A DNA stretch of 64,000 bases, taken from assembly GCA_903945375.1 (NCBI GenBank), contig CAJAVP010000001.1:1-64000 (forward strand), given 5' to 3'. How positions within the stretch are numbered: position 1 is the first letter of the stretch; each line of letters begins with the position of its first letter. Of this stretch, positions 1 to 64,000 are shown one piece after another. The DNA comes from an uncultured Methylococcaceae bacterium (GTDB lineage: Bacteria; Pseudomonadota; Gammaproteobacteria; Methylococcales; Methylomonadaceae). Made by a program: the position numbers and the translations under genes. The notes under the pieces are model-generated. The model ran no database searches. It had not been told where the DNA came from and saw only the letters and a program-made list of their open reading frames with translations.

Positions 1-1
1 C

Positions 2-727
2 CAATTGAAACTAACCGGCATGGCCTCGGCGCTGCAAACCCAACGGGATCAGCCAGGCATCTATGAAGGCTTAGTTTTTGCCGAACGCCTGCAGCTCTTA
101 GTCGATCACGAAGACCAGGAGCGTAATCAGCGTAAACAGGAACGTTTGACACGCGCCGCACAATTCAAGCTCAAGGCGCATGCCAAAGACATTGATTATC
201 ACAGCGGTAGAGGCTTGCAACAGTCACAAATGGCATCGTTGCTGATGTGTGGCTGGTTGAAAAAAGCCCAGAACCTGTTGCTAACCGGCCCCTGTGGCAC
301 CGGTAAAACCTATATTGCTTGCGCACTCGGTCATCAAGCTTGTCTGAAAGGTTACAGCGTCAGATATTATCGGCTTCCACGCCTGATCCTCGCCTTAACA
401 CAGGCTAAGGCCGATGGCAGTTACAGTAAATTGCTAAAAACCATCGCCAGTCTGGATGTGTTGATTATTGATGATTGGGGATTAGAGCCTTTAAATGCCG
501 CCACCCGAAATGACTTGCTGGAAATAATGGATGATCGTTATGAACAATCTGCAACCCTCATTATCAGTCAGTTACCGACTGAGCAATGGTATGACGCGAT
601 TGGCGATAATACCTTAGCCGATGCGATTTTAGATCGGTTGATGCATAACGCCCACCGAATCAATTTACAAGGAGAATCGATGCGAAAAAAAATGAATTCC
701 TTGACCCAAGTTGAACACTTAGAGTAA
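2..727 (+). CDS. istB: IS21-family helper ATPase IstB (5' end outside window)
   Basis: IstB is the AAA+ ATPase that assists the IstA transposase of IS21-family elements. The reading frame is open to the window edge; family members start about ten residues earlier, so the 5' end is cut by the window rather than by mutation. A Walker A motif (GPCGTGKT) is visible near residue 95, followed by a Walker B stretch (VLIIDDWG) near residue 155. The C-terminal part with DRLMHNAHRI and ESMRKK is typical of the family. istA should lie immediately upstream, outside the window. The gene looks intact otherwise. Family assignment is secure; activity of the element cannot be judged here. Confidence 0.93.
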   Translation, partial: QLKLTGMASALQTQRDQPGIYEGLVFAERLQLLVDHEDQERNQRKQERLTRAAQFKLKAHAKDIDYHSGRGLQQSQMASLLMCGWLKKAQNLLLTGPCGTGKTYIACALGHQACLKGYSVRYYRLPRLILALTQAKADGSYSKLLKTIASLDVLIIDDWGLEPLNAATRNDLLEIMDDRYEQSATLIISQLPTEQWYDAIGDNTLADAILDRLMHNAHRINLQGESMRKKMNSLTQVEHLE

Positions 728-757
728 AAATTCACTTCCACCGATGCGTTAGGTTTT

Positions 758-790
758 AGGTGTTCAAGTTCGGCCAGAATAGGTGTTCAA
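758..790. repeat. IS21-family terminal repeats (right end of element)
   Basis: Two identical 10-bp direct repeats (AGGTGTTCAA) lie at 758-767 and 781-790, 23 bp apart, directly after istB. Short multiple terminal repeats of this kind are the expected end structure of IS21-type elements. The element therefore probably ends at about 790, precisely where the integrase reading frame is interrupted. Confidence 0.6.
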
Positions 791-791
791 A

Positions 792-1482
792 TTAATCAGA
801 ATACGCAGCAAGCTGGCTTGGCTCTGTCATGGCTGAAAAATGACCTCCAGTAGTTTGTTTCAATGCCCCTTTCAGGTCATGCGTTATATTACTTTTACAT
901 CGCCCTGTAACTACCGCGTATCTAAAAACCTGTGAGCATACATTAAGAGCACGGTGAGCTGTATTTACTGCTCCACGCGCTTCTATTTTCCTTAATGCGG
1001 ATAGTAAATCAGAATGCAGTACATTAACTATTGGCTTATTTCCAATAACAGGGAACATATCTTTAGTTAAGATACGTATACACCTGACTTTATGTGTTGA
1101 TGATTTATCGGTCATGTGCCTATCAAACCATTCCAAGGAAACAACTTCAAAACTATTAGCTACCAAATCACACTTAGCCGCCTTGATAGCTTTCTTATTT
1201 GCACAAGGGTCAATACCTTCCGCGATTTTATTCCGAGCCTTATCTCTGTCATCTCGTGCCTGCTTTAAAGTAGTTTCAGGGTATACCCCCACAAGGCAAG
1301 GGATTTCTCTTTGCCGTCAATTCGGTATTTAAGGCGAAAGTATTTTGAGCCATTAGGGTTAATCAAAAGGAACATTCCTTTAGAATCCGCTAACTTATAA
1401 GGATTGTCTTTAGGCTTTGCATTCTTGCAAGTGGGGTCAGTTAATGGCGTATGGGGGTATCGGTTTTTGATTTAGCTAACAT
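792..1482 (-). pseudogene. P4-type tyrosine integrase, frameshifted and truncated by IS21
   Basis: The minus-strand frame carries the N-terminal Arm/DUF4102 region (TDPTCKNAKPKDNPYKL, then FRLKYRIDGKEKSLA) followed by GVYPETTLKQARDDRDKAR and the SAM-like core-binding part. The catalytic C-terminal domain with the Arg-His-Arg-Tyr residues is missing; the reading frame stops at the IS21 end. The coding frame changes twice: at a five-base homopolymer (1286-1290), where one more base would join SLAL to GVYPE, and possibly at another five-base run (1453-1457) near the presumed ATG at 1482. The part from 792 to 1292 is uninterrupted with a GTG. It lies just downstream of tRNA-Ser in the same direction, the usual place for an island integrase. 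Non-functional by any reading. Confidence 0.8.
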
Positions 1483-1546
1483 ACCCCCGAATGTACTCCC
1501 CTACTTGACTGATATGTCAATAAACCTTATGAGACATTACGGACAT

Positions 1547-1580
1547 AAAAAAACCCGCTAAGCCTTATGGCTTGCGGGTT
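1547..1580 (-). terminator. Rho-independent terminator downstream of tRNA-Ser
   Basis: On the minus strand, arms AACCCGC and GCGGGTT enclose an inner pair AAGCC/GGCTT with a 4-nt ATAA loop, followed by a run of seven T. It sits 35 nt after the 3' end of the tRNA and before the integrase remnant, so it terminates the tRNA transcript. Confidence 0.8.
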
Positions 1581-1614
1581 CTGGTACTATCTGGAATCGT
1601 TTGAAACAATATTT

Positions 1615-1704
1615 TGGCGGAGAGCTAGGGATTCGAACCCCAGGAAGGGATAAACCTTCAACGGTTTTCAAGACCGCCGCTTTCGACCGCTCAGCCAGCT
1701 CTCC
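1615..1704 (-). tRNA. tRNA-Ser (UGA anticodon)
   Basis: Read on the minus strand, the sequence folds as a class II tRNA: acceptor GGAGAGC pairing with GCTCTCC, D arm with AGCGGTC, anticodon loop CTTGAAA (anticodon TGA) on a GCGGT/ACCGT stem, a long variable arm, T loop GGTTCGAATCC and an encoded CCA end. The variable arm and anticodon specify serine. The neighbouring integrase remnant suggests its 3' end served as an attachment site. Confidence 0.95.
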
Positions 1705-1769
1705 AAGAGCCGCATATAATATCTTAGTTTATTAAAAAAACAATTTTTTTATGCACTAATTTAAAATAT

Positions 1770-3053
1770 TTAATTGCAGCATATGCGTCTGATTGGAAAA
1801 TGGCAACTAAAACAACTACCTTTGCCGAGTTCACTGCTTATGTGTAAATCGGCATCGTGGCGCATTAAGGCGTGTTTTACGATGGCTAGACCTAAGCCGG
1901 TTCCTGGGACTTTTTTGCGACGCTTTGCTTCTACACGGTAGAAGCGTTCAGTGACTCTAGACATATCGACTTCTGAAATGCCTTCTCCGTGATCTGTGAC
2001 GGATAAAATGAGTTCATTTTCGGATTGATACCATTGGACGATAACCTGTGAGTCTTCGGGTGAGTATTTGAGTGCATTACCCAGTAAGTTGGTGAATGCG
2101 CTGCGTAAGTCTTGTTCTTCTCCAAAAATATGGGCGGCGCTGTCCAAATTTAATTGTATGCGACTTGATGCATTTTCAAATAGGTCGCTTTCTTTACAAA
2201 TCTGGCTTAACAAATTAGGGACATCAATACAGACTTGTTTTTTTTGTTGGGTTTCAAGGCGGGTCAATAACAGCAGATCGTCAACTAAATGTTGCATTCG
2301 TTCTGTTTGATCTTGCATGGCTCTAAATGATGTGGTCAGCAGCGGCGAGACCCCATCATCTAAATCTTGCAAAGTTTCAAGATAACCTTTTAATACGGTG
2401 AGCGGCGTTCTTAATTCATGCGAAACATTGGCAACAAAGTCTTTGCGGATGGTCTGCATTTTTTTGAGTTGTGTGACATCTTGAGCTAACAATAGACGTA
2501 AACCCGAGCCATAGGCAATAATTCGAACCTCTAGGGTAATGCGATGATTAGTAGGCGAGGGCAGTATAACCGGTTCACTATAATTAGCTGAGCGGATATA
2601 GCGAATAAATTCAGGGAAGCGAATTAGGTTAAGGATGCGTTGACCTTTATCGGTTTGTTGTAGGCCTAGCATTTGTCTTGCGGCTTTATTGGCCCATTCG
2701 ATTTCGTCATTGGCTCGCAAAACGACCGCCGCATCAGGCAAGGCTTCTGTGGATTGACGAAATTGTTCGATGAGCTTACGTAATTTTTTTTTTCGTCGCT
2801 TCTCGGTTTTTTTGATGCGGTGGATATAGTAATAGATATCTTCCCAAATGCCGCTCGTTTTGGGATAAGCGCCTTTACCACCAGCACTAACCCATTTTTC
2901 AAAGCGCCGGATTTGTAAAAACTGCATAACCCATAGCAGCGCAGACAATGCAAACAACACCGGGAATAAGTGTTTGGTTACAAGCCCCAGTAGCACCGCT
3001 GCAATGTAGAGCAATGTCAGTCGGTAGAATTCTTTGCGCCACGCACTTTGCAT
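1770..3053 (-). CDS. phoR: Phosphate-regulon sensor histidine kinase PhoR
   Basis: Membrane histidine kinase that phosphorylates PhoB when phosphate is scarce. The 427-residue protein has two adjacent N-terminal membrane segments (about residues 12-27 and 29-46) with almost no periplasmic loop, as in PhoR. A basic linker (KKTEKRRKKKLRK) and a PAS domain (about 100-195) follow. The HisKA box contains H212 (VANVSHELRTPLT), and the ATPase domain shows the N box (NLLGNALKYSPED), G1 (DHGEGIS) and G2 (GTGLGLAIV). Length and architecture match PhoR well. It starts 3 nt after phoB ends, so the two are co-transcribed. No pst or phoU genes are in view. Confidence 0.93.
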   Translation of the reverse strand: MQSAWRKEFYRLTLLYIAAVLLGLVTKHLFPVLFALSALLWVMQFLQIRRFEKWVSAGGKGAYPKTSGIWEDIYYYIHRIKKTEKRRKKKLRKLIEQFRQSTEALPDAAVVLRANDEIEWANKAARQMLGLQQTDKGQRILNLIRFPEFIRYIRSANYSEPVILPSPTNHRITLEVRIIAYGSGLRLLLAQDVTQLKKMQTIRKDFVANVSHELRTPLTVLKGYLETLQDLDDGVSPLLTTSFRAMQDQTERMQHLVDDLLLLTRLETQQKKQVCIDVPNLLSQICKESDLFENASSRIQLNLDSAAHIFGEEQDLRSAFTNLLGNALKYSPEDSQVIVQWYQSENELILSVTDHGEGISEVDMSRVTERFYRVEAKRRKKVPGTGLGLAIVKHALMRHDADLHISSELGKGSCFSCHFPIRRICCN

Positions 3054-3056
3054 AGA

Positions 3057-3749
3057 CTATGACATTAAAGAAAATCGATAACCAAAACCGCGTACGGTTT
3101 GCACTAAGTCTTCACGTCCATGTTCACCGAGAATTCTGCGTAGACGGCGAATATGGACATCGATAGTACGTTCTTCAATGTAAACACTCCGACCCCACAC
3201 TTGATCGAGTAGTTGTGTTCGGCTATAAACTTTGTCAGGGTGAGTCATAAAGAATTGCATGAGCCGAAATTCAGTGGGACTGACTTCCAGTTGCTTATCG
3301 CCAATACTCAGACGATGCTGCTCGGTATCCAGCACGAGATCTCCCAACACGATTTGCGCCAGTCCCTGAATTTTGCCACTTCTTCGTAACACAGCGCGGA
3401 TACGTGCGACCAACTCTTTAGGTGAAAAAGGCTTGGTTACATAATCATCGGCACCGATTTCCAGACCTCTCACTTTGTCTTCTTCCTCGCCACGCGCCGT
3501 CAGTACGATAATTGGCCAATCTCGGTAGGCCGGTTCTTTTTTCAATCGCCGCGCCCATTCAACGCCACTAATTCCGGGTAACATCCAATCTAACAGAATT
3601 AAGTCCGGAGAAATTTCTTCCAGTACTTTTTGTGCTTCCTCGGCATCGGCTGCCGCGATGGACTTAAAGCCAGCTTGCTCAAGTACCATCATGAGCATCC
3701 CTCTGATAGCGTCTTCATCTTCAACAACGAGAATATTCAGTCTTGACAT
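3057..3749 (-). CDS. phoB: Phosphate-regulon response regulator PhoB
   Basis: OmpR/PhoB-family transcription factor that binds Pho boxes when phosphorylated. The receiver domain (1-120) shows the acidic pair E10/D11, phospho-acceptor D54 (LILLDWMLPG) and K106 (VTKPFSP). The C-terminal winged helix (about 135-228) includes SPTEFRLMQFFMTHPDKVYSR and the recognition-helix region EERTIDVHIRRLRR, diagnostic for PhoB. Length (230) equals the family norm. It is the first gene of the phoB-phoR operon. A possible autoregulatory Pho box lies upstream at 3781-3800. Confidence 0.95.
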   Translation of the reverse strand: MSRLNILVVEDEDAIRGMLMMVLEQAGFKSIAAADAEEAQKVLEEISPDLILLDWMLPGISGVEWARRLKKEPAYRDWPIIVLTARGEEEDKVRGLEIGADDYVTKPFSPKELVARIRAVLRRSGKIQGLAQIVLGDLVLDTEQHRLSIGDKQLEVSPTEFRLMQFFMTHPDKVYSRTQLLDQVWGRSVYIEERTIDVHIRRLRRILGEHGREDLVQTVRGFGYRFSLMS

Positions 3750-3780
3750 AAGTTATATTAGGGATAGTGAACATACGATA

Positions 3781-3826
3781 TAGTAACAAATTAGTTACAA
3801 AAACCTTATTATCTTTCGATGACAAT
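3781..3826 (-). promoter_or_regulatory. Candidate Pho box upstream of phoB
   Basis: Read toward phoB, positions 3800-3781 give two TGT-nAC half-sites in direct 11-bp spacing (TGTAAC then TGTTAC, separated by AT-rich bases). This resembles a degenerate Pho box, whose half-sites are TGTCA-like. A TGTCAT core also occurs in ATTGTCATCGAA at 3826-3815. phoB is autoregulated in many proteobacteria, which makes the position (30-77 nt before the ATG) sensible. The match to consensus is imperfect, so this is a suggestion only. Confidence 0.35.
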
Positions 3827-4159
3827 AGTCAATTAAAGGACTATCGAAATAGCAGAAACGAACGACTACTGCGAACATGACGATCAACAGCACGAATCCA
3901 GATTGCCAATTTTTTCATTCTACTTATTCCCAAGCGCCAGAGGTACTTGGGTAACTCGCACGCTAAGTTAAGCGGATTAATACCCTTGAAAATTCGTAAT
4001 TATTCACAGGGCTGGTCGGTGTCGATAATGTCAGGGCACTCGGCAATAAAATGTGTAGGTGTTCCTGTCCAGCATCCTGCTTGAGCTGACCGATTTTTTT
4101 GAGTATTTTGCGATAGAACGATTTAAGCGCTTGTCCCGCTTTAATTGGGTCGCCACGAA
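3827..4159. other. Intergenic region with an unannotated 72-codon open stretch (minus strand)
   Basis: No complete gene is seen between the RND pump and phoB. On the minus strand, 4178-3963 is open for 72 codons and reads as a coherent basic and hydrophobic segment (for example SFYRKILKKIGQLKQDAG, then LHILLPSALTLSTPTSPVNN), ending in TAG at 3963. It has no ATG, GTG or TTG start at its beginning and overlaps the last bases of the RND gene in another frame. It may be the 3' relic of a lost gene. I do not recognise the family. No terminator-like hairpin was noted for the pump operon. Confidence 0.3.
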
Positions 4160-7100
4160 TTAGTCTAAAATAGCCTCTTTAGCTTTAGCGTGGTTGATTA
4201 AAAAATAGACAACTGGAATCACCACTAATGAAAACAGCGTTGACGCGATAATGCCAAAAATAAAACTCCACGCCAACCCCGAAAAAATCGGATCCAGAAC
4301 AATCATCATTGAACCGAGAACAGCGGATGCTGCGGTCAAGAAAATGGGATTTAAACGTGTTGCACCTGCCTCGATAATCGCATCGGCCAAGCTGATGGTC
4401 TGCTCTTTGTGATAAATTGTCTCGATAAAATCAATCAGAATGATCGAATTTCGCACCACGATACCGGCTAAGGCAATCATGCCAATCATTGCGGTGGCGG
4501 TAAAATAAATCGGTGTGGCATAACCGCCCACTGGTTCAGTAAACAAATTAATAAACCAAAAGCCCGGCATAATGCCAATGACAGTTAAAGGAATCGCAAT
4601 CATCATAATCAGTGGCACACTGAGCGAGCCGGTTTGTCCAACCAATAAGATGTAAATCATCACCATCGCGGCGGCAAACGCCAAGCCTAAATCGCGAAAC
4701 ACATCTACCGTAATTTTCCATTCGCCTTCTCCTGCCATTTCTGTTTGATAGCCTGTAGGCAAAGGTTGTTGTTTAAAGCGATCAAATAAATCCAAAATGG
4801 CTTCGACCGGACTACGCCCGGCCATTTCAGCCGTGACATAGACCACTTGCTGCAAGTTTTTATGATAAATCGCTTGCTGCGCGTGTTCGTGCTTGAAATG
4901 ACCGATTTCACTCAAGCGTATCAGTTTACCTTGCTCTGACTTCACGGATAGCGCGAGCAAATCGACCTCGGATGAACGTGCGTCTCGTGGTAATTGCAGT
5001 CGTATGGCTAAAGGTTGGCGCTCACTATCTTGATGCAGAAAACTAACTGTGCCTCCAGCAATCGCGAGTTGTAAGGTTTTGGCAACTTGATCGCTATGAA
5101 TACCCAATAAGGCGGCTTTGTCCTGTTCGATAAAGAAATGCAGTTTATCTTGTTTGGCTTCGATTACATCATCCACATCGACTATACCATCGGTCTGTTC
5201 CATGTCCGTCCTAACGCGCTGGGCAACCGTCATAATGTCTTGATAGGAGGCTTGCGGAGGCCCATAAACTTCTGCGACCACGGTTGATAAGACGGGGGGG
5301 CCGGGTGGCATTTCGACAATTTTGATATTAGCACCATATTGCTGCTCAATGCGGTCAATTTCTGGACGTAAACGCAAGGCAATCGCGTGCGAGTCTTGTT
5401 GACGATGTGCTTTATCCGCCAGCACAATCCGTATATCGCCTACCTGAGCACCTTGACGCAGATAGTAATGGCGTACCATCCCATTAAAATCCATTGGCGA
5501 CGCTAAACCAACATAGGTTTGATAACTACTGATTTCATTAATCGTCGCCAAGTAGCGACCTAAGGCCGTTGCAACTTCATCGGTGGTTTCCAGTGCAACG
5601 CCTTTGGGCATGTCGATGACCAGCTGTAATTCGTTTTTATTATCAAAGGGTAATAATTTCAATGGCACAACCCGAGTGACGGCGAGCATGGCGGAGGCAA
5701 CAAAGGCAATAAATACGGCAACCAAAAACCAGCCCGCTCGCGATTTTTTGCCTAATAGCGGTGCCATTATCGCGTGGTACAGTTTAAAACTCCGACTTTG
5801 CTGCAAATCAAACGGTTCATCATGCCCTTTACCATAGTCACCTTTAAGCAAGCGGTAACTCGCCCACGGTGTGACGGTAAAAGCAATAATAAGCGACATT
5901 AACATGGCAATGGGTACATTAAACGCCATCGGTGCCATATAAGGCCCCATCATGCCGGTAATGAAAAACATCGGCACAAACGACATAATCACGGCAAACG
6001 TTGCCAAAATAGTGGGCGGACGGATTTCATTGACGGCGGTTAATAAGGCTTGTAAAGGTGGCTCTTTACGCATTTTGTAGTGGCGATGAATGTTTTCAAC
6101 ATCGACGATAGGATCATCCACCAATAAACCTAGCGATAAAATCAGTGCAAACAAGGTCACACGGTTAATCGTGTAGCCAAATAACAAATCGCATAACAAG
6201 GTAATAGCAAATGTCATCGGTACGGCTAGTGACACAATCAATGATTCTTTAAAGCCCAGTGATAACGCCAGCAATACAATGATAGTCAAAATCGCAATCG
6301 ATAAGTGCATGACCAGCTCATTGACTTTATGATCAGCCGTTTCACCGTAATTACGGGTAATACTGACTAGCATATCGCTGGGAATCAAGTTGCCTTGCAA
6401 TTGGGCGGTAACGGTCAAAACCTGTTCCGCCACGCTCACCGCATTACTACCCTGACGTTTGGCAATAGCCAGCGTGACCATCGGTCGCTCTTGTCCGGCT
6501 TTAGGCATTTCTCCAGTTGCCTGCCCAACCGTCTGCATAGTCGCGACGGCGGGTCCAAAACCCATACGGGTATAGTTATCCGTATCTGCTGGCCCATCAA
6601 GTACCTCGGCAACGTCACGCAAATGTAGCAGTCGTCCATCAGAATGGCTCAACACGGTCGCGCCAACGTGTTCTGCATTTTGATAATACGGCCCAGCTTC
6701 TAGGATGATTTCCCGATTATTTTGATTAAGATAACCTATGGGTTGGTTGCTATTGCTCTTTGCCAAGGCATGCTGAATATCAAGTAGACTAAGATGACTG
6801 GCTTGTAACTTGGCGGTGTCTGGATAAACGGAAATACGGCGCGGTGTCGCACCCAGTACCCAGCTTTTGCCTACATTGTCGACTTTACGCAGCTGCTCGA
6901 TTAACTCATCCGCCACACGCCGCAATGCTATGGGATCACTCTCCGCTTGTTGCGACGATAAGCTGAGCAGCAAAATAGGCACATCATCAATTTCTACCGG
7001 TTTCACCAGCCAATTGCTTACTGCGGGCGGAATGCTATCTTGATTGGCCAAAAGCTTATCGCGGGTTTTAATCAGGCTGTTCTCCTGATTCTCGCCGACT

Positions 7101-7420
7101 AAAAAGCGCACGGTAACCAGTGCTGCACCGGGACGTGAGACCGAATAGACATATTCAACGCCTTGAATTTGCCTAAGAAGCACTTCTAAGGGCGTGGTGA
7201 CTTGTTTTTCAACCTCTTCACTGGATGCGCCCGGCACTTGCACGAAAACATCCATCACCGGCACCACAATTTGTGGGTCTTCTTCGCGCGGGGTTAGTAA
7301 TAATGCGATACCGCCTGCTAAGAGAGAAATGAGTAAAAAAAGCAGCGATAAATGTGAGGTAGTAAAGCGGCGGACAATAGCAACCGTCAGGCTATCTTTT
7401 TTAATCGTCACTGCACTCAT
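4160..7420 (-). CDS. RND-family efflux pump inner-membrane permease
   Basis: Proton-driven inner-membrane component of a tripartite efflux system; 1086 residues, the usual size. After the first membrane segment (about 23-43) comes the large periplasmic porter domain (TPREEDPQIVVPVMDVFVQV is the family signature). TM4 carries the adjacent aspartates D435-D436 (LSLGLLVDDPIVDVENIHRH) of the proton relay. A second periplasmic half and a second TM bundle follow. The DD pair and lack of Met/Cys metal clusters favour organic or small-molecule efflux over heavy-metal HME pumps, though the substrate is not readable. The start overlaps the upstream adaptor gene by four bases (ATGA), indicating translational coupling. 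It is the last gene of an operon with SQR. Confidence 0.93.
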   Translation of the reverse strand: MSAVTIKKDSLTVAIVRRFTTSHLSLLFLLISLLAGGIALLLTPREEDPQIVVPVMDVFVQVPGASSEEVEKQVTTPLEVLLRQIQGVEYVYSVSRPGAALVTVRFLVGENQENSLIKTRDKLLANQDSIPPAVSNWLVKPVEIDDVPILLLSLSSQQAESDPIALRRVADELIEQLRKVDNVGKSWVLGATPRRISVYPDTAKLQASHLSLLDIQHALAKSNSNQPIGYLNQNNREIILEAGPYYQNAEHVGATVLSHSDGRLLHLRDVAEVLDGPADTDNYTRMGFGPAVATMQTVGQATGEMPKAGQERPMVTLAIAKRQGSNAVSVAEQVLTVTAQLQGNLIPSDMLVSITRNYGETADHKVNELVMHLSIAILTIIVLLALSLGFKESLIVSLAVPMTFAITLLCDLLFGYTINRVTLFALILSLGLLVDDPIVDVENIHRHYKMRKEPPLQALLTAVNEIRPPTILATFAVIMSFVPMFFITGMMGPYMAPMAFNVPIAMLMSLIIAFTVTPWASYRLLKGDYGKGHDEPFDLQQSRSFKLYHAIMAPLLGKKSRAGWFLVAVFIAFVASAMLAVTRVVPLKLLPFDNKNELQLVIDMPKGVALETTDEVATALGRYLATINEISSYQTYVGLASPMDFNGMVRHYYLRQGAQVGDIRIVLADKAHRQQDSHAIALRLRPEIDRIEQQYGANIKIVEMPPGPPVLSTVVAEVYGPPQASYQDIMTVAQRVRTDMEQTDGIVDVDDVIEAKQDKLHFFIEQDKAALLGIHSDQVAKTLQLAIAGGTVSFLHQDSERQPLAIRLQLPRDARSSEVDLLALSVKSEQGKLIRLSEIGHFKHEHAQQAIYHKNLQQVVYVTAEMAGRSPVEAILDLFDRFKQQPLPTGYQTEMAGEGEWKITVDVFRDLGLAFAAAMVMIYILLVGQTGSLSVPLIMMIAIPLTVIGIMPGFWFINLFTEPVGGYATPIYFTATAMIGMIALAGIVVRNSIILIDFIETIYHKEQTISLADAIIEAGATRLNPIFLTAASAVLGSMMIVLDPIFSGLAWSFIFGIIASTLFSLVVIPVVYFLINHAKAKEAILD

Positions 7421-8514
7421 GGTTTAACCTCGCTATTGCGAAGAATGCGCTCACCTTCGTGTAATCCCGATAAGACTTCGACTTGATCGCCATAGGCTTT
7501 GCCGGTGCGGATGTGGCGGATTTGTAGGTGTTGTTGGTCGATGATGTTGACCGCTTGCAATTGACCATAATGCACAAGCGCCGTTGTGGGAATCAGCAAG
7601 GTTTGTTGCTCGGGTTGGCAGGCTAATTCGAGCCAACCCAATTGCCCGGGTTGCACAGAGTTGGTGGCTGGCAAGCGAACTTTTATGGTTTGACTACGAG
7701 TTTGCGGATCGATTTCAGGCGCGATTTCATCGACAATGCCCGTTAAGGTTTGCGCTATCGCATCAATCCGAACGTTCAGCGTCATACCGATTTTGGCTTG
7801 ATTGGCACAATGACTGGCGATAGGCACGTCTAAACGCAGATCATCTGGTTTATGAAAGGTCACAATCGCCTGATTCGGCACACCCAAATCGCCAGGCTCT
7901 TGTAAACGCTCGCCGATGATGCCGTCAAAAGGTGCGGTCAACACATTTTCACCCAACACAACTTGCGTTTGTTGTGTCGCACTGACAGCTTGCTGAGCGA
8001 GTGCGCGGGCGGCTTGCGCTTGTGCCAAGGCGGCTTCGTATTGCTGGCGAGTTGCCGCTTGTTTATTGAACAACGTGGTCATACGTTTTTCTTCAGCAGT
8101 GGCTTGAGCCGCTTGTGCCTGAGCCGCTAATTCGGCGGCATGGCTGGCATGAGAACTGGCGAGCAAATCACGATCATCTAATCTTGCGATCAACGCGCCT
8201 TTTTTCAATCGATCACCGGGATGTACAGGAATATCGATAATACGAGCGGTCAACTTAGGCGTGATTTTAACCGCCCATCGAGAGCGCACCGTGCCTTGCC
8301 AAGTCAGCGCGTTGGCTGTCATTTGTCGGTTGACGGTGAAAATGTCTGCCTCATTGGGCAATGGCTCTGTTTTGAGGGCTTGGCTTCCTGGTGCAATTTT
8401 GCTATCGCCACCTAACACGCCTAAAGCCAATAAAATAACCAGCAATAAGCCAGTGATTGCCGCCGTAGGAATGAGCCATTTATGTGTGGTAAAAAAGGCC
8501 GTGTCATCGGTCAT
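7417..8514 (-). CDS. Efflux RND periplasmic adaptor (membrane fusion protein)
   Basis: Bridges the RND permease to the outer-membrane channel. The 365-residue protein has an N-terminal membrane anchor (about residues 13-34), a first lipoyl half (HPGDRLKKGALIARLDDRDL), and an Ala/Gln-rich alpha-helical hairpin (about 125-190) with many AQAQAA heptads. The second lipoyl half follows (TAPFDGIIGERLQEPGDLG), then a beta-barrel and membrane-proximal domain near the C terminus. It is encoded 26 nt after the channel gene and overlaps the permease gene. Family assignment is clear; substrate is unknown. Confidence 0.92.
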   Translation of the reverse strand: MTDDTAFFTTHKWLIPTAAITGLLLVILLALGVLGGDSKIAPGSQALKTEPLPNEADIFTVNRQMTANALTWQGTVRSRWAVKITPKLTARIIDIPVHPGDRLKKGALIARLDDRDLLASSHASHAAELAAQAQAAQATAEEKRMTTLFNKQAATRQQYEAALAQAQAARALAQQAVSATQQTQVVLGENVLTAPFDGIIGERLQEPGDLGVPNQAIVTFHKPDDLRLDVPIASHCANQAKIGMTLNVRIDAIAQTLTGIVDEIAPEIDPQTRSQTIKVRLPATNSVQPGQLGWLELACQPEQQTLLIPTTALVHYGQLQAVNIIDQQHLQIRHIRTGKAYGDQVEVLSGLHEGERILRNSEVKP

Positions 8515-8540
8515 GGGTTTAATCCTGTTTGTTGTTATGG

Positions 8541-9869
8541 CTAAAAACCAGTCGCTTGCTTCAAGTCCGCTTCGGCTCGCAATGCATCATAACGGGCACT
8601 GATTTGCCGTGTATGGGCTTTGTCACGCGCTACTTCAGCTTCAATATAACGGGTTACGGTGACGACACCGGCTTGTCGCTGCTCATTCACTAGGCGCAAA
8701 GCTTCTTCCGCCGCTTGCACGGATAAGCTTGCCACATCGGCACGGTTTAAGGCTTCTAGCAGTTGCAATCGCGCCGCTTTTAAAGCGCTTTCGAGTTGTA
8801 AACGTTGTTGTTGCGCGGCGGCTTGTACGGCGCTTAATTCATGTTCGGCATGTTTGATTTTTTCTTGTGTTGCAAAACCATTAAAGACATCAACCTCAAC
8901 TTGAACCCCAACACTGACATTATCGCGGTTTGGGTCAAAGTCGAGATTTTTGCTATTTGAGCCGTAACTGACAAACGCATCAGCGCGGGGTAAATATGCG
9001 CCTTTAGCGGCGGCAAGTTGCTGTTTGGCAAGCGCAATACGCTTTTCAGCTGCTTGCAATTCAGGATGTTGTGCGACTGCTTGGGTCAATAAAGACTCAA
9101 AAGCCGCCGGTTTCTGGGGGAGTTGTTGCGCTAGGCTTTCTGAAATAGTTAAGGGGGTGTTAGCGGGCAAGCCTAACAAAGTCTTCAGCATCGTATTCGC
9201 CATATCAATGGCATTTGCAGTACGGATTTCCTCTTCTTGGGCTTCGGCGAGTTGCACTTGTAGAGACAAAACATCGGATTTTAGCAGTGCGCCTTCGTCA
9301 TAACGTTTTTGTGATAACGTCAATTCGCTTTGCAGCGCGGCAACCGAACGGGTACTGACCCGATGAGCCTCGTCAGCAGCAAGTTGCCCATAGTACGCAG
9401 TGGTAATCTGGTTGAGCAAGTGATTGCGAACCGCCGTTTTATCCCATTCGCTGGTTTCAATACCCAGTTGCGCCGCTTGGCTAAGGTGAGTATCTTGACC
9501 GCCGCGATAGAGAGAATAAGTTGCGGTAAGTTGAGGTCGGAAATTATCTATCCCACCCGGATGATTAAAATCAGTACCGGCAAAATTCAGTCGCCGTTGG
9601 GCAATAATCATTGCAAACGCTTCGGCTGGATTATTAGTATGCTGGTAGGCAAGACTGACTTTTATCTGCGGATAAAAATTAGCCAGTGCTAAACCGAGTT
9701 GGTTTTGTGCTTGTTCAATGCGTTCTTGCATGATGCTTAATTCTGGATTGTTCGCCAGTGCGTAATCCAGTGCTTGCGCTAAAGTCATGGGCGGCTGCGG
9801 CGTGTCCGCATTCGCGCCAAGCGCAAGACTTAATAAGCCTGCACACCAAAATTTGTTTAAGTTGTTCAT
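8541..9869 (-). CDS. TolC-family outer-membrane efflux channel
   Basis: Outer-membrane factor that completes the tripartite pump. The ATG at 9869 was chosen because it puts a signal peptide at the N terminus (MNNLNKFWCAGLLSLALGA then NADTPQ); an upstream TTG at 9905 would add twelve residues with no better ribosome site. Two repeats of the OEP fold are visible, each beginning with a LAxALxxAxxxNPELxxxxxRI-like helix (MTLAQALDYALANNPELSIM, later QAVAQHPELQAAEKRI), with long Gln/Ala-rich helices. Length of about 440 residues is typical. It lies between SQR and the adaptor gene on the same strand. Confidence 0.92.
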   Translation of the reverse strand: MNNLNKFWCAGLLSLALGANADTPQPPMTLAQALDYALANNPELSIMQERIEQAQNQLGLALANFYPQIKVSLAYQHTNNPAEAFAMIIAQRRLNFAGTDFNHPGGIDNFRPQLTATYSLYRGGQDTHLSQAAQLGIETSEWDKTAVRNHLLNQITTAYYGQLAADEAHRVSTRSVAALQSELTLSQKRYDEGALLKSDVLSLQVQLAEAQEEEIRTANAIDMANTMLKTLLGLPANTPLTISESLAQQLPQKPAAFESLLTQAVAQHPELQAAEKRIALAKQQLAAAKGAYLPRADAFVSYGSNSKNLDFDPNRDNVSVGVQVEVDVFNGFATQEKIKHAEHELSAVQAAAQQQRLQLESALKAARLQLLEALNRADVASLSVQAAEEALRLVNEQRQAGVVTVTRYIEAEVARDKAHTRQISARYDALRAEADLKQATGF

Positions 9870-9936
9870 GACCGTATTTGTGCGTACCTTGAAACCAGAT
9901 TGCAAGTACGCACAGCGTACTCGACCTTTGTATGCC

Positions 9937-11208
9937 TTATTTTTTTAAGCGCATAATGCCCATAATTTTTAACGGCAAACGCTCATAAAACGGCTCGCTC
10001 AGACCTTTACGGACTTTACGCATAAAGTATTTTTCATAGCCAATTTTCGCCCAGTGTACCCATTTACCTCGCGCCGCCCATTGCACATTGCGTGGCGGAA
10101 TTTGCGGCATGGCCAAAAACGCTATGCCAGAATCACCAAAGTCTGCCAGACAAAGTGCGTTCCACGTGCCTTTATGGCTAGGTTCACCGCCGTCCAATTC
10201 TTCGCGTATATTATGTGCGGTGGCAGTTACCATCGACTCAATCATGTAGCCGGTTTTAGGGATGCCAGTCGGAACAGGCGTTGGTTTTTGTGGCGGTATC
10301 GCGATACAAACCCCAACCGAATAAATGTTTTTATAGGTCGGATTGCGTTGATGCTCGTCAACCAGCACAAAACCGCGTGGATTGGTTAATTTTTCAATGC
10401 CAAACAGGGCATCAACACCTTTGAACGCCGGCAACATCATGCTGTGTTTAAAAGGCAATTCATGTTGTTTTTTGACTTGACCATTTTCATCAACTTCCGT
10501 CACATACATCATGCCGTTTTCAACCTTATCGACTTTGGCATTACATATCCAGTCGATGTGTTTATTACGCATTTCACTTTCTAACATGCCTTTAGTATCG
10601 CCTACGCCGTCTAAGCCCAAATGTCCGATGTACGGCTCGGCTGTGACATAAGTCATTTTTACTTGGTCGCGAATTTTACGCTGACGCAAGTCAGTTTCCA
10701 CCGTGAACATATACTCATAAGCCGGGCCAAAACAGGATGCACCTTGTACTGCACCGATAATAATCGGGCCTGGGGCTTGTACAAAATCGTTCCAGCGTTC
10801 ACCCGCAGGGCCAGCATGATCGACATGACAAATGGATTCGGTGAAACCATTAGGCCCTAAACCTGGAATTTCATCAAAGGCTAATTTAGGGCCGGTGGCG
10901 ATAATTAAATAATCATAGCTGACGACTTGACCATCTGCTAACTCAAGCTGATTTTGCTCCGGTTGAAAACGAGTGACTTGTTGCTGAATAAAGGTGATTT
11001 TTTTCTTTTTAAATACGGGTTCCAACGGCACTTTTATATCTTCAGGTTTGCGCCAGTTCACACCAACCCAAGGATTAGATGGGACAAAGTGGAAGGTTGG
11101 CGTGTCGGCAATCACCACTACCTCATCGTCTTGACGCGCAAGCTCTTTCATTTCAAACGCCATTGGGATGCCGCCAATGCCTGCACCAACGATTACAATT
11201 TTAGCCAT
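9937..11208 (-). CDS. sqr: Sulfide:quinone oxidoreductase
   Basis: FAD enzyme at the cytoplasmic membrane that oxidises sulfide and passes electrons to quinone. The dinucleotide-binding GxGxxG motif is at residues 8-13 (GAGIGG). Three cysteines, C127 (ESICHVDHA), C159 (GASCFGPAYEY) and C353 (ALCLADFGDSG), sit where the catalytic cysteines of characterised bacterial SQRs lie (128/160/356 in Acidithiobacillus). The conserved VPTGIPKTGYMIESM segment is present, and the C-terminal basic amphipathic helices fit monotopic membrane attachment. At 423 residues it is full length. It follows a DUF2892 gene by 34 nt and precedes the efflux genes by 67 nt, all on one strand. The alternative, flavocytochrome c sulfide dehydrogenase, is less likely because there is no signal peptide. 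Confidence 0.9.
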   Translation of the reverse strand: MAKIVIVGAGIGGIPMAFEMKELARQDDEVVVIADTPTFHFVPSNPWVGVNWRKPEDIKVPLEPVFKKKKITFIQQQVTRFQPEQNQLELADGQVVSYDYLIIATGPKLAFDEIPGLGPNGFTESICHVDHAGPAGERWNDFVQAPGPIIIGAVQGASCFGPAYEYMFTVETDLRQRKIRDQVKMTYVTAEPYIGHLGLDGVGDTKGMLESEMRNKHIDWICNAKVDKVENGMMYVTEVDENGQVKKQHELPFKHSMMLPAFKGVDALFGIEKLTNPRGFVLVDEHQRNPTYKNIYSVGVCIAIPPQKPTPVPTGIPKTGYMIESMVTATAHNIREELDGGEPSHKGTWNALCLADFGDSGIAFLAMPQIPPRNVQWAARGKWVHWAKIGYEKYFMRKVRKGLSEPFYERLPLKIMGIMRLKK

Positions 11209-11242
11209 GTAAATAGTCCTATTTTAATAATGAGTGCCGGTA

Positions 11243-11455
11243 TTAATGGCAGGATGGTTTAACGCCCAATTTTTTCAAAATAATTTCCAGCGGACAAAAA
11301 TGAGTAAAACCGCTTTGTAATAAGTTGGCACCAACAAAGGCAGTAAACCATAACCAGTTGCCATTTTGAAATAGCGGACTGTCTGGAACGCCTAAGCCTA
11401 AAGAAAGTAACACAAAGCTACCTGCGACTATTCTAACAATGCTGTCTGTATTCAT
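11243..11455 (-). CDS. Small DUF2892 (YgaP-like) inner-membrane protein
   Basis: A 70-residue protein with two hydrophobic segments (IVRIVAGSFVLLSLGLG and WLWFTAFVGANLLQSGF) and the C-terminal HFCPLEIILKKLG motif of the DUF2892/YgaP transmembrane family, which often accompanies rhodaneses and sulfide-oxidising enzymes. The ATG at 11455 was preferred over a GTG 81 nt upstream because AAAGGAG lies at good spacing before it. It is the first gene of the SQR-efflux operon. Biochemical role is unproven; association with sulfur metabolism is from family context. Confidence 0.85.
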   Translation of the reverse strand: MNTDSIVRIVAGSFVLLSLGLGVPDSPLFQNGNWLWFTAFVGANLLQSGFTHFCPLEIILKKLGVKPSCH

Positions 11456-11535
11456 TAATCTTTTGACTCCTTTGATAATTTTAGGGTTTCGCAAGCTGTG
11501 ATAACGTATATAACAATGTCGGCTAGCAACTAACA

Positions 11536-11565
11536 CGGGACATCAACAAGTTTAACGGTGTCCCG
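11536..11565. promoter_or_regulatory. Inverted repeat upstream of the SQR operon
   Basis: CGGGACA (11536-11542) and TGTCCCG (11559-11565) form a perfect 7-bp inverted repeat with a 16-bp spacer, about 80-110 bp upstream of the first gene of the DUF2892-sqr operon. It has no following T run on the operon strand, so an operator or leader hairpin is more likely than a terminator. Confidence 0.3.
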
Positions 11566-11955
11566 CTTTAGATTGGTAGCCGAGATTGATCAACCGGTCA
11601 TGACTTAACCGACATTCAGCAATAAGTTTGCCAATACGTCTATTAGGTTAACTTGCTTACGCTTTACTGGATTATCGTTGATGATTTTTGATAGAGATGT
11701 GTCGCGCATGAAACAATTGAAACAATGCTATGGCTTTTTGAAACAGTTTGAAACGCCTGTTGGGCTTTGGGCTATTTTTGGTGCAAATCTTAACGATTTC
11801 ACAGGCTTTAGTGTTCAATGGTTAGGGCAGTTTTTGTGGGAGAACAGCTGGCTTGCACAGGGAGTAAAAACATGTTTTTTAATCCGATTAACGACGGGTT
11901 TCGTTCTCGCGCATTGCCTCACTCACTGAGGGGGAGTGAGTATGTACTGAGGTGA
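11566..11955. other. Intergenic region, no supported gene
   Basis: About 390 bp between the SQR operon and the ribbon-helix-helix gene. An 83-codon plus-strand frame (11678-11929) has no recognisable domain and no good ribosome site, so it is not called. A short stem (CTCACTC/GAGTGAG, 11919-11940) ends the region. Confidence 0.5.
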
Positions 11956-12435
11956 TTAATAGGATTCAGCGACTAATTCAAAGGTATTTTCTACTCTAGG
12001 ATTAAGTAAATTATATTTTTCAGTTAGATACTCTTTAAGCCAAGCTTCAACATCACTAGGTGCTGAGCTAGCTGACTCATCAAGTTTCATTAAACGTTGT
12101 TTGAGAATGTGCTGCGGCATGAGTAATAGTTCAACATCGGACATGGCAACATATTTGTCCGGGTGCTGATTACTGCCGTTGATGATTTTTTCCAACTGAT
12201 GTCGTTTTAATCCTAAGGTATGATTGATTTCGGCGCGAATTTCTAATATGGCAGGCAATAAGTCGCTGCCCGTACAGGTCTCGTCAAATAAGCAGCCAAA
12301 GCGATTCAGCAGGTAGTTGATGGCAAAACGATAGATGTCCGACTCTCTGACAAAAAGACGGGAAGCTATGGCTTGAACAGCCGCTCGATCGCTATCAACA
12401 AGGCGCAGTGAAATAATTTGTTTTAATTCGTTCAT
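11956..12435 (-). CDS. Putative ribbon-helix-helix-type regulatory protein
   Basis: 159-residue cytoplasmic protein not assigned to a named family. The N-terminal stretch ELKQIISLRLVDSDRAAVQA followed by two helices (AIASRLFVRESDIYRFAINY) has the strand-helix-helix pattern of ribbon-helix-helix DNA-binding domains; the remainder is alpha-helical and charged. The ATG at 12435 is chosen because AAGGAG precedes it at good spacing; a start 48 nt upstream lacks one. It is divergent from the PstS-like gene, and a 21-bp palindrome lies in the shared intergenic region. DNA binding is inferred from pattern only. Confidence 0.6.
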   Translation of the reverse strand: MNELKQIISLRLVDSDRAAVQAIASRLFVRESDIYRFAINYLLNRFGCLFDETCTGSDLLPAILEIRAEINHTLGLKRHQLEKIINGSNQHPDKYVAMSDVELLLMPQHILKQRLMKLDESASSAPSDVEAWLKEYLTEKYNLLNPRVENTFELVAESY

Positions 12436-12818
12436 TTCAACTCCTTGAGAGTTGTCATTTAGTGAGGGTCTTTGATTCGTCAAAGATATAAGAAAATTAT
12501 TACAGAATTACTACGCCAGTAAAATTGTCATCGAATTGAAATACAACTGTAGTACATTTCTCAAAAATTTAATTAAGTTGTCATTATTTGGGATTGAAAA
12601 GTGTGGAAAAATAATGCTCAGCAAGATAAAACTTGGGTTTAGTATCGATAGCTCGAGTATTGATTGTTGTGTGTCAATCAAGCATTGGAAAAAATTAATT
12701 ATTTGTCAAAAGAAATTATTTTTTGTGTGCCTAGCACACAAATATTTGTGGTCGTTAGGAAGTCTAGCGTTGTTTAGTCGTAATGTTGTTTATCAATTTA
12801 AATTTAAAGAGGAAGATC
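12436..12818. other. Divergent promoter region between the RHH-like and PstS-like genes
   Basis: About 380 bp of AT-rich DNA. It contains ATTGTCATCGAA at 12524-12535, a 12-mer also found upstream of phoB, and the perfect palindrome at 12722-12742. No gene is supported here; a plus-strand frame starting at 12536 merely runs into the PstS-like gene in another frame. Confidence 0.5.
12722..12742. promoter_or_regulatory. 21-bp perfect palindrome, candidate operator
   Basis: TTTGTGTGC-CTA-GCACACAAA is a perfect inverted repeat with a 3-bp centre, ending 76 bp before the PstS-like start codon. It has no downstream T run. The position suits an operator for the PstS-like gene, possibly bound by the divergently encoded ribbon-helix-helix-like protein. 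Confidence 0.45.
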
Positions 12819-14390
12819 ATGAAAAAATTGTTATTGGGTGCGGCAGTTTCTGCGGCATTATTTGGTGGCGCAGCACAAGCGGCTATCACACTCGATCCTG
12901 CTACAAATTTGCCGGTCATTACGCCAGCAAATACCTATGAAATCTTTTTGTCAGGTTCATCTGCTGCTGGTACATTCTTTAATCTGTTGTTTACCAGCTC
13001 AAAATTACCCGCTGCCAATAGAATTTGTGACTCATCTAAGTTGATTTATAAATTCCATGACACCGCAACCGTCGGTAAAGATCAAGTCGCTTATCTGTGC
13101 GAATTAAACACAGCTAACCCCGCGTTAACCGGTTTGGCAGCGGGTAAAACCAATCTATTGATTTACAAACGTGATGCGGGTGGTTCAGGCATGGGCGTTA
13201 CGCCAGTAGTGGCAGATTCAGCTATCGATTTCTTGCGTGTTGATACTCCTGCAAACTGTACCAAAATTTCTGACGGTGTAGCGGGTATCAGTTTTACAAA
13301 AATCAACTGTACTTACACGGCTGGTAATGTCGCATTGTCAAATTCACAAAAACCTGACTTTGGTATTTCAGATGTTGACCCGATTCAGTTCCAAGGGGAT
13401 AACACGCCATCCGGTTTGGCTCCAGTGACAGCAGATGATGTGAGTAAATTAACCATTACTCCTGCGGCTGCACAAGTCTTTGGGGTAGTTGTTTCAACTA
13501 AATTGCGTAATGCAATGCAAGAAGCGACTTTTGGTGTTGGCAGTAAATGTGTGGGCAAAGAAGATTTAAGCTGTATGCCATCCTTGAACTCGGCGCAAAT
13601 TGCGAGTATTTTCACCGGTCAAATCAGCTCATGGGATCAGTTAAAAGTTTCAGGCACTGACAGTTTGTTTTCAATCGCTTCTGCTGCAAATAAACCTGTA
13701 AGCAGTCGCATGCATATCTGCCGTAGAGGCAGTGGTTCAGGTACGCAAGCACAATTAGCTATTAAATTCATGGGTTATCCATGTAATTCAGTCGCTACTC
13801 AAGGTGCTGTTGATAATACTGGAATACCAGAGTCATTGCCAAAAGCGCAAATCCATGCGATGTCTTCAGCGGGTGCGATGGAAGAATGCTTGTCTGAGTT
13901 AGATTCAGGTAGTAATACTGTAGGTACTTCATTCAATAACACCTTTACTGATGGCGCGCGTTGGGCTATCGGTATTCAAGGTAGTGAGAAAAATGCACTG
14001 AGAACCTCAGCCTATCGTTTCATTAAAATTGATGGTGTTGAGCCAACTTTAGACAAAGTCGTTCGTGGTAAATATAAAGATTGGGTTGAGTTGACGTATC
14101 AATACAACAATACTCACGCATGGGATCAAAGTGAAAAAGAAGTTGTTGATGAAATCATTAAAGAAGCGGGTAACCCAATCGTTATGGCAGCAACTAACTT
14201 AGGTGCTGTACATTCATGGGGTAAAAGTGGTTTCTTGGCCGCGCCTAAATTCTACACAGGCCCTGCTACTGGATTAGTTTCTTATGACAAACCGGTTAAC
14301 ATCTTAAGTCATGGTACGACTGCAGCTTCGACCAATAACTGCCGTATGCCTGCTACTTACAGTACAGGTACTGGTGTTCAATTCAAATAA
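12819..14390 (+). CDS. Secreted PstS-like substrate-binding-domain protein
   Basis: 523-residue exported protein with a clear signal peptide (MKKLLLGAAVSAALFGGAAQ, cleavage near A21). It contains PstS/PBP-like elements: a SGSSAAG segment near residue 47, LLIYKRDAGGSGMG, and a C-terminal half with ICRRGSGSGTQAQ, which resembles the phosphate-binding loop of PstS proteins. It is longer than ordinary PstS (about 340) and no pstCAB transporter genes are nearby, so it may be a stand-alone periplasmic or surface binder. The start has AGAGGAAG before it. A remnant of a related gene sits upstream of the second two-partner-secretion locus (43208-43407), implying a functional link. The ligand is not established. 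Confidence 0.75.
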   Translation: MKKLLLGAAVSAALFGGAAQAAITLDPATNLPVITPANTYEIFLSGSSAAGTFFNLLFTSSKLPAANRICDSSKLIYKFHDTATVGKDQVAYLCELNTANPALTGLAAGKTNLLIYKRDAGGSGMGVTPVVADSAIDFLRVDTPANCTKISDGVAGISFTKINCTYTAGNVALSNSQKPDFGISDVDPIQFQGDNTPSGLAPVTADDVSKLTITPAAAQVFGVVVSTKLRNAMQEATFGVGSKCVGKEDLSCMPSLNSAQIASIFTGQISSWDQLKVSGTDSLFSIASAANKPVSSRMHICRRGSGSGTQAQLAIKFMGYPCNSVATQGAVDNTGIPESLPKAQIHAMSSAGAMEECLSELDSGSNTVGTSFNNTFTDGARWAIGIQGSEKNALRTSAYRFIKIDGVEPTLDKVVRGKYKDWVELTYQYNNTHAWDQSEKEVVDEIIKEAGNPIVMAATNLGAVHSWGKSGFLAAPKFYTGPATGLVSYDKPVNILSHGTTAASTNNCRMPATYSTGTGVQFK

Positions 14391-14436
14391 GCTTTATGCT
14401 TAGCCTATTGAATAGGCTGAGGTAACGGATTACCTG

Positions 14437-14472
14437 AAAAAAGCCAGTTGTCGTTAGGCAATTGGCTTTTTT
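14437..14472 (+). terminator. Rho-independent terminator after the PstS-like gene
   Basis: AAAAAAGCCAGTTG (14437-14450) pairs with CAATTGGCTTTTTT (14459-14472) with a single G-T pair and an 8-nt loop, ending in a T run. The A and T tracts on both sides allow bidirectional use. Confidence 0.85.
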
Positions 14473-14755
14473 ATTGGGCGTTGATTTGCGTTACTGGTGT
14501 AATCGAGGACTAAGCTCATTCAAGTATTGAGTGGGTTAATTTAACTTTGACCTCGTAAATCATCTCCATAGTTACTGACTTCCCTGCTTGTCATCAAAAA
14601 TTAATAATATCCAAATAAAATGTAATACAGGAATTTAGCTGTCATTAGACACTAAATCTATTCATCTAATCATGTCCAAGACAATCAAGTGCTTTAGGTT
14701 TTTTACCGATAGGCACAAAGTCCAACTAAAAAATTCAACAAAGCTGAATAAAAAC
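14473..14755. other. Upstream region of tpsB1
   Basis: About 280 bp without a convincing gene. A second in-frame ATG for tpsB1 exists at 14672 but would place about 28 extra polar residues ahead of the signal peptide. No strong ribosome site is visible for either start. The promoter for the whole TPS1 locus should be here. Confidence 0.4.
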
Positions 14756-16372
14756 ATGCGGATACCTGACAACAAGCGACACACCTTAGTTAAGCAAGCG
14801 GTTTTGTGCTTTTTTTTAGGGATAAAATTAACAACAGCTCCAGTGTTGGCTGAGCCGGAGCAAGCTGCACAGCAGTCGAGTTTTGATCTTTTAGAGTTGC
14901 GTGTACAAGGCAATACACTCTTAGAGAAGACCGTGTTAGAAAAAACGGTATACCCATTTCTCGGTGTAAAAAAGACTATCGATACGGTAGAAGATGCGCG
15001 TACCGCGTTGGAAAAAGTGTATCACGACCAAGGTTATCAAACTGTTGCGGTTGATATTCCCGAGCAGAATGTAAAAAATGGTGTGATCTACCTCAAGGTT
15101 GTTGAAGGCAAGGTATCTAGGATTCGAGTTAAAGATTCTCGCTATTTCGATTTAGGTGCCATTAAGGAAGGTGTTCCTGAATTAAAAGAAGGCAATGTCC
15201 CTAATTTGCCAAAAATGCAAGAGCAGATAAGTACACTCAGCGCTCAGAGTGTGGATCGAAAAATCACTCCTGTGTTACGGGCTGGCGATACGCCCGGTAC
15301 CTTAGAAGTGGATCTTAAGGTCAAGGACTCATTGCCGTTTCATGGACGTGTCGAGATGAATGGTAGGAATACCGCATCGACCACTCTTACACGCTTAGTC
15401 ACCACGTTGCACTATGATAATTTGTGGCAAAAGCTGCATAGTGCCTCGTTGATGTACCAGGTTTCACCTGAAGATAATCAAGAAGTGGATGTTTGGGCAG
15501 GCACGTATGTGATGCCTGTGCCGATGACTAATGCAAAATTTGCGTTTTATGCGATTAGTTCAACTTCAAATGCACAAATCGCCAGTGCTGGTGCGCTATC
15601 CGTTGTGGGTATTGGTCATATTTACGGCGCTCGATTGATTAAGCCCCTATCTGGTCTAGGTAGTTATAATCACTCGATGACCGTCGGGTTTGATCATAAA
15701 GAATTTACCGAAGATCTTAATTTAATCGGCGCGGACACCATAAAAACCCCGATTACCTATGTACCCTTTATGGCGGAATACTCTGGATCGTACCGAGGCG
15801 AAAAATACTTTGCGTCATTTAATACCGGCGTCAAGTTCTCTATTCGTGGTTTGGGGAATGATCACACTGAATTCAAAAACAAACGGGATAGCGCACAATC
15901 GAATTATTCAATTTTTACTGGCGGTTTGAATTACACACGTGAATTACCTTATGGCCTGGAATTCGCCAGCCGAATCAATGGACAAAAGGCTAACTCCCCT
16001 TTAATTAGTAACGAACAATTCTCCATTGGTGGTATGCAAAGCGTAAGAGGTTATTTTGAAACGCAAGCGCTGACCGATGATGGTTTGATGGGATCGTTTG
16101 AATTGCGATCACCGCATTTGCTACCTGCTTACATGGATACGATCAATAAACTACAAGCTATTGCTTTTTTTGATGGTGGTCGTGGCTGGACACAACACGC
16201 GCCTAAAGGTACGGCTCAAAGCATTGATTTAGCCAGCCTTGGTTTTGGTATGCGTTTCCAATTATGGAAATACTTTGTCGGCGTTTTGGACTTAGGCTTC
16301 CCATTGATTGAGATCAAACCTGTGCAAGCGGGTGATCCTAAATTACATTTCAACATTGCATCGGAATTTTAG
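14756..16372 (+). CDS. Two-partner secretion outer-membrane transporter TpsB (FhaC/ShlB family), copy 1
   Basis: Outer-membrane beta-barrel that exports the TpsA protein encoded next to it. The ATG at 14756 gives a signal peptide (MRIPDNKRHTLVKQAVLCFF... ending APVLA). Two POTRA-like segments follow (FDLLELRVQGNTLL and the VDIPEQNVKNGVIYLKVVEGKV stretch, the POTRA_2 signature), then the ShlB barrel with alternating strands and a C-terminal aromatic residue (NIASEF). The loop-6 motif VRGY (SIGGMQSVRGYFE) is present, as in active FhaC. About 538 residues, the usual size. It is followed by tpsA1 after about 140 bp. Strong similarity to the copy at 43748 is visible along the whole length. Confidence 0.92.
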   Translation: MRIPDNKRHTLVKQAVLCFFLGIKLTTAPVLAEPEQAAQQSSFDLLELRVQGNTLLEKTVLEKTVYPFLGVKKTIDTVEDARTALEKVYHDQGYQTVAVDIPEQNVKNGVIYLKVVEGKVSRIRVKDSRYFDLGAIKEGVPELKEGNVPNLPKMQEQISTLSAQSVDRKITPVLRAGDTPGTLEVDLKVKDSLPFHGRVEMNGRNTASTTLTRLVTTLHYDNLWQKLHSASLMYQVSPEDNQEVDVWAGTYVMPVPMTNAKFAFYAISSTSNAQIASAGALSVVGIGHIYGARLIKPLSGLGSYNHSMTVGFDHKEFTEDLNLIGADTIKTPITYVPFMAEYSGSYRGEKYFASFNTGVKFSIRGLGNDHTEFKNKRDSAQSNYSIFTGGLNYTRELPYGLEFASRINGQKANSPLISNEQFSIGGMQSVRGYFETQALTDDGLMGSFELRSPHLLPAYMDTINKLQAIAFFDGGRGWTQHAPKGTAQSIDLASLGFGMRFQLWKYFVGVLDLGFPLIEIKPVQAGDPKLHFNIASEF

Positions 16373-16402
16373 TTCATAAAACTCGGGTCAGGATTCTTTC
16401 TG

Positions 16403-16445
16403 TCCAAAACAGGGCTTGTGTCGCTTGTCACATCTGTGTTTTGGA
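16403..16445 (+). promoter_or_regulatory. Stem-loop between tpsB1 and tpsA1
   Basis: TCCAAAACA (16403-16411) is perfectly complementary to TGTTTTGGA (16437-16445), with a smaller TGTG/CACA pair inside. No T run follows, so it is not a standard terminator. It may alter the tpsB:tpsA expression ratio or stabilise the messenger. Confidence 0.35.
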
Positions 16446-16512
16446 TAGTGGCAAGATACGTCGTGGTGTTAATTGAACAATATTAAATTTTGCACAAATT
16501 AAGGTGATGAAC

Positions 16513-19500
16513 ATGGGTAATAAAGAAAGTGTGACCCAACACAAATCAGCAATGGAAAATTTTGATTTAAAGCCGCTGTCGGCCTGTGTACGTATGGCGA
16601 TTGTGAGTGGTGTTGTTATGAGTTCCATGTCATCCGCTTATGCCGATTTACCTGTTTCCGCAGAGGTCATGGCGGCGACCGCGACAGCCGTTGCGGCTGC
16701 TACGGCAGTAACCGTTGAAAAACCTACGTTACCGATACCCGTGTCCAATGGGCAAGACTTTGCAACGCTTGGCACGGCAACCTTGCCTGACGGCTACAAC
16801 AAAGATACCGCAGCGGCATTAGACAAGCTGGATATCAATCAAACGACGGATAGAGCTATCCTTAAATGGGATTCTTTTAATGTTGGAGCTGATAAAGCCG
16901 TTTACTTTCACCAGCCGAGCAGTTCATCGATTGCCCTAAACCGTGTGGTGGGTAACGATACTGATCCCAGCAGTATTTTGGGTAAAGTGACCGCTGATGG
17001 ACAAATTTATTTGTATAACCAAAATGGTTTTTTGTTTGGCAAAGACTCCCAAGTTAACGTCAATACCTTAGTGGCATCCACACTCAATATCTCGGATAAA
17101 GTGTTTCAAAATGGGATTGTTCGTGAGTTTGATGATACTGGTAATGCGGCACTTGCGGCTGATTCGGGTGCAAAAACAAACGGCATAATAAATGTCGAAG
17201 CAGGCGCAAGGCTTCATGTCGACAAAAATGGTCGATTATTGATGGCGGCTTCTGAAGTTAACAATAACGGCAATATCAGTGCAGAAGATCAAGGTCAGAT
17301 TCTTTTGGTTGCCAGTAAGGATAAAGTGTATTTGCAGCCAGCGGATAAAAACAGCCCGTTTGCTGGCTTATTAGTCGAGGTTGGCAGTGGCGGAAAAGTG
17401 ACCAACCAAAGTTTGGGGAACATTTCAGCCAAACAAGGCAACATTACCTTAGCCGGTTTTGCAGTTAATCAAGAGGGACGTGTCACAGCGACAACCTCGG
17501 TGAGTGTAAATGGCTCAATTCGTTTATTAGCCAGAGAGGGTGCTGAAAAGCAAAACGAAGCCTTAGTTGCAACACAAACAACCCGACAAACCGCCGCTGC
17601 CGGAGAGTCAAAAGAATCAAAAGTCACATTTAAAAATGGCAGTACCACGGAAATATTGGCCGACAACAGTGGTGGCTTGGCGATTGATGAACAAAAACAA
17701 CCCACTTCCTACATGGAGGTTTCTGCTTATAACGTCGAAATGGAGAACGGTTCAAAAATCCATGCGCCAAGCGGAACCTTATCGGTTACTGCCACGGATA
17801 ACTTATTAGACCCCGTACAAAGTACTAAAGGTCAAATACTTGTGGGGCAAGGTGCAAGCATTGATGTTTCAGGGACAAAGCATATCGCGGCATCTGTTGA
17901 GCGGAATGTGGTTGCTGTACCGGTGCAAAGCTATGAATTACGAGATTCGCCATTACAGAAAGGTGGCGTTTTGAAAGGTCAAACCGTGCAGGTGGATATC
18001 CGCAAACAAACCAAGATTATTGATACGAGCGGTGCGTTAGCACGTTTTGAGCGGGGTATTGATGAGCGTTTAGGGACAGGTGGTACGGTAAATTTTGTAT
18101 CCAGTGGCGATGTGGTTGTTAATGATGGGGCGACGATTGATATTTCAGGCGGTTCGATTGACTATCAATCCGGATATATTAATACCACCAAGTTATTAAC
18201 CGACTATGGACGTATTGTTGATATTAGTGAAGCCGACCCTAACGAACATTATGCGGAAATCTATGGCATCGTAAAACAAACGACGGACAAATGGGGCACA
18301 AAGGAAACGGTTAATGAACAAGCGGAGTATAGCAACAGTCGTTTTGAGGAAGGCTATACACAAGGCTTAGATGCAGGCTCCGTCAATTTATCAACGCCTA
18401 AAATGACGTGGAACGGCGATTTAGCCGCTGGAGCTGAGGCCAATATAAATCAGCGCACGGCGGATAGTATTGCATTTGGTGGCGCATTCAATTTTGATTC
18501 AACGGAATTTAACACCGCACAAAATATTGTTTTACAGGGACAAAAGAACACCCAAGACACGGCTGATTTGGTGTTATCTACCGCATTAACCAATGCCTCA
18601 GGTATTCAGCAATTTAATATTAAAACATTAGGTGGTGTGACAGTTGCCGCAGATGCCAATGTTGAAATGCAGCCCAATAGCCAATTCAGTCTCGACGTAG
18701 GCAAAATTGATATTGAAGGTAATATTTATTCAGCTGGTGGTACCTTGAATTTGACAAGCCGTAATACCGGTTTAGTCGATAACTCCGGTAAATTGGATGT
18801 TGGCAGCAACGCGGTGGTCGATGTGTCGGGGCGTTGGGTTAATGATTTTGCCCAAGGTTATGGTGCAACGCCAAGCGAACCTTTGGCTATTAATGCGGGC
18901 TCAATAAAAATGTCGGCAGTGGGTGACTTGACCTTGAATACCGGTTCTGCACTTAAGGCTGATGGTGGTGCTTGGCTGGCGATGACACAGCAAGTAACGA
19001 ATGGAAAAGCGGGGAGTCTCAGTTTGGCTACCTCGCCAAGATCAGACAACAAATCCTCTCTATTGAGTCTGGGGGGGAGTCTATCTGCTTTTGGCTTAGA
19101 TAATGGCGGAAGTTTGGCTTTGGCAACTGACCAAATTATTGTTGGACAGGCCGATAAAAGCACCTTATTACCTTCAGACTTAGTGCTTGATGTTCATGAT
19201 GGGCGATTTGATATAGCAAAAAATGCTGGGTTTAGTTCCTATAAATTAACCGCTACGGCAAAGGATGTGATTTTCAGAAGTGATGCTGACTTAGCACTCA
19301 CTCAGCAGAACCGAATTTTGGACGGTGATTTTAACCAGCAAGCCAGTAGTGCGTCTATTGCCGGATTTAGTCGATTAGAAACATTGCCTGAGCCACTTCG
19401 TAATCCAGTCGATTTAAATCTGGTTGCTTTACGAGATATCAAATTAGAAACGGGTAGTGAAATCTTAGGTGATAAACAAGCGGCTATAAGTTTATCGACG

Positions 19501-22500
19501 ACCGTGGGCGGGATTTACGTAGATGGTAAAGTGGATGCACCTGCTGGAGCGATATCCTTGCGTACGAATGCTGATCCAGGCGTTGAATATAATAATGCCC
19601 AAGCTATTTGGCTTGGTAGTCACGCCGATATAACGGCTATGGGCGCACCACTTCTTAACCCATTGGGTGGTGATAGTTTACGCACTGGTGTCATGTTAGA
19701 TGGTGGCAAAGTGACGATCAAAGCGCAAAGAGGCTTTGTGGTGACTGAAGCCGGTTCACAAATTGATGTTTCGGGTAGTCGCACCGTGTTGGATTTACCG
19801 GTTGCCAATAAAGAGTCGGGAGGCATCCATTATGAGCCAACAATTGTGGCTTCAAACGGCGGAACTATTGCTATTACCGCTGCTGAAGGCGGTGTTTTAG
19901 ATGGTCAATTTAAGGGAATACAAGGTGGCGCGACTCGCTTAGGCGGGCAAATGACTATTGCTTTAGATCGTTTAGAGCGTAATCCACCTGATCCAGCATT
20001 AATTCCTTTTCCCAATGCGGATTTATCACTGAATATTGTGCAAACAGCGCAAACACAACTACCCAATAATCTGACTTTTGGCACGGCTATGCCAAATTCA
20101 ATCACCGGGCAAATGTTAGTGAGTGCGGATAAATTGAACCAAGGCGGTTTTGCTGATGATCGTTTCGTATCCAACAATCAAGTCAAGTTTTCGGGGGATG
20201 TCAATTTATCCACGCAGTCGCGTATTGATATTGATGCCCCACGTATCGCTTGGGAGAGTTTAGAGGGTGCAAGTAACGGTGCAGTGACACTGAATACGGC
20301 ATTTTTGCGGATAGGTTCAAATTTAATCCGCGAAGTGGATCGTTTGCCCAGTTTAGGTCAGGGTCAGTTTACGGCTAATACACAGTGGTCTGAGTTAGGT
20401 GGCGCGTCTTTATGGACGGGCTTTAGTGACGTCCATTTAAACAGTGCTCATGATTTGCGAACTTTAGGTATCGTTGATATTAGCCAAGCTAACCGCGATT
20501 ACGTTGGGGAAATGGTGACTGCGGCAAATTTAACCTTATCCGCCAGTCAAGTGTATCCCGCGACTTTAGCGCATTTTAGCTTTTCATTGAAAAATAATCC
20601 CGATGCTCAACTCAACATCGCTAGCAGTGGCAATCAAGACAAAACGCCATTATCTGCTGCTGGTATTCTGAGTTTTGATGCGCCAGTCATTAACCAAAAC
20701 GGTGTGGTCTTAGCGCCCTTGGGTAATATCAATCTTAATGCAGCCAACACCTTAAGTTTAGGTGAAAACAGCGTAACTTCTGTTTCGGCAGCGGGTCAAT
20801 TAATTCCCTTCGGTGTGATTCAAGGCGGTTTAGATTGGCTGTATCCCTTGGATAGCAACCATAACTTAGTATTGGCAACGCCACCTGAGAAGAAATTGGT
20901 TTTATCTGCACCAACAGTGAATTTAGCCAAAGGCAGTACCGTTGATTTGGCGGGTGGCGGTGATTTATTAGCATATGAGTTCTTGCCAGGTTCAGGTGGT
21001 TCATTTGACTATTTAGATAAAAATAGTCTGTCTTATCAAGGTGGCTTTGCGGTTGTGCCTTCACTCGGCTCAGCTATCGCACCTTATGATCCGATGCAAA
21101 GTGCGGGCTTTAATTATGCGCCAGGTAGCCAAGTTTATTTGAGTGGAACGCCTGATTTGCCAGCAGGCGAATACACCATTCTGCCGCCGCGTTATGCATT
21201 ATTACCCGGAGCTTTTTTAGTTACACCACAAGCCAATTCGACGGATAGCATTGCCGCGACTACGACGGCTGCGGGACTGCCAGTGGTGCCAGGTTATCAG
21301 GCGTTGGCGGGTACAACGGTTAAAGAGCCCCGTTGGAACAGCTATTTAATTGAAAGTGGTACAGACATTCGTAAGCATTCAGAATACGACGAGCAGAAGG
21401 CGAATACATTTTATGCGAATCAGGCACAAAAAAATGGTTTAGCCGCGCCGATTTTGCCAATGGATAGCGGACAAATTTCGATTGCCGCACAAGATAAATT
21501 GGAATTGCAGGGCGATTTTAAAGTGGCTTCTTTCGGTGGAAGAGGTGCAAAAATGGATATTGCTGCGAATCGCTTAAAAATTGTCAAAACTTTGAGCGAT
21601 ACGCCGACACAAGGCACTTTGGAAGTATTAGCAGACGATTTGAGTCAGTTGGGTGTAGACAGTTTGTTTTTAGGGGGTAGTCGAAGTAATAACGTGCTGA
21701 CAGCTGCAACCGATTTAAACGTCACCTCGGATGAGGTAACCTTTGATACCAATGCAAAAGTAGCCGTTACTGATTTGGCTGTTGCCGCAAAAAATAAAGT
21801 TGAAATCATGAGTGGGGCTGAGTTAAGCGCGACCGGCACTGTAAATACCGGTGATTCGTTATTTAATATTACGGGTGATGGCGCATTTATAAGAGTTTCA
21901 GCAGATAACCAAGTCACACTAAATAGAACGTCAATTCAAGGTCAAAGTGGTGATTTATTAATCCAAGACGGTGCGATTTTAGCAGCGTCAAAATCTATGT
22001 TGTTGGATGCGAGTCAATCCACGACCTTAGCCGGTGATATTCAGATGAACGGCGGCTCGTTAAATCTGAGTGCGAATGCGATAAATATTGGTGAAGTATC
22101 TGGTTTGTCCAATAACGATTTAAATCTTACAAACGAAAAACTTCACAATCTTGCGGTAGATACATTGGTGTTAAGCAGTAAAGACAGCGTGGATTTCTAT
22201 GGCAACGTTGGTTTTGTCAATGCCGCAGGTAGCTTGGAGCCATTGAAATTCGATAATTTGTCGATTAATGCCGCAGGGTTTTCGGGCTTTGGTAAAGATG
22301 GCGAGGTTGCTAAATTATCTGCTAATACATTAAACCTCCAAAATAGCATAAATGCACAATCAACCCATGCGATAACGGGTCAAGGCTCATTAGAGCTTAG
22401 TGCGACTAATTACACTCAAGGTCAAGGTAAGTTCGATGTCTTCGGCTTCAAACAGGCGAATATAGCCGTTGATCAAGGCTTTAAAGCGACCGGAGCAGGA

Positions 22501-25500
22501 TCGTTAAATTTCCAAGGCGATGTCAATTTGACCGCCGGTTATATGACCGGAGCGGGTGGTAGTCATTTGGATATGGATGCTAGCGGATATCGCATCCAAA
22601 CGAGTGGCAATAGCAATGTTACGACCGTGCCGGCTGTTAATTTGGGCGGTGCAATGAATCTTACCGCTGATGCGATTGATTTTAATGCCAATGTACTGAT
22701 GCCTTCAGGCTCTATTGGACTGCATAGTTTGCAGGGTAATGTGGTCATTGGCAAAAGTGCAAATTTAAATCTCGCAGGTCGAGCAGTAAATTTTGCGGAT
22801 ATGGTCAGTTATACGCCAGGTGGAGATTTACGTGTAACGGCAGACAAAGGTCAAATCAGTTTGCTTGAAGGCTCAGTCGTTGATTTAAGTTCTAGTGGTG
22901 ATACCGCCAAAGGTGGCACATTAAGTTTAAAAGCGCTTGAAAAAACCATTGATTTAGCCGGGAAAATAAAAGCAACTGCCGGAGGTGCGGAGTTGGATTT
23001 AGCACAATTTAGTGCTACTGCGGGTTTTGATAGTTTAATGAATACATTAAATGCAGCAGGTATCACGAAATCTCTCAGTTTCCGTATTCGTGAAGGTGAT
23101 ATCGTTCAAGCTAGTAATCAGATTATTAAGGCTAATGACATTACTTTAGTGGCGGATCAAGGCGCAATTAATCTGGCTGGGCAATTGAACGCTAATGCTA
23201 GCGCAACCGGCGGATCTATTAGTCTTTATGCGGGTGATAAGCTGAGCTTAGAACAAGGGTCACAACTCAGTGCTACGGGCGCAATAGGTGGGAATGTTTT
23301 AATCTCTTCCGTAGATAATGATGCAGATGATAATAGTGGCATTACTATCAAATCGGGTTCATTAATCGATGTGAGCGGAGCAAGCAAAGAAGCGGGCGGT
23401 AGCGTGACGTTGCGAGCGTTACGCGTAGATCGTAACCAAGACGGTGTGGATGATGCAGTCAATATTCAACCGATAGCCGGTACGGTTCAAGGATATGCCG
23501 AGAAAGCAACCGGTACTCGGTTTTATGCCGAAGCGGTTAAAAAATACAGTAATTCAGATTTTGCTGTGTTAGGACAAATTGGTGCAACTGACATTGCTAA
23601 AATCCAGCAAGATAATAATAAATTCATGACCGCTGACACCAGCAAAACTGTTGCTGCTGAGTTGGGTGAGGGGATTCGTTTAAAACCAGGCGTTGAGATC
23701 GATTATAACGGTGATTTGGCATTGAATAGTCGTTGGGATTTAGTGGATTGGCGCTATGCGGACAACGCCATGCCAGGTACGTTGACGATAAACACCAATG
23801 GCAATTTAGCGTTGAATGCAAGCTTAACGGATGGCTTTAAAGACGAAACCTTGGTGGGTGTTAATATTCGTGACCGTTTACAAACTGGGGATTCTTGGAC
23901 GTATCGCTTAACTGCTGGAGCAGACTTAAACAGTGCTGAGCTGGGAGCAACGTCGACCTCGAAAAATTTGACTTTGGCGGCAAATACGGTGATTCGCACC
24001 GGTACGGGTGATATTCAACTTGCAGCGGGCGGTAATGTCAAACTAACAGATCAAACCTCGACTATTTATAATGCCGGACGCGCAGAAACGAGCAATCGTT
24101 ATGGCACGATGAATGATGCGATGGTGGCTTTCATGCTATACGGTGAATATCCAGTGGATGGCGGTGATTTAGTTATCAAGGCCGGTAATAATATTGAAGG
24201 GGCTATCAGTAATCAGTTTATTGACAGCTGGCTACTACGTTTAGGTAGTTGGACAAATAATCCAAGCCATACTAACGAATTACCAACAGCCTGGGCAGTG
24301 GCTACCGGTTATACCAGTGACGGTTATGGTAATGCTGCCGATTCTACAGTGCCATTGTTCCAAGAAAATATGGGTTCATTTGGTGGGGGTAAGGTCAATA
24401 TTTCAGCAGCAGGTAATATTAACAACTTATCTGTAATGATTCCGACCACAGGTAAGCAAGTTGGACAAGCGGTTGAAGGTAGTTTTTCTGATTTTACTAC
24501 CAATGCTGTCCAAGTTCAGGGCGGTGGTGACATGCAGATTGCTGCGGGTGCAAATATTACTGGAGGCGCCTATTTCTTAGCTCAGGGTAATGGCTCGATT
24601 TCAGCGGGCGGAGAGATTACGGGTAATAGCCTTCAATTTGCAAAAGGGCCTCAATTAGTGTTAGGGGACAGCCAGTTTGAGTTGAGTGCCAAAAGCGGTA
24701 TTAAGATTGCAGGGGCTTCAGATGCAATGGTTCTGCATTCAGGAAATAACTATGCCTTAGATGGTAGCAATTTCTTTAGTTATACGGACAAGAGCGGATT
24801 AAATCTTCAGTCGCTCTCTGGCGATATTCATTTAGGGGCTGATACCAGTCTCATCGGCTCAACTAATATGCTCAACATATCGGGTAGTCAGGCGAGTTTA
24901 TCAAAAATCTATCCCGCTTCTTTAAAATCGACGGCTTATGAAGGCAGTGTGTTAGTGGATAACCAAATTACGCTCTATCCATCACCGACAGCAAATTTGA
25001 CTCTATTGGCAAAAAACAATATTGCATCGAATGTCGATTCATTGCGTTTAAGCATGTCAGATGCCGATAAGTTATTGTTACCTTCCAGCATTTATCCTCT
25101 GGCAAGAAATCAGTTGAATGATTCTGAAGCTGTATTAAACCCATTTGGTATAAGTGCCTTGGTTCATGCCGCCGTACCGGTTCATAGTAACGACAATGAG
25201 CCGGTGAGAATTGTCACGACTGAGGGCGATATTAAGAGCATTCAAATCAATGTCCCTAAGAATGCAATCATTCAAAGCGGTAATGACATTAATAACGTCT
25301 TACTTAATGTTCAACATCTCAATGATGGGGATGTATCAATTATTTCGGCGGGTAGAGATATTCGCTTCACCAGTACGCGTAGTCCAGATGGTTTGTTAGT
25401 GGATAACTTTAATGCCATCAAGGTCGCAGGTCCCGGTGATGTATTAGTAAAAGCGGGACGAGATATTGATTTTGGAGCATCAGGTGGTTTGTCCACAGTG

Positions 25501-27015
25501 GGAAACCTGACCAACACCAACTTATCGAGTGACGTAGGTGCCAATATTGGTGTGTTAGCTGGTTTACAAGCGAAATCAGCGGATTACACGGCTTTTGTGG
25601 ACATTGTTAAATACGCCGGAAAATACGGTGACTACAAAACCTTAATCGGCGATTTTATGCGAGTGAAGCTGGGTGATTCAGCTTTAATTGGCGGATTATT
25701 GTCCACAGTCGATTTAAGTGCCGATGATTACGCCATTATTTTGGGTACGGGTGGATTGAACGCGGAAGTTTATGCGGCAGCCCAACAAAAATTAGACGCC
25801 TTAGGTGGAAATCAAGCCGCTAAGTTACCTCTCACTGCCGATGGAAGTCTTGACGTAAAAGCACAACAATTACGTTATCAGGAGTTAGTGGGCAGTGCGG
25901 CATTGCAAGAGTTTAAGCAATTAAATCCAAGCGACTACTCAGCCATTCAGCCGCAAATGGATGCGCTGCTCAGCTCGACTTATGCTAATCAATACGCGGC
26001 AATTAAAGACATCGTTGTTCCGTTTATACAAAAAATGCCTGGCAATAAGGATCTGTCAGAAACGGACGCTTTAGCGGTATTCGCAAAATTACAGCCGGAT
26101 CAATATTTACCCCTCCAACCGCAACTAAATTCTTTAGTAAATCAAGTCTTCTTTAACGAGTTAAAAGCATCAGGAACGGCATCTGCTGAATCTGCCAGTG
26201 CGGGTAACGTGCGTGGCTTTAGAACTATCGAAACTCTATTTCCTGGTGCCGATTGGAGTGGTAACTTAAGTTTATTTTTCAGTAAATTACAAACGCTTCA
26301 AGGCGGTGATATTAACCTGATGGTGCCGGGCGGTGAAATCAACGCAGGTCTTGCGGTATCTTTTTCGGGCGCAAAACAAGCGTCTGAATTAGGTATTGTG
26401 GCTCAGAGTACCGGCAATATAAATGCCTTTGTGCGTAATGACTTCATCGTAAACCAGTCTCGGGTGTTTGCACTGAATACTGGAAATATCTTAATTTGGT
26501 CGTCTGAAGGCGATATCGACGCGGGTCGTGGTGCAAAATCAGCGATTGCAGCGCCACCACCAGAATACAGTTTTGATGATAAGGGTAACTTAGTGGTTAC
26601 TTTCCCTCCAGTGGTTTCGGGTAGTGGTATTCGAACCGCAGCACCTACCGGTAGTCGAGCCGGTGACGTGTTCCTGTTTGCGCCTAAAGGGATTGTTAAT
26701 GCGGGTGAAGCGGGGATTGGTGGAACTAACGTGACGATCTCGGCCACTGCCGTTTTGGGTGCAAATAACATTCAGGTTGGCGGTGTTAGTAGCGGTGTGC
26801 CGGTTGCGTCAACAGGTGGATTATCGGCTGGCTTAGCGGGCGTAGGTAATTTAAATGCCAGTGTCAGCCAAGTGGCGCAAGCATCGGCAGACATGAGTAA
26901 AGATTCCAAGGAAACTAACAATAAGAGTATGAAGTTAGGTGTACTCAGTGTTGAAGTTATTGGCTACGGAGAAAGTAATGCTAATGACGATGCTAAGAAA
27001 AATAAATTGAAGTAA
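16513..27015 (+). CDS. Giant filamentous-haemagglutinin-type exoprotein TpsA with DUF3739, copy 1
   Basis: About 3500-residue beta-helical surface or secreted protein exported by TpsB1. The ATG at 16513 is preferred over GTG/ATG at 16504/16507 since AAGGTG (16501-16506) sits 6 nt before it. The extended signal peptide ends AYA (A44). The TPS domain follows with KWDSFNVG and the NQNG motif at 169-172 (YLYNQNGFLFGKDSQVNVN). A very long array of beta-helix repeats rich in VDVSG/IDISG turns makes up the body. The C-terminal region (about 3270-3430) matches the DUF3739 block, including VNQSRVFALNTGNILIWSS, DAGRGAKSAI and VNAGEAGI. The last residues hold LSVEVIGYGE, shared with TpsA2. No toxin or VENN pretoxin region is seen, so contact-dependent inhibition is unlikely. 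Role (adhesion, matrix, sheath) is not known. Confidence 0.93.
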   Translation: MGNKESVTQHKSAMENFDLKPLSACVRMAIVSGVVMSSMSSAYADLPVSAEVMAATATAVAAATAVTVEKPTLPIPVSNGQDFATLGTATLPDGYNKDTAAALDKLDINQTTDRAILKWDSFNVGADKAVYFHQPSSSSIALNRVVGNDTDPSSILGKVTADGQIYLYNQNGFLFGKDSQVNVNTLVASTLNISDKVFQNGIVREFDDTGNAALAADSGAKTNGIINVEAGARLHVDKNGRLLMAASEVNNNGNISAEDQGQILLVASKDKVYLQPADKNSPFAGLLVEVGSGGKVTNQSLGNISAKQGNITLAGFAVNQEGRVTATTSVSVNGSIRLLAREGAEKQNEALVATQTTRQTAAAGESKESKVTFKNGSTTEILADNSGGLAIDEQKQPTSYMEVSAYNVEMENGSKIHAPSGTLSVTATDNLLDPVQSTKGQILVGQGASIDVSGTKHIAASVERNVVAVPVQSYELRDSPLQKGGVLKGQTVQVDIRKQTKIIDTSGALARFERGIDERLGTGGTVNFVSSGDVVVNDGATIDISGGSIDYQSGYINTTKLLTDYGRIVDISEADPNEHYAEIYGIVKQTTDKWGTKETVNEQAEYSNSRFEEGYTQGLDAGSVNLSTPKMTWNGDLAAGAEANINQRTADSIAFGGAFNFDSTEFNTAQNIVLQGQKNTQDTADLVLSTALTNASGIQQFNIKTLGGVTVAADANVEMQPNSQFSLDVGKIDIEGNIYSAGGTLNLTSRNTGLVDNSGKLDVGSNAVVDVSGRWVNDFAQGYGATPSEPLAINAGSIKMSAVGDLTLNTGSALKADGGAWLAMTQQVTNGKAGSLSLATSPRSDNKSSLLSLGGSLSAFGLDNGGSLALATDQIIVGQADKSTLLPSDLVLDVHDGRFDIAKNAGFSSYKLTATAKDVIFRSDADLALTQQNRILDGDFNQQASSASIAGFSRLETLPEPLRNPVDLNLVALRDIKLETGSEILGDKQAAISLSTTVGGIYVDGKVDAPAGAISLRTNADPGVEYNNAQAIWLGSHADITAMGAPLLNPLGGDSLRTGVMLDGGKVTIKAQRGFVVTEAGSQIDVSGSRTVLDLPVANKESGGIHYEPTIVASNGGTIAITAAEGGVLDGQFKGIQGGATRLGGQMTIALDRLERNPPDPALIPFPNADLSLNIVQTAQTQLPNNLTFGTAMPNSITGQMLVSADKLNQGGFADDRFVSNNQVKFSGDVNLSTQSRIDIDAPRIAWESLEGASNGAVTLNTAFLRIGSNLIREVDRLPSLGQGQFTANTQWSELGGASLWTGFSDVHLNSAHDLRTLGIVDISQANRDYVGEMVTAANLTLSASQVYPATLAHFSFSLKNNPDAQLNIASSGNQDKTPLSAAGILSFDAPVINQNGVVLAPLGNINLNAANTLSLGENSVTSVSAAGQLIPFGVIQGGLDWLYPLDSNHNLVLATPPEKKLVLSAPTVNLAKGSTVDLAGGGDLLAYEFLPGSGGSFDYLDKNSLSYQGGFAVVPSLGSAIAPYDPMQSAGFNYAPGSQVYLSGTPDLPAGEYTILPPRYALLPGAFLVTPQANSTDSIAATTTAAGLPVVPGYQALAGTTVKEPRWNSYLIESGTDIRKHSEYDEQKANTFYANQAQKNGLAAPILPMDSGQISIAAQDKLELQGDFKVASFGGRGAKMDIAANRLKIVKTLSDTPTQGTLEVLADDLSQLGVDSLFLGGSRSNNVLTAATDLNVTSDEVTFDTNAKVAVTDLAVAAKNKVEIMSGAELSATGTVNTGDSLFNITGDGAFIRVSADNQVTLNRTSIQGQSGDLLIQDGAILAASKSMLLDASQSTTLAGDIQMNGGSLNLSANAINIGEVSGLSNNDLNLTNEKLHNLAVDTLVLSSKDSVDFYGNVGFVNAAGSLEPLKFDNLSINAAGFSGFGKDGEVAKLSANTLNLQNSINAQSTHAITGQGSLELSATNYTQGQGKFDVFGFKQANIAVDQGFKATGAGSLNFQGDVNLTAGYMTGAGGSHLDMDASGYRIQTSGNSNVTTVPAVNLGGAMNLTADAIDFNANVLMPSGSIGLHSLQGNVVIGKSANLNLAGRAVNFADMVSYTPGGDLRVTADKGQISLLEGSVVDLSSSGDTAKGGTLSLKALEKTIDLAGKIKATAGGAELDLAQFSATAGFDSLMNTLNAAGITKSLSFRIREGDIVQASNQIIKANDITLVADQGAINLAGQLNANASATGGSISLYAGDKLSLEQGSQLSATGAIGGNVLISSVDNDADDNSGITIKSGSLIDVSGASKEAGGSVTLRALRVDRNQDGVDDAVNIQPIAGTVQGYAEKATGTRFYAEAVKKYSNSDFAVLGQIGATDIAKIQQDNNKFMTADTSKTVAAELGEGIRLKPGVEIDYNGDLALNSRWDLVDWRYADNAMPGTLTINTNGNLALNASLTDGFKDETLVGVNIRDRLQTGDSWTYRLTAGADLNSAELGATSTSKNLTLAANTVIRTGTGDIQLAAGGNVKLTDQTSTIYNAGRAETSNRYGTMNDAMVAFMLYGEYPVDGGDLVIKAGNNIEGAISNQFIDSWLLRLGSWTNNPSHTNELPTAWAVATGYTSDGYGNAADSTVPLFQENMGSFGGGKVNISAAGNINNLSVMIPTTGKQVGQAVEGSFSDFTTNAVQVQGGGDMQIAAGANITGGAYFLAQGNGSISAGGEITGNSLQFAKGPQLVLGDSQFELSAKSGIKIAGASDAMVLHSGNNYALDGSNFFSYTDKSGLNLQSLSGDIHLGADTSLIGSTNMLNISGSQASLSKIYPASLKSTAYEGSVLVDNQITLYPSPTANLTLLAKNNIASNVDSLRLSMSDADKLLLPSSIYPLARNQLNDSEAVLNPFGISALVHAAVPVHSNDNEPVRIVTTEGDIKSIQINVPKNAIIQSGNDINNVLLNVQHLNDGDVSIISAGRDIRFTSTRSPDGLLVDNFNAIKVAGPGDVLVKAGRDIDFGASGGLSTVGNLTNTNLSSDVGANIGVLAGLQAKSADYTAFVDIVKYAGKYGDYKTLIGDFMRVKLGDSALIGGLLSTVDLSADDYAIILGTGGLNAEVYAAAQQKLDALGGNQAAKLPLTADGSLDVKAQQLRYQELVGSAALQEFKQLNPSDYSAIQPQMDALLSSTYANQYAAIKDIVVPFIQKMPGNKDLSETDALAVFAKLQPDQYLPLQPQLNSLVNQVFFNELKASGTASAESASAGNVRGFRTIETLFPGADWSGNLSLFFSKLQTLQGGDINLMVPGGEINAGLAVSFSGAKQASELGIVAQSTGNINAFVRNDFIVNQSRVFALNTGNILIWSSEGDIDAGRGAKSAIAAPPPEYSFDDKGNLVVTFPPVVSGSGIRTAAPTGSRAGDVFLFAPKGIVNAGEAGIGGTNVTISATAVLGANNIQVGGVSSGVPVASTGGLSAGLAGVGNLNASVSQVAQASADMSKDSKETNNKSMKLGVLSVEVIGYGESNANDDAKKNKLK

Positions 27016-27199
27016 CTTGCGTATAGATTAGCAATCAACGAATTTATTTTAGGGCATGCAGTGTAAATGAAGAAATATTGATCGATTGTTAACAGTTTAT
27101 TGATAGAAACCTTGGTTATCTGAAATTGCATCTAAAAAGTAATAATTTTGTAACGAATCTTTGTAATAATTCACCTAACTAAATATAAGTGAGAAAAAA

Positions 27200-29014
27200 A
27201 TGAAACGGTTTTGTCTTTTATTGATTTTTTTAACCCTAGTGCCGACTATGGCTTCTGCTTGGTGGAATGAGGATTGGGGTAATAAGAAAAAAATGAGTCT
27301 TGATGTAAAAAAACTTCAGCAAGACGGCGTGGTAATTCCTGATGAAGGTTTTGCATTAGTAAGATTACATACCGGTAATTTTGCAAACTTTTTGAGTTTG
27401 GCTGAAAATGGTAAAGATTTCAGGTTGTTAGCAAGTGACGAGAAAACACCATTAAATTTCTTTATAGAGAAATTAGATCCTGTCAATGAAATGGCATTCA
27501 TCTGGGTACAATTACCAACTGACATAAAAAAAGAAACAGAACCCGCCTTTTGGCTTTACTATGGCAATCCTGAAGCTGTTGATGCACAGGACTCAGCCAA
27601 TTCATTTGCCGTTAGCCAGGTTTTAAGCTACCCGTTTGAAGCCGGAAGTGTGGTGGATAAAACCGCCAATTCCAATAACCCTTCAGAAGTTACGGCGACT
27701 TACATAGAGGGTGGATTGATTGCTGGAGCGGAGCAGTTCCAAGGCAGCCAAGTGATTCGTATACCCTCTGCGCCTTCTTTGCAAATGGGTTCTGCGACAG
27801 GTTTTACCGTGTCGACTTGGATAAAAGTAGAACAAACACAAAAGAACAGTGTTGTTTTTCAACGCTCAGGAAGCAACGGGTCTCTTGCCTTAATCGTTAA
27901 AGATCAAACACCATATCTTGTTCTAGGCGCAGATGGGGTCAAGGCTTCTAAACAAGAATTTGCATCACAAACAACATTGACTCCAGCGGTATGGCATCAT
28001 TTAGCCGTGGTGGCGAATGCCGACAGCCTAAGTCTTTACGTTGATGGTGCGCCGGCTGGTAATTTTCCGGCCGTGCTGCCTGAATTAGTTGGCGATATGA
28101 CTATTGGTGCGGATGCTTTAGGTGCTAACGGATTTGTGGGTTTGATGGATCAATTTGCTATTTTTAAATCCGCTTTAGATGCGAATGCCATAAAATTTGA
28201 TGTCGCAATGCAAGGTGCGGGTTCAACGTCTATCGCGTATGGCGACGATGCAACACCCGATAGTGAAGAGGGTGGCGAATCTTACATGATGTCAACCTTA
28301 AATAACGTGACCATCGACGGTTGGGTTATTATTGGTATTCTGGGTGTGATGTTTGTTATCAGCTTCATGGTGATGATTCTTAAGGCGATTGTTATCAATA
28401 AAATTCAAGCCGATAACAAAAAGTTTGAACGTGCCTTTAGTAAATTAGGCACACAAAATCTTTCGACGCTCAACAGTGATGCAGACGATAACGAGGATGA
28501 AGACGAGGATGATTCCTCCGCACTCTTATCGCTGACACGCGACGGCTCAGGTTTTTCAAATTCTTCTATTTATCGCATTTACCATGTTGGCGTTCAAGAA
28601 ATGAACAAGCGTTTAGATAAGAGCTCAGGTGATTCTAAGACCTTATCCGCTGGTGCAATGTCAGCAGTTAGAGCGTCTATGGATGCAGTGTTAGTGCGTG
28701 AATCACAACGTTTGAATTCACAAATGGTTCTTTTAACTATCGCGATTAGTGGCGGCCCTTTCTTAGGGTTATTAGGAACAGTGGTTGGGGTTATGATTAC
28801 CTTCGCGGCAATTGCGGTGAGTGGTGAGGTCAACGTAAACTCTATTGCACCAGGGATTGCAGCGGCATTAGCGGCAACGGTGGCAGGTCTTACGGTGGCT
28901 ATTCCGGCATTGTTTGGGTATAACTATTTAGGTAGCCGAATTAAAGTTATTTCAGCCGACATGCACGTTTTTGTTGATGAGTTTGTTGCTAAATTAGCGG
29001 AAGAGCATACCTAA
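27200..29014 (+). CDS. exbB: ExbB/TolQ-type proton channel fused to DUF2341-LamG ectodomain, copy 1
   Basis: Inner-membrane motor subunit with an unusual periplasmic head. Signal peptide 1-20 (ends MASA), then DUF2341 (21-140, beginning WWNEDWGNKKKMSL, with VRLHTGNF), then a LamG/concanavalin-like domain (about 141-335, with GFTVSTWIKV and WHHLAVVANADSLSLYVDG). The first channel helix is at about 374-396, a cytoplasmic part holds an acidic run (429-438, DNEDEDEDD), and TM2 and TM3 are at about 509-541 and 550-580 (GGPFLGLLGTVVGVMITF and IAAALAATVAGLTVAIPALF are MotA/TolQ/ExbB signatures). At 604 residues it is over twice the size of ordinary ExbB. It is followed by exbD and tonB. The ectodomain may bind a carbohydrate or envelope ligand; that is inference. 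Confidence 0.9.
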   Translation: MKRFCLLLIFLTLVPTMASAWWNEDWGNKKKMSLDVKKLQQDGVVIPDEGFALVRLHTGNFANFLSLAENGKDFRLLASDEKTPLNFFIEKLDPVNEMAFIWVQLPTDIKKETEPAFWLYYGNPEAVDAQDSANSFAVSQVLSYPFEAGSVVDKTANSNNPSEVTATYIEGGLIAGAEQFQGSQVIRIPSAPSLQMGSATGFTVSTWIKVEQTQKNSVVFQRSGSNGSLALIVKDQTPYLVLGADGVKASKQEFASQTTLTPAVWHHLAVVANADSLSLYVDGAPAGNFPAVLPELVGDMTIGADALGANGFVGLMDQFAIFKSALDANAIKFDVAMQGAGSTSIAYGDDATPDSEEGGESYMMSTLNNVTIDGWVIIGILGVMFVISFMVMILKAIVINKIQADNKKFERAFSKLGTQNLSTLNSDADDNEDEDEDDSSALLSLTRDGSGFSNSSIYRIYHVGVQEMNKRLDKSSGDSKTLSAGAMSAVRASMDAVLVRESQRLNSQMVLLTIAISGGPFLGLLGTVVGVMITFAAIAVSGEVNVNSIAPGIAAALAATVAGLTVAIPALFGYNYLGSRIKVISADMHVFVDEFVAKLAEEHT

Positions 29015-29034
29015 TCGGTATATTTGTTTACAGG

Positions 29035-29071
29035 AGCTTAGGGCGCGATAAGTTCGAGTCCTAAGCTTTTT
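29035..29071 (+). terminator. Attenuator-like hairpin between exbB1 and exbD1
   Basis: AGCTTAGG (29035-29042) pairs with CCTAAGCT (29060-29067) followed by a run of T, the layout of an intrinsic terminator. Being inside the operon, it could lower exbD-tonB expression relative to exbB. A second small stem (GGCGTA/TACGCC, 29073-29085) follows at once. The second locus lacks any such gap. Confidence 0.5.
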
Positions 29072-29125
29072 AGGCGTACTACGCCAAAAAAACGTGTTAC
29101 TGCCAATTTATAAGAGCTAGAGAAT

Positions 29126-29530
29126 ATGAAAGTACAAGAAGAAAATGCAGCCTATGACGAAATAAACGTGACGCCCATGCTGGATTTAGCCTATGTTTTG
29201 TTGGTAGTATTTATCTTGATGACCACGGCATCGGTTCAAGGTATTACCGTCAATTTACCTAAAGCGAGCGATGCACCTAGTTTATCCAAGCCGCAAACAA
29301 AGGCCATTACCATCACAGCGGATGGCACGATTTACTTAGATACCTATCCTGTGAATATGGATCAACTAAAATCCACCTTACAACAATATAAAGCGGTGAA
29401 TCCCGCTTTGCCGGTTGTTATTAAAGGAGATGCGAGTGTGCAATACGCCAATATTGTTAGTGTGCTTGCACTATTGGGCGAATTGGATATTACGCAAATA
29501 GGTTTGGTAACCCAAAATCTGGTGAAGTAG
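29126..29530 (+). CDS. exbD: ExbD/TolR-family proton-channel subunit, copy 1
   Basis: 134-residue inner-membrane partner of ExbB. The N-terminal NVTPMLDLAYVLLVVFILMT segment is the single membrane helix, with the conserved proton-carrying aspartate in PMLD. The periplasmic part (about 45-134) has the ExbD fold, including IKGDASVQYANIVSVL. Length is typical. It is placed between exbB1 and tonB1, stop to start 12 nt from tonB1. Confidence 0.92.
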   Translation: MKVQEENAAYDEINVTPMLDLAYVLLVVFILMTTASVQGITVNLPKASDAPSLSKPQTKAITITADGTIYLDTYPVNMDQLKSTLQQYKAVNPALPVVIKGDASVQYANIVSVLALLGELDITQIGLVTQNLVK

Positions 29531-29542
29531 CAAGAGTTTGAA

Positions 29543-30202
29543 ATGACTAAACATAAAAAGGGTTTACGCAAACATTTGCCACTTATTCTTGGCGCACTGA
29601 TGTTAATCGCTACTGTAGTAGTGATTGTTCATCTAATCAGTGGCATGGAAAATAAGCCTGCAAAAAAAGAAAGAAGACCGCAGCAGATTACCTTAACTAA
29701 ACCACCACCGCCACCACCACCGCCACCAAAAGTGGAGAAACCACCTGAGCCAGAGGCTAACAAAGTGGAGGAGGTTCAGGAAGAGCCAGAGGATTTGCCA
29801 GACGTATCTGACGAGCAGCCAGCTGGTGATTTAGGGCTTGATGCCGAAGGCTCGGCAGGTTCTGATGGCTTTGGACTTGCTGCAAGAAAAGGCGGTAAGG
29901 GCTTGTTGGGTGATGGTAACGGTGGCGATCCTTATGCGTGGTACAGCACTCTGATTAAAAATGAAGTGTTAGAGATATTATCGGAAAAAGAAGATCTTCG
30001 TAAAAAAGGTTACACGGCAATTCTTAAAGTTTGGCTTGAACCTAATGGCGTGATTAAACGTTTTGAATTAGCTAGAGGTAGTAACGATCCTGAAATTGAC
30101 GATTTACTTAATCGCTTGCTGAGCCAGCTTAAGAAAATTAATGAACCGCTTCCGCCAGGAATGGAACAGCCCGTCAAGTTAAAAATTACATCAAGAATTT
30201 AA
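29543..30202 (+). CDS. tonB: TonB-family energy transducer, copy 1
   Basis: 219-residue protein anchored by one N-terminal helix (LPLILGALMLIATVVVIVHL). A proline run (PPPPPPPPP) and a Pro/Glu-rich spacer (about 50-95) span the periplasm. A glycine-rich motif (LGLDAEGSAGSDGFGL, then KGGKGLLG) precedes the C-terminal TonB-like domain (about 140-219) with AILKVWLEPNGVIKRFELA. The same Gly-rich motif occurs in the copy at 61603, so it is conserved for a reason. It should couple the ExbB/ExbD motor to an outer-membrane partner. No TonB-dependent receptor with a plug domain is nearby. Confidence 0.88.
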   Translation: MTKHKKGLRKHLPLILGALMLIATVVVIVHLISGMENKPAKKERRPQQITLTKPPPPPPPPPKVEKPPEPEANKVEEVQEEPEDLPDVSDEQPAGDLGLDAEGSAGSDGFGLAARKGGKGLLGDGNGGDPYAWYSTLIKNEVLEILSEKEDLRKKGYTAILKVWLEPNGVIKRFELARGSNDPEIDDLLNRLLSQLKKINEPLPPGMEQPVKLKITSRI

Positions 30203-30221
30203 ACTCACTACAGGTATAAAA

Positions 30222-31922
30222 ATGGATAATAAAAAGCAGCTGATAGCTCTTGCCTTTTGCGGCTTGGTCAGTGTGGCTCATGCAGGTGAAAAAGAGGAAT
30301 TGTTAAAGCTGCGGAACACGACCACTAATTTGATCAAAGAGCTGGTAAAGCAAGGTGTTTTAACCGAAAAAGTCGCCGATGAGATGATCAAAAAAGCAGA
30401 ATCTGATGCTGAGCAACAGGTATTGCAACAATCGGCACAACAAGCGGATGTTCCGCCTGAAGCCGGTGAAGTTCGTGTTCCTTATGTGCCTGAGTTTGTA
30501 AAAGATGAAATTCGTCAGCAAGTTCGCACAGAATTACGTGCGGACGTGGTTCATGATGTGATGCAAGAGGCGAAAACCCAAAAATGGGGAGTCCCCGATG
30601 CGTTGCCCGAGTGGATTAGCCGCTTTAAGATGTCAGGTGATTTAAGATTACGTTCACAGACTGATTTTATGGATGCGGACAATGCCGTTTACAAAAACTA
30701 TCAAAATATCAATAATTTGGGTGGTGAAAGTGTAGCAGGCGTCAATGGTTTCTTAAACACGCAAAATGATAGACAGCGTTTCCGTGAACGTTTACGTTTA
30801 GCTATTGATGCCAAAATCACCGACGGTTTAAAAGCGGGTATCCGGGTTGCTACGGGAAATATTCCTGATCCAGTATCGACCAATCAAACTTTGGCTAACG
30901 ATGGTAGTCAGTATCAGTTTAATTTGGATCGCGCTTTCCTAAAGTACGATGTCACGAATGAAAAAGGCTTTAACTGGTTAACCCTAACAGGTGGTCGTAT
31001 TGCCAATCCCTTTTACACCGGTGGTGCTGAGTTTACCGGCGGCAGTGAGTTAGTTTGGGATACGGATTTATCATTTGAAGGGTTTGCTGCAACTGCAAGG
31101 CATAGTCTAGGTGGTAACAGTAACACGGCTAAAGAAGAAGCAAGTCATTCTGTGTTTTTGACTTTAGGTGCATTCCCACAAGGTAATGCAACTCGAGGTG
31201 AATCGGCACTCGTTGATAATAATCAATGGCTCTTTGGTGGTCAAGCCGGTATAGATTGGGTCTTCCAAAATCAAGATGCGATTAGATCAGCGGTCGCTTA
31301 TTATGATTATGAAAATATAAAAGCCAATCCAAACCGTAATAATCCACCAATTTGCGGTACAAATTCACCTGAAAATACCTTATCCGCGCCTGCGTGGATG
31401 CAGTTTGGAAATACCGTTGCTAAGATTTGTAATGAAGGCAACAATACTTTCCCGGGCATGTACGGATTAGCGTCAGACTTTAAAATATTTAACGCGTCTT
31501 TGACCTATGACATCGCGCGTTTTGCCCCACATCATGTTGTCATCAGTGGTGATTTTGCCAAGAACGTGGGCTTTAATTCACAAACAGTTGCTCAGTTAGC
31601 TCAGGCGACGCAAACATCAAGTTCTGAACAAACCAATGCTTGGCAAGTTAGGGTTGATGTAGGTTGGCCAAAAGTTGATCATGCGGGTCAATGGGGTGTT
31701 TTTACCGCTTATAAATATGTTGAGCGGGATTCTGTACTGGCTTCATACGCCGATTCTGACTTCCATTTGGGTGGTACCAATGCCAAAGGTTGGGTGATTG
31801 GGGGTAACTATGGTTTGATGAAGAACGTTTGGGCAACGGGTCGTTGGTTAAGCACCGATGTAATCAGTGGGCCTAAATACAGTAATGATATCTTGCAATT
31901 AGATTTGAATACGAGATTCTAA
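30222..31922 (+). CDS. Putative outer-membrane porin, copy 1
   Basis: 566 residues with a signal peptide (ends VAHA, residue 21). An N-terminal helical segment (EELLKLRNTTTNLIKELVKQ...) looks like a short coiled coil. A linker with VPYVPEFVKDEIRQQVR follows, then a beta-barrel region from about residue 135 with alternating strands (SGDLRLRSQTDF, LRLAIDAKITDGLKAGIRVA) and a terminal aromatic residue (LDLNTRF), as in outer-membrane barrels. This matches the putative porin family Porin_5. It is encoded 19 nt after tonB1 and overlaps the next gene by one base. The absence of a plug domain argues against a classical TonB receptor. The homologue at 62317 is in the same relative position. Confidence 0.82.
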   Translation: MDNKKQLIALAFCGLVSVAHAGEKEELLKLRNTTTNLIKELVKQGVLTEKVADEMIKKAESDAEQQVLQQSAQQADVPPEAGEVRVPYVPEFVKDEIRQQVRTELRADVVHDVMQEAKTQKWGVPDALPEWISRFKMSGDLRLRSQTDFMDADNAVYKNYQNINNLGGESVAGVNGFLNTQNDRQRFRERLRLAIDAKITDGLKAGIRVATGNIPDPVSTNQTLANDGSQYQFNLDRAFLKYDVTNEKGFNWLTLTGGRIANPFYTGGAEFTGGSELVWDTDLSFEGFAATARHSLGGNSNTAKEEASHSVFLTLGAFPQGNATRGESALVDNNQWLFGGQAGIDWVFQNQDAIRSAVAYYDYENIKANPNRNNPPICGTNSPENTLSAPAWMQFGNTVAKICNEGNNTFPGMYGLASDFKIFNASLTYDIARFAPHHVVISGDFAKNVGFNSQTVAQLAQATQTSSSEQTNAWQVRVDVGWPKVDHAGQWGVFTAYKYVERDSVLASYADSDFHLGGTNAKGWVIGGNYGLMKNVWATGRWLSTDVISGPKYSNDILQLDLNTRF

Positions 31923-32713
31923 TGGTCACATTCAGCAACCCAATTAAAAATCCTGTTATTTTTGCCATTGTCTTGTCTTTTTCACTGCTAGACAGCGTTA
32001 CTGCCGCACCTCGTGATAACGGGGGCGGTAATGCTAAGATTGTTAATAAATTGCAATCAATGGTAAAAGACATAACGTCTGAGCGTGACCAAATTAAAGC
32101 AGAGAATGGCAAATTGACCACTGAAATAGAGAGTTTGAAAGCTCAGGTGAGTCAAGAAAAAGAAACCTCTGCTGCACTTGAAGGTAGTTTGAATGCAGAG
32201 TTGAGTGCTGAAAAAGCCAGTAAGGAAGAATTGCAAAATCGAGTTGAGGCGACAACTGCCAAGCTACGTGAAGTGGTGGATAAATATAATGCGCTGAATA
32301 AATCGAAGAACGATTTATCCGTAGCGCACACCACCTTACAAAGTACGCAACAAGTGACTGCATCTGAATTAAAGCAGTGTGAAAGCAAAAATATTAAAAT
32401 GTTTGAAGGTGCAAAAGAAATCATTGAGGGTTATCACCATTGCCAAAACAAAGACATTGTCGATACGCTGATTGATTCTGAGCCGTTCTCGCAAATTAAG
32501 AATGTTGAATTTGAGACGATTATTCAGGACTACGAAGATAAAATTCTGAAGCAAAAGTATCATACCAACGCAGCAGCTGAATCTGCGATTAAAGCAAATG
32601 CTGAAGCACAAGCGAAAGAGGTTAAAATGCCACTTGGGCTTGATGAGCCCAGCGTTCCCGCTCCAAAACCTGCACCCGCTGTTGTGGCTAAGCCAGCGGT
32701 AGTGAAAAAATAG
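31922..32713 (+). CDS. Secreted coiled-coil protein with Pro/Ala tail
   Basis: 263 residues, start overlapping the porin stop (TAATG), so probably coupled translationally. A signal peptide (ends VTAA) is followed by a long heptad coiled coil (about residues 45-150: KLQSMVKDITSERDQIKAEN and onward) and a C-terminal segment with two cysteines (LKQCESKN, YHHCQNKD). The end is Pro/Ala/Lys-rich (VPAPKPAPAVVAKPAVVKK). No family is recognised. It likely forms an extended periplasmic oligomer and its operon position suggests it serves the porin/TonB system; both are inference. Confidence 0.8.
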   Translation: MVTFSNPIKNPVIFAIVLSFSLLDSVTAAPRDNGGGNAKIVNKLQSMVKDITSERDQIKAENGKLTTEIESLKAQVSQEKETSAALEGSLNAELSAEKASKEELQNRVEATTAKLREVVDKYNALNKSKNDLSVAHTTLQSTQQVTASELKQCESKNIKMFEGAKEIIEGYHHCQNKDIVDTLIDSEPFSQIKNVEFETIIQDYEDKILKQKYHTNAAAESAIKANAEAQAKEVKMPLGLDEPSVPAPKPAPAVVAKPAVVKK

Positions 32714-32724
32714 TCTTCACTGTG

Positions 32725-32763
32725 TGACTATCAGTCCCCCACGTTGTGGAGGACTGATAGTCA
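32725..32763 (+). terminator. Very strong hairpin ending the first TPS locus
   Basis: A perfect 13-bp stem (TGACTATCAGTCC/GGACTGATAGTCA), one mismatch, then a further 4-bp CCAC/GTGG stem and a 3-nt loop. No T run follows, so it may act as a transcript-end stabiliser rather than as a canonical intrinsic terminator. Confidence 0.6.
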
Positions 32764-33060
32764 TCTAACTGGATATTTTCAGATATCACGCTGGTTTGCT
32801 TAATGGTGCATTGTAATTCGTAGGTGAGAATTTATTTACACCTTGTAAATCCCCCTCTAGTTGTTTTGTCCCCTTTGTCTCTCGTTCCCAAGTTGGCATC
32901 TACTGGAGTGGATGGTCTAACAAATAAAACACTGCGTATGTTAATTACGCCCGCTACGTCTCTTTAGCTTGCAAACTTACAATCGAAAATGGCATGAAGC
33001 CACCCAATCCTGTTTTTTTTATCCCTAATTTAATTTTATAACTCATTTTAAGGTATGTGT
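32764..33060. other. Intergenic region upstream of the TPR gene
   Basis: About 300 bp with no supported gene. It contains a T-rich stretch (33013-33020) and the AAGG ribosome site for the TPR gene. Nothing else is identifiable by eye. Confidence 0.45.
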
Positions 33061-35460
33061 ATGCTGTCTTTTCTTAATTATTTAAGATTTTTTTTGCTGG
33101 CGTTTTTACTCAATACGCTCATTGCCTGTGGCAGTTCAGAGGAGCAAATTGATGCTCAAATAAACGAAGCCAAACGCCTGTATCAAGACGGTAGTTTTAA
33201 AAAGGCACTCAGTGAATTTGACAAAATCGAGATCGATGAAAAAGACAATAAACAAACTGCTTATAAAATTGCCGAAGCGTTAACGCAATTGGGTGATTTA
33301 TCTCATGCGGCTGAACAGTATCGGAAAATAATAAAACACGAGCCCAATCAAAGCCAAGCCAAAATAAAATTAGGTCATCTGTATTTACTGGCTGGGCAAA
33401 TTGCTGAGGCCAATAAACAGGCCGATGAGGTTTTAAATCAAGAACCTGATAATAGTGAGGCTATGGTATTACAAGCCAGCATTCTGGCTGCTCAAAATAA
33501 TACGGATGCCGCATTTGTAAAAGCGGATGCCGCGTTACAAAAAAAACCAGACGATGCGATGGCAACCTTGTTATTAGCATCACTCCATGCCAAAACCGGT
33601 CAAGTTGATAAAGCGCTTGCACTGTTACAAAAAAATATCGCTAAAAATCCAGAACATATTGCCTCGCGATTATTATTGGTGAATTTATATTCTCAATTAA
33701 AACAAGCAGAAAAGGTTGAAGCGGGGCTAAATGAGATTATTGGCATTGAGCCCCAAGTCATATCGCACCGTAAACGTTTGGCAGAGTTTTTAATTAATTC
33801 TCAGCAATTAGATAAAGCTGAAACGGTATTGCGTGATGCCATGAAAGCCTTGCCCGAAAATACCCAAGCCAAATTATTGTTAATCGATTTTTTGGCTAGA
33901 CTTAGAGCGCCCGAGCTGGCAATGGCTGAATTATTACCTTTGTCAGAAATGGCTTCAGCCAATCAGGAATTACGCCTTAAATTAGCGGAATTACAGTTAT
34001 TTTTAAAGCAGACCGACAACGCAGAGACCACACTTAAAGCCATCATAGCGGCGGATAAGCAAGATAGACCCGCAGTGTCCGCAACCCTGCAATTAGCTCG
34101 CTTATATTTGGCAACTAAACGGATTGAGCTTGCTAAATCATCAGTTAACGCATTGCTGGAGAAGCTTCCTGAAGAGGAGGGCGGTTTAGCATTACGCGGA
34201 GAAATAGCCTTGGCTGAAAATCGTATTGCCGATGCAATTGAGGATTTTAGAACCGTGTTAGCGCAAAAACCAACGGATATTGCAGTGCTTAAATTGCTGA
34301 GTGCGGCACATTTAGTCAATAAAGACAAGGTATTAGCAAGAGAGAATTTAGAAAAAATTGTTGCTTTATCGCCCGCAGATGAAACGGCACGATTGGATTT
34401 AGTCAGTTTACTATTCCAAGCGGGCGATACAACAAGGGCAACGCAACAGTTGAATGAGCTGTTTAAACTGAATCCAAACAGTAAGAATGGTTTGCAGGCA
34501 TTATTTAAACTTCAAGCCGGACAACAGCAATGGGATCAGGCCTTACAGGTCGCCAAACAGGTCGAGAAATTTTATCCCGATGAAGCCCTTGGCTATTATT
34601 TGGCAGGTTTAGCCTATCAAGGCGCGGGTAAGCTCGAACAAAGCTCTTCAGAATTAGATCAAGCCATTAAAAAACAGCCTCAAATGATTGAGCCATTAAC
34701 ACAAATAGTAAAAAATTATTTAGCGGCAAAACAGCCCGATAAAGCTCGCGATAAATTATTAGAAGCGGTTAAAACGCAACCTAACAATTATTTTGCTTAT
34801 AACTTGCTGGGAGAAGTTTACAGTCGAGGCAATAAAACCAACGAAGCACTCAATGCCTATCAGCAGGCACTAAACATTAAGCCAACGTGGTCTGTACCGT
34901 ATCGCAATATCGCCATTCTTCATATTTTGCAAAAGCATGAACGTGAGGCAATGGACATTTTGAAAAAAGGCATTGCTAATGCACCTGAACCGACGGAATT
35001 GGTCGCAGATTTGGCAGCTCTTTATCATCAAGATGGTGATTATCAAAAAGTGATTGATTTATATGAAGAACAGCATAATAAATTTCCAGGCTCATTGACA
35101 GTATTAAACAATCTAGTCAGTTATTTAATTGATTATGGCAATGGCGCAGAATCTTTAAATCATGCCGCAGAACTGGCCAAACCGTTACAGCAAACCACGG
35201 ATATGTATTATCAAGATACACTGGGCTGGTTGGCGTATAAGCAAGGTAATCTTGAAAAGGCACAGCAATGGTTACTAAAGGTGATTGAAGTGAATCCTGC
35301 CAGCGCCATTAGTCAGTATCATTTAGGCATGGTGTATTTAAAACAAGGCGATAAAGTGCAAGCACAAGAACATTTACAAAAAGCCATTGACAGCAAGGAA
35401 GATTTTGCCAATGCTACCGAAGCCAAACAGCTTTTGGAGAGTTTGAAAAAACCGTCATAA
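33061..35460 (+). CDS. TPR-repeat lipoprotein, PrsT-like
   Basis: About 799-residue protein with a lipoprotein signal (lipobox LIAC, C23) and then tandem tetratricopeptide repeats to the end (ADEVLNQEPDNSEAMVLQA, AYNLLGEVYSRGNKTNEALN, QYHLGMVYLKQGDKVQAQEH). Architecture and length resemble the PEP-CTERM-associated TPR lipoprotein PrsT, though no exosortase or PEP-CTERM sequence is visible in the window. The ATG at 33061 is chosen since AAGG lies 7 nt before; an ATG 6 nt upstream is too close to it. Likely an outer-membrane-anchored assembly scaffold. It is followed by mrp after 70 bp. Confidence 0.85.
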   Translation: MLSFLNYLRFFLLAFLLNTLIACGSSEEQIDAQINEAKRLYQDGSFKKALSEFDKIEIDEKDNKQTAYKIAEALTQLGDLSHAAEQYRKIIKHEPNQSQAKIKLGHLYLLAGQIAEANKQADEVLNQEPDNSEAMVLQASILAAQNNTDAAFVKADAALQKKPDDAMATLLLASLHAKTGQVDKALALLQKNIAKNPEHIASRLLLVNLYSQLKQAEKVEAGLNEIIGIEPQVISHRKRLAEFLINSQQLDKAETVLRDAMKALPENTQAKLLLIDFLARLRAPELAMAELLPLSEMASANQELRLKLAELQLFLKQTDNAETTLKAIIAADKQDRPAVSATLQLARLYLATKRIELAKSSVNALLEKLPEEEGGLALRGEIALAENRIADAIEDFRTVLAQKPTDIAVLKLLSAAHLVNKDKVLARENLEKIVALSPADETARLDLVSLLFQAGDTTRATQQLNELFKLNPNSKNGLQALFKLQAGQQQWDQALQVAKQVEKFYPDEALGYYLAGLAYQGAGKLEQSSSELDQAIKKQPQMIEPLTQIVKNYLAAKQPDKARDKLLEAVKTQPNNYFAYNLLGEVYSRGNKTNEALNAYQQALNIKPTWSVPYRNIAILHILQKHEREAMDILKKGIANAPEPTELVADLAALYHQDGDYQKVIDLYEEQHNKFPGSLTVLNNLVSYLIDYGNGAESLNHAAELAKPLQQTTDMYYQDTLGWLAYKQGNLEKAQQWLLKVIEVNPASAISQYHLGMVYLKQGDKVQAQEHLQKAIDSKEDFANATEAKQLLESLKKPS

Positions 35461-35529
35461 GCGATGGCCAATTAATCGTCTTTAGAGGCCTTAAACATTT
35501 AAGGCATTCCCCATTTTTATAGGAATAGT

Positions 35530-36621
35530 ATGTCCAGCATTGAGAAAACCGCTGTTGAGCAATTGCTCAGTACCTTTATTGATCCCAATCATGGCTTAGA
35601 TTTGGTGTCAGCAAAATCGGTGAAGTCGATTGAGATAAACGATGAATCTTTAACTGTGCATCTGGAATTAGGTTATCCGGCTAACAGTATCATCGAGAGC
35701 TTACAAACCGCCGTACACAATCATTTATCAGTTTTACCAGGAATAAAAACCATCTCGGTGCTTATTACGGTAAAAATTTTGTCTCATGCCGTACAGCAGG
35801 CATTAAAGCCGCATCCCCATGTAAAAAACATTATTGCCGTGGCATCGGGCAAAGGTGGTGTTGGCAAATCAACAACATCGGTCAATTTAGCCTTAGCACT
35901 GTCTGCCGAAGGCGCGACGGTTGGTATTTTGGATGCTGATATTTACGGGCCGAGTATTCCAACGATGTTGGGCTTATCAGGTTTTCCAGACAGTATCGAC
36001 AACAAAACGATGCAACCCAAAATGGCTTATAACTTACAAACCATGTCTATTGGTTATTTAGTTGAAGCCGATCAGGCGATGATTTGGCGTGGCCCGATGG
36101 CAACGAATGCCTTGCAGCAATTACTGCGTGACACCCAATGGTCTGAGCTGGATTATTTGATTATTGATTTACCCCCTGGAACGGGGGATATTCAGTTGAC
36201 CTTGGCGCAACAAATACCTGTCAGCGGTGCGCTGATTGTCACAACACCACAAGATATCGCATTAATTGATGCACAGCGCGGGTTGGCGATGTTTGCTAAA
36301 GTGAATGTGCCGGTGTTGGGGGTGATTGAAAATATGAGCTTGCATATTTGCTCGGCCTGCGGTCACGAAGAGGCTATTTTCGGCTCAGGTGGTGGCGTTA
36401 TTATGGCCGAGACCAATAAAGTAGATTTTTTGGGCGCATTACCGTTGGAAATGAGCATTCGGCAAGATGCCGATGCGGGTAGACCCACCGTCATCGCCAA
36501 TCCGGAAGGTCGTCCTGCACAACTGTATAAAGAAATTGCGCGTAAAACAGCCGCTAGATTAGCGTTAAAAGCAAAAGATTTCAGTTCTCGCTTTCCGACT
36601 ATCGTGGTGCAAAATACCTAA
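35530..36621 (+). CDS. apbC: Mrp/ApbC-family P-loop ATPase, iron-sulfur cluster carrier
   Basis: Cytoplasmic scaffold or carrier that holds and transfers Fe-S clusters. An N-terminal DUF59/MIP18-like segment (FIDPNHGLDLVS) is followed by the deviant Walker A (residues 107-115, GKGGVGKST), the DADIYGPSIPTMLG switch and IIDLPPGTGD. The cluster-binding CxxC is C274/C277 (HICSACGHE). At 363 residues it is the usual length. The start has TAGGAATAG before it. It shares the strand with the TPR gene but is a housekeeping gene rather than evidently part of the secretion loci. Confidence 0.94.
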   Translation: MSSIEKTAVEQLLSTFIDPNHGLDLVSAKSVKSIEINDESLTVHLELGYPANSIIESLQTAVHNHLSVLPGIKTISVLITVKILSHAVQQALKPHPHVKNIIAVASGKGGVGKSTTSVNLALALSAEGATVGILDADIYGPSIPTMLGLSGFPDSIDNKTMQPKMAYNLQTMSIGYLVEADQAMIWRGPMATNALQQLLRDTQWSELDYLIIDLPPGTGDIQLTLAQQIPVSGALIVTTPQDIALIDAQRGLAMFAKVNVPVLGVIENMSLHICSACGHEEAIFGSGGGVIMAETNKVDFLGALPLEMSIRQDADAGRPTVIANPEGRPAQLYKEIARKTAARLALKAKDFSSRFPTIVVQNT

Positions 36622-36629
36622 ATTGAAAA

Positions 36630-36660
36630 TCATCGAAGCGGCTTTTTGCCGCTTCGATGA
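36630..36660. terminator. Bidirectional terminator between apbC and the NHL gene
   Basis: A perfect 13-bp stem (TCATCGAAGCGGC/GCCGCTTCGATGA) with a TTTTT loop lies between two convergent genes. It lacks a long flanking T run but position and symmetry suit a shared terminator. Confidence 0.7.
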
Positions 36661-36670
36661 CGACTGAGGT

Positions 36671-39130
36671 TTAAGGTTGTAAAAATTGTAAGAGTCGGTT
36701 GTTGCCGCTATCGATCACATACAAGTTTTCGTTGCTATCAAATTTCAGGTCATTCGGGGTCGATAAGGTGTTGGGGCTGGTGGTACGATCAGAATTGGCA
36801 TTAAACAAATTACCTTGTCCAAACACGCGGTCAGCGGTTCGATTGCTGGTTAAAGGGGCAAGATATTTCAGAACACGATTGTTATATGTATCCGCAATAA
36901 AGACTTCATTTTTTCGGTTGACTGCGACGGCGCGTGGATTACACAAACTGTCGGCGTTTAATGTCACAATATTACAATTATTGGTCGTGAAGTTGTTCAA
37001 TTGACCAAACACGCGATCGGCGGTGGTGTCATTTGCGGGCAGTTTGTTATATTCCAAAACACGATGGTTTCGATAATCTGCAACATAAAGATTATCTGCA
37101 CCATCTAAAGCAAGTCCATATGGATTACATAGGCTATTGGCGGTTACTCCACCTTGATTACACGAATTTGTTGTGAAGCTGCTTGCTTGACCATAAACCT
37201 TGTCTGCCGTGCTATCCCCTTTGTAAGGTTGTTCAAATTTTAAAACGCGGTGATTATCATAATCCGCGACGTACAAATTATCCTGACTATCAAAAGCTAA
37301 GCCCACCGGTGTGCAAAGGCTATTGGCTGTTAAGCCATTTTGGTTACAGCCACGGGTTGTAAAACTACCCACTTGTCCTAATACCTTATCCGCTACGGTG
37401 TCAGTGCTGAAGGGCGTTGTGTAAATTAACACGCGATGATTGTTTTGATCGGCAACATAAAGATTACCCAAACTATCAACGGCTACATCATTCGGCCCAT
37501 AAAGGGTTTTCTCGCTAATACCGCCGTTATTATCCGTGTGACTATACGCATTGGGTTGCCCAAACACTAATGCTGCAGGTGCATGATTAAGAAATGACTG
37601 CACGTCTTGCCATGCCAAAACTCGATGACTATTGTATTCCGTGAGGTAAACGCGATTGGGGGTCACACTACGATCGAGTGCAATATAACCGGTGCCGCTT
37701 GAGTCCGAAAAATTAAACCCACGATCATCAAAGGCGTTAGGCAGATTGTTGTTAAGTGCATATTGTCCCAACACGCCATTTGCGGCTTGTCCAGATTTTA
37801 TACCTAAGATCGGATTCGTTTTAGAGATGATACTGGGTTTATATTGCAGGACACGATGATTACTGGTGTCAGCGACATATAAATTCGGGCTATTTTGTGA
37901 GCCACTCGCAGTATCGACAGTAAGGCCATCTGGATTACATAGATTGCCTTGATTTGCCGCACCGTAGGGGAATGTACCGCCATTCGTATTATTGCAATCT
38001 CGAGTACTGGTCGCCTTAAATTGACCCAAAACTTTAGCGGCCGTTGCTGAACCAGAGGCATAACCTAAAACGCGATGGTTATTTTGGTCGCTGATGTATA
38101 ACGCATCATTGGGTGCAACAATAACCGCTGTTGGATAGCAAAGCGTTTTGCTGTTGATGCCGCCGTTATTACAGTCACGCGCAGAAAATGAATTCGGCTG
38201 CCCATAAACTTTATCGGCTTTCGTATCGGTAGTCAGAGGGCTAGTAAATTTTAGAATCCGGTTGTTGCTGGAGTCTGCAACATAAAGATTGCCACGTACA
38301 TCAACATTTAAACCGGTTGGATTACAAAGTGTACTTTCACTGGTCGTGTTGTTGATGTTACAGCTGCCGGTGTTAAAGGTGTCGAACTGTCCAAAAACGC
38401 GATCAGCTGTTGTGTCACCTGAACCATCAATTGCGGAGATAGATTCTGGTGTATTAAATTCAAGCACCCGATGATTCGATTGGTCGGACACGTAGAGATT
38501 ATCGGCGCTATCTAAGGTCACTCTAATGGGATTACAGAGCGAAGATTCTGATGTCGAGTTGCAATCACTGCGAGTAAAGCTACCAAATTGTCCAAAGACA
38601 TCATCGGCGACTTTATCGGATTCAAAGGGTTTTTCGTAGAAAAGAACGCGATGATTGCCTTTGTCCGCGACATAAAGATTTCCAACACTGTCAACGGCAA
38701 CGCCTGAAGGGTGGCATAAGGTACTGGCGGTCGGTGAGCTGCCATTATTACAGCTCGTTGAACTGAAATCCGCTTGTCCAATAACCATGTCCGCATTGGC
38801 GTGAGTGTTAAATGCCGCAAGAGATTTCCACGCGAGAACGCGATGATTATTATAATCGGTAACGTAGATGCGTTGTGGTGAAACGGTTTTGTCAACGACT
38901 ATATCGGAAATACTTCCAGAAAAGTCAAAGCCGCGACTATCAATCATGTTCCTAGTATCGTGTGTAAAATCCAATTGCCCGGCAACAGCATCCGCCGTGG
39001 TGTCGTTTTCTGTGCCAGGTTTTAAGCGAGGCTCAATGCTTGATGCCGCATGAGCCGTTGTACTGAAAAAAATGGCACAAGCCAAGATGGGCATTGCCGT
39101 GTTTAGTTGTTTTAATAGTTTGTTTTTCAT
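36671..39130 (-). CDS. Secreted NHL-repeat double beta-propeller protein
   Basis: 819 residues with a signal peptide (ends TAHA). It contains about twelve NHL repeats with the core LYVADxxNHRVL (for example NLYVADKGNHRVLFY, NLYVADQNNHRVLIY), interspersed with VFGQxxxFxxxxCN segments bearing paired cysteines. The protein is an internal duplication: a block starting DSRGFDFSGS...RIYVTDYNNHRVLAW recurs in the second half as DDRGFNFSDS...RVYLTEYNSHRVLAW, so two six-bladed propellers are likely. It is exported; no anchor is visible. It is downstream of the LVIVD/RTX gene on the same strand (71 bp gap) and probably co-transcribed. A binding role is likely, ligand unknown. Confidence 0.85.
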   Translation of the reverse strand: MKNKLLKQLNTAMPILACAIFFSTTAHAASSIEPRLKPGTENDTTADAVAGQLDFTHDTRNMIDSRGFDFSGSISDIVVDKTVSPQRIYVTDYNNHRVLAWKSLAAFNTHANADMVIGQADFSSTSCNNGSSPTASTLCHPSGVAVDSVGNLYVADKGNHRVLFYEKPFESDKVADDVFGQFGSFTRSDCNSTSESSLCNPIRVTLDSADNLYVSDQSNHRVLEFNTPESISAIDGSGDTTADRVFGQFDTFNTGSCNINNTTSESTLCNPTGLNVDVRGNLYVADSSNNRILKFTSPLTTDTKADKVYGQPNSFSARDCNNGGINSKTLCYPTAVIVAPNDALYISDQNNHRVLGYASGSATAAKVLGQFKATSTRDCNNTNGGTFPYGAANQGNLCNPDGLTVDTASGSQNSPNLYVADTSNHRVLQYKPSIISKTNPILGIKSGQAANGVLGQYALNNNLPNAFDDRGFNFSDSSGTGYIALDRSVTPNRVYLTEYNSHRVLAWQDVQSFLNHAPAALVFGQPNAYSHTDNNGGISEKTLYGPNDVAVDSLGNLYVADQNNHRVLIYTTPFSTDTVADKVLGQVGSFTTRGCNQNGLTANSLCTPVGLAFDSQDNLYVADYDNHRVLKFEQPYKGDSTADKVYGQASSFTTNSCNQGGVTANSLCNPYGLALDGADNLYVADYRNHRVLEYNKLPANDTTADRVFGQLNNFTTNNCNIVTLNADSLCNPRAVAVNRKNEVFIADTYNNRVLKYLAPLTSNRTADRVFGQGNLFNANSDRTTSPNTLSTPNDLKFDSNENLYVIDSGNNRLLQFLQP

Positions 39131-39157
39131 ATGTTTTCTCTGGGTTAAAGAATAGTC

Positions 39158-39199
39158 CGTAGGACTGCGGCATGTACACTATCACTAATGCGTCCTACG
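39158..39199. repeat. Inverted repeat between the NHL and LVIVD/RTX genes
   Basis: CGTAGGAC (39158-39165) and GTCCTACG (39192-39199) are perfect 8-bp arms flanking a 26-bp spacer. It may be a folded intercistronic element. It is not the same sequence as the 105-bp element at 42666. Confidence 0.35.
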
Positions 39200-39201
39200 C
39201 G

Positions 39202-42200
39202 TTAAATCACCACAAAATCGGCATTAGTAATGGGTAAATTAACACCCAACTGAGCGATTTGTACACCTTGACCCGCACCGCTAGCATCCGAATCATACGT
39301 CACTACACCGGTGCTGGGATTATAGATCACATAATCATTCGGATCATGTGCGGCCTCGCCTTTATAAAACAAATTGACATCCAATTTACCCAACGGAGCT
39401 AATTGAGTAAAAATTTGATTATCCAATTTAATGGTATCGTCAATCGGTTTAAAGTCAGTCACTTTATCAATATTGTCCGCCGTTGGCAGGGTATCCAACA
39501 CAACGGTATCTTTACCTTTACCGCCTGTTAACACATCACTACCCACGCCGCCGTTTAACACGTCATCGCCCGAACCGCCAAACAAAGAATCGCGACCAAT
39601 TGCACCGCTTAAATTATTCTTGCCGTCATTTCCAGTTAAGCTATTGTCGCTCTCATTCCCCGCCAAACTACTCGCTCCCGTACCCGGCGCAATCGTGCCA
39701 TTCTCAATACCGGTCGGCAGCGTATATTTACTGAGCTGATACGGCATAATGACCACATCGACATCGTTTGCCAAACCTTTGTCATCAATGACATCCAGCG
39801 CGTCATAACCCAAATAATACGTGTCATTGCCTGCGCCGCCGCTTAAGGTATCCTGCCCCAAACCGCCGTCCAGCGTATCATTGCCATCATTGCCTTCGAT
39901 GTAATCATTATCCTGTTCACCGTACAACTTATCATCGCCCTCGTTGCCAGAAATCACATCGTTGCCATAACTGCCATAAATCGTGTCATTGCCTGCACCG
40001 CCCGACAAATCATCATCACCGGCTTGACCCAAAATATAATTAGGCACTTCCGTTCCTATCAAAATATCGGTACCGTCTGAGCCGTTGATCGTAACCGCCT
40101 GCTGAACCGGCGTGTCCAGATTGGTCAAGGTCACGCTGGGCACTTTGACATTCTTATACAACACATCCAAGGTCGAAAGACTCGCATTCAAACTGTACGC
40201 AATATTGCCATCAAGCAAACCATCATTTTGACCGGTCACCGTCAGCGCTTGACCAACCGACCAATTCGCCGCCGTAAACGTCATCGCAGCCGTGCTCAAT
40301 TGACCTTCCGTCGTATCACTGCTAACAAAACTGATCGTCACATCACGATTTGGAGCTGATTTTAATGACACATTGAAAACCGCCGTATCGCCTTGCTCGC
40401 TGGTGGTCACATCCGCACCGATTAGATTAACGCCAGTATCTCCAACGGGTGGCACAACCGGCGCGGTCACCGCCGCCGTTGCTGCACTTGCCACGCTTTC
40501 AGCCGTACCCAGTTGATCCGTATAGCTGGCGGTCGCCGTAATGGTTTTACCGACTTCGTTGCTGGTTAAGGTGTAACGGCTACCCGTACCAATCGCCACG
40601 CCATTGGCTTGCCATTGGTACGTGATTGTGCCTAGGCCATCGGCATCAGTTAAGTTGTTGCTGGCGGTTAAGGTTTGTCCCGTGATCGCATTTCCGGCAA
40701 TCGTCACTGCCCCCAGCGGGCTAAGATTACCGCTGTCAGCAATTTTAGCCGTTACTGTGCTGATTTTGCTTTCTACTACACCCGCGCTGTCAGTATAACT
40801 AGCCGTCACAAAATACGTCTTGCCGACATCAGCAGCGGTCAAAGTGTAACTATCACCGGTTGCAACCACACTGGTACGTGCCGTCCAAGTGTAAGTGATT
40901 GCCCCCAAGCCATTATCATCCGCCAATGTATTGTGCGCGGTTAAGATTTGACCTTGTACCGCACTGCCGGAAATCGTGACTGTACCGGTCGGCAAGACAT
41001 TGCCAACGACAGTTGAAGTCGCAGCACTGGTGATGCTTTCGGCGGTGCTATAAGCATCGGTATAACTGGCGGTTGCCGTTATCAGTTTGCCCGCATCATT
41101 AGCCAACACTTTATAACTGTCTCCCGTACCAACCGCTGTGCCACCCGCTTTCCAGGTGTAAGTGATCGTTCCTAAACCATCCCCATCTGCCACGGTATTA
41201 CTGGCGGTCAAGGTTTGCCCTTGAATTGCATTGCCACTGATAATGACCGAACCGGTCGGTGCGATATTGGGAATAATGCGAACGGCTTGCACCGCCCCCG
41301 CTGCTCCCACATACGCATAATGGTCGGCAACGGCAACACTGGTTGCTGAGTTGTTATAACTTTGCAATAAAACAGGAGTTGCCGGATTACTGACATCAAT
41401 CACCTTCAAGCTACTCCCATCGGCAACATAGGCTTCAGTGCCATTGATAACAACCGAAATTGCTGTTCCATTCGTATCAAGCCCGCCAAGACGAGTCGGT
41501 GTGGCTGGATTGCTGATATTGAAAAGCTGTAAGCCATCTGACCCATCAGCCACATAAGCCGTTGCACCGCTCAAGGTAATACTATAAGCCGTACCGGTCG
41601 TGTCAATGCCGCCAACCCGCACTGGCACTAGTGGATTACTAATATCGATGACTTGCAAACCACTATCCCCATCCGCCACATACGCATAATTGCCACTGAC
41701 AGCCACATCATACGCCGTACCGGTCGTATCAAAACCGCCGCCTGCGGCTGGACTGTTTGGCGTGAAGACATCAATTATTTTCAGACCCTGATCGCCATCG
41801 GCAATATAAGCATAATCATCATCACTGACTGCCACGCCGTAAGCTGTGCCGGCGGTATCAAAACCTGACAAGCGGGTCGGTACAGCCGGATTACTGACAT
41901 CAATAATTTGTAAGCCAGAACTGCCGTCGGCGATGTAAGCGAGCGTGCCTTTGACGCTGATGTCGAATGCTTCGCCGGTCGTTTTATAACTGCCGATTGA
42001 TGCCATTGCGCTGGGGTTGGTCATGTCGGTGATTTTTAAGCCGGATGACTCCACCGAATACGCCGAATTGGCGTTGATACTGATGCCGGATAGGGGAATA
42101 GAAAACGTGGCTAAAAACTCGAAGTCGTCCTTGGGATAGGAAGCAGCCCCAGCCCATGCAGAACTGCTTAATTGACCAAGATTGTTGGATGAACTACTAT

Positions 42201-42618
42201 AAACAATGTGGCCGGCTGAATATTGTTCCGCCCCAATAGAAGTTCCCTTCAGAGCGGCATAGTCGCCTTTATTATTTTTATCGACGGCAATAAAAAATAC
42301 ATAGGATTTATTGGCATCCAACGGTTGGTCGATACCCGTAAATACTGTTTTTTGATAACCGCCAGCAGAACTTAAGCTATATGGATTTGACTGCCATAAA
42401 ATGCTGCCGGCTTTATTGTTGATCCATTCCGCCAAATAGCCCTTAAATTTGCTTGTGCCACTCGTAGGATCAATCCAAAAAGTAAAGGAATTGATTACGG
42501 TGTTAATGTTATCTGGCACTTTGAAGGTTTGACCAAAGGCAAAAGTTTGACCTTCACCAAAAGCTGCGAAATTGTATGCCGTTAAGCCGTTTTGGGCGGA
42601 ACCTATTTCAATACTCAT
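39202..42618 (-). CDS. Large repeat protein: LVIVD propeller, Ig-like repeats, Calx-beta-like and RTX repeats
   Basis: 1138 residues without an N-terminal signal peptide, starting after AGAGGATAA. Domains in order: an N-terminal beta domain (about 1-175); five to seven LVIVD repeats (AYIADGSSGLQIIDVSNPA and variants, about 180-450); three roughly 90-residue Ig-like repeats each with GQTLTAxNxxxDxDGLGxITYxW (about 455-730); a Calx-beta-like segment with TSEQGDTAVFNVSL; then RTX calcium-binding nonapeptides (GGAGNDTIYG, GGSGDDVLNGG) near the C terminus. The RTX tail and lack of signal peptide indicate type I secretion, but no ABC exporter genes are in the window. Likely a surface or secreted adhesin-like protein. 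Confidence 0.85.
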   Translation of the reverse strand: MSIEIGSAQNGLTAYNFAAFGEGQTFAFGQTFKVPDNINTVINSFTFWIDPTSGTSKFKGYLAEWINNKAGSILWQSNPYSLSSAGGYQKTVFTGIDQPLDANKSYVFFIAVDKNNKGDYAALKGTSIGAEQYSAGHIVYSSSSNNLGQLSSSAWAGAASYPKDDFEFLATFSIPLSGISINANSAYSVESSGLKITDMTNPSAMASIGSYKTTGEAFDISVKGTLAYIADGSSGLQIIDVSNPAVPTRLSGFDTAGTAYGVAVSDDDYAYIADGDQGLKIIDVFTPNSPAAGGGFDTTGTAYDVAVSGNYAYVADGDSGLQVIDISNPLVPVRVGGIDTTGTAYSITLSGATAYVADGSDGLQLFNISNPATPTRLGGLDTNGTAISVVINGTEAYVADGSSLKVIDVSNPATPVLLQSYNNSATSVAVADHYAYVGAAGAVQAVRIIPNIAPTGSVIISGNAIQGQTLTASNTVADGDGLGTITYTWKAGGTAVGTGDSYKVLANDAGKLITATASYTDAYSTAESITSAATSTVVGNVLPTGTVTISGSAVQGQILTAHNTLADDNGLGAITYTWTARTSVVATGDSYTLTAADVGKTYFVTASYTDSAGVVESKISTVTAKIADSGNLSPLGAVTIAGNAITGQTLTASNNLTDADGLGTITYQWQANGVAIGTGSRYTLTSNEVGKTITATASYTDQLGTAESVASAATAAVTAPVVPPVGDTGVNLIGADVTTSEQGDTAVFNVSLKSAPNRDVTISFVSSDTTEGQLSTAAMTFTAANWSVGQALTVTGQNDGLLDGNIAYSLNASLSTLDVLYKNVKVPSVTLTNLDTPVQQAVTINGSDGTDILIGTEVPNYILGQAGDDDLSGGAGNDTIYGSYGNDVISGNEGDDKLYGEQDNDYIEGNDGNDTLDGGLGQDTLSGGAGNDTYYLGYDALDVIDDKGLANDVDVVIMPYQLSKYTLPTGIENGTIAPGTGASSLAGNESDNSLTGNDGKNNLSGAIGRDSLFGGSGDDVLNGGVGSDVLTGGKGKDTVVLDTLPTADNIDKVTDFKPIDDTIKLDNQIFTQLAPLGKLDVNLFYKGEAAHDPNDYVIYNPSTGVVTYDSDASGAGQGVQIAQLGVNLPITNADFVVI

Positions 42619-42665
42619 ATTATTTATCCTCTTTCATTGATTGATAATTCTGTGTGGTAATCAGT

Positions 42666-42770
42666 CCGCGTAGGGTGGATAAGCGTTAGCGTCATCCACC
42701 AACAATCCTTATAAGGTGCATGACGCTAACGCTTATGCACCCTACGATGCTATCCAATTAAGCCGTTAGG
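42666..42770. repeat. Palindromic repeat element, copy A
   Basis: A 105-bp element with near-perfect 32-bp inverted arms (left begins CGTAGGGTGGATAAGCG, right is its complement with two differences) and a 14-bp centre (AACAATCCTTATAA). Arms contain the internal palindrome GCGTTAGCG. It is almost identical to the elements at 42882 and 43408. It has no coding capacity and is probably a REP/MITE-type non-autonomous element. Confidence 0.85.
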
Positions 42771-43207
42771 CTGATTTTTGGGTGATTCTAAAGCAACAAC
42801 CGGAATTATCAAAAGGAATAAGTGAGATAAACCTCACGATTACGGTCTTACCATACCGCGTACCCCGCATAAAACCTCAGCCCGCGTAGGGTGGATAAGC
42901 GTTAGCGTCATCCACCAACAACCCTTATAAGGTGCATGACGCTAACACTTATGCACCCTACGATGCTAGCGTATTTTTTTGTCTTAATAATATCAATAGG
43001 TTATGTTGTAAATATAACAAATTGTTAGAAACCTAACGAGTTGATATAAGGTTTCTTAGGGTTAGGACTGTTGCTTTTCAATGGTTTATATAGTTATATA
43101 TATAAAAAGCTGTATTGGCATATTTGCTGCCTTGTTAGGCTTATCAAGCCTAAAGTTTGATGGCTCAAAAGAGTGTTTCTATCTATAAATCATTGAGGAA
43201 GTTATTT
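42771..43207. other. Non-coding region between the repeats and the PstS-like remnant
   Basis: No gene is supported. It holds repeat copy B and an AT-rich stretch (43080-43110, with alternating TA) about 100 bp before the ATG at 43208, where GAGGAAG serves as ribosome site. This is probably the original promoter of the PstS-like remnant. Confidence 0.45.
42882..42968. repeat. Palindromic repeat element, copy B
   Basis: The 87-bp core of the same element, with both inverted arms but without the 3' tail present in copies A and C (TATCCAATTAAGCCGTTAGG). It differs at single positions in the centre and in the right arm (AACACTT instead of AACGCTT). Confidence 0.85.
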
Positions 43208-43407
43208 ATGAACAAATTTAAACGCATTGCGGTGGCTGCGTTGTTGATGAACGCTGGGAATGCTCAAGCTTTAACACCTTGGGATAATGGCGTACCAAAT
43301 CTAACTATTCGTATTTCCGGTGCGGTCGCGCAAAATAAAGCTTACACGCAAGTGGTGACAGATATTTTGGCAGCTTCTGGCACATTGGATACCTTTAATG
43401 ATGTAGC
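43208..43407 (+). pseudogene. Truncated PstS-like secreted-protein gene, cut by repeat copy C
   Basis: ATG at 43208 follows GAGGAAG. The frame encodes a signal peptide (MNKFKRIAVAALLMNAGNAQ) and about 46 residues resembling the N terminus of the 12819 protein (LTIRISGAVAQNKAYTQVV against the SGSSAAGTFF region). It runs into repeat copy C at 43408, whose arm adds a nonsense tail up to a stop at 43504. No further PstS-like coding sequence is found beyond the repeat, so most of the gene was deleted. It occupies the same position relative to tpsB2 as the intact gene does to tpsB1. Confidence 0.7.
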
Positions 43408-43513
43408 CCGCGTAGGGTGGATAAGCGTTAGCGTCATCCACCAACGATCCTTATTAAGGTGCATGACGCTAACGCTTATGCACCCTACGATGCTATCCAA
43501 TTAAGCCGTTAGG
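43408..43513. repeat. Palindromic repeat element, copy C (inside a gene)
   Basis: A 106-bp copy with the same arms and 3' tail as copy A; the centre has one extra T. It lies directly after residue NDVA of the PstS-like remnant, so its insertion or an associated deletion broke that gene. Confidence 0.85.
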
Positions 43514-43747
43514 TTACAAATCGTCGGGCAGCTCTAGCTTCCTGTCCATTGCTACACTGCTATCTACCAGGCTGTTGCGCCAATGATGATTGAGCAACAG
43601 GCAATCAACATAGACTGCTGCCTCAGCAACAGTTATTCAGCAGTTATCAAACAATATTCTTAATAAAATCATACGAATACAAATAGGCATACTTAATGCT
43701 TTAGTTATTATTCATGGGTTTATCATTTTTCTTATCAATCATTACAT
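43514..43747. other. Upstream region of tpsB2
   Basis: About 230 bp without a supported gene. It contains a Gln/Ala-like GC-rich patch around 43560-43640 and then AT-rich sequence. No clear ribosome site precedes the tpsB2 ATG. Nothing here resembles the DNA upstream of tpsB1. Confidence 0.4.
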
Positions 43748-45328
43748 ATGTTGCCATTCGCGTTAGGAATTGGAGTCTTAGCTTTTTCAGCCGTTGTGTC
43801 TGCAACTGAACAAACGGCTGAAACCACGCCGACTTTTGATATGTTGGAAATTCAGGTAGACGGCAATACCGTGCTGGATAAACAAGTGGTTGAAAAAACC
43901 TTATATCCCTTTTTGGGCAATGCCAAAACCGTGAGCGATGTAGAACAGGCACGCCAAAAATTAGAAGCGGTTTATCGTGAACACGGCTATCCCACCGTTT
44001 TAATAGATATTCCTGAGCAAGATGTGGCGGAGGGCGTGGTTCGTTTGCAAGTGGTGCAAGGTGAGGTTGAGCAGATAAAAGTAACCGGCTCTCGCTATTT
44101 TTTGCCCAGTAAAATAAAAGAACAGGTTTCGGCACTCGCAACCGGACAAGTGCCATACATGCCAAAGGTTCAAGAACAAATGGATGGCATGGGTAAAGAA
44201 TCCGCCGATCGTCAAGTGACTCCAATTTTTCGTGCCGGCGCAACGCCTGGAAAAACCGAGGTGGAATTGCGGGTTAAAGATGAATTACCGCTGCATGGCA
44301 GTTTAGAAATGAATGGGCGAAACTCGGACAATACCAGTAAAACGCGCTTAGTCGGTTCACTGCGTTACGATAATTTATGGCAACGTTTTCATAGTGCCTC
44401 ATTGCAATATCAAGTGTCGCCTGAGAATGCCAATGAAGTTGAAGTTTGGTCGGGAACTTATGTTTTACCAACGCATTGGGCGGATACTCGTTTGGCTTTA
44501 TATGGGGTGGGCATAAGCTCAAGTACCCAAATGGGGGCGAATGTGGGAGGGCTGTCGGTGCTGGGTTCTGGCGAAATTTATGGGGCACGTTTAATCAAGC
44601 CACTGCCAGCCTTGAATGCGTATAGCCATAGTTTTACTTTCGGTTGGGATTATAAGAGCTTCAATCAAGGGATTAGTCGTCAAGGTCAAGATTTACAAAC
44701 CTCGCCCATTAGCTATGTGCCGTGGTTGGTAAGTTACGACAGTCAGTGGCGTTATCCCGGCGTGACTACTACCTTATCATCTGCTCTACATTTTTCTGTT
44801 CAAGGCTTAGGTAACAGTCAGACCGAGTTTGAACGTCGCCGTCTTAATGCGCGTCCTAATTTTGTTTATTTAAGCAGTGAATTCAAACAACTATGGGAAA
44901 TACCCTGGGATATGCGAATCGCCGCTCGGGTTGCAGGGCAAATCGCTTCAAGCCCCCTCATCAGTAATGAGCAATTTGCCGTAGGCGGGCCGCAAAGTGT
45001 GCGCGGTTATCATCAAACCCAGCAATTGGGTGATGACGGTATCAATTTTTCTGTTGAGTGGCAAAGTCCGCAATTAAAACCCGTTGCTTGGGATTTTGTA
45101 CAAACTCTAAGAGCGCATTGGTTTTTTGATTATGCTCAGTTATGGATAAAAGACGTGCTGGCACCCAGTCCCAGCGTTTATCGTTTGGCGGGAGTTGGCA
45201 TGGGTTTTAGGCTGCAAATGTACCGGCATTGGTTGGGTGAATTGGATTGGGCGTATCCTTTGGAGCGACAAGGCAGTGTTGATGTGGGCAATCAACGGAT
45301 AGATTTCAAACTGGCTTACGAGTTCTAG
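43748..45328 (+). CDS. Two-partner secretion transporter TpsB (FhaC/ShlB family), copy 2
   Basis: 526-residue outer-membrane transporter for TpsA2. The signal peptide is short and uncharged (MLPFALGIGVLAFSAVVSA); with no ribosome site visible before 43748, the true 5' end may be altered by the upstream rearrangement. After it come POTRA segments (FDMLEIQVDGNTVL and VLIDIPEQDVAEGVVRLQVV) and the ShlB barrel, with the VRGY loop motif (AVGGPQSVRGYHQ) and a C-terminal KLAYEF strand. It aligns throughout with TpsB1 (for example the shared YDNLWQ-LHSAS/FHSAS and YGARLIKPL blocks). tpsA2 starts 2 nt after its stop. Confidence 0.92.
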   Translation: MLPFALGIGVLAFSAVVSATEQTAETTPTFDMLEIQVDGNTVLDKQVVEKTLYPFLGNAKTVSDVEQARQKLEAVYREHGYPTVLIDIPEQDVAEGVVRLQVVQGEVEQIKVTGSRYFLPSKIKEQVSALATGQVPYMPKVQEQMDGMGKESADRQVTPIFRAGATPGKTEVELRVKDELPLHGSLEMNGRNSDNTSKTRLVGSLRYDNLWQRFHSASLQYQVSPENANEVEVWSGTYVLPTHWADTRLALYGVGISSSTQMGANVGGLSVLGSGEIYGARLIKPLPALNAYSHSFTFGWDYKSFNQGISRQGQDLQTSPISYVPWLVSYDSQWRYPGVTTTLSSALHFSVQGLGNSQTEFERRRLNARPNFVYLSSEFKQLWEIPWDMRIAARVAGQIASSPLISNEQFAVGGPQSVRGYHQTQQLGDDGINFSVEWQSPQLKPVAWDFVQTLRAHWFFDYAQLWIKDVLAPSPSVYRLAGVGMGFRLQMYRHWLGELDWAYPLERQGSVDVGNQRIDFKLAYEF

Positions 45329-45330
45329 CT

Positions 45331-48300
45331 ATGAATAAAGACCGCGATTTTCTTTCTTCAAGCCCCTTAGTGTTAGCTATTCGTGCCTTGTTAGCCGGAG
45401 GTTTAAGCATTAGCTCGGCTTATGCGGAGCTGCCAATCCCACTCGCAGATGTCAGCTTATCTGCTACACCGGTGGCTATTGCGACCCAAGGTCAAGCGGC
45501 AGCCAGTATCAATAGCAATACGATGACGATTACTCAGACTAGCGATCAAGCCAGTATCGATTGGGCAAGTTTTAATATCAGTCCTGACAGCCGTGTGAAC
45601 TTTGCTCAACCGTCAACGACATCGGTGGCATTAAATAACATTCATCAAGCCGATGCCAGTCACATTATGGGTACATTGACCGCTAACGGTCAGATTTATC
45701 TGGTCAACCAAAATGGTTTTGTGTTTGGCAAAGAGGCACAGGTGAATGTAAATGCGTTAGTTGCCACAACTCTGGGCGTTAGTGATGCGGTGCTACAAAA
45801 AGGCTTAACCAGTGCTTTCACGGAAAACGGTGCAGCGGCATTAGAAGGCAATGGCGAGGTGTTTTTAAAAGATAAGCAAGGTCAGTTTATCCACGACCAG
45901 CAAGGGCAAAAAATCAAAATTCAGATTTATATTGAAGATGGCGCACGACTGAATACTCAGGGCAAAGGTGGTCGCGTTATTATTGCCGCACCGGTTATTA
46001 ACAACGCCGGTACGATTAACACGACCGATGGTCAAACGATACTGGCTGCGGCAAAAGATAAAGTCTATTTACAAGAAGCGGGCAGTGATTCTGATATTCG
46101 CGGTCTATTGGTAGAAGTTGGCACGGGCGGTGAAGTCAATAATATGGGTAAAGTGCTGGCAGAACGTGGCAATGTCAGCTTGATGGGTTTTGCGGTCAAT
46201 CAGGATGGCATGGCGAAAGCCAGTAGTTCAGTCAGCTTGAATGGCTCGGTGCGTTTGTTAGCACGCGAAGGTATTCAAGACCCTATTGGCACAGGCGGAA
46301 AATTATTACCCAAAGCCACGGTTAGAAATGCCAGTTTGGATGATGAGTTAGGTCAGTATGCAAGTGTTCAATTAGGCAAATCGAGCGTCACTGCGGTTGA
46401 TCTGGATAGCGATAAAACGAGCACCGCGATTGATGCCCAAAAAACCGCTCCCTCAACCATAGAAATCGCAGGGCATGACATCACTCTGCAAGATAAAGCC
46501 CTTGTGCAAGCTCATTCTGGAAAAATAGCCGTTCGTGCATTGGATAATCCGGCGGATTCAGCGCAAAAAGGCTCGGCACAAGTGACTCTGGCATTAGGCA
46601 GTCAAATCGATGTATCGGGTGTCAAAGATGTTAGTCTGCCCATGTCACGCAATATTGTCGATGTGGAATTGCGTAAGAACGAGCTTAAAGATGCGCCACT
46701 GCAACGAGACGGTGTGTTGTTTGGTCAGACTGTCGCAGTTGATTTGCGTACTGCTAAACTCAGCTACGATGCTGAGCATCAATTGACGAGTGCCACCATT
46801 CCCGTTGCCGATATCAAAGGCGCGGTTGATCGTATCGGACGAAATATCGACGAGCGTAGCACGGCGGGCGGCTCGGTCGATTTAAACGCATCGGGCGCAG
46901 TCATTACTCAAGCAGGCAGTTTAATTGACTTTTCTGGTGGCTCGGTGGCCTATCAAGCGGGTACTATTGAAACCACTCATTTGGTCGCTAATGGACAACT
47001 TTATGATATTGCCAGCGCTGATCCTGACCGCCATTACGACAGCATTTATGGCGTCATCACGGAAAATCATCCGCAGTGGGGCGTAACAAAAACTTGGCAA
47101 GTACCTGGTTTATCGGTTGCTCATTTTGAGACCGGCTATGTAGAAGGCAAAGCGGGCGGTCGTTTAGCGATCAACACCTTTGAAACCCAGCTCCAAGGCA
47201 ATCTGGACGGCTCAACGCTTTCCGGAATATTTCAACGCACACTGGCTGAACGCCCAGACGGCAGTACCTTTACAGTCGATTTAAGCAACAACACGCCATT
47301 GGGGCTACAAAATATTTTAGTCAATTCGACCGGTCAATTATCAGCATCATCAGAACATAGCAGCGAAACAATAGCGCCTTCGGTTTTAGCAGACGATTTG
47401 TTCAAGCGTGCCGGTATTCGTCATGTACACATCAATACGAATGGTGAAATTCAGATTGCTAAGGACGCGCAGATTGAATTGCCCGACCATGCGAGTTTAA
47501 GCCTAGCTGCGTCTGGGATTGAAGTACAAGGTTCGATTAACGCACCCTCTGGCACACTCAATTTTGAGCCGATTCGTATTGCCGATACGCTACGACCGAA
47601 TCCTATTATCCTGGGCGAATCGGCCCGTATTGATGTCTCGGGACGCTGGCTGAATGATTTTCAAGATAGCCGACAAGTACGCGCATTAAGCCCTATTGTG
47701 ACCGATGGCGGTAGCGTAACTCTCGTGGCAGAACAAGGTGATTTACAATTACAACCCGGCAGTGTGATTGATGCCAGCGGCGGTGCGCGTGTTGATAATG
47801 CCGCGCAAGTTCATTCCGGACAAGGCGGTGTAATCAATCTGACAGCGGCGAGTCATGAGAGCGGTGTCGAGGTGTCCAATTTGATTTTAGGCGGAACATT
47901 AAAAGCGTATGGCATCGAGCAAGGTGGTCGTCTCAGTTTGAGTACGGGTGCGATTGAGCTTGCAGCATCTGTTGTCCAACCTCAACCGGATAATGCGACG
48001 GCGAAAATCGAGCCGCTTTATTTAAGTCCAGACTTTTTCCGGCAGGGTGGTTTTGCTGAATATTCGCTCACGTCGACGGTTGAGGGTTTAGCCGTTGCCG
48101 ATAACACGTCGATTTATCCGCAACAGCAAAACTGGCAGTTAAATTCGTCGATGTTAAATCAGGCAACCGGCAGCGAAATCGAAGATTTTAGTCAACTCGT
48201 TGTGTTGCCCGATGAGGTTCGCAATCCTACGCAGCTGAGTTTATCGTTTAGTGAGTTACTCACCCAAAATTCGAGTGAGCGCCTAACCGTAGGTCAGGGT

Positions 48301-51300
48301 GCAAGTCTACAAACTGATACCGGCGGTCAGTTAAAACTGAGTTCCGATACGTCCGTATTCGTTGAAGGGCGTCTCAACGCTCCAGCTGGCACGATTGCTA
48401 TCACGATTAATACACCCAGCAGCGGTGATAAAGGCTATTTTGCCTCGCAAGGGATTTGGTTAGGGGAGAATAGTCAATTAGTAGCAAAAGCGCAGTTTAA
48501 ACCCGAGTTCAATGCATATGGCTTGCATACCGGCGAGATGCTGCCCGGTGGTTCAGTCAGTTTGCTTGCCAAACGCGGTTATATTGTGACTCAACAAGGC
48601 GCATTAATTGATGTGTCAGGCGGCTCGGGGAACTTAGATTTGCAGAGCCCTTCTGGCGTAGTCACACAAAACATAGCGGCGGCGGGTGGTTCGATTGCGC
48701 TATCAGCAGGCGAAGGTCTGTTGATGGATGGGCGTTTTAATGCGGTAAGTGGCGGTCATGAGACGGCAGGCGGGCAATTATCCGTTGAAATCAGTCGTAA
48801 TCTAAGAAGCAAACCGTTGTTGCCAATTAGTGGCGGGCTATTTCCGGATGATACGAATAAAACCTTACCGCAAACGATTGTCATCGCCGATTTATCGCAA
48901 GCGATTCTTCCTAAGAACTTAGAATTAGGCGGTGCGTTGTCTGCCAATACGTTCAGCGGTCGGGCTTTTTTGAACAGCCCACAACTCAATGCCGCAGGAT
49001 TTTCCACGTTGCAATTTAAAACCGATGTGTTGGGTGCAAATGCCAATTATGCAGGTAGCGTTCAGTTTAAAGGTGATGTGGATTTGACGGCAACGCAACA
49101 AATTATCTTAGACACGCCAACTTTACAGAGCAACGGCGGGCAAATTCATCTAAATACAGCTTATGCAGCACTAGGTTCAAGTCATAGTCGAATCGATAAA
49201 GATTTGGGCAATGGCCAATTTGCGACCACACTCGCACCGGCGGCACAAACCGGGGCAGGTCAATTGACAGTGGCGGCGCAAGGTATCGATTTAATCGGTG
49301 GTTTGAGCTTCAATGGTTTTAACAGCGTGAGTTTAAACAGTGCCGGAGACATCCGCACACAAGGTATTCGCGTTCGTTCAGATAGCAAAGATTTTCTGGG
49401 TGAATTGAAATTGGCGGGGGATTTAAATCTGAGTGCCAGCCAATTGTACCCCGCTACATTAAGCCAGTACCAGTTCACATTGAACGGCAGTGACAAAACG
49501 CGCTTTAGTCTGAGCAACAACGGTAATGAGGCGACTCCAGTTTATTCTGCTGGCGGTAGCCTGACCATCAAAGCCCCTAATATCGAGCAAGGCGGTCGCT
49601 TGAAAGCGCCCTTGGGTTCGTTGGCATTAGCGGCGACGCAAAATCTCACCTTATTAAACGGTAGTTTGACTTCAGTATCCGGAGACGGATTGACCGTTCC
49701 TTTTGGACAAGGCTCGGGGGGTATCAATTGGCTTTATCCGCTAGATTCAGCTGGGAATAGCAATAAAGTGATTAGCCATCCACCAGATAAACAGTTGAGT
49801 TTAAAAGGCAAAGCTATTGCCTTAAATCAAGGTGCGACGGTTGATCTTTCAGGTGGCGGGGATTTGTATGGCTATGAGTTTATCAGTGGCCCAGGCGGTT
49901 CGGTTGATGTGCTGGATGCGAACTCGCCTAACTTTGTTGAAAAATACGCGATTATTCCAAGTTTAGGCAACGCTTTAACACCTTATGATCCACAAGAATT
50001 CAATGCGTCAGGTTTACATACGGGAGACAGTGTTTATTTAAGTGCCAGTCCAACGCTGACGGCAGGTTGGTATACCTTGTTACCCGCTCATTATGCGTTA
50101 TTGCCCAATGCGTATTTGCTTACGCCACAACCCGACACGCACAATTACTTAACTGAACAAGCCACCCGTAATTTGGCAGGTGCCGACATCGTAGCGGGGC
50201 GTTATGGCGTTGCCAGCGCCCATAATGCGGATGACCGTTGGCAAGCGTTCGCCGTTGAGCCGGGCAGCGTGGCGCGGACTCGCTCACAGTACACGGATTA
50301 TTTTGCGAATACGTTTTTTGCCACGCAAGCAAGGCCGAACGATGCAGGGCGGTTGGCGATTATGGCTCAATCTGATTTGTCATTGGGTGCGAGTTTACTC
50401 GCCACGCCAGCTAATACGGGTTTGGCTGGGCAAGTCGATATCAGTGCGGACAATTTACTCATCGTGGGTCATCGTGAAGACAGCGCGGATCAAACCGGCA
50501 CGGTTAGCCTGCTTGCTGAGGATTTAACCCAACTCAATGCGCCGAGTTTATTATTAGGCGGCGTTCGTATTAAAACTCAAACGGGTCAAAAAATAGCCGT
50601 TTCCGCTAAAACCTTGAGCATTGCTGGAGATGCCCAATTAGCAGGTTCAGAAATTCTGTTGGCGGCACAAAACCAACTTCGCCTGCAATCTGGAGCTGTT
50701 GTTGAGAGTCTTGGTCAAACAGACGCGCCAGCGACTTCGTTGCAAATGGCCAATCAAGCTCAAAACAACAGTGATGGCGCATTGCTACGGGTGTCATCGG
50801 CGGGACAGGCGCAAGTGACTCGCAACCAAAAAGTGACGGCTAAAACGGGTGAATTGATTGTTGAGGCGGGCGCGTTGCTTAAATCGTCAAATTCCATGCT
50901 GCTGGATTCCACCAAAAATACCGTGTTTGCTGGTGATATCGCCATGCAGGGTGGCTCTTTAGCATTAAATGCCAGCAAAATCAGTCTCGGTGCTGCGCCT
51001 GCGGGAACGTCAGGTTTAGTATTAGCCAGCACACCATCAAACTTAGATGAGTTAAAACTGACCAGTACCAGCGATGTGGCGATTTATGGGGCAGTTTCAG
51101 TCAATGCTGGCTTGTTAGCAATCAATGCCGCGCAACTTAACGGCTTTGATAATAGCGATAAAACGGCAGAACTCAGTGCCACGCAAACGATTCAATTAAA
51201 CAATACGGCCGCTAAAGCGGGCGTAGCCGGTACGGGCAACGGTCGTTTAAATCTATGGGCTGAGGAAATTGATTTGGGCAGTGGTGAGCTTGCCGTTAAT

Positions 51301-54300
51301 GGCTTTGCCCAAGTTAATTTCAATGCGCCAACGATAAAAGGATTAGGGCAAACCTTGGCAGCTGAGACCGGCGTAGCTCAACTGGCTGCGCCAAATCAAC
51401 TCACACTGAATGCCGATGTCACTTTGCAAACCCAACAGATTATTGGGGGGGCAGGTGCAAGCACGCGCCTCGATGCGTCGGGGCATCAGCTTACGCTTAA
51501 TGCGCTGGAGGCAGCGACAACATCGACCGCTGAACTGGGTGCAAGTTGGACTATCATTGGCGATAGCCTAACTAGCAACGCGCATTTTGACTTACCCGCT
51601 GGTGAGCTGCAATTGACAGCTTTACAAGGAAATATCGACTTAACAACCGGCTCGCAAATTGATGTGTCGGGGCGTTCAATCAATTTTGCGGAGCATGTCA
51701 AGGCTGCACCGGCTGGCCGCGTGTCATTATCAGCGCAACAAGGCAATATCCATTTGGCGAGCGACGCGGCGATTAATTTGGCGGGCGCGGTGCAAGATAA
51801 CCAACAAAACAGTGATGCGGGCAAGCTGAGCGTTTATGTGCCCAATGGTCAGTTTAATTGGGAAGGTAAGGTGTCAGCCGTCAATGGCATGGAGAATAGC
51901 GCCTATCAACACGCGCAGTTTTCATTGGATACCAACGAGTTAGGGCAGGGCGGTTTTTCTGCGCTAAATCAGCAACTGGCCGAGGCCGGTTTTACTGGGG
52001 CTATTCAGCTTGAACAACACAATGGCGATGTCACGATTGCGGCAACGGACATTGTTGATGCTGACGCATTCCAACTGAGTGCAGACCAAGGCAAGGTGAC
52101 CATTAATGGCATCCTCAATATCAACGATAAGTCTAGCGGTGCAGTTTCGGTATATGGCAGAAATGGCATCAGTTTGGGCGCATCGGCGCAAATCAACAGC
52201 CACAGCGTCACGTTGGACACCGTGCATCGTGATGATTCGGGTAGTGGCTTATTAGATTTGGCGCAAGCCGCGTTGATTGATGTTTCGGGAGATAACGGCG
52301 GCACGGTGCATTTGCGTACCGGTCGTGATGATGCCCAGCAAACTATCGCTATCACGACTATCGGTACACAAATACTGGGTGCAAATCCTGAGCGTACCTA
52401 TTTAGAAGCTACGCGCGTTTACGGCGGACAAACGACCATCAACACCGCCACTATCAATAGCTGGCAGCAAGATACTCAGCATTTTATGGCGGCTACGCCG
52501 AAATGGGTTAATAACACGAATGCGCCGATTACGTTGCTACCCGGCTTAGAAATTCGCAGTGACGGCGATTTAAGCCTAGCGAATCAATGGGATTTACTCA
52601 GCTGGCGTTATGCTGATAGTGCGGGTGATTCCGTCTTGCCGGGTTTTTTGACTCTTAATGCAGCCGGTAATTTGGCGATTAAAGCGAGTCTGACCGATGC
52701 GTTTGCCACCGCGTATTTACCCGGACAATCATCCATTAAATTCCAAGACGTACTGCAAACGGGCAATTCTTGGCACTATCACTTAATAGCCGGTGGCGAT
52801 GTGCAATTAGCCAATAGTTATTTAGCCCCTGATCCGTTGGGTACAGGATTGAAAGTCAATGAGCAAGTCGTGGTCAGAACGGGTACGGGTACTATTGATA
52901 TGGCGGCGGGTGGCAATATCCAGTTTATTGCCAGCAAGTTTGATCCCAGTGCCGCCGCTGCCGTGTACACAATGGGCACACCAGCAACCTATACCCGAGG
53001 TCAATTATTAAGCTGCGTTGTGCCTGGCGTACCGAATAAGTCGGACGGCGAAGCGGATGCCGATTATTTAAATCGCCTCGATCCGGCGCAAATGAATACA
53101 GTACTGCGCTATGGCTATGTCAATGAAACATTGCTCGGTTTGGTGTTTCGAGTGGCTGAATACCCAACCCAAGGCGGTAATATTCAACTCCACGCTGGCG
53201 GTACGATTAGCGGTATCAATACCGGTCAGGCTATCAGTGATTGGTTGGTTCGCAGTGGCGCAATCAACGATAACCTTCGACCCACGGCTTGGGGAATCAA
53301 TATCAATGGTGATCGCACCAGCCCCATCAACGGCATTTCAGCGAAGGGCGGTCGTTTTTTCAATCAAAACATATCTACCTTGGGTGGCGGTCAGGTCACT
53401 GTTGAGGCGGGTGGCGATATTAAAGACTTATCAATCATGTTGCCGACTACGGGTAAACCGTTTGGCACGGTCAGTACCGCCAGCAATCAATGGACACAAT
53501 CCAACACTGTGATAAATGGTGGCGGCGATTTAATCGTAAGCGCCGGTCATCAGATTGTTGGCGGAGAGTTTTATGTTGGTCGCGGCATCGCGACACTTAC
53601 GGCGGGTGATTCGCTTGGTACACCAAATGCCACAGCGACAACACAAACATTGGGCACAATTTTGGAATTAGGTGAGGGCAGTGTTAATGTCAAAGCCCGT
53701 CAAGATGTTGTGATTGCTTCTGTTTTTAATCCCACCGTATTAAAACAAACCAATTTATTACCGTTTGCGGCAGGTGGTGAATCGCAGTTTTTTAGTTATG
53801 GCGACAGCAGTGCGGTCAATCTATTAGCGACCGCTGGCAATATCGTGCTGCAAAACGATACAGATGCCATTCAAGCCTCAAAAAACTTAGATACCAGTGC
53901 AGCATCAGGTTTTGAATACGCTGTTTACCCGGGTAGCTTGTCGGCAGTAGCATTGTCAGGTGATATACGCATTAACCATTCGTTGACCTTATACCCCTCT
54001 ACGCAAGGTGAGTTGACTTTATTGGCAGGGCGTAACATCAGCACGGACAGCAATGCTGCACAGTTGATTAATGTTCATATGTCAGATGCAGATATGGCAT
54101 TTCTCCCGAGCATTGCATCACCAGCACAACAATTGGAAGGGAGTCTGAGCGACGGTTTGATTCGCACCCGCGAGCGTCTTGATGCTTCCACACCGGATGC
54201 GGCGTTAATCCATGCGGCAACACCGCTACATCTTGGCGATGTCAGCAAACCGGCAATTATTGCCAAACTGGGCGATATTCGTTTTGCCGCTGATTCAGAG

Positions 54301-55698
54301 GTGACGTTTTTTTTATCGCAAGCGGCTGATTTTAGTGCAGGGCGAGACATCACTAATCTGAGTTTAGTGACGCAAAATCTGGCATCGAATGATGTGACCC
54401 AAATCATAGCGGGGCGCGATATTCGCTATGATGCCATTGTCAATGACGACGGCATTGTCCAAGCGAACGACAAGCAAATTGAATTGGGCGGCGCAGGGCA
54501 ATTGCAAATTCAAGCGCAGCGCAATATCAATTTAGGCGGCTCGGCGGGTTTTAATACGATTGGTAACACTAAAAACTCGGTGTTAGCTGAGCATGGTGCG
54601 GCGATTAACGTATTAGCTGGCGTTGCCGGTCAACCCAATTACCCCGATTTTATTGACCGCTATTATGGTGTAGACAGTGCCTATTTAGCGGATTTAAGTC
54701 TGTTGGATAATCAGGGCAATAACGTTTTAGCCGATTTTTTGCCAGCGCAGAAACGTGCTTATCTGGAACAACTGCCCGCAGGCTTAAAGCAAGCCATCGT
54801 ATTAGCCGCCTTATTTAGTGAAATCAAAGCGACTGCAACGGCGGCTGCTAGTGCGCCAGAAAATCAACGTAAGACTTTGTACCAACGTGGTTTTGATGCA
54901 ATTCAACAGTTGTTTCCGAAGACGCAAAGTCAGGGTGATTTATCGCTGGTATTCAGTCAAATCAAAACGTTGGCAGGTGGCGGCATCAATCTTGTCGTGC
55001 CCACAGGCGCTGTGAATGTAGGTTTAGCCGGTCGAGTGGCTGGTATTGCTAAAGGTGCGAATGAATTGGGCATTGTTGTGCAGCAAGAAGGCGATTTAAA
55101 CGCTATGACCCAAGGCGATTTTAATGTCAACCAATCGCGTGTCTTTACGATGGGTGGTGGCGATATTGCGGTATGGTCTTCAGCGGGCAATATCGACGCG
55201 GGAAAAGGTGCAAAATCAGCCATTTCCGCACCCGCACCGATGACCTCGGTCGATGCTAAAGGCAATATTGTCACTGTTTTTCCGCCCATTGTTGCCGGCA
55301 GCGGTATTCAAACAATCCATCCACAAGGTGGTGGCAAGCAAGGCAATGTCTATTTAGCCGCACCGATTGGCATCATTGATGCCGGTGAAGCGGGTATTAG
55401 CGGCGGCAATGTGGTGATTGCCGCGACGGCTGTCGTTGGGGCAGCGAATATTTCTGCCTCCGGCGGTTCAGTCGGCGTACCTACGGCAGTCGCACCGCCT
55501 GTTGTCCCAGCAGGTGCCGCGAGTGCAGCAGCGAGTGCGGCAAAATCTGCGGCTCAAAATAATGACTCGGAAGATCGCAAGACCAGTACTGCGGACAGTA
55601 AAAAAACCACCGTCAGCGCATTAAGCGTTGATGTTATCGGCTATGGTGAATGTAGCGTAGCGGATGTGCGCGAAGGCAAATCGGGCTGTGGTGGTTAA
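45331..55698 (+). CDS. Giant filamentous-haemagglutinin-type exoprotein TpsA with DUF3739, copy 2
   Basis: 3455-residue beta-helical exoprotein. Signal peptide ends SSAYA (A32). The TPS domain has SIDWASFNIS and the NQNG motif at 126-129 (IYLVNQNGFVFGKEAQVNVNAL). The body is an array of beta-helix repeats with VDVSG/IDVSG turns; a block with MSDADMAFLPS near 2915 corresponds to MSDADKLLLPS in TpsA1. The DUF3739 region is at about 3220-3385 (VNQSRVFTMGGGDIAVWSS, DAGKGAKSAI, IDAGEAGI). An Ala/Ser/Lys tail leads to LSVDVIGYGE, then a short Cys-containing end (SGCGG) not found in copy 1. It is paralogous to TpsA1 over its whole length. Translation is probably coupled to tpsB2. Confidence 0.93.
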   Translation: MNKDRDFLSSSPLVLAIRALLAGGLSISSAYAELPIPLADVSLSATPVAIATQGQAAASINSNTMTITQTSDQASIDWASFNISPDSRVNFAQPSTTSVALNNIHQADASHIMGTLTANGQIYLVNQNGFVFGKEAQVNVNALVATTLGVSDAVLQKGLTSAFTENGAAALEGNGEVFLKDKQGQFIHDQQGQKIKIQIYIEDGARLNTQGKGGRVIIAAPVINNAGTINTTDGQTILAAAKDKVYLQEAGSDSDIRGLLVEVGTGGEVNNMGKVLAERGNVSLMGFAVNQDGMAKASSSVSLNGSVRLLAREGIQDPIGTGGKLLPKATVRNASLDDELGQYASVQLGKSSVTAVDLDSDKTSTAIDAQKTAPSTIEIAGHDITLQDKALVQAHSGKIAVRALDNPADSAQKGSAQVTLALGSQIDVSGVKDVSLPMSRNIVDVELRKNELKDAPLQRDGVLFGQTVAVDLRTAKLSYDAEHQLTSATIPVADIKGAVDRIGRNIDERSTAGGSVDLNASGAVITQAGSLIDFSGGSVAYQAGTIETTHLVANGQLYDIASADPDRHYDSIYGVITENHPQWGVTKTWQVPGLSVAHFETGYVEGKAGGRLAINTFETQLQGNLDGSTLSGIFQRTLAERPDGSTFTVDLSNNTPLGLQNILVNSTGQLSASSEHSSETIAPSVLADDLFKRAGIRHVHINTNGEIQIAKDAQIELPDHASLSLAASGIEVQGSINAPSGTLNFEPIRIADTLRPNPIILGESARIDVSGRWLNDFQDSRQVRALSPIVTDGGSVTLVAEQGDLQLQPGSVIDASGGARVDNAAQVHSGQGGVINLTAASHESGVEVSNLILGGTLKAYGIEQGGRLSLSTGAIELAASVVQPQPDNATAKIEPLYLSPDFFRQGGFAEYSLTSTVEGLAVADNTSIYPQQQNWQLNSSMLNQATGSEIEDFSQLVVLPDEVRNPTQLSLSFSELLTQNSSERLTVGQGASLQTDTGGQLKLSSDTSVFVEGRLNAPAGTIAITINTPSSGDKGYFASQGIWLGENSQLVAKAQFKPEFNAYGLHTGEMLPGGSVSLLAKRGYIVTQQGALIDVSGGSGNLDLQSPSGVVTQNIAAAGGSIALSAGEGLLMDGRFNAVSGGHETAGGQLSVEISRNLRSKPLLPISGGLFPDDTNKTLPQTIVIADLSQAILPKNLELGGALSANTFSGRAFLNSPQLNAAGFSTLQFKTDVLGANANYAGSVQFKGDVDLTATQQIILDTPTLQSNGGQIHLNTAYAALGSSHSRIDKDLGNGQFATTLAPAAQTGAGQLTVAAQGIDLIGGLSFNGFNSVSLNSAGDIRTQGIRVRSDSKDFLGELKLAGDLNLSASQLYPATLSQYQFTLNGSDKTRFSLSNNGNEATPVYSAGGSLTIKAPNIEQGGRLKAPLGSLALAATQNLTLLNGSLTSVSGDGLTVPFGQGSGGINWLYPLDSAGNSNKVISHPPDKQLSLKGKAIALNQGATVDLSGGGDLYGYEFISGPGGSVDVLDANSPNFVEKYAIIPSLGNALTPYDPQEFNASGLHTGDSVYLSASPTLTAGWYTLLPAHYALLPNAYLLTPQPDTHNYLTEQATRNLAGADIVAGRYGVASAHNADDRWQAFAVEPGSVARTRSQYTDYFANTFFATQARPNDAGRLAIMAQSDLSLGASLLATPANTGLAGQVDISADNLLIVGHREDSADQTGTVSLLAEDLTQLNAPSLLLGGVRIKTQTGQKIAVSAKTLSIAGDAQLAGSEILLAAQNQLRLQSGAVVESLGQTDAPATSLQMANQAQNNSDGALLRVSSAGQAQVTRNQKVTAKTGELIVEAGALLKSSNSMLLDSTKNTVFAGDIAMQGGSLALNASKISLGAAPAGTSGLVLASTPSNLDELKLTSTSDVAIYGAVSVNAGLLAINAAQLNGFDNSDKTAELSATQTIQLNNTAAKAGVAGTGNGRLNLWAEEIDLGSGELAVNGFAQVNFNAPTIKGLGQTLAAETGVAQLAAPNQLTLNADVTLQTQQIIGGAGASTRLDASGHQLTLNALEAATTSTAELGASWTIIGDSLTSNAHFDLPAGELQLTALQGNIDLTTGSQIDVSGRSINFAEHVKAAPAGRVSLSAQQGNIHLASDAAINLAGAVQDNQQNSDAGKLSVYVPNGQFNWEGKVSAVNGMENSAYQHAQFSLDTNELGQGGFSALNQQLAEAGFTGAIQLEQHNGDVTIAATDIVDADAFQLSADQGKVTINGILNINDKSSGAVSVYGRNGISLGASAQINSHSVTLDTVHRDDSGSGLLDLAQAALIDVSGDNGGTVHLRTGRDDAQQTIAITTIGTQILGANPERTYLEATRVYGGQTTINTATINSWQQDTQHFMAATPKWVNNTNAPITLLPGLEIRSDGDLSLANQWDLLSWRYADSAGDSVLPGFLTLNAAGNLAIKASLTDAFATAYLPGQSSIKFQDVLQTGNSWHYHLIAGGDVQLANSYLAPDPLGTGLKVNEQVVVRTGTGTIDMAAGGNIQFIASKFDPSAAAAVYTMGTPATYTRGQLLSCVVPGVPNKSDGEADADYLNRLDPAQMNTVLRYGYVNETLLGLVFRVAEYPTQGGNIQLHAGGTISGINTGQAISDWLVRSGAINDNLRPTAWGININGDRTSPINGISAKGGRFFNQNISTLGGGQVTVEAGGDIKDLSIMLPTTGKPFGTVSTASNQWTQSNTVINGGGDLIVSAGHQIVGGEFYVGRGIATLTAGDSLGTPNATATTQTLGTILELGEGSVNVKARQDVVIASVFNPTVLKQTNLLPFAAGGESQFFSYGDSSAVNLLATAGNIVLQNDTDAIQASKNLDTSAASGFEYAVYPGSLSAVALSGDIRINHSLTLYPSTQGELTLLAGRNISTDSNAAQLINVHMSDADMAFLPSIASPAQQLEGSLSDGLIRTRERLDASTPDAALIHAATPLHLGDVSKPAIIAKLGDIRFAADSEVTFFLSQAADFSAGRDITNLSLVTQNLASNDVTQIIAGRDIRYDAIVNDDGIVQANDKQIELGGAGQLQIQAQRNINLGGSAGFNTIGNTKNSVLAEHGAAINVLAGVAGQPNYPDFIDRYYGVDSAYLADLSLLDNQGNNVLADFLPAQKRAYLEQLPAGLKQAIVLAALFSEIKATATAAASAPENQRKTLYQRGFDAIQQLFPKTQSQGDLSLVFSQIKTLAGGGINLVVPTGAVNVGLAGRVAGIAKGANELGIVVQQEGDLNAMTQGDFNVNQSRVFTMGGGDIAVWSSAGNIDAGKGAKSAISAPAPMTSVDAKGNIVTVFPPIVAGSGIQTIHPQGGGKQGNVYLAAPIGIIDAGEAGISGGNVVIAATAVVGAANISASGGSVGVPTAVAPPVVPAGAASAAASAAKSAAQNNDSEDRKTSTADSKKTTVSALSVDVIGYGECSVADVREGKSGCGG

Positions 55699-55726
55699 CA
55701 ACAAATCAATCAATCGGAGTTGAACA

Positions 55727-56653
55727 ATGAACTTAGCCTGTCAGAGCGACAGTCACGGCGACCTCTGTGACGTGGTTGCTGAGCTGCGTCAAATACGCAA
55801 TGAATCGCTAGAAAACCGGCGGCGTAAAGGTCATCCGCCCAAATTGCCTTCACGCAAAGCCTTAGTTGGCGTGTTAGATGGTTTGTCCGCTGTGCTTTTT
55901 CCAAATCGTTTGGGTTCTGGCGATTTAACGGATGACAGTGTTGATTATTTTGTGGGTCATACACTCGACACAGCACTGCGAACTTTATTTGAACAATTAG
56001 GCCGTGAATGCCGTTTCAAGGTTGAACAGCAAGGCTTGTTCGGCGTGGATTGTCAGCAACAAGCCACGATGATTAATTGTGCATTTGCTAGGCAACTACC
56101 TAAAATCCGACAGTTATTAGACAGTGATTTACTGGCCGCATTTGAAGGCGATCCGGCGGCAAGCAGTTTAGATGAAGTGCTTATTTGTTATCCGGGCATG
56201 ACGGCTGTTATTTATCACCGGATTGCCCATGCCCTACATACGCTTGGTTCGCCGTTGGTGGCTCGCATCATTGCAGAAATCGCCCATTCGGTGACGGGCA
56301 TTGATATTCATCCTGGGGCTCAAATTGGCGGAAGTTTCTTTATTGATCACGGCACTGGTGTGGTGATTGGTGAAACCGCCGTAATCGGTCGGCATGTGCG
56401 TGTTTATCAAGCGGTCACTTTAGGCGCAAAACGCTTCCCCAAAGAGGCGGATGGCAGCTTGGTGAAAGGCAATGCGCGTCATCCCATTGTTGAAGATGAT
56501 GTCGTGATTTATGCCGGAGCAACCCTATTAGGGCGTATCACGATTGGCAAAGGCTCATCAATAGGCGGCAATGTCTGGCTGACCCAGAGCATTGAGCCCA
56601 ATAGTGTAGTTACGCAAACACAAGCTAATAATGAATTAAAACCTATAACTTAA
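55727..56653 (+). CDS. epsC: Serine O-acetyltransferase, EpsC/CysE type
   Basis: Makes O-acetylserine from serine and acetyl-CoA, the first step of cysteine synthesis. 308 residues; the N-terminal half is alpha-helical, and the C-terminal half is a left-handed hexapeptide beta-helix (HPGAQIGGSFFIDHGTGVVI, IGRHVRVYQAVTLGA, YAGATLLGRITIGKGSSIGG). The catalytic DHGTG and HPIVEDDVVI segments are present. Length and N-terminal extension fit the EpsC group often linked with family 2 encapsulins. A GGAG site lies before the ATG, 28 bp after tpsA2. It probably supplies cysteine for the desulfurase two genes downstream. Confidence 0.93.
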   Translation: MNLACQSDSHGDLCDVVAELRQIRNESLENRRRKGHPPKLPSRKALVGVLDGLSAVLFPNRLGSGDLTDDSVDYFVGHTLDTALRTLFEQLGRECRFKVEQQGLFGVDCQQQATMINCAFARQLPKIRQLLDSDLLAAFEGDPAASSLDEVLICYPGMTAVIYHRIAHALHTLGSPLVARIIAEIAHSVTGIDIHPGAQIGGSFFIDHGTGVVIGETAVIGRHVRVYQAVTLGAKRFPKEADGSLVKGNARHPIVEDDVVIYAGATLLGRITIGKGSSIGGNVWLTQSIEPNSVVTQTQANNELKPIT

Positions 56654-56687
56654 ACACACGCTTTTTACAACCACAGAGGAAATAACC

Positions 56688-57605
56688 ATGTCTGATATAC
56701 ATCAAGCCCATACCGCGTTAAGCGATGTCGCTGCACGCACCTTAGCCAATGCCACCAAAACAGTGCCGATGATGTCAACCATCACGCCGCGCTGGTTGGT
56801 GCATTTACTGCAATGGGTTCCTGTTGAGGCCGGTATTTATCGCGTCAACAAAGTAAAAAATGAAACCAGTATCGCGGTCGATTGTTCCAATCTCGACGAG
56901 CGCGTTCTGCCGCAAACGTATGTCGATTATGAAGAATGGGGTCGTGAGTACCGTTTGGGCGCGGTCAATAGCGTTTTAGATGTGCATACTCGTGTTTCTG
57001 ATTTATACAGTAGTCCACATAATCAAATTCAAGAGCAGTTACGTTTAACTATCGAAACGATTAAAGAACGTCAAGAATCTGAGCTCATTAATAACACTGA
57101 ATACGGTTTGTTGCATAACGTTGCTGAGCTTAATAAAGTGCAATCTCGTACTGGCGCACCGACTCCCGATGATTTTGATGAGTTACTGGCCAAAGTGTGG
57201 AAGCATCCGGCGTTTTTCTTGGCGCATCCTTTGGCAATTGCGGCTTTTGGGCGCGAATGTACGCGTCGTGGCGTGCCACCTGCAACGGTTACGTTGTTCG
57301 GTTGTCCGTTTATCACATGGCGCGGCGTACCTATCATTCCATCCGATAAACTTAAAATCGTTAATGGTAAAACCAATATTTTGTTAATGCGTACGGGTGA
57401 AAGCCGTCAAGGCGTGGTGGGACTTTATCAGCCAAACCTGACAGGCGAACAAAGTATGGGCTTATCGGTACGCTTTATGGGCATCAACCACAAAGCGATT
57501 GCCTCGTATTTAATTTCTCTGTATTGCACCTTGGCGGTGTTGACTGAAGATGCGCTGGCCGTGCTAGAGAACGTGGTCGTGGACAACTACTATGACTACA
57601 AGTGA
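56688..57605 (+). CDS. srpI: Family 2A encapsulin shell protein (SrpI type)
   Basis: 305-residue HK97-fold protein that self-assembles into a protein nanocompartment. Size and sequence fit the SrpI-type family 2A encapsulins, including STITPRWLVHLLQWVPVEAG near the N terminus, YEEWGREYRLG, NNTEYGLLHNV, VWKHPAFFLAHPLAIAAFGR, GVPPATVTLFGCPFITWRGV, and LYQPNLTGEQSMGLSVRFMG. No signal peptide or membrane helix is present. It starts after AGAGGAAATA and its end overlaps the next gene by 14 bases. In this family the cargo is a cysteine desulfurase encoded next door, as seen here. A phage capsid is the only alternative and no other phage genes are nearby. Confidence 0.92.
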   Translation: MSDIHQAHTALSDVAARTLANATKTVPMMSTITPRWLVHLLQWVPVEAGIYRVNKVKNETSIAVDCSNLDERVLPQTYVDYEEWGREYRLGAVNSVLDVHTRVSDLYSSPHNQIQEQLRLTIETIKERQESELINNTEYGLLHNVAELNKVQSRTGAPTPDDFDELLAKVWKHPAFFLAHPLAIAAFGRECTRRGVPPATVTLFGCPFITWRGVPIIPSDKLKIVNGKTNILLMRTGESRQGVVGLYQPNLTGEQSMGLSVRFMGINHKAIASYLISLYCTLAVLTEDALAVLENVVVDNYYDYK

Positions 57606-59202
57606 TCAGAATTCATTCGCTACGGGTGTTAGTGGCTTGATACCGGAATTTTCTCAGGAACAAATAGAGCAGATGGCTAACGTCTTATTTCGAGCTGTTC
57701 CGCATACCGAGCCCGCTGAGTTAATTAATTACACGCAGACAGCCATAACCGAGCAAGCCGACACTCATCCTCGAGCGCAGGCTTGTGCAACAAAGCTGGC
57801 TGAGCAGGCGCGTGCTTTCGTGCCGAATGATGATGTTGTGACGATACCTGAAGAGGCTGAGTTGCGGCAAATTCTGGCACAACTGGCTAATACCTCCAGT
57901 TATCCGCGTACGCCATTAAACGAAACCAGCGGTTCACACTTTTATTTTCTCAATGACTTACCGGCGACGGCAGATGCGTTAAGTGTTTCGGCGTTTGATG
58001 TGCAGGTAGTGCGTCGAGATTTCCCAATATTGCAGGAGCGCGTTAACGGCAAGCCATTAATTTGGTTGGACAATGCGGCGACGACACAAAAACCGCAATG
58101 CGTTATTGATCGACTGAGTGCCTTTTATCAACATGAAAATTCCAATATCCACCGTGCCGCGCATGAATTAGCGGCACGCGCGACGGATGCTTATGAAGGT
58201 GCGCGGGCGACCGTGGCGCGGTTTTTGAACGCTTCAGCCAGTGAGGAAATTGTTTTTGTGCGCGGCGCAACCGAAGGCATTAACTTGGTTGCCCAATCAT
58301 GGGGGCGTGAACAACTCAGTCCCAATGATGAGATTGTCGTTACTTGTTTGGAGCATCACGCGAATATCGTACCTTGGCAGCAATTGTGTGAGATGACAGG
58401 AGCACGGTTGCGTGTTGCTCCCGTTGATGACAGCGGGCAAGTGATTTTGGATGCGTATGAAAAATTGCTCAACTCCCGCACTCGATTAGTGGCTTTTACC
58501 CAAGTATCAAACGCGCTAGGCACGATAACGCCAGCACGAACGATGATCGAAATGGCGCATCGTCATGGTGCTCGGGTTTTGCTTGACGGAGCGCAATCGG
58601 TTTCGCATTTGCGCGTTGATGTGCAGGCACTCGATTGTGATTGGTTGGTCTTTTCCGGTCATAAAATCTTTGGCCCAACTGGGATTGGTGTGGTGTATGG
58701 CAAACGTGAGTTGCTGGATGCCACTCAACCTTGGCAAGGCGGGGGTAATATGATTGAAGATGTCACGTTTGAACACACGCGCTATCAAGCGGCTCCGGCA
58801 CGATTTGAAGCGGGCACGGGTAATATCGCTGATGCTGTGGGCCTGGCAGCTGCTTTGGATTATGTCGAGAAAATTGGGCTTGAGGCAATCAACCGCTATG
58901 AGCATGACTTATTACAGTATGCCACACACGCTCTCAAAGTAATTCCGGGCTTGCGTTTGATCGGTACGGCGGCGGAAAAAGCCAGTGTGCTTTCATTGGT
59001 ATTAGCTGGGCGAACCACTGAAAGCATCGGTACGGCCTTGAACAAAGAAGGTATCGCGGTACGCTCAGGTCATCATTGTGCACAGCCAATTTTGCGGCGT
59101 TTTGGCTTGGAAAGCACAGTGCGGCCGTCTTTGGCATTTTATAACACGTACGAAGAAATTGATGTGTTGGTCAGTGCGTTAAAGAAAATACAACGTAGCT
59201 AA
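57592..59202 (+). CDS. Cysteine desulfurase with N-terminal encapsulin cargo-loading extension
   Basis: PLP enzyme that removes sulfur from cysteine. 536 residues: an N-terminal extension of about 135 residues (Gln/Glu/Ala-rich helices, then a low-complexity TSSYPRTPLNETSG linker) precedes a SufS-like catalytic domain from about residue 140 (RRDFPILQERVNGKPLIWLD). PLP-binding K358 is in FSGHKIFGPTG, and the persulfide cysteine C496 is in RSGHHCAQPI, followed by the RPSLAFYNTYEE end. The extension is the expected targeting region for the encapsulin lumen. Its start lies inside the encapsulin gene (14-nt overlap), so expression is coupled. Free SufS lacks this extension. Confidence 0.93.
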   Translation: MTTSDQNSFATGVSGLIPEFSQEQIEQMANVLFRAVPHTEPAELINYTQTAITEQADTHPRAQACATKLAEQARAFVPNDDVVTIPEEAELRQILAQLANTSSYPRTPLNETSGSHFYFLNDLPATADALSVSAFDVQVVRRDFPILQERVNGKPLIWLDNAATTQKPQCVIDRLSAFYQHENSNIHRAAHELAARATDAYEGARATVARFLNASASEEIVFVRGATEGINLVAQSWGREQLSPNDEIVVTCLEHHANIVPWQQLCEMTGARLRVAPVDDSGQVILDAYEKLLNSRTRLVAFTQVSNALGTITPARTMIEMAHRHGARVLLDGAQSVSHLRVDVQALDCDWLVFSGHKIFGPTGIGVVYGKRELLDATQPWQGGGNMIEDVTFEHTRYQAAPARFEAGTGNIADAVGLAAALDYVEKIGLEAINRYEHDLLQYATHALKVIPGLRLIGTAAEKASVLSLVLAGRTTESIGTALNKEGIAVRSGHHCAQPILRRFGLESTVRPSLAFYNTYEEIDVLVSALKKIQRS

Positions 59203-59221
59203 GTGTTTTTCTTATCGGGTG

Positions 59222-59246
59222 GGTGGGCTTTAGCTCGCCCGCCTTT
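59222..59246 (+). terminator. Candidate terminator after the encapsulin operon
   Basis: GGTGGGC (59222-59228) pairs with GCCCGCC (59237-59243) through one G-T pair, with an 8-nt loop and a short TTT tail. It may separate the encapsulin unit from exbB2, although readthrough is possible. Confidence 0.5.
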
Positions 59247-59308
59247 GTCGATGAATGCTCGGGAAGCGGGTGTAACCAACGATTTTTTAATAACTAACGA
59301 TAGATGTC

Positions 59309-61198
59309 ATGAACAAAACAATTCATAAAACGCTAATGCTTGGTTTATTCAGCCTGCTGATGCCAAGTTTGGCGTTAGCTTGGTGGAATAACGATTGGTC
59401 ATCACACAAGTTGTTGACCCTTGATGCCGGGGTAACGGGTGCGGATATCCAAGAAACCTTGACGGATGTGCCTGTGCTATTGCGCTTGCATACTGGCAAT
59501 TTTGGCTATTTCACCGAATTGGCTGAAAACGGTAAGGACTTGCGTTTTATGCTAAACGATCAAACTGCACTCAAATTTGCAATCGATAAAATCGAACCGG
59601 CGGCAGAATTGGGTTTGGTTTGGGTTAACTTGCCAACAGTACGCGGAGGAGTCAGCACAGATACCTTTTCAATGTATTACGGCAACGCCCAAGTTGCCGA
59701 TGCGTCGGATTCGCCGGGAATCTACGATGTCAATCAAACCCTCGTTTTTCATTTTCATGAAGGTGAAGCCTTACCTCAAGATGCAACCGCGTATGCCAGC
59801 CATGCCAGCGAGTCTAAAGTGGTCATTGATCCGGCTGGATGGGTAGGCGCAGCCGCCAGTTTTAATGGCCAAAGCGGCGTCACCATCAATGCGACTCCGG
59901 CATTAGCGATTCATCCTGAGCAGGGTTGGACGTTTAGCACTTGGCTTAAAGTCGATCAAGCGCAGAATGCCGTCTTGTTAGAGGCTAAAGATGGAACGCA
60001 GCAATTGACTTTAAATATACAAGGGTCAGCGATTTCAGCGACGTATCGCGGCGTACAAACGGAAGTCAAAACTGCGGGCGCACCATTGAATTTAAGCCAA
60101 TGGCAACACGTAGCCGTCAGTGCATACGCCGATAAATTGATTGTTTATCTCAATGGACAAGGGGTCGCTCAAGCCCCGATTCAACTGCAAGCTATGAATC
60201 CGAGTGTAACAATGGGCGCTAATTTCATCGGTTTGCTGGATGAAGTGCAAGTGGCTAAACAGGCGCGAAGCGCAGACTGGCTGAAATTTCAATACCGTAG
60301 TCAAAGCCCTGATTTTAATCTCATTGATTTTGGGCAAGATGAAACCGGCGGCGAAGCAGAAGGGCCAAATTATTTTGTCATCATCTTGCAAAGTTTAACC
60401 GTAGATGGCTGGGTGGTGATTGCCCTCTGTGGGGTTATGTTGGTGATTAGTACCTTAGTGATGATTAATAAAGGTTTGTTATTGCGTCGAGCTCGCCAAG
60501 ATAACGCGGCCTTTTTAAAACAATATCGCACGGTTGATGCGGAGCATTTATCGGCGTTGGATCGTGAAGAAAGTGAAGATGAACGCGAAATTGAAGCCTC
60601 GGAAATTTTGTCAGCCTGGGTAGGTAAGCACGATCATTTTCAAGGTTCGCCGATTTATCATATTTATCATGCCGGTGTACATGAGCTAAAAATCAATTTT
60701 GGCAATGGGAATGCACCGATAGCTTTGTCACCTGAAGCCTTAAATTTGGTGCGTACTCGATTGGATGCAGCGGTGGTACGTGAAAATCAGAAATTAAATA
60801 ACAACATGGTGCTGTTGACGATTGCCATTTCAGGCGGGCCTTTCTTGGGATTGTTAGGAACGGTCATGGGCGTGATGATTACGTTTGCGGTGATTGCAGC
60901 AACCGGCGATGTCAATATTAATTCTATTGCGCCCGGTATTTCCGGTGCGTTGGCGGCAACGGTTGCGGGTTTGGCGGTGGCGATTCCTGCCTTGTTTGCC
61001 TACAACTATTTACTAACACAAATCAAAGAGATTACAGCGGATATGCAGGTGTTCACGGATGAGTTTTTGGCGATGATTTCCAAACGTGCGGCGGATTTAC
61101 AGCGCATTGATAAACAATTAACAGTCACTTTCTCTGATGAACTCATTGAATTGCTGGTTGAGCGCATTGCGGCGAAGCAAACCGAGGTCAGCGTATGA
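59309..61198 (+). CDS. exbB: ExbB/TolQ-type proton channel fused to DUF2341-LamG ectodomain, copy 2
   Basis: 629-residue paralogue of the 27200 gene. Signal peptide ends LALA (residue 24), then DUF2341 starting WWNNDWSSHKLLTLD (with LLRLHTGNF, 59-65), then a LamG-like region (about 145-335, WTFSTWLKVDQ, WQHVAVSAYADKLIVYLNG). TM1 is about 366-392, an acidic helix with EREESEDERE-type residues lies near 418-432, and TM2/TM3 are about 500-532 and 541-568 (GGPFLGLLGTVMGVMITF, SGALAATVAGLAVAIPALF). A C-terminal tail of about 40 residues is longer than in copy 1. Its stop overlaps the exbD2 start (ATGA), unlike copy 1, where a hairpin-bearing gap separates the genes. Confidence 0.9.
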   Translation: MNKTIHKTLMLGLFSLLMPSLALAWWNNDWSSHKLLTLDAGVTGADIQETLTDVPVLLRLHTGNFGYFTELAENGKDLRFMLNDQTALKFAIDKIEPAAELGLVWVNLPTVRGGVSTDTFSMYYGNAQVADASDSPGIYDVNQTLVFHFHEGEALPQDATAYASHASESKVVIDPAGWVGAAASFNGQSGVTINATPALAIHPEQGWTFSTWLKVDQAQNAVLLEAKDGTQQLTLNIQGSAISATYRGVQTEVKTAGAPLNLSQWQHVAVSAYADKLIVYLNGQGVAQAPIQLQAMNPSVTMGANFIGLLDEVQVAKQARSADWLKFQYRSQSPDFNLIDFGQDETGGEAEGPNYFVIILQSLTVDGWVVIALCGVMLVISTLVMINKGLLLRRARQDNAAFLKQYRTVDAEHLSALDREESEDEREIEASEILSAWVGKHDHFQGSPIYHIYHAGVHELKINFGNGNAPIALSPEALNLVRTRLDAAVVRENQKLNNNMVLLTIAISGGPFLGLLGTVMGVMITFAVIAATGDVNINSIAPGISGALAATVAGLAVAIPALFAYNYLLTQIKEITADMQVFTDEFLAMISKRAADLQRIDKQLTVTFSDELIELLVERIAAKQTEVSV

Positions 61199-61599
61199 AA
61201 GCGAACGAAGAGGGTAAAGTCTATGATGACATCAATATCACACCCATGCTGGATGTGGCGTATGTCTTACTGTTGATTTTTATCATCATGACGACGGCAA
61301 CTGTGCAAGGTATTACCGTCAATTTACCCAAAGCGAGCAGTACGCCGCAGTTGTCAAAGCCCAAAACGAAGGCCATTTCAATCACTAAAGACGGTACGAT
61401 TTATTTAGACACGTACCCCATTTCTTTAACGGATTTAGAAACGCGCTTAGGTCAATTTAAAGCTGCGACTCCTGATTTACCCGTGGTTGTTAAAGCCGAT
61501 GCTGCTGTGCAATACGAAAAAGTGATTGACGTGTTGGATGTGGTGACACGCTTGCAAATTAGCCAACTCGGTTTAGTCACGCAAAAATTGGTTAAGTAA
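61195..61599 (+). CDS. exbD: ExbD/TolR-family proton-channel subunit, copy 2
   Basis: 134 residues, the same length as copy 1. NITPMLDVAYVLLLIFIIMT is the membrane helix, with the conserved Asp in PMLD. GITVNLPKAS follows, and the periplasmic domain ends VTRLQISQLGLVTQKLVK. It overlaps exbB2 by four bases and is followed by tonB2 after 3 nt. Confidence 0.92.
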   Translation: MKANEEGKVYDDINITPMLDVAYVLLLIFIIMTTATVQGITVNLPKASSTPQLSKPKTKAISITKDGTIYLDTYPISLTDLETRLGQFKAATPDLPVVVKADAAVQYEKVIDVLDVVTRLQISQLGLVTQKLVK

Positions 61600-61602
61600 G
61601 TT

Positions 61603-62271
61603 ATGCAAAAATACCAACGCTGGCTGCGACATTTACCGCTATTGATTGGCAGCGTGTTGACGGTGTTGATTGCGGTTGCCGTGTTTATTTTGAAAGATAA
61701 GTTTCAAAAACCGTCACAACCCAAAAAGCAGATGCAGCAAATCACTATGATTCAACCACCGCCACCGCCTCCACCTCCGCCCGAGCAAAAACCGCCAGAA
61801 CCCGAACCTGAACCGGAAAAGTTGCCAGAACCTGAGCCACAGCCAGAACCGGAACCTACGCCAGAAGCTGCGGCTGAACCGGCAGGCGAAGAATTGGGCG
61901 TTGATGCCGAAGGCGGCGCTGGTGGTGATGCGTTTGGTTTAATAGGCAAGAAAGGCGGACGTAGTTTGCTAGGCGGGGCAGGTGGCAGTGCTATTTTATG
62001 GTATGGCGGTCAGGTTAAACGCGGTTTGGAAGAGGCGTTACAAAGACTATTGCCGGATAGTATTCTCAAATCAACCTATAACCTGCAATTGACTGTTTGG
62101 ATTGATGAAAGCGGTCGTATTAATCGTGCTGAATTAGCTAGCGCGAGTAGTAAGCCGGAAGTCGATCAAGCGGTGCGTACGGCGTTAAGTCAACTGCAAT
62201 TACAACTGCCAAAATCGCCACCGGAATCAATGCCACAGCCTTTAAAAGTGCGCGTAACCTCAAAGATTTAA
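61603..62271 (+). CDS. tonB: TonB-family energy transducer, copy 2
   Basis: 222 residues: an N-terminal anchor (LPLLIGSVLTVLIAVAVFIL), a run of nine prolines, then an acidic EP/PE repeat spacer (about 60-92). The glycine motif LGVDAEGGAGGDAFGL and KGGRSLLGG follows, then a C-terminal domain with LTVWIDESGRINRAELA. The EP-repeat spacer is longer and more regular than in copy 1. Same role and uncertainty as copy 1. Confidence 0.88.
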   Translation: MQKYQRWLRHLPLLIGSVLTVLIAVAVFILKDKFQKPSQPKKQMQQITMIQPPPPPPPPPEQKPPEPEPEPEKLPEPEPQPEPEPTPEAAAEPAGEELGVDAEGGAGGDAFGLIGKKGGRSLLGGAGGSAILWYGGQVKRGLEEALQRLLPDSILKSTYNLQLTVWIDESGRINRAELASASSKPEVDQAVRTALSQLQLQLPKSPPESMPQPLKVRVTSKI

Positions 62272-62316
62272 TTGAAGCTTACGCTTCACCCACTGCAAGT
62301 AATGAGAGTCATCACT

Positions 62317-64000
62317 ATGATTAAAAAAACCCTAGCCGTGCTACTGGCAAATTCGCTGATAACGCCGGTACTGGCAGATGAAAAAGACGATTTGCTCAAA
62401 CTTCGGCAAGATATTGCTAGAGAGCGTGAAGAATTGACGGAATTAAAACAGACTACCACGAACCTGATTGATGTATTCGTGCAGCAAGGTTTGTTGGATA
62501 AGCAAAAAGCAGCGACCTTATTAAACACGGCTAAAAGTCAAAAACTGGAAGAATCAACAGAAGCGCCTACCGAACAACCCGCCAAAGATGCCAAGCGTAT
62601 TCGCGTGACCTATGTACCCGATTTTGTAAAAGAGGAAATTCGTCAGGAGGTCATGGCGGGCTTGCAAGACAAAGTGGTTGCTCAAGTTAAGACCGATGCC
62701 AAACAGGAAAAATGGGGGATTCCAGGCGCATTACCCACTTGGTTAGATCACGTCAAATTGACTGCCGATGCCCGTTTGCGTATGCAAGATGACGAGTTTA
62801 ATGGCGACAATAAAAGGTATTTGGATTATCCGTCGATTAACAAAGAGGGTGGCGAATTGTCCGCGCAAGAGCGTAACGAAGCGTATTTAAATACCACGAA
62901 GGATCGCTTGCGGTTGCGTGAGCGTTTTCGGCTGGGACTCGACGCACAAATCACCGACGGCTTAAAAGCCGGCTTGCGTTTATCGACAACGAATCAAATG
63001 AGTGCTGTTTCTAGCAATCAAACTTTAGGCAATACAGGGCAAAGTTATCAGGTAGCGATAGATCGTGCCTTTATTCAATATGACTATCTTGATGCTCTGC
63101 ACAATGATTGGTTTAGTGTGTACGGCGGTCGTATTGCTAATCCTTGGATGTCCACCGAAATGGTGTATAGCCCTGACTTGAGTTTTGAAGGTTTTGCAGG
63201 GACTTTTCGTTGGCATATGAACCAAAACAATGAGACGGTGAAAAACTATCGAGCAGCCGAGGCGAATAGTCGTTTTGGGCTGCAGCTCGGGCCACAAACT
63301 CCCGATTCGGTGTTTATGACGTTGGGTGTATTTCCTATTCAGGAAGTCAATTTTTCGACGGTGGATAAATGGTTGTTGGGCGGACAAATCGGTGTCGATT
63401 GGTTGGTGCATCACGACTCGCGCTTAAAAGTGGCGGCGGCTTTTTATGACTATGAAAATCTCCGTGCCCATGCCAATGCACGCGATCAATTTACCTACGA
63501 TTGGACTGCTCCGCAGTTTAGTCAAAAAGGCAATACGATGGTGCCGATTAATCTCAATGATGGCTTTAATGGACGTTGTACAAATAGCCAAAGCTTGCAA
63601 GGGCAGGGCTGTCTATATGGTTTAGCCTCTGATTTTAAAATCTTTGATGCAACCGTCATGTATGATTTTGCTGATTTTGCACCTGTTCATGCTTTAGTGT
63701 CATTGGATTATGCGAAAAACCTCGGATATGACGCTGGGCGTTTGGCGCGTGAATTTCCGGGTTATTTCAATGCAACGACTCATGTTGATAACAAAGATAG
63801 AACGAATGCTTTGCAAATTCGGCTCGATTTGGGTCATCAAGACATTCATCGCTTCAATGATTGGAGTGCAATTTTTGCTTATCGTTATGTGCAACGTGAT
63901 GCTTTATTGGATGCGTTTACCGAGACGATTTTCCACCAAGGCGGGACTGATGCTAAAGGTTGGATGCTGGGCGGAAGCTATGGCTTAGCGAAAAATACTT
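62317..64000 (+). CDS. Putative outer-membrane porin, copy 2 (3' end outside window)
   Basis: Open frame running off the window end; about 561 codons are seen. ATG at 62317 gives a signal peptide (MIKKTLAVLLANSLITPVLA); an in-frame ATG at 62302 is the alternative. The mature part starts DEKDDLLKLRQD and has a helical N terminus with LKQTTTNLIDVFVQQGLL, the VTYVPDFVKEEIRQEV linker, and a barrel region with LTADARLRMQ and RERFRLGLDAQITDGLKAG, matching the porin at 30222 along its length. It follows tonB2 by 45 nt. Near the end GWMLGGSYGLAKN corresponds to GWVIGGNYGLMKN in copy 1, so few residues are missing. Confidence 0.82.
   Translation, partial: MIKKTLAVLLANSLITPVLADEKDDLLKLRQDIAREREELTELKQTTTNLIDVFVQQGLLDKQKAATLLNTAKSQKLEESTEAPTEQPAKDAKRIRVTYVPDFVKEEIRQEVMAGLQDKVVAQVKTDAKQEKWGIPGALPTWLDHVKLTADARLRMQDDEFNGDNKRYLDYPSINKEGGELSAQERNEAYLNTTKDRLRLRERFRLGLDAQITDGLKAGLRLSTTNQMSAVSSNQTLGNTGQSYQVAIDRAFIQYDYLDALHNDWFSVYGGRIANPWMSTEMVYSPDLSFEGFAGTFRWHMNQNNETVKNYRAAEANSRFGLQLGPQTPDSVFMTLGVFPIQEVNFSTVDKWLLGGQIGVDWLVHHDSRLKVAAAFYDYENLRAHANARDQFTYDWTAPQFSQKGNTMVPINLNDGFNGRCTNSQSLQGQGCLYGLASDFKIFDATVMYDFADFAPVHALVSLDYAKNLGYDAGRLAREFPGYFNATTHVDNKDRTNALQIRLDLGHQDIHRFNDWSAIFAYRYVQRDALLDAFTETIFHQGGTDAKGWMLGGSYGLAKNT

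Follow-up and report, generated by a model that had tools for sequence, protein, structure and literature searches.

Two loci for giant secreted proteins in a Methylococcaceae bacterium and their predicted kinship with the Pdt clusters of pseudomonads

The window, a stretch of 64,000 nucleotides from a genome with a methane-oxidation gene, contains two copies of a gene set for the export of a giant protein. Judged by their sequences, the two loci belong to a single conserved envelope system with homologues in the Pdt-type clusters of pseudomonads, and the giant TpsA protein, the proton-driven motor and the porin of this system co-occur as a unit in many families of the class. The driving force of two-partner secretion (TPS) across an energy-less membrane has been called an open question (PMC5422565), and the co-occurrence of TpsA, motor and porin as a unit opens the idea of an energised type Vb system to direct testing. 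It also offers a possible role for exbB2-exbD2-tonB4 of P. aeruginosa, a system so far uncharacterised, and in the second locus a giant surface protein becomes connected with a sulfur-related nanocompartment.

Composition and conservation of the gene set

Locus A (12783-32713) and locus B (43748 to past 64000) lie on the forward strand, and each encodes TpsB, TpsA, an ExbB with DUF2341 and LamG domains, ExbD, TonB and Porin_5. Pfam finds all six families at both loci, confirming the preliminary description, which had reported the TpsB-to-porin set twice on the same strand. The homology that it had seen at each position is borne out by pairwise identities of 35-64% for all six proteins: 47% for TpsB, 40% for ExbB, 64% for ExbD, 36% for TonB, 41% for Porin_5 and, for TpsA, 35% overall and 47% towards the C-terminus. 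DUF2341, DUF3739 and Porin_5 have two matches each in the host genome, all of them at loci A and B. The six-gene order claimed for both loci holds for locus A, where the six genes are consecutive, but not for locus B, which is no plain six-gene run because genes for CysE, encapsulin and cysteine desulfurase sit between TpsA and ExbB. This encapsulin module, and the phosphate-binding-type and coiled-coil genes of locus A, were absent from the preliminary description.

Locus A opens with a periplasmic binding protein of the DING/PstS type (12783..14390), which keeps a CRRGSGSGT motif and matches PBP_like_2 below cutoff (E=3.1e-5). It is followed by the TpsB transporter (14672..16372) and a TpsA of 3503 aa (16504..27015) with a TPS domain, a C-terminal DUF3739 and the tail motif LSVEVIGYG. 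The motor consists of ExbB with periplasmic DUF2341 and LamG domains (27200..29014), ExbD (29126..29530), whose transmembrane aspartate lies in TPMLDLAYVLL, and a proline-rich TonB with a TonB_2 C-terminus (29543..30202). Porin_5 (30222..31922) and a conserved coiled-coil accessory (31922..32713) complete the locus, all on the forward strand. Locus B comprises, on the same strand, TpsB (43748..45328), a TpsA of 3455 aa (45331..55698) with TPS domain, DUF3739, the tail LSVDVIGYG and a Cys pair, the three inserted genes, ExbB with DUF2341 and LamG (59309..61198), ExbD (61195..61599), TonB (61603..62271) and Porin_5 (62272..64000, continuing to contig base 64092). No coiled-coil gene was found after the locus B porin.

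The TPS domain PF05860 was detected in both TpsA proteins (E=1.6e-23 in A, 6.6e-21 in B). Both TpsB proteins have POTRA_2 and ShlB barrel domains above cutoff, with one POTRA_2 stretch called in each, and the TpsB profile matches CdiB/FhaC structures. The tail of TpsA is disordered in the structure model and carries a strand-like motif in 60 of 89 rows with a strict pattern and in 85 of 89 with a looser one (background in shuffled tails, 0.02% and 1.5%). ExbB, ExbD and TonB are all above their Pfam cutoffs at both loci; the transmembrane Asp of ExbD and the Thr-containing channel helices of ExbB, read by eye in the sequence, are present, and we take these Asp and Thr residues to be the channel residues of the motor. 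The Porin_5 model of locus A is a predicted 16-strand barrel with a helical N-terminal domain and no plug (mean pLDDT 72), and Porin_5 was rejected as a TonB-dependent receptor, which would be a 22-strand barrel with a plug. No TonB receptor was among the 50 Foldseek PDB matches listed for this model, and a sequence search against the PDB gave one chance match (E=0.44). The coiled-coil protein, compared by sequence with the PDB, matched only generic coiled coils; DUF3450-like similarity is weakly detectable in 9 of 34 relatives and not in the window protein itself.

DUF3739 TpsA, Porin_5 and DUF2341-ExbB have an identical distribution over 101 related genomes (45 carry all three, 56 carry none), and in a 369-genome sample of the class all three markers are present in 22 of 24 carriers; the genome sets for these co-occurrence tests (Fisher) were compiled by hand, with a few fragments uncertain, the ExbB count leaves out genome G263, which has the lectin-like part only, and the porin count leaves out partial Porin_5 matches weaker than about 1e-100. 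The two exceptions in the class sample are incomplete genomes (85% and 64% complete). Since the three markers occupy identical genomes among the relatives and 22 of the 24 carriers in the class, we regard the gene set as one system. By sequence comparison, DUF3739 TpsA, DUF2341-ExbB and Porin_5 behave as a single co-occurring unit, to which TpsB, ExbD, TonB and the coiled-coil protein are linked; the coiled-coil gene and the phosphate-binding-type gene recur alongside the cluster in relatives. Chance pairing of TpsA, porin and motor is rejected by the co-occurrence in both samples.

The gene set is kept far beyond the host genome. The preliminary description had held that its reading would be refuted if genomes with these TpsA/TpsB genes mostly lacked the motor-porin set, and this is not the case in the samples compared: no complete genome among the relatives or in the class sample had TpsA alone. 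In named organisms (Pseudomonas, Stenotrophomonas and beta groups), the best 80 of 561 confirmed relatives all have TpsB and ExbB of the window's families, with TpsB no more than 300 bp from the start of ExbB (80/80), and ExbD-TonB-Porin_5 is also present in nearly all of these 80 where the contig allows, a sample that leans to the Stenotrophomonas group because the search was anchored on a Stenotrophomonas sequence.

Phosphate and sulfur signals

With a strict Pho-box model (core CTGTCAT; threshold p<=0.05), sites were found before exbB in 8/22 A-type, 3/20 B-type and 7/24 other gammaproteobacterial loci. A looser core, TGT[CA]A[TC], identified sites at p<=0.05 before 21 of the 22 A-type exbB genes, at a position similar to that in the window, a figure that is partly circular because the core was loosened after the A-type upstream sequences had been read. 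The same core gave few sites in the A-type controls (exbD 0/22, tonB 1/22, porin 2/22, tpsA 4/19), and in the Pseudomonas/beta group it was found before exbB in 1/65 cases and before TonB-profile genes, VreA-like ones included, in 9/86. In the window itself, the Pho-box-like 11-bp repeats before exbB of locus A (27137..27165, forward strand) are weak (p=0.065) and tpsB scores p=0.045, among nine window tests, which gave no Pho site in locus B. The A-type site lies between tpsA and exbB, so that the motor-porin unit may be transcribed separately. The clade of locus B is mostly without Pho sites and without the phosphate motif.

No Pho site precedes the binding-protein gene in four A-type loci (0/4; p=0.93 in the window). 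The family profile of this protein matches the DING phosphate-binding protein 5j1d (E=9.5e-16); the window protein alone gave no match against the PDB. The motif R..SGT, presumably the ligand residues of DING/PstS phosphate-binding proteins, is present in the window protein and in 29 of 44 rows of the family, with R..GAA in 10 and an unclear state in 5 fragments or variants. The Pho-box-like sites, together with a DING/PstS-class binding protein in the A-type relatives, make a role of the A-type locus in phosphate starvation likely. Locus A, with both a putative PhoB-type site before exbB and the binding protein, probably captures phosphate or phosphate-bearing matter under starvation.

The genes inserted in locus B encode a serine O-acetyltransferase of the CysE/EpsC type (55727..56653; above the EpsC cutoff, below that of cysE), a family 2A encapsulin shell (56688..57605; NF041162, 526 bits, cutoff 380) and the encapsulin cargo cysteine desulfurase (57592..59202; NF041166, 866 bits, cutoff 800), all on the forward strand. 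Shell and desulfurase both score above curated cutoffs, as expected of a family 2A encapsulin. An encapsulin module lies within 15 kb of a B-type ExbB in 5 of 17 genomes classed as having both, where the A/B class was assigned by hand and the binomial test ignores phylogeny. The sulfur link is not wholly confined to the B type, since in G030 an encapsulin gene is found some 16 kb away from an A-type locus. We hypothesize that locus B represents a derived paralogue which dropped out of the Pho regulon and became joined to the encapsulin sulfur module, and on this basis it probably serves sulfur (or other oxyanion) limitation.

Possible partners of the motor

In the explanation that we favour, to which we give slightly less than an even chance, a motor driven by the proton-motive force serves TpsB-TpsA assembly, locus A being the phosphate form and locus B a sulfur-linked paralogue. 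The giant beta-helical TpsA would be passed to the surface by TpsB and would stay anchored, with its disordered C-terminal tail in the periplasm. ExbB-ExbD-TonB would spend proton-motive force on the TpsB-TpsA pair, finishing export or holding or remodelling the fibre; the motor would carry the lectin-like periplasmic domain on ExbB, the coiled-coil protein may help, and the plugless Porin_5 may supply a diffusion path, outer-membrane anchorage or both. Such an energised role is an economical reading of the gene association. The preliminary description had proposed that the motor acts on TpsA/TpsB or on the porin; the association behind this proposal is conserved, whereas direct contact, and with it the partner of the motor among the envelope proteins, is what we infer. 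We find it conceivable but doubtful that a widespread TPS subclass is driven by proton-motive force, with the motor gripping the TpsA tail (V-x-V-x-G-[FY]-G) or TpsB, and that locus B was re-assigned from phosphate to sulfur, by a route in which the Pho promoter would have been lost and the encapsulin sulfur store captured.

Gene neighbourhoods were inspected in 47 order loci, stretches taken by hand from the long ExbB matches listed, two of which are the window's own, and in the class and phylum for genomes with matches. The motor is apart from the TPS genes in 12 of 45 order loci, with the porin in 8 (L036, L039, L045, L054, L055, L056, L058, L078) and without it in 4 (L053, L071, L072, L075). 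Class locus L114 also keeps ExbB-TonB-Porin_5 together with the TPS genes elsewhere, and class loci L098, L104 and L106 have a DUF2341 motor with neither porin nor TPS genes adjoining. Locus L224 contains TpsB, Porin_5 and the coiled coil, and no match to ExbB, ExbD or TonB within the 12.7 kb examined. The 12 separated motors, the A-type Pho site between tpsA and exbB and the motorless L224 count against a motor that serves the TPS pair.

The loci in which motor and porin remain together away from the TPS genes (8 order loci and L114) would fit a motor whose outer-membrane partner is Porin_5. In this alternative, which we consider rather unlikely, TonB would open or remodel the porin by way of a conserved periplasmic segment at its N-terminus, turning it into an energised uptake channel for phosphate or another oxyanion, and TpsA would be a separate capture fibre. 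The Pho-type site in front of exbB and the presence of the segment V[RA]V[PQ]Y[VI] in 41 of 42 rows of alignment A4 are in line with it. However, the model is that of an ordinary 16-strand porin without a plug, and passive phosphate porins are not known to need energy. Moreover, TpsB-Porin_5 occurs without an adjoining motor in one genome, and the motor without an adjoining porin in four order loci.

The seven motors with neither porin nor TPS genes adjoining are also what would be expected if the genes were united only by a starvation regulon, with the motor powering ordinary TonB-dependent receptors whose genes lie elsewhere. Envelope functions that are otherwise unrelated would be brought together by Pho control, and in P. 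aeruginosa the cluster was connected in 2009 with cell-surface signalling (sigma-VreI/PUMA3; PMC2729926). We nevertheless judge such mere co-regulation improbable, as TpsA, porin and motor co-occur exactly across the 101 genomes even though they are unlinked in some, and no TonB-receptor family was found among the 30 window proteins scanned with Pfam.

A giant surface fibre, an ExbBD-type motor and a coiled-coil protein are, finally, also what a surface-motility machine would contain, in which the motor would drag TpsA fibres along the surface by analogy with the gliding machines Glt/Agl and GldLM. Residues 14-81 of the locus A TonB weakly resemble GltJ, far below the family cutoff. We consider gliding very improbable: the scan of 30 window proteins found no other gliding gene, nutrition is what the phosphate signs suggest, and, to our knowledge, pseudomonads with a Pdt-type cluster are not gliders.

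Comparison with known systems

The preliminary description knew of no named system of this composition, which is, however, partly in print: P. aeruginosa has PdtA/PdtB with exbB2-exbD2-tonB4-PA0696, in the cluster pdtA-pdtB-exbB2-exbD2-tonB4-PA0696-PA0697 controlled by PhoB and sigma-VreI (PMC2729926, PMC7035377). Its motor was called "still uncharacterized" in 2020 (PMC7035377), and we found no characterisation of it in the open-access literature. The Pdt cluster shares with the window its protein classes, there in the order TpsA-TpsB-ExbB-ExbD-TonB-porin-PA0697, and its phosphate/PhoB control may have a counterpart in locus A. Locus A has all Pdt members if its coiled-coil gene is taken, by position, as the counterpart of PA0697; this homology rests on the Pseudomonas loci compared. 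In contrast to the Pdt cluster, TpsB precedes TpsA in the window, a separate Pho-type site stands before the A-type exbB, and locus B carries the encapsulin module. VreA-VreI-VreR lie near the Pdt cluster, whereas no regulators of this type were found among the 30 window proteins scanned. Four flanking genes tested beside Pseudomonas/beta loci are VreA-like (STN domain in 4/4, TonB_2 in 1).

SrpI family 2A encapsulin systems likewise comprise shell, cargo and serine acetyltransferase, but the module of locus B sits inside a TPS-motor cluster; neither of the words "hemagglutinin" and "TonB" appears in the main texts of two encapsulin papers (PMC8049743, PMC8346489). A literature search for Methylobacter phosphate starvation with hemagglutinin or TonB found nothing on point.

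The TPS domain and the POTRA_2-ShlB barrel are common to the window loci and to FhaB/FhaC, CdiA/CdiB and HMW1. In published descriptions (PMC5422565), known TPS systems operate with no energy source, which counts against a motor serving the TPS pair; the window adds a dedicated motor and a porin to the classical pair, and its TpsA proteins end in DUF3739. A precedent for ExbB/ExbD/TonB in protein secretion is the Oar/TonB-dependent secretion of PopC in Myxococcus xanthus, which, as described, uses a TonB-dependent transporter and not TpsB/TpsA (PMC6434023). In HxuCBA of Haemophilus influenzae, a TPS pair likewise cooperates with a TonB-linked outer-membrane protein; HxuC is described as a TonB-dependent transporter, whereas the model of the window's barrel is that of a porin without a plug, and the motor genes are part of the cluster.

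Two copies of the gene set in the window

The system is real and conserved and its composition is already known; the window carries it twice, in copies that have diverged from each other, and the copy with an encapsulin module is a new variant. Pfam and NCBIfam scans of the window proteins assigned TpsB, TpsA, ExbB, ExbD, TonB and Porin_5 to each of two + strand clusters, locus A (12783-32713) and locus B (43748 to past 64000). Their members are homologous at every position by BLASTP (36-64% identity; 35% for TpsA, 47% for its C-terminal part), which bears out the preliminary description of a set present twice with homologous members throughout. The same gene order had also been claimed: all members are found at both loci, but locus B has a three-gene insert between TpsA and ExbB, encoding a serine acetyltransferase, a family 2A encapsulin shell and a cysteine desulfurase cargo, the latter two exceeding curated NCBIfam cutoffs. 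Intergenic gaps in locus B are -14 to 106 bp, resembling a single operon. The ExbB proteins are long (604 and 629 aa) because DUF2341 and a lectin-like LamG domain stand ahead of the proton-channel part, and DUF3739 is the C-terminal domain of both TpsA proteins. DUF2341, DUF3739 and Porin_5 occur twice each in the host genome, solely at these loci. The host also carries a PF02461 (AMO) gene, suggesting that it is probably a methanotroph.

An IS21 IstB gene, a short tyrosine-integrase fragment (792-1292) and a tRNA-Ser (1615-1704) lie within positions 1-1704 and resemble the remnant of a mobile-element insertion. Between the loci, an LVIVD-repeat and RTX protein is encoded on the - strand (39202-42618), with homologues close to the system in two relatives, G010 (fetched stretch L199:6061-9777) and G006 (L045).

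Co-occurrence and gene neighbourhoods in relatives

Among 101 related genomes, the identical 45 hold DUF3739 TpsA, full-length Porin_5 and the long DUF2341-ExbB; all three are absent from the remaining 56. In the class sample (369 genomes), DUF3739 scored above cutoff in 23 genomes, Porin_5 in 24 (full matches only, weaker partial matches in further genomes being excluded) and DUF2341-ExbB in 23 (excluding G263, with the lectin-like part only, and including G201 and G170 on fragments). All three are present in 22 of the 24 union genomes, the exceptions being 85% and 64% complete; like the counts in the 101 relatives, these are uncorrected for phylogeny, the class carriers nonetheless being spread across many families. 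We found no description of TpsA and the ExbB-ExbD-TonB motor as an obligate unit in the open-access papers searched.

In the window's kin the genes usually run PBP-TpsB-TpsA-ExbB-ExbD-TonB-Porin_5-coiled coil, where PBP is the DING/PstS-type binding protein. ExbB is preceded by a TPS gene at a distance of no more than 2.5 kb in 31/45 inspected order loci and 15/21 class loci. The TPS pair is divergent in two of the 14 order exceptions (L052, L077) and elsewhere in 12, where the porin is kept in eight and missing in four (L053, L071, L072, L075). Pseudomonas and the beta groups show the order TpsA-TpsB-ExbB-ExbD-TonB-Porin_5-coiled coil. TpsB ends less than 300 bp from the ExbB start in 80/80 loci of the named scan (the best 80 of 561 confirmed relatives). 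Of these loci, 75 carry Porin_5 and 63 the coiled-coil gene, some absences being contig ends and the Stenotrophomonas loci being without a coiled-coil match.

DUF3739 is present in 14/398 genomes of the phylum sample. On the fetched stretches, motor or porin genes lie less than 20 kb from a TpsA in G000, G207, G372, G748, G770, G806, G825 and G839, and none was seen by TpsA in G730, G702, G648, G603 and G579 (3 kb fetched) or by two further TpsA of G825. Several of the latter stretches instead contain a gene weakly matched by the TonB profile, which by analogy may be VreA-like. A TpsB-Porin_5-coiled coil set in G715 (L224:2841-7235), with no ExbB, ExbD or TonB match in the 12.7 kb fetched, is a possible motorless variant. 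DUF2341-ExbB-ExbD-TonB genes without adjoining porin or TPS genes (L104:3047-11494, L071:12649-17643) form a further class; one such motor stands beside a type II secretion secretin, and another, in a different genome, beside a gene for a V/A-type ATPase subunit. One cluster contains a tandem pair of ExbD genes (L221:14720-15535).

Porin, TpsA tail and the target of TonB

In the model of Porin_5 (mean pLDDT 72), 16 strands form a barrel that lacks a plug, and the N-terminal domain is helical; the best fold matches are Veillonella OmpM1 and ordinary porins, with OprO among the 50 matches listed. As modelled, the plugless barrel and the porin-type matches rule out Porin_5 as a TonB receptor, which would leave TonB's usual partner missing. 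The C-terminus of TpsA is modelled, with low confidence (mean pLDDT 62), as a beta-helix followed by a disordered tail. A strand-like tail motif, [VIFLM][STN]V.[VIFL][VIL][GSAN][FYLW]G, is found in 60/89 TpsA rows versus 0.02% of shuffled tails; a looser pattern, written after the misses of the strict one were seen, matches 85/89 rows (82/86 distinct tails) versus 1.5% of shuffled tails. We propose that the end of TpsA, possibly staying in the periplasm, tethers this conserved peptide flexibly, and that the TonB C-terminal domain could grip it. Action of TonB on the porin is a less likely alternative; we retain it because the motor-porin unit stays together in eight order loci with TPS genes elsewhere.

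Phosphate, encapsulin and the Pdt cluster

The binding-protein family profile has DING phosphate-binding proteins as top matches. Pho-type repeats (11-bp repeats of a loosened core, TGT[CA]A[TC], scored at p<=0.05) precede exbB in 21/22 A-type loci, all on the + strand at a median of 66 bp ahead of the start, a figure that is partly circular because the core was loosened after inspection of the sequences. The loosened core scores before exbB in 8/20 B-type and 15/24 other gamma loci, and before the control gene, A-type exbD, in 0/22; the strict core scores before exbB in 8/22 A-type, 3/20 B-type and 7/24 other gamma loci. The Stenotrophomonas signal stands before tpsB (9/9 with the strict core; on the - strand with the loosened core). 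Other results count against a phosphate link: upstream of the PBP gene, 0/4 A-type loci score with the loosened core; in the Pseudomonas/beta group that core occurs before exbB in 1/65 and before tpsB in 19/68; and the sites of locus A itself are borderline (p=0.065 for exbB and 0.045 for tpsB, among nine window tests). A two-component pair, a PhoR-type histidine kinase plus a response regulator, is encoded 9 kb from locus A (1770-3749, - strand).

Among the 29 binding-protein rows keeping R..[GST]SGT, an exbB or tpsB upstream region was scored for 28, and 23 of these have a Pho-type site. Rows with an R..GAA replacement (n=10), mostly the clade of locus B, include two with a site, L062 (- strand) and L072; this amounts to 1/9 distinct loci, because the L072 site belongs to another motor (its own cluster is L066). 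Three B-clade binding proteins have a ModE-like HTH-TOBE-TOBE gene close by, of which two were confirmed by Pfam and one was recognised by eye; these regulators and an ABC-TOBE ATPase lie at L072:10470-11327, L199:5045-5890 and L197:9300-11679. With such regulators nearby, a link of the B clade to molybdate or another oxyanion is possible.

Encapsulin 2A is present in 37/101 related genomes. It lies within 15 kb of a B-type ExbB in five (G000, G019, G063, G081, G084) of the 17 genomes that we classed as having both, in several arrangements; the two are separated in G063 by genes for a CysA-type ATPase and for a permease. The distance is 27 kb in G034, and in G030 the encapsulin gene is ~16 kb from an A-type ExbB. 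In one cyanobacterium, family 2A encapsulin is described as induced by sulfur starvation.

The preliminary description knew of no named system of such composition, which is contradicted by passages on the PhoB- and sigma-VreI-dependent Pdt cluster of P. aeruginosa: pdtA, pdtB, exbB2, exbD2, tonB4, PA0696 (a putative porin) and PA0697 (PMC2729926, PMC7035377). There, exbB2-exbD2-tonB4 are termed a "still uncharacterized putative TonB system" (PMC2729926/PMC7035377). The fetched Pseudomonas loci share the Pdt order and the window's protein families; the composition is therefore already in print. An STN domain is present in 4/4 tested flanking genes of the Pseudomonas/beta loci, with TonB_2 additionally in one, an architecture as described for VreA. 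The Stenotrophomonas cluster contains a FecR gene and type II secretion-like genes (recognised by eye), and its binding protein strongly matches the DING protein 5j1d (495 bits). The phylum-sample distribution, with TpsA both with and without a nearby motor, is like the pattern described in 2009, in which several tpsA accompany one tpsB-exbBD unit (PMC2729926).
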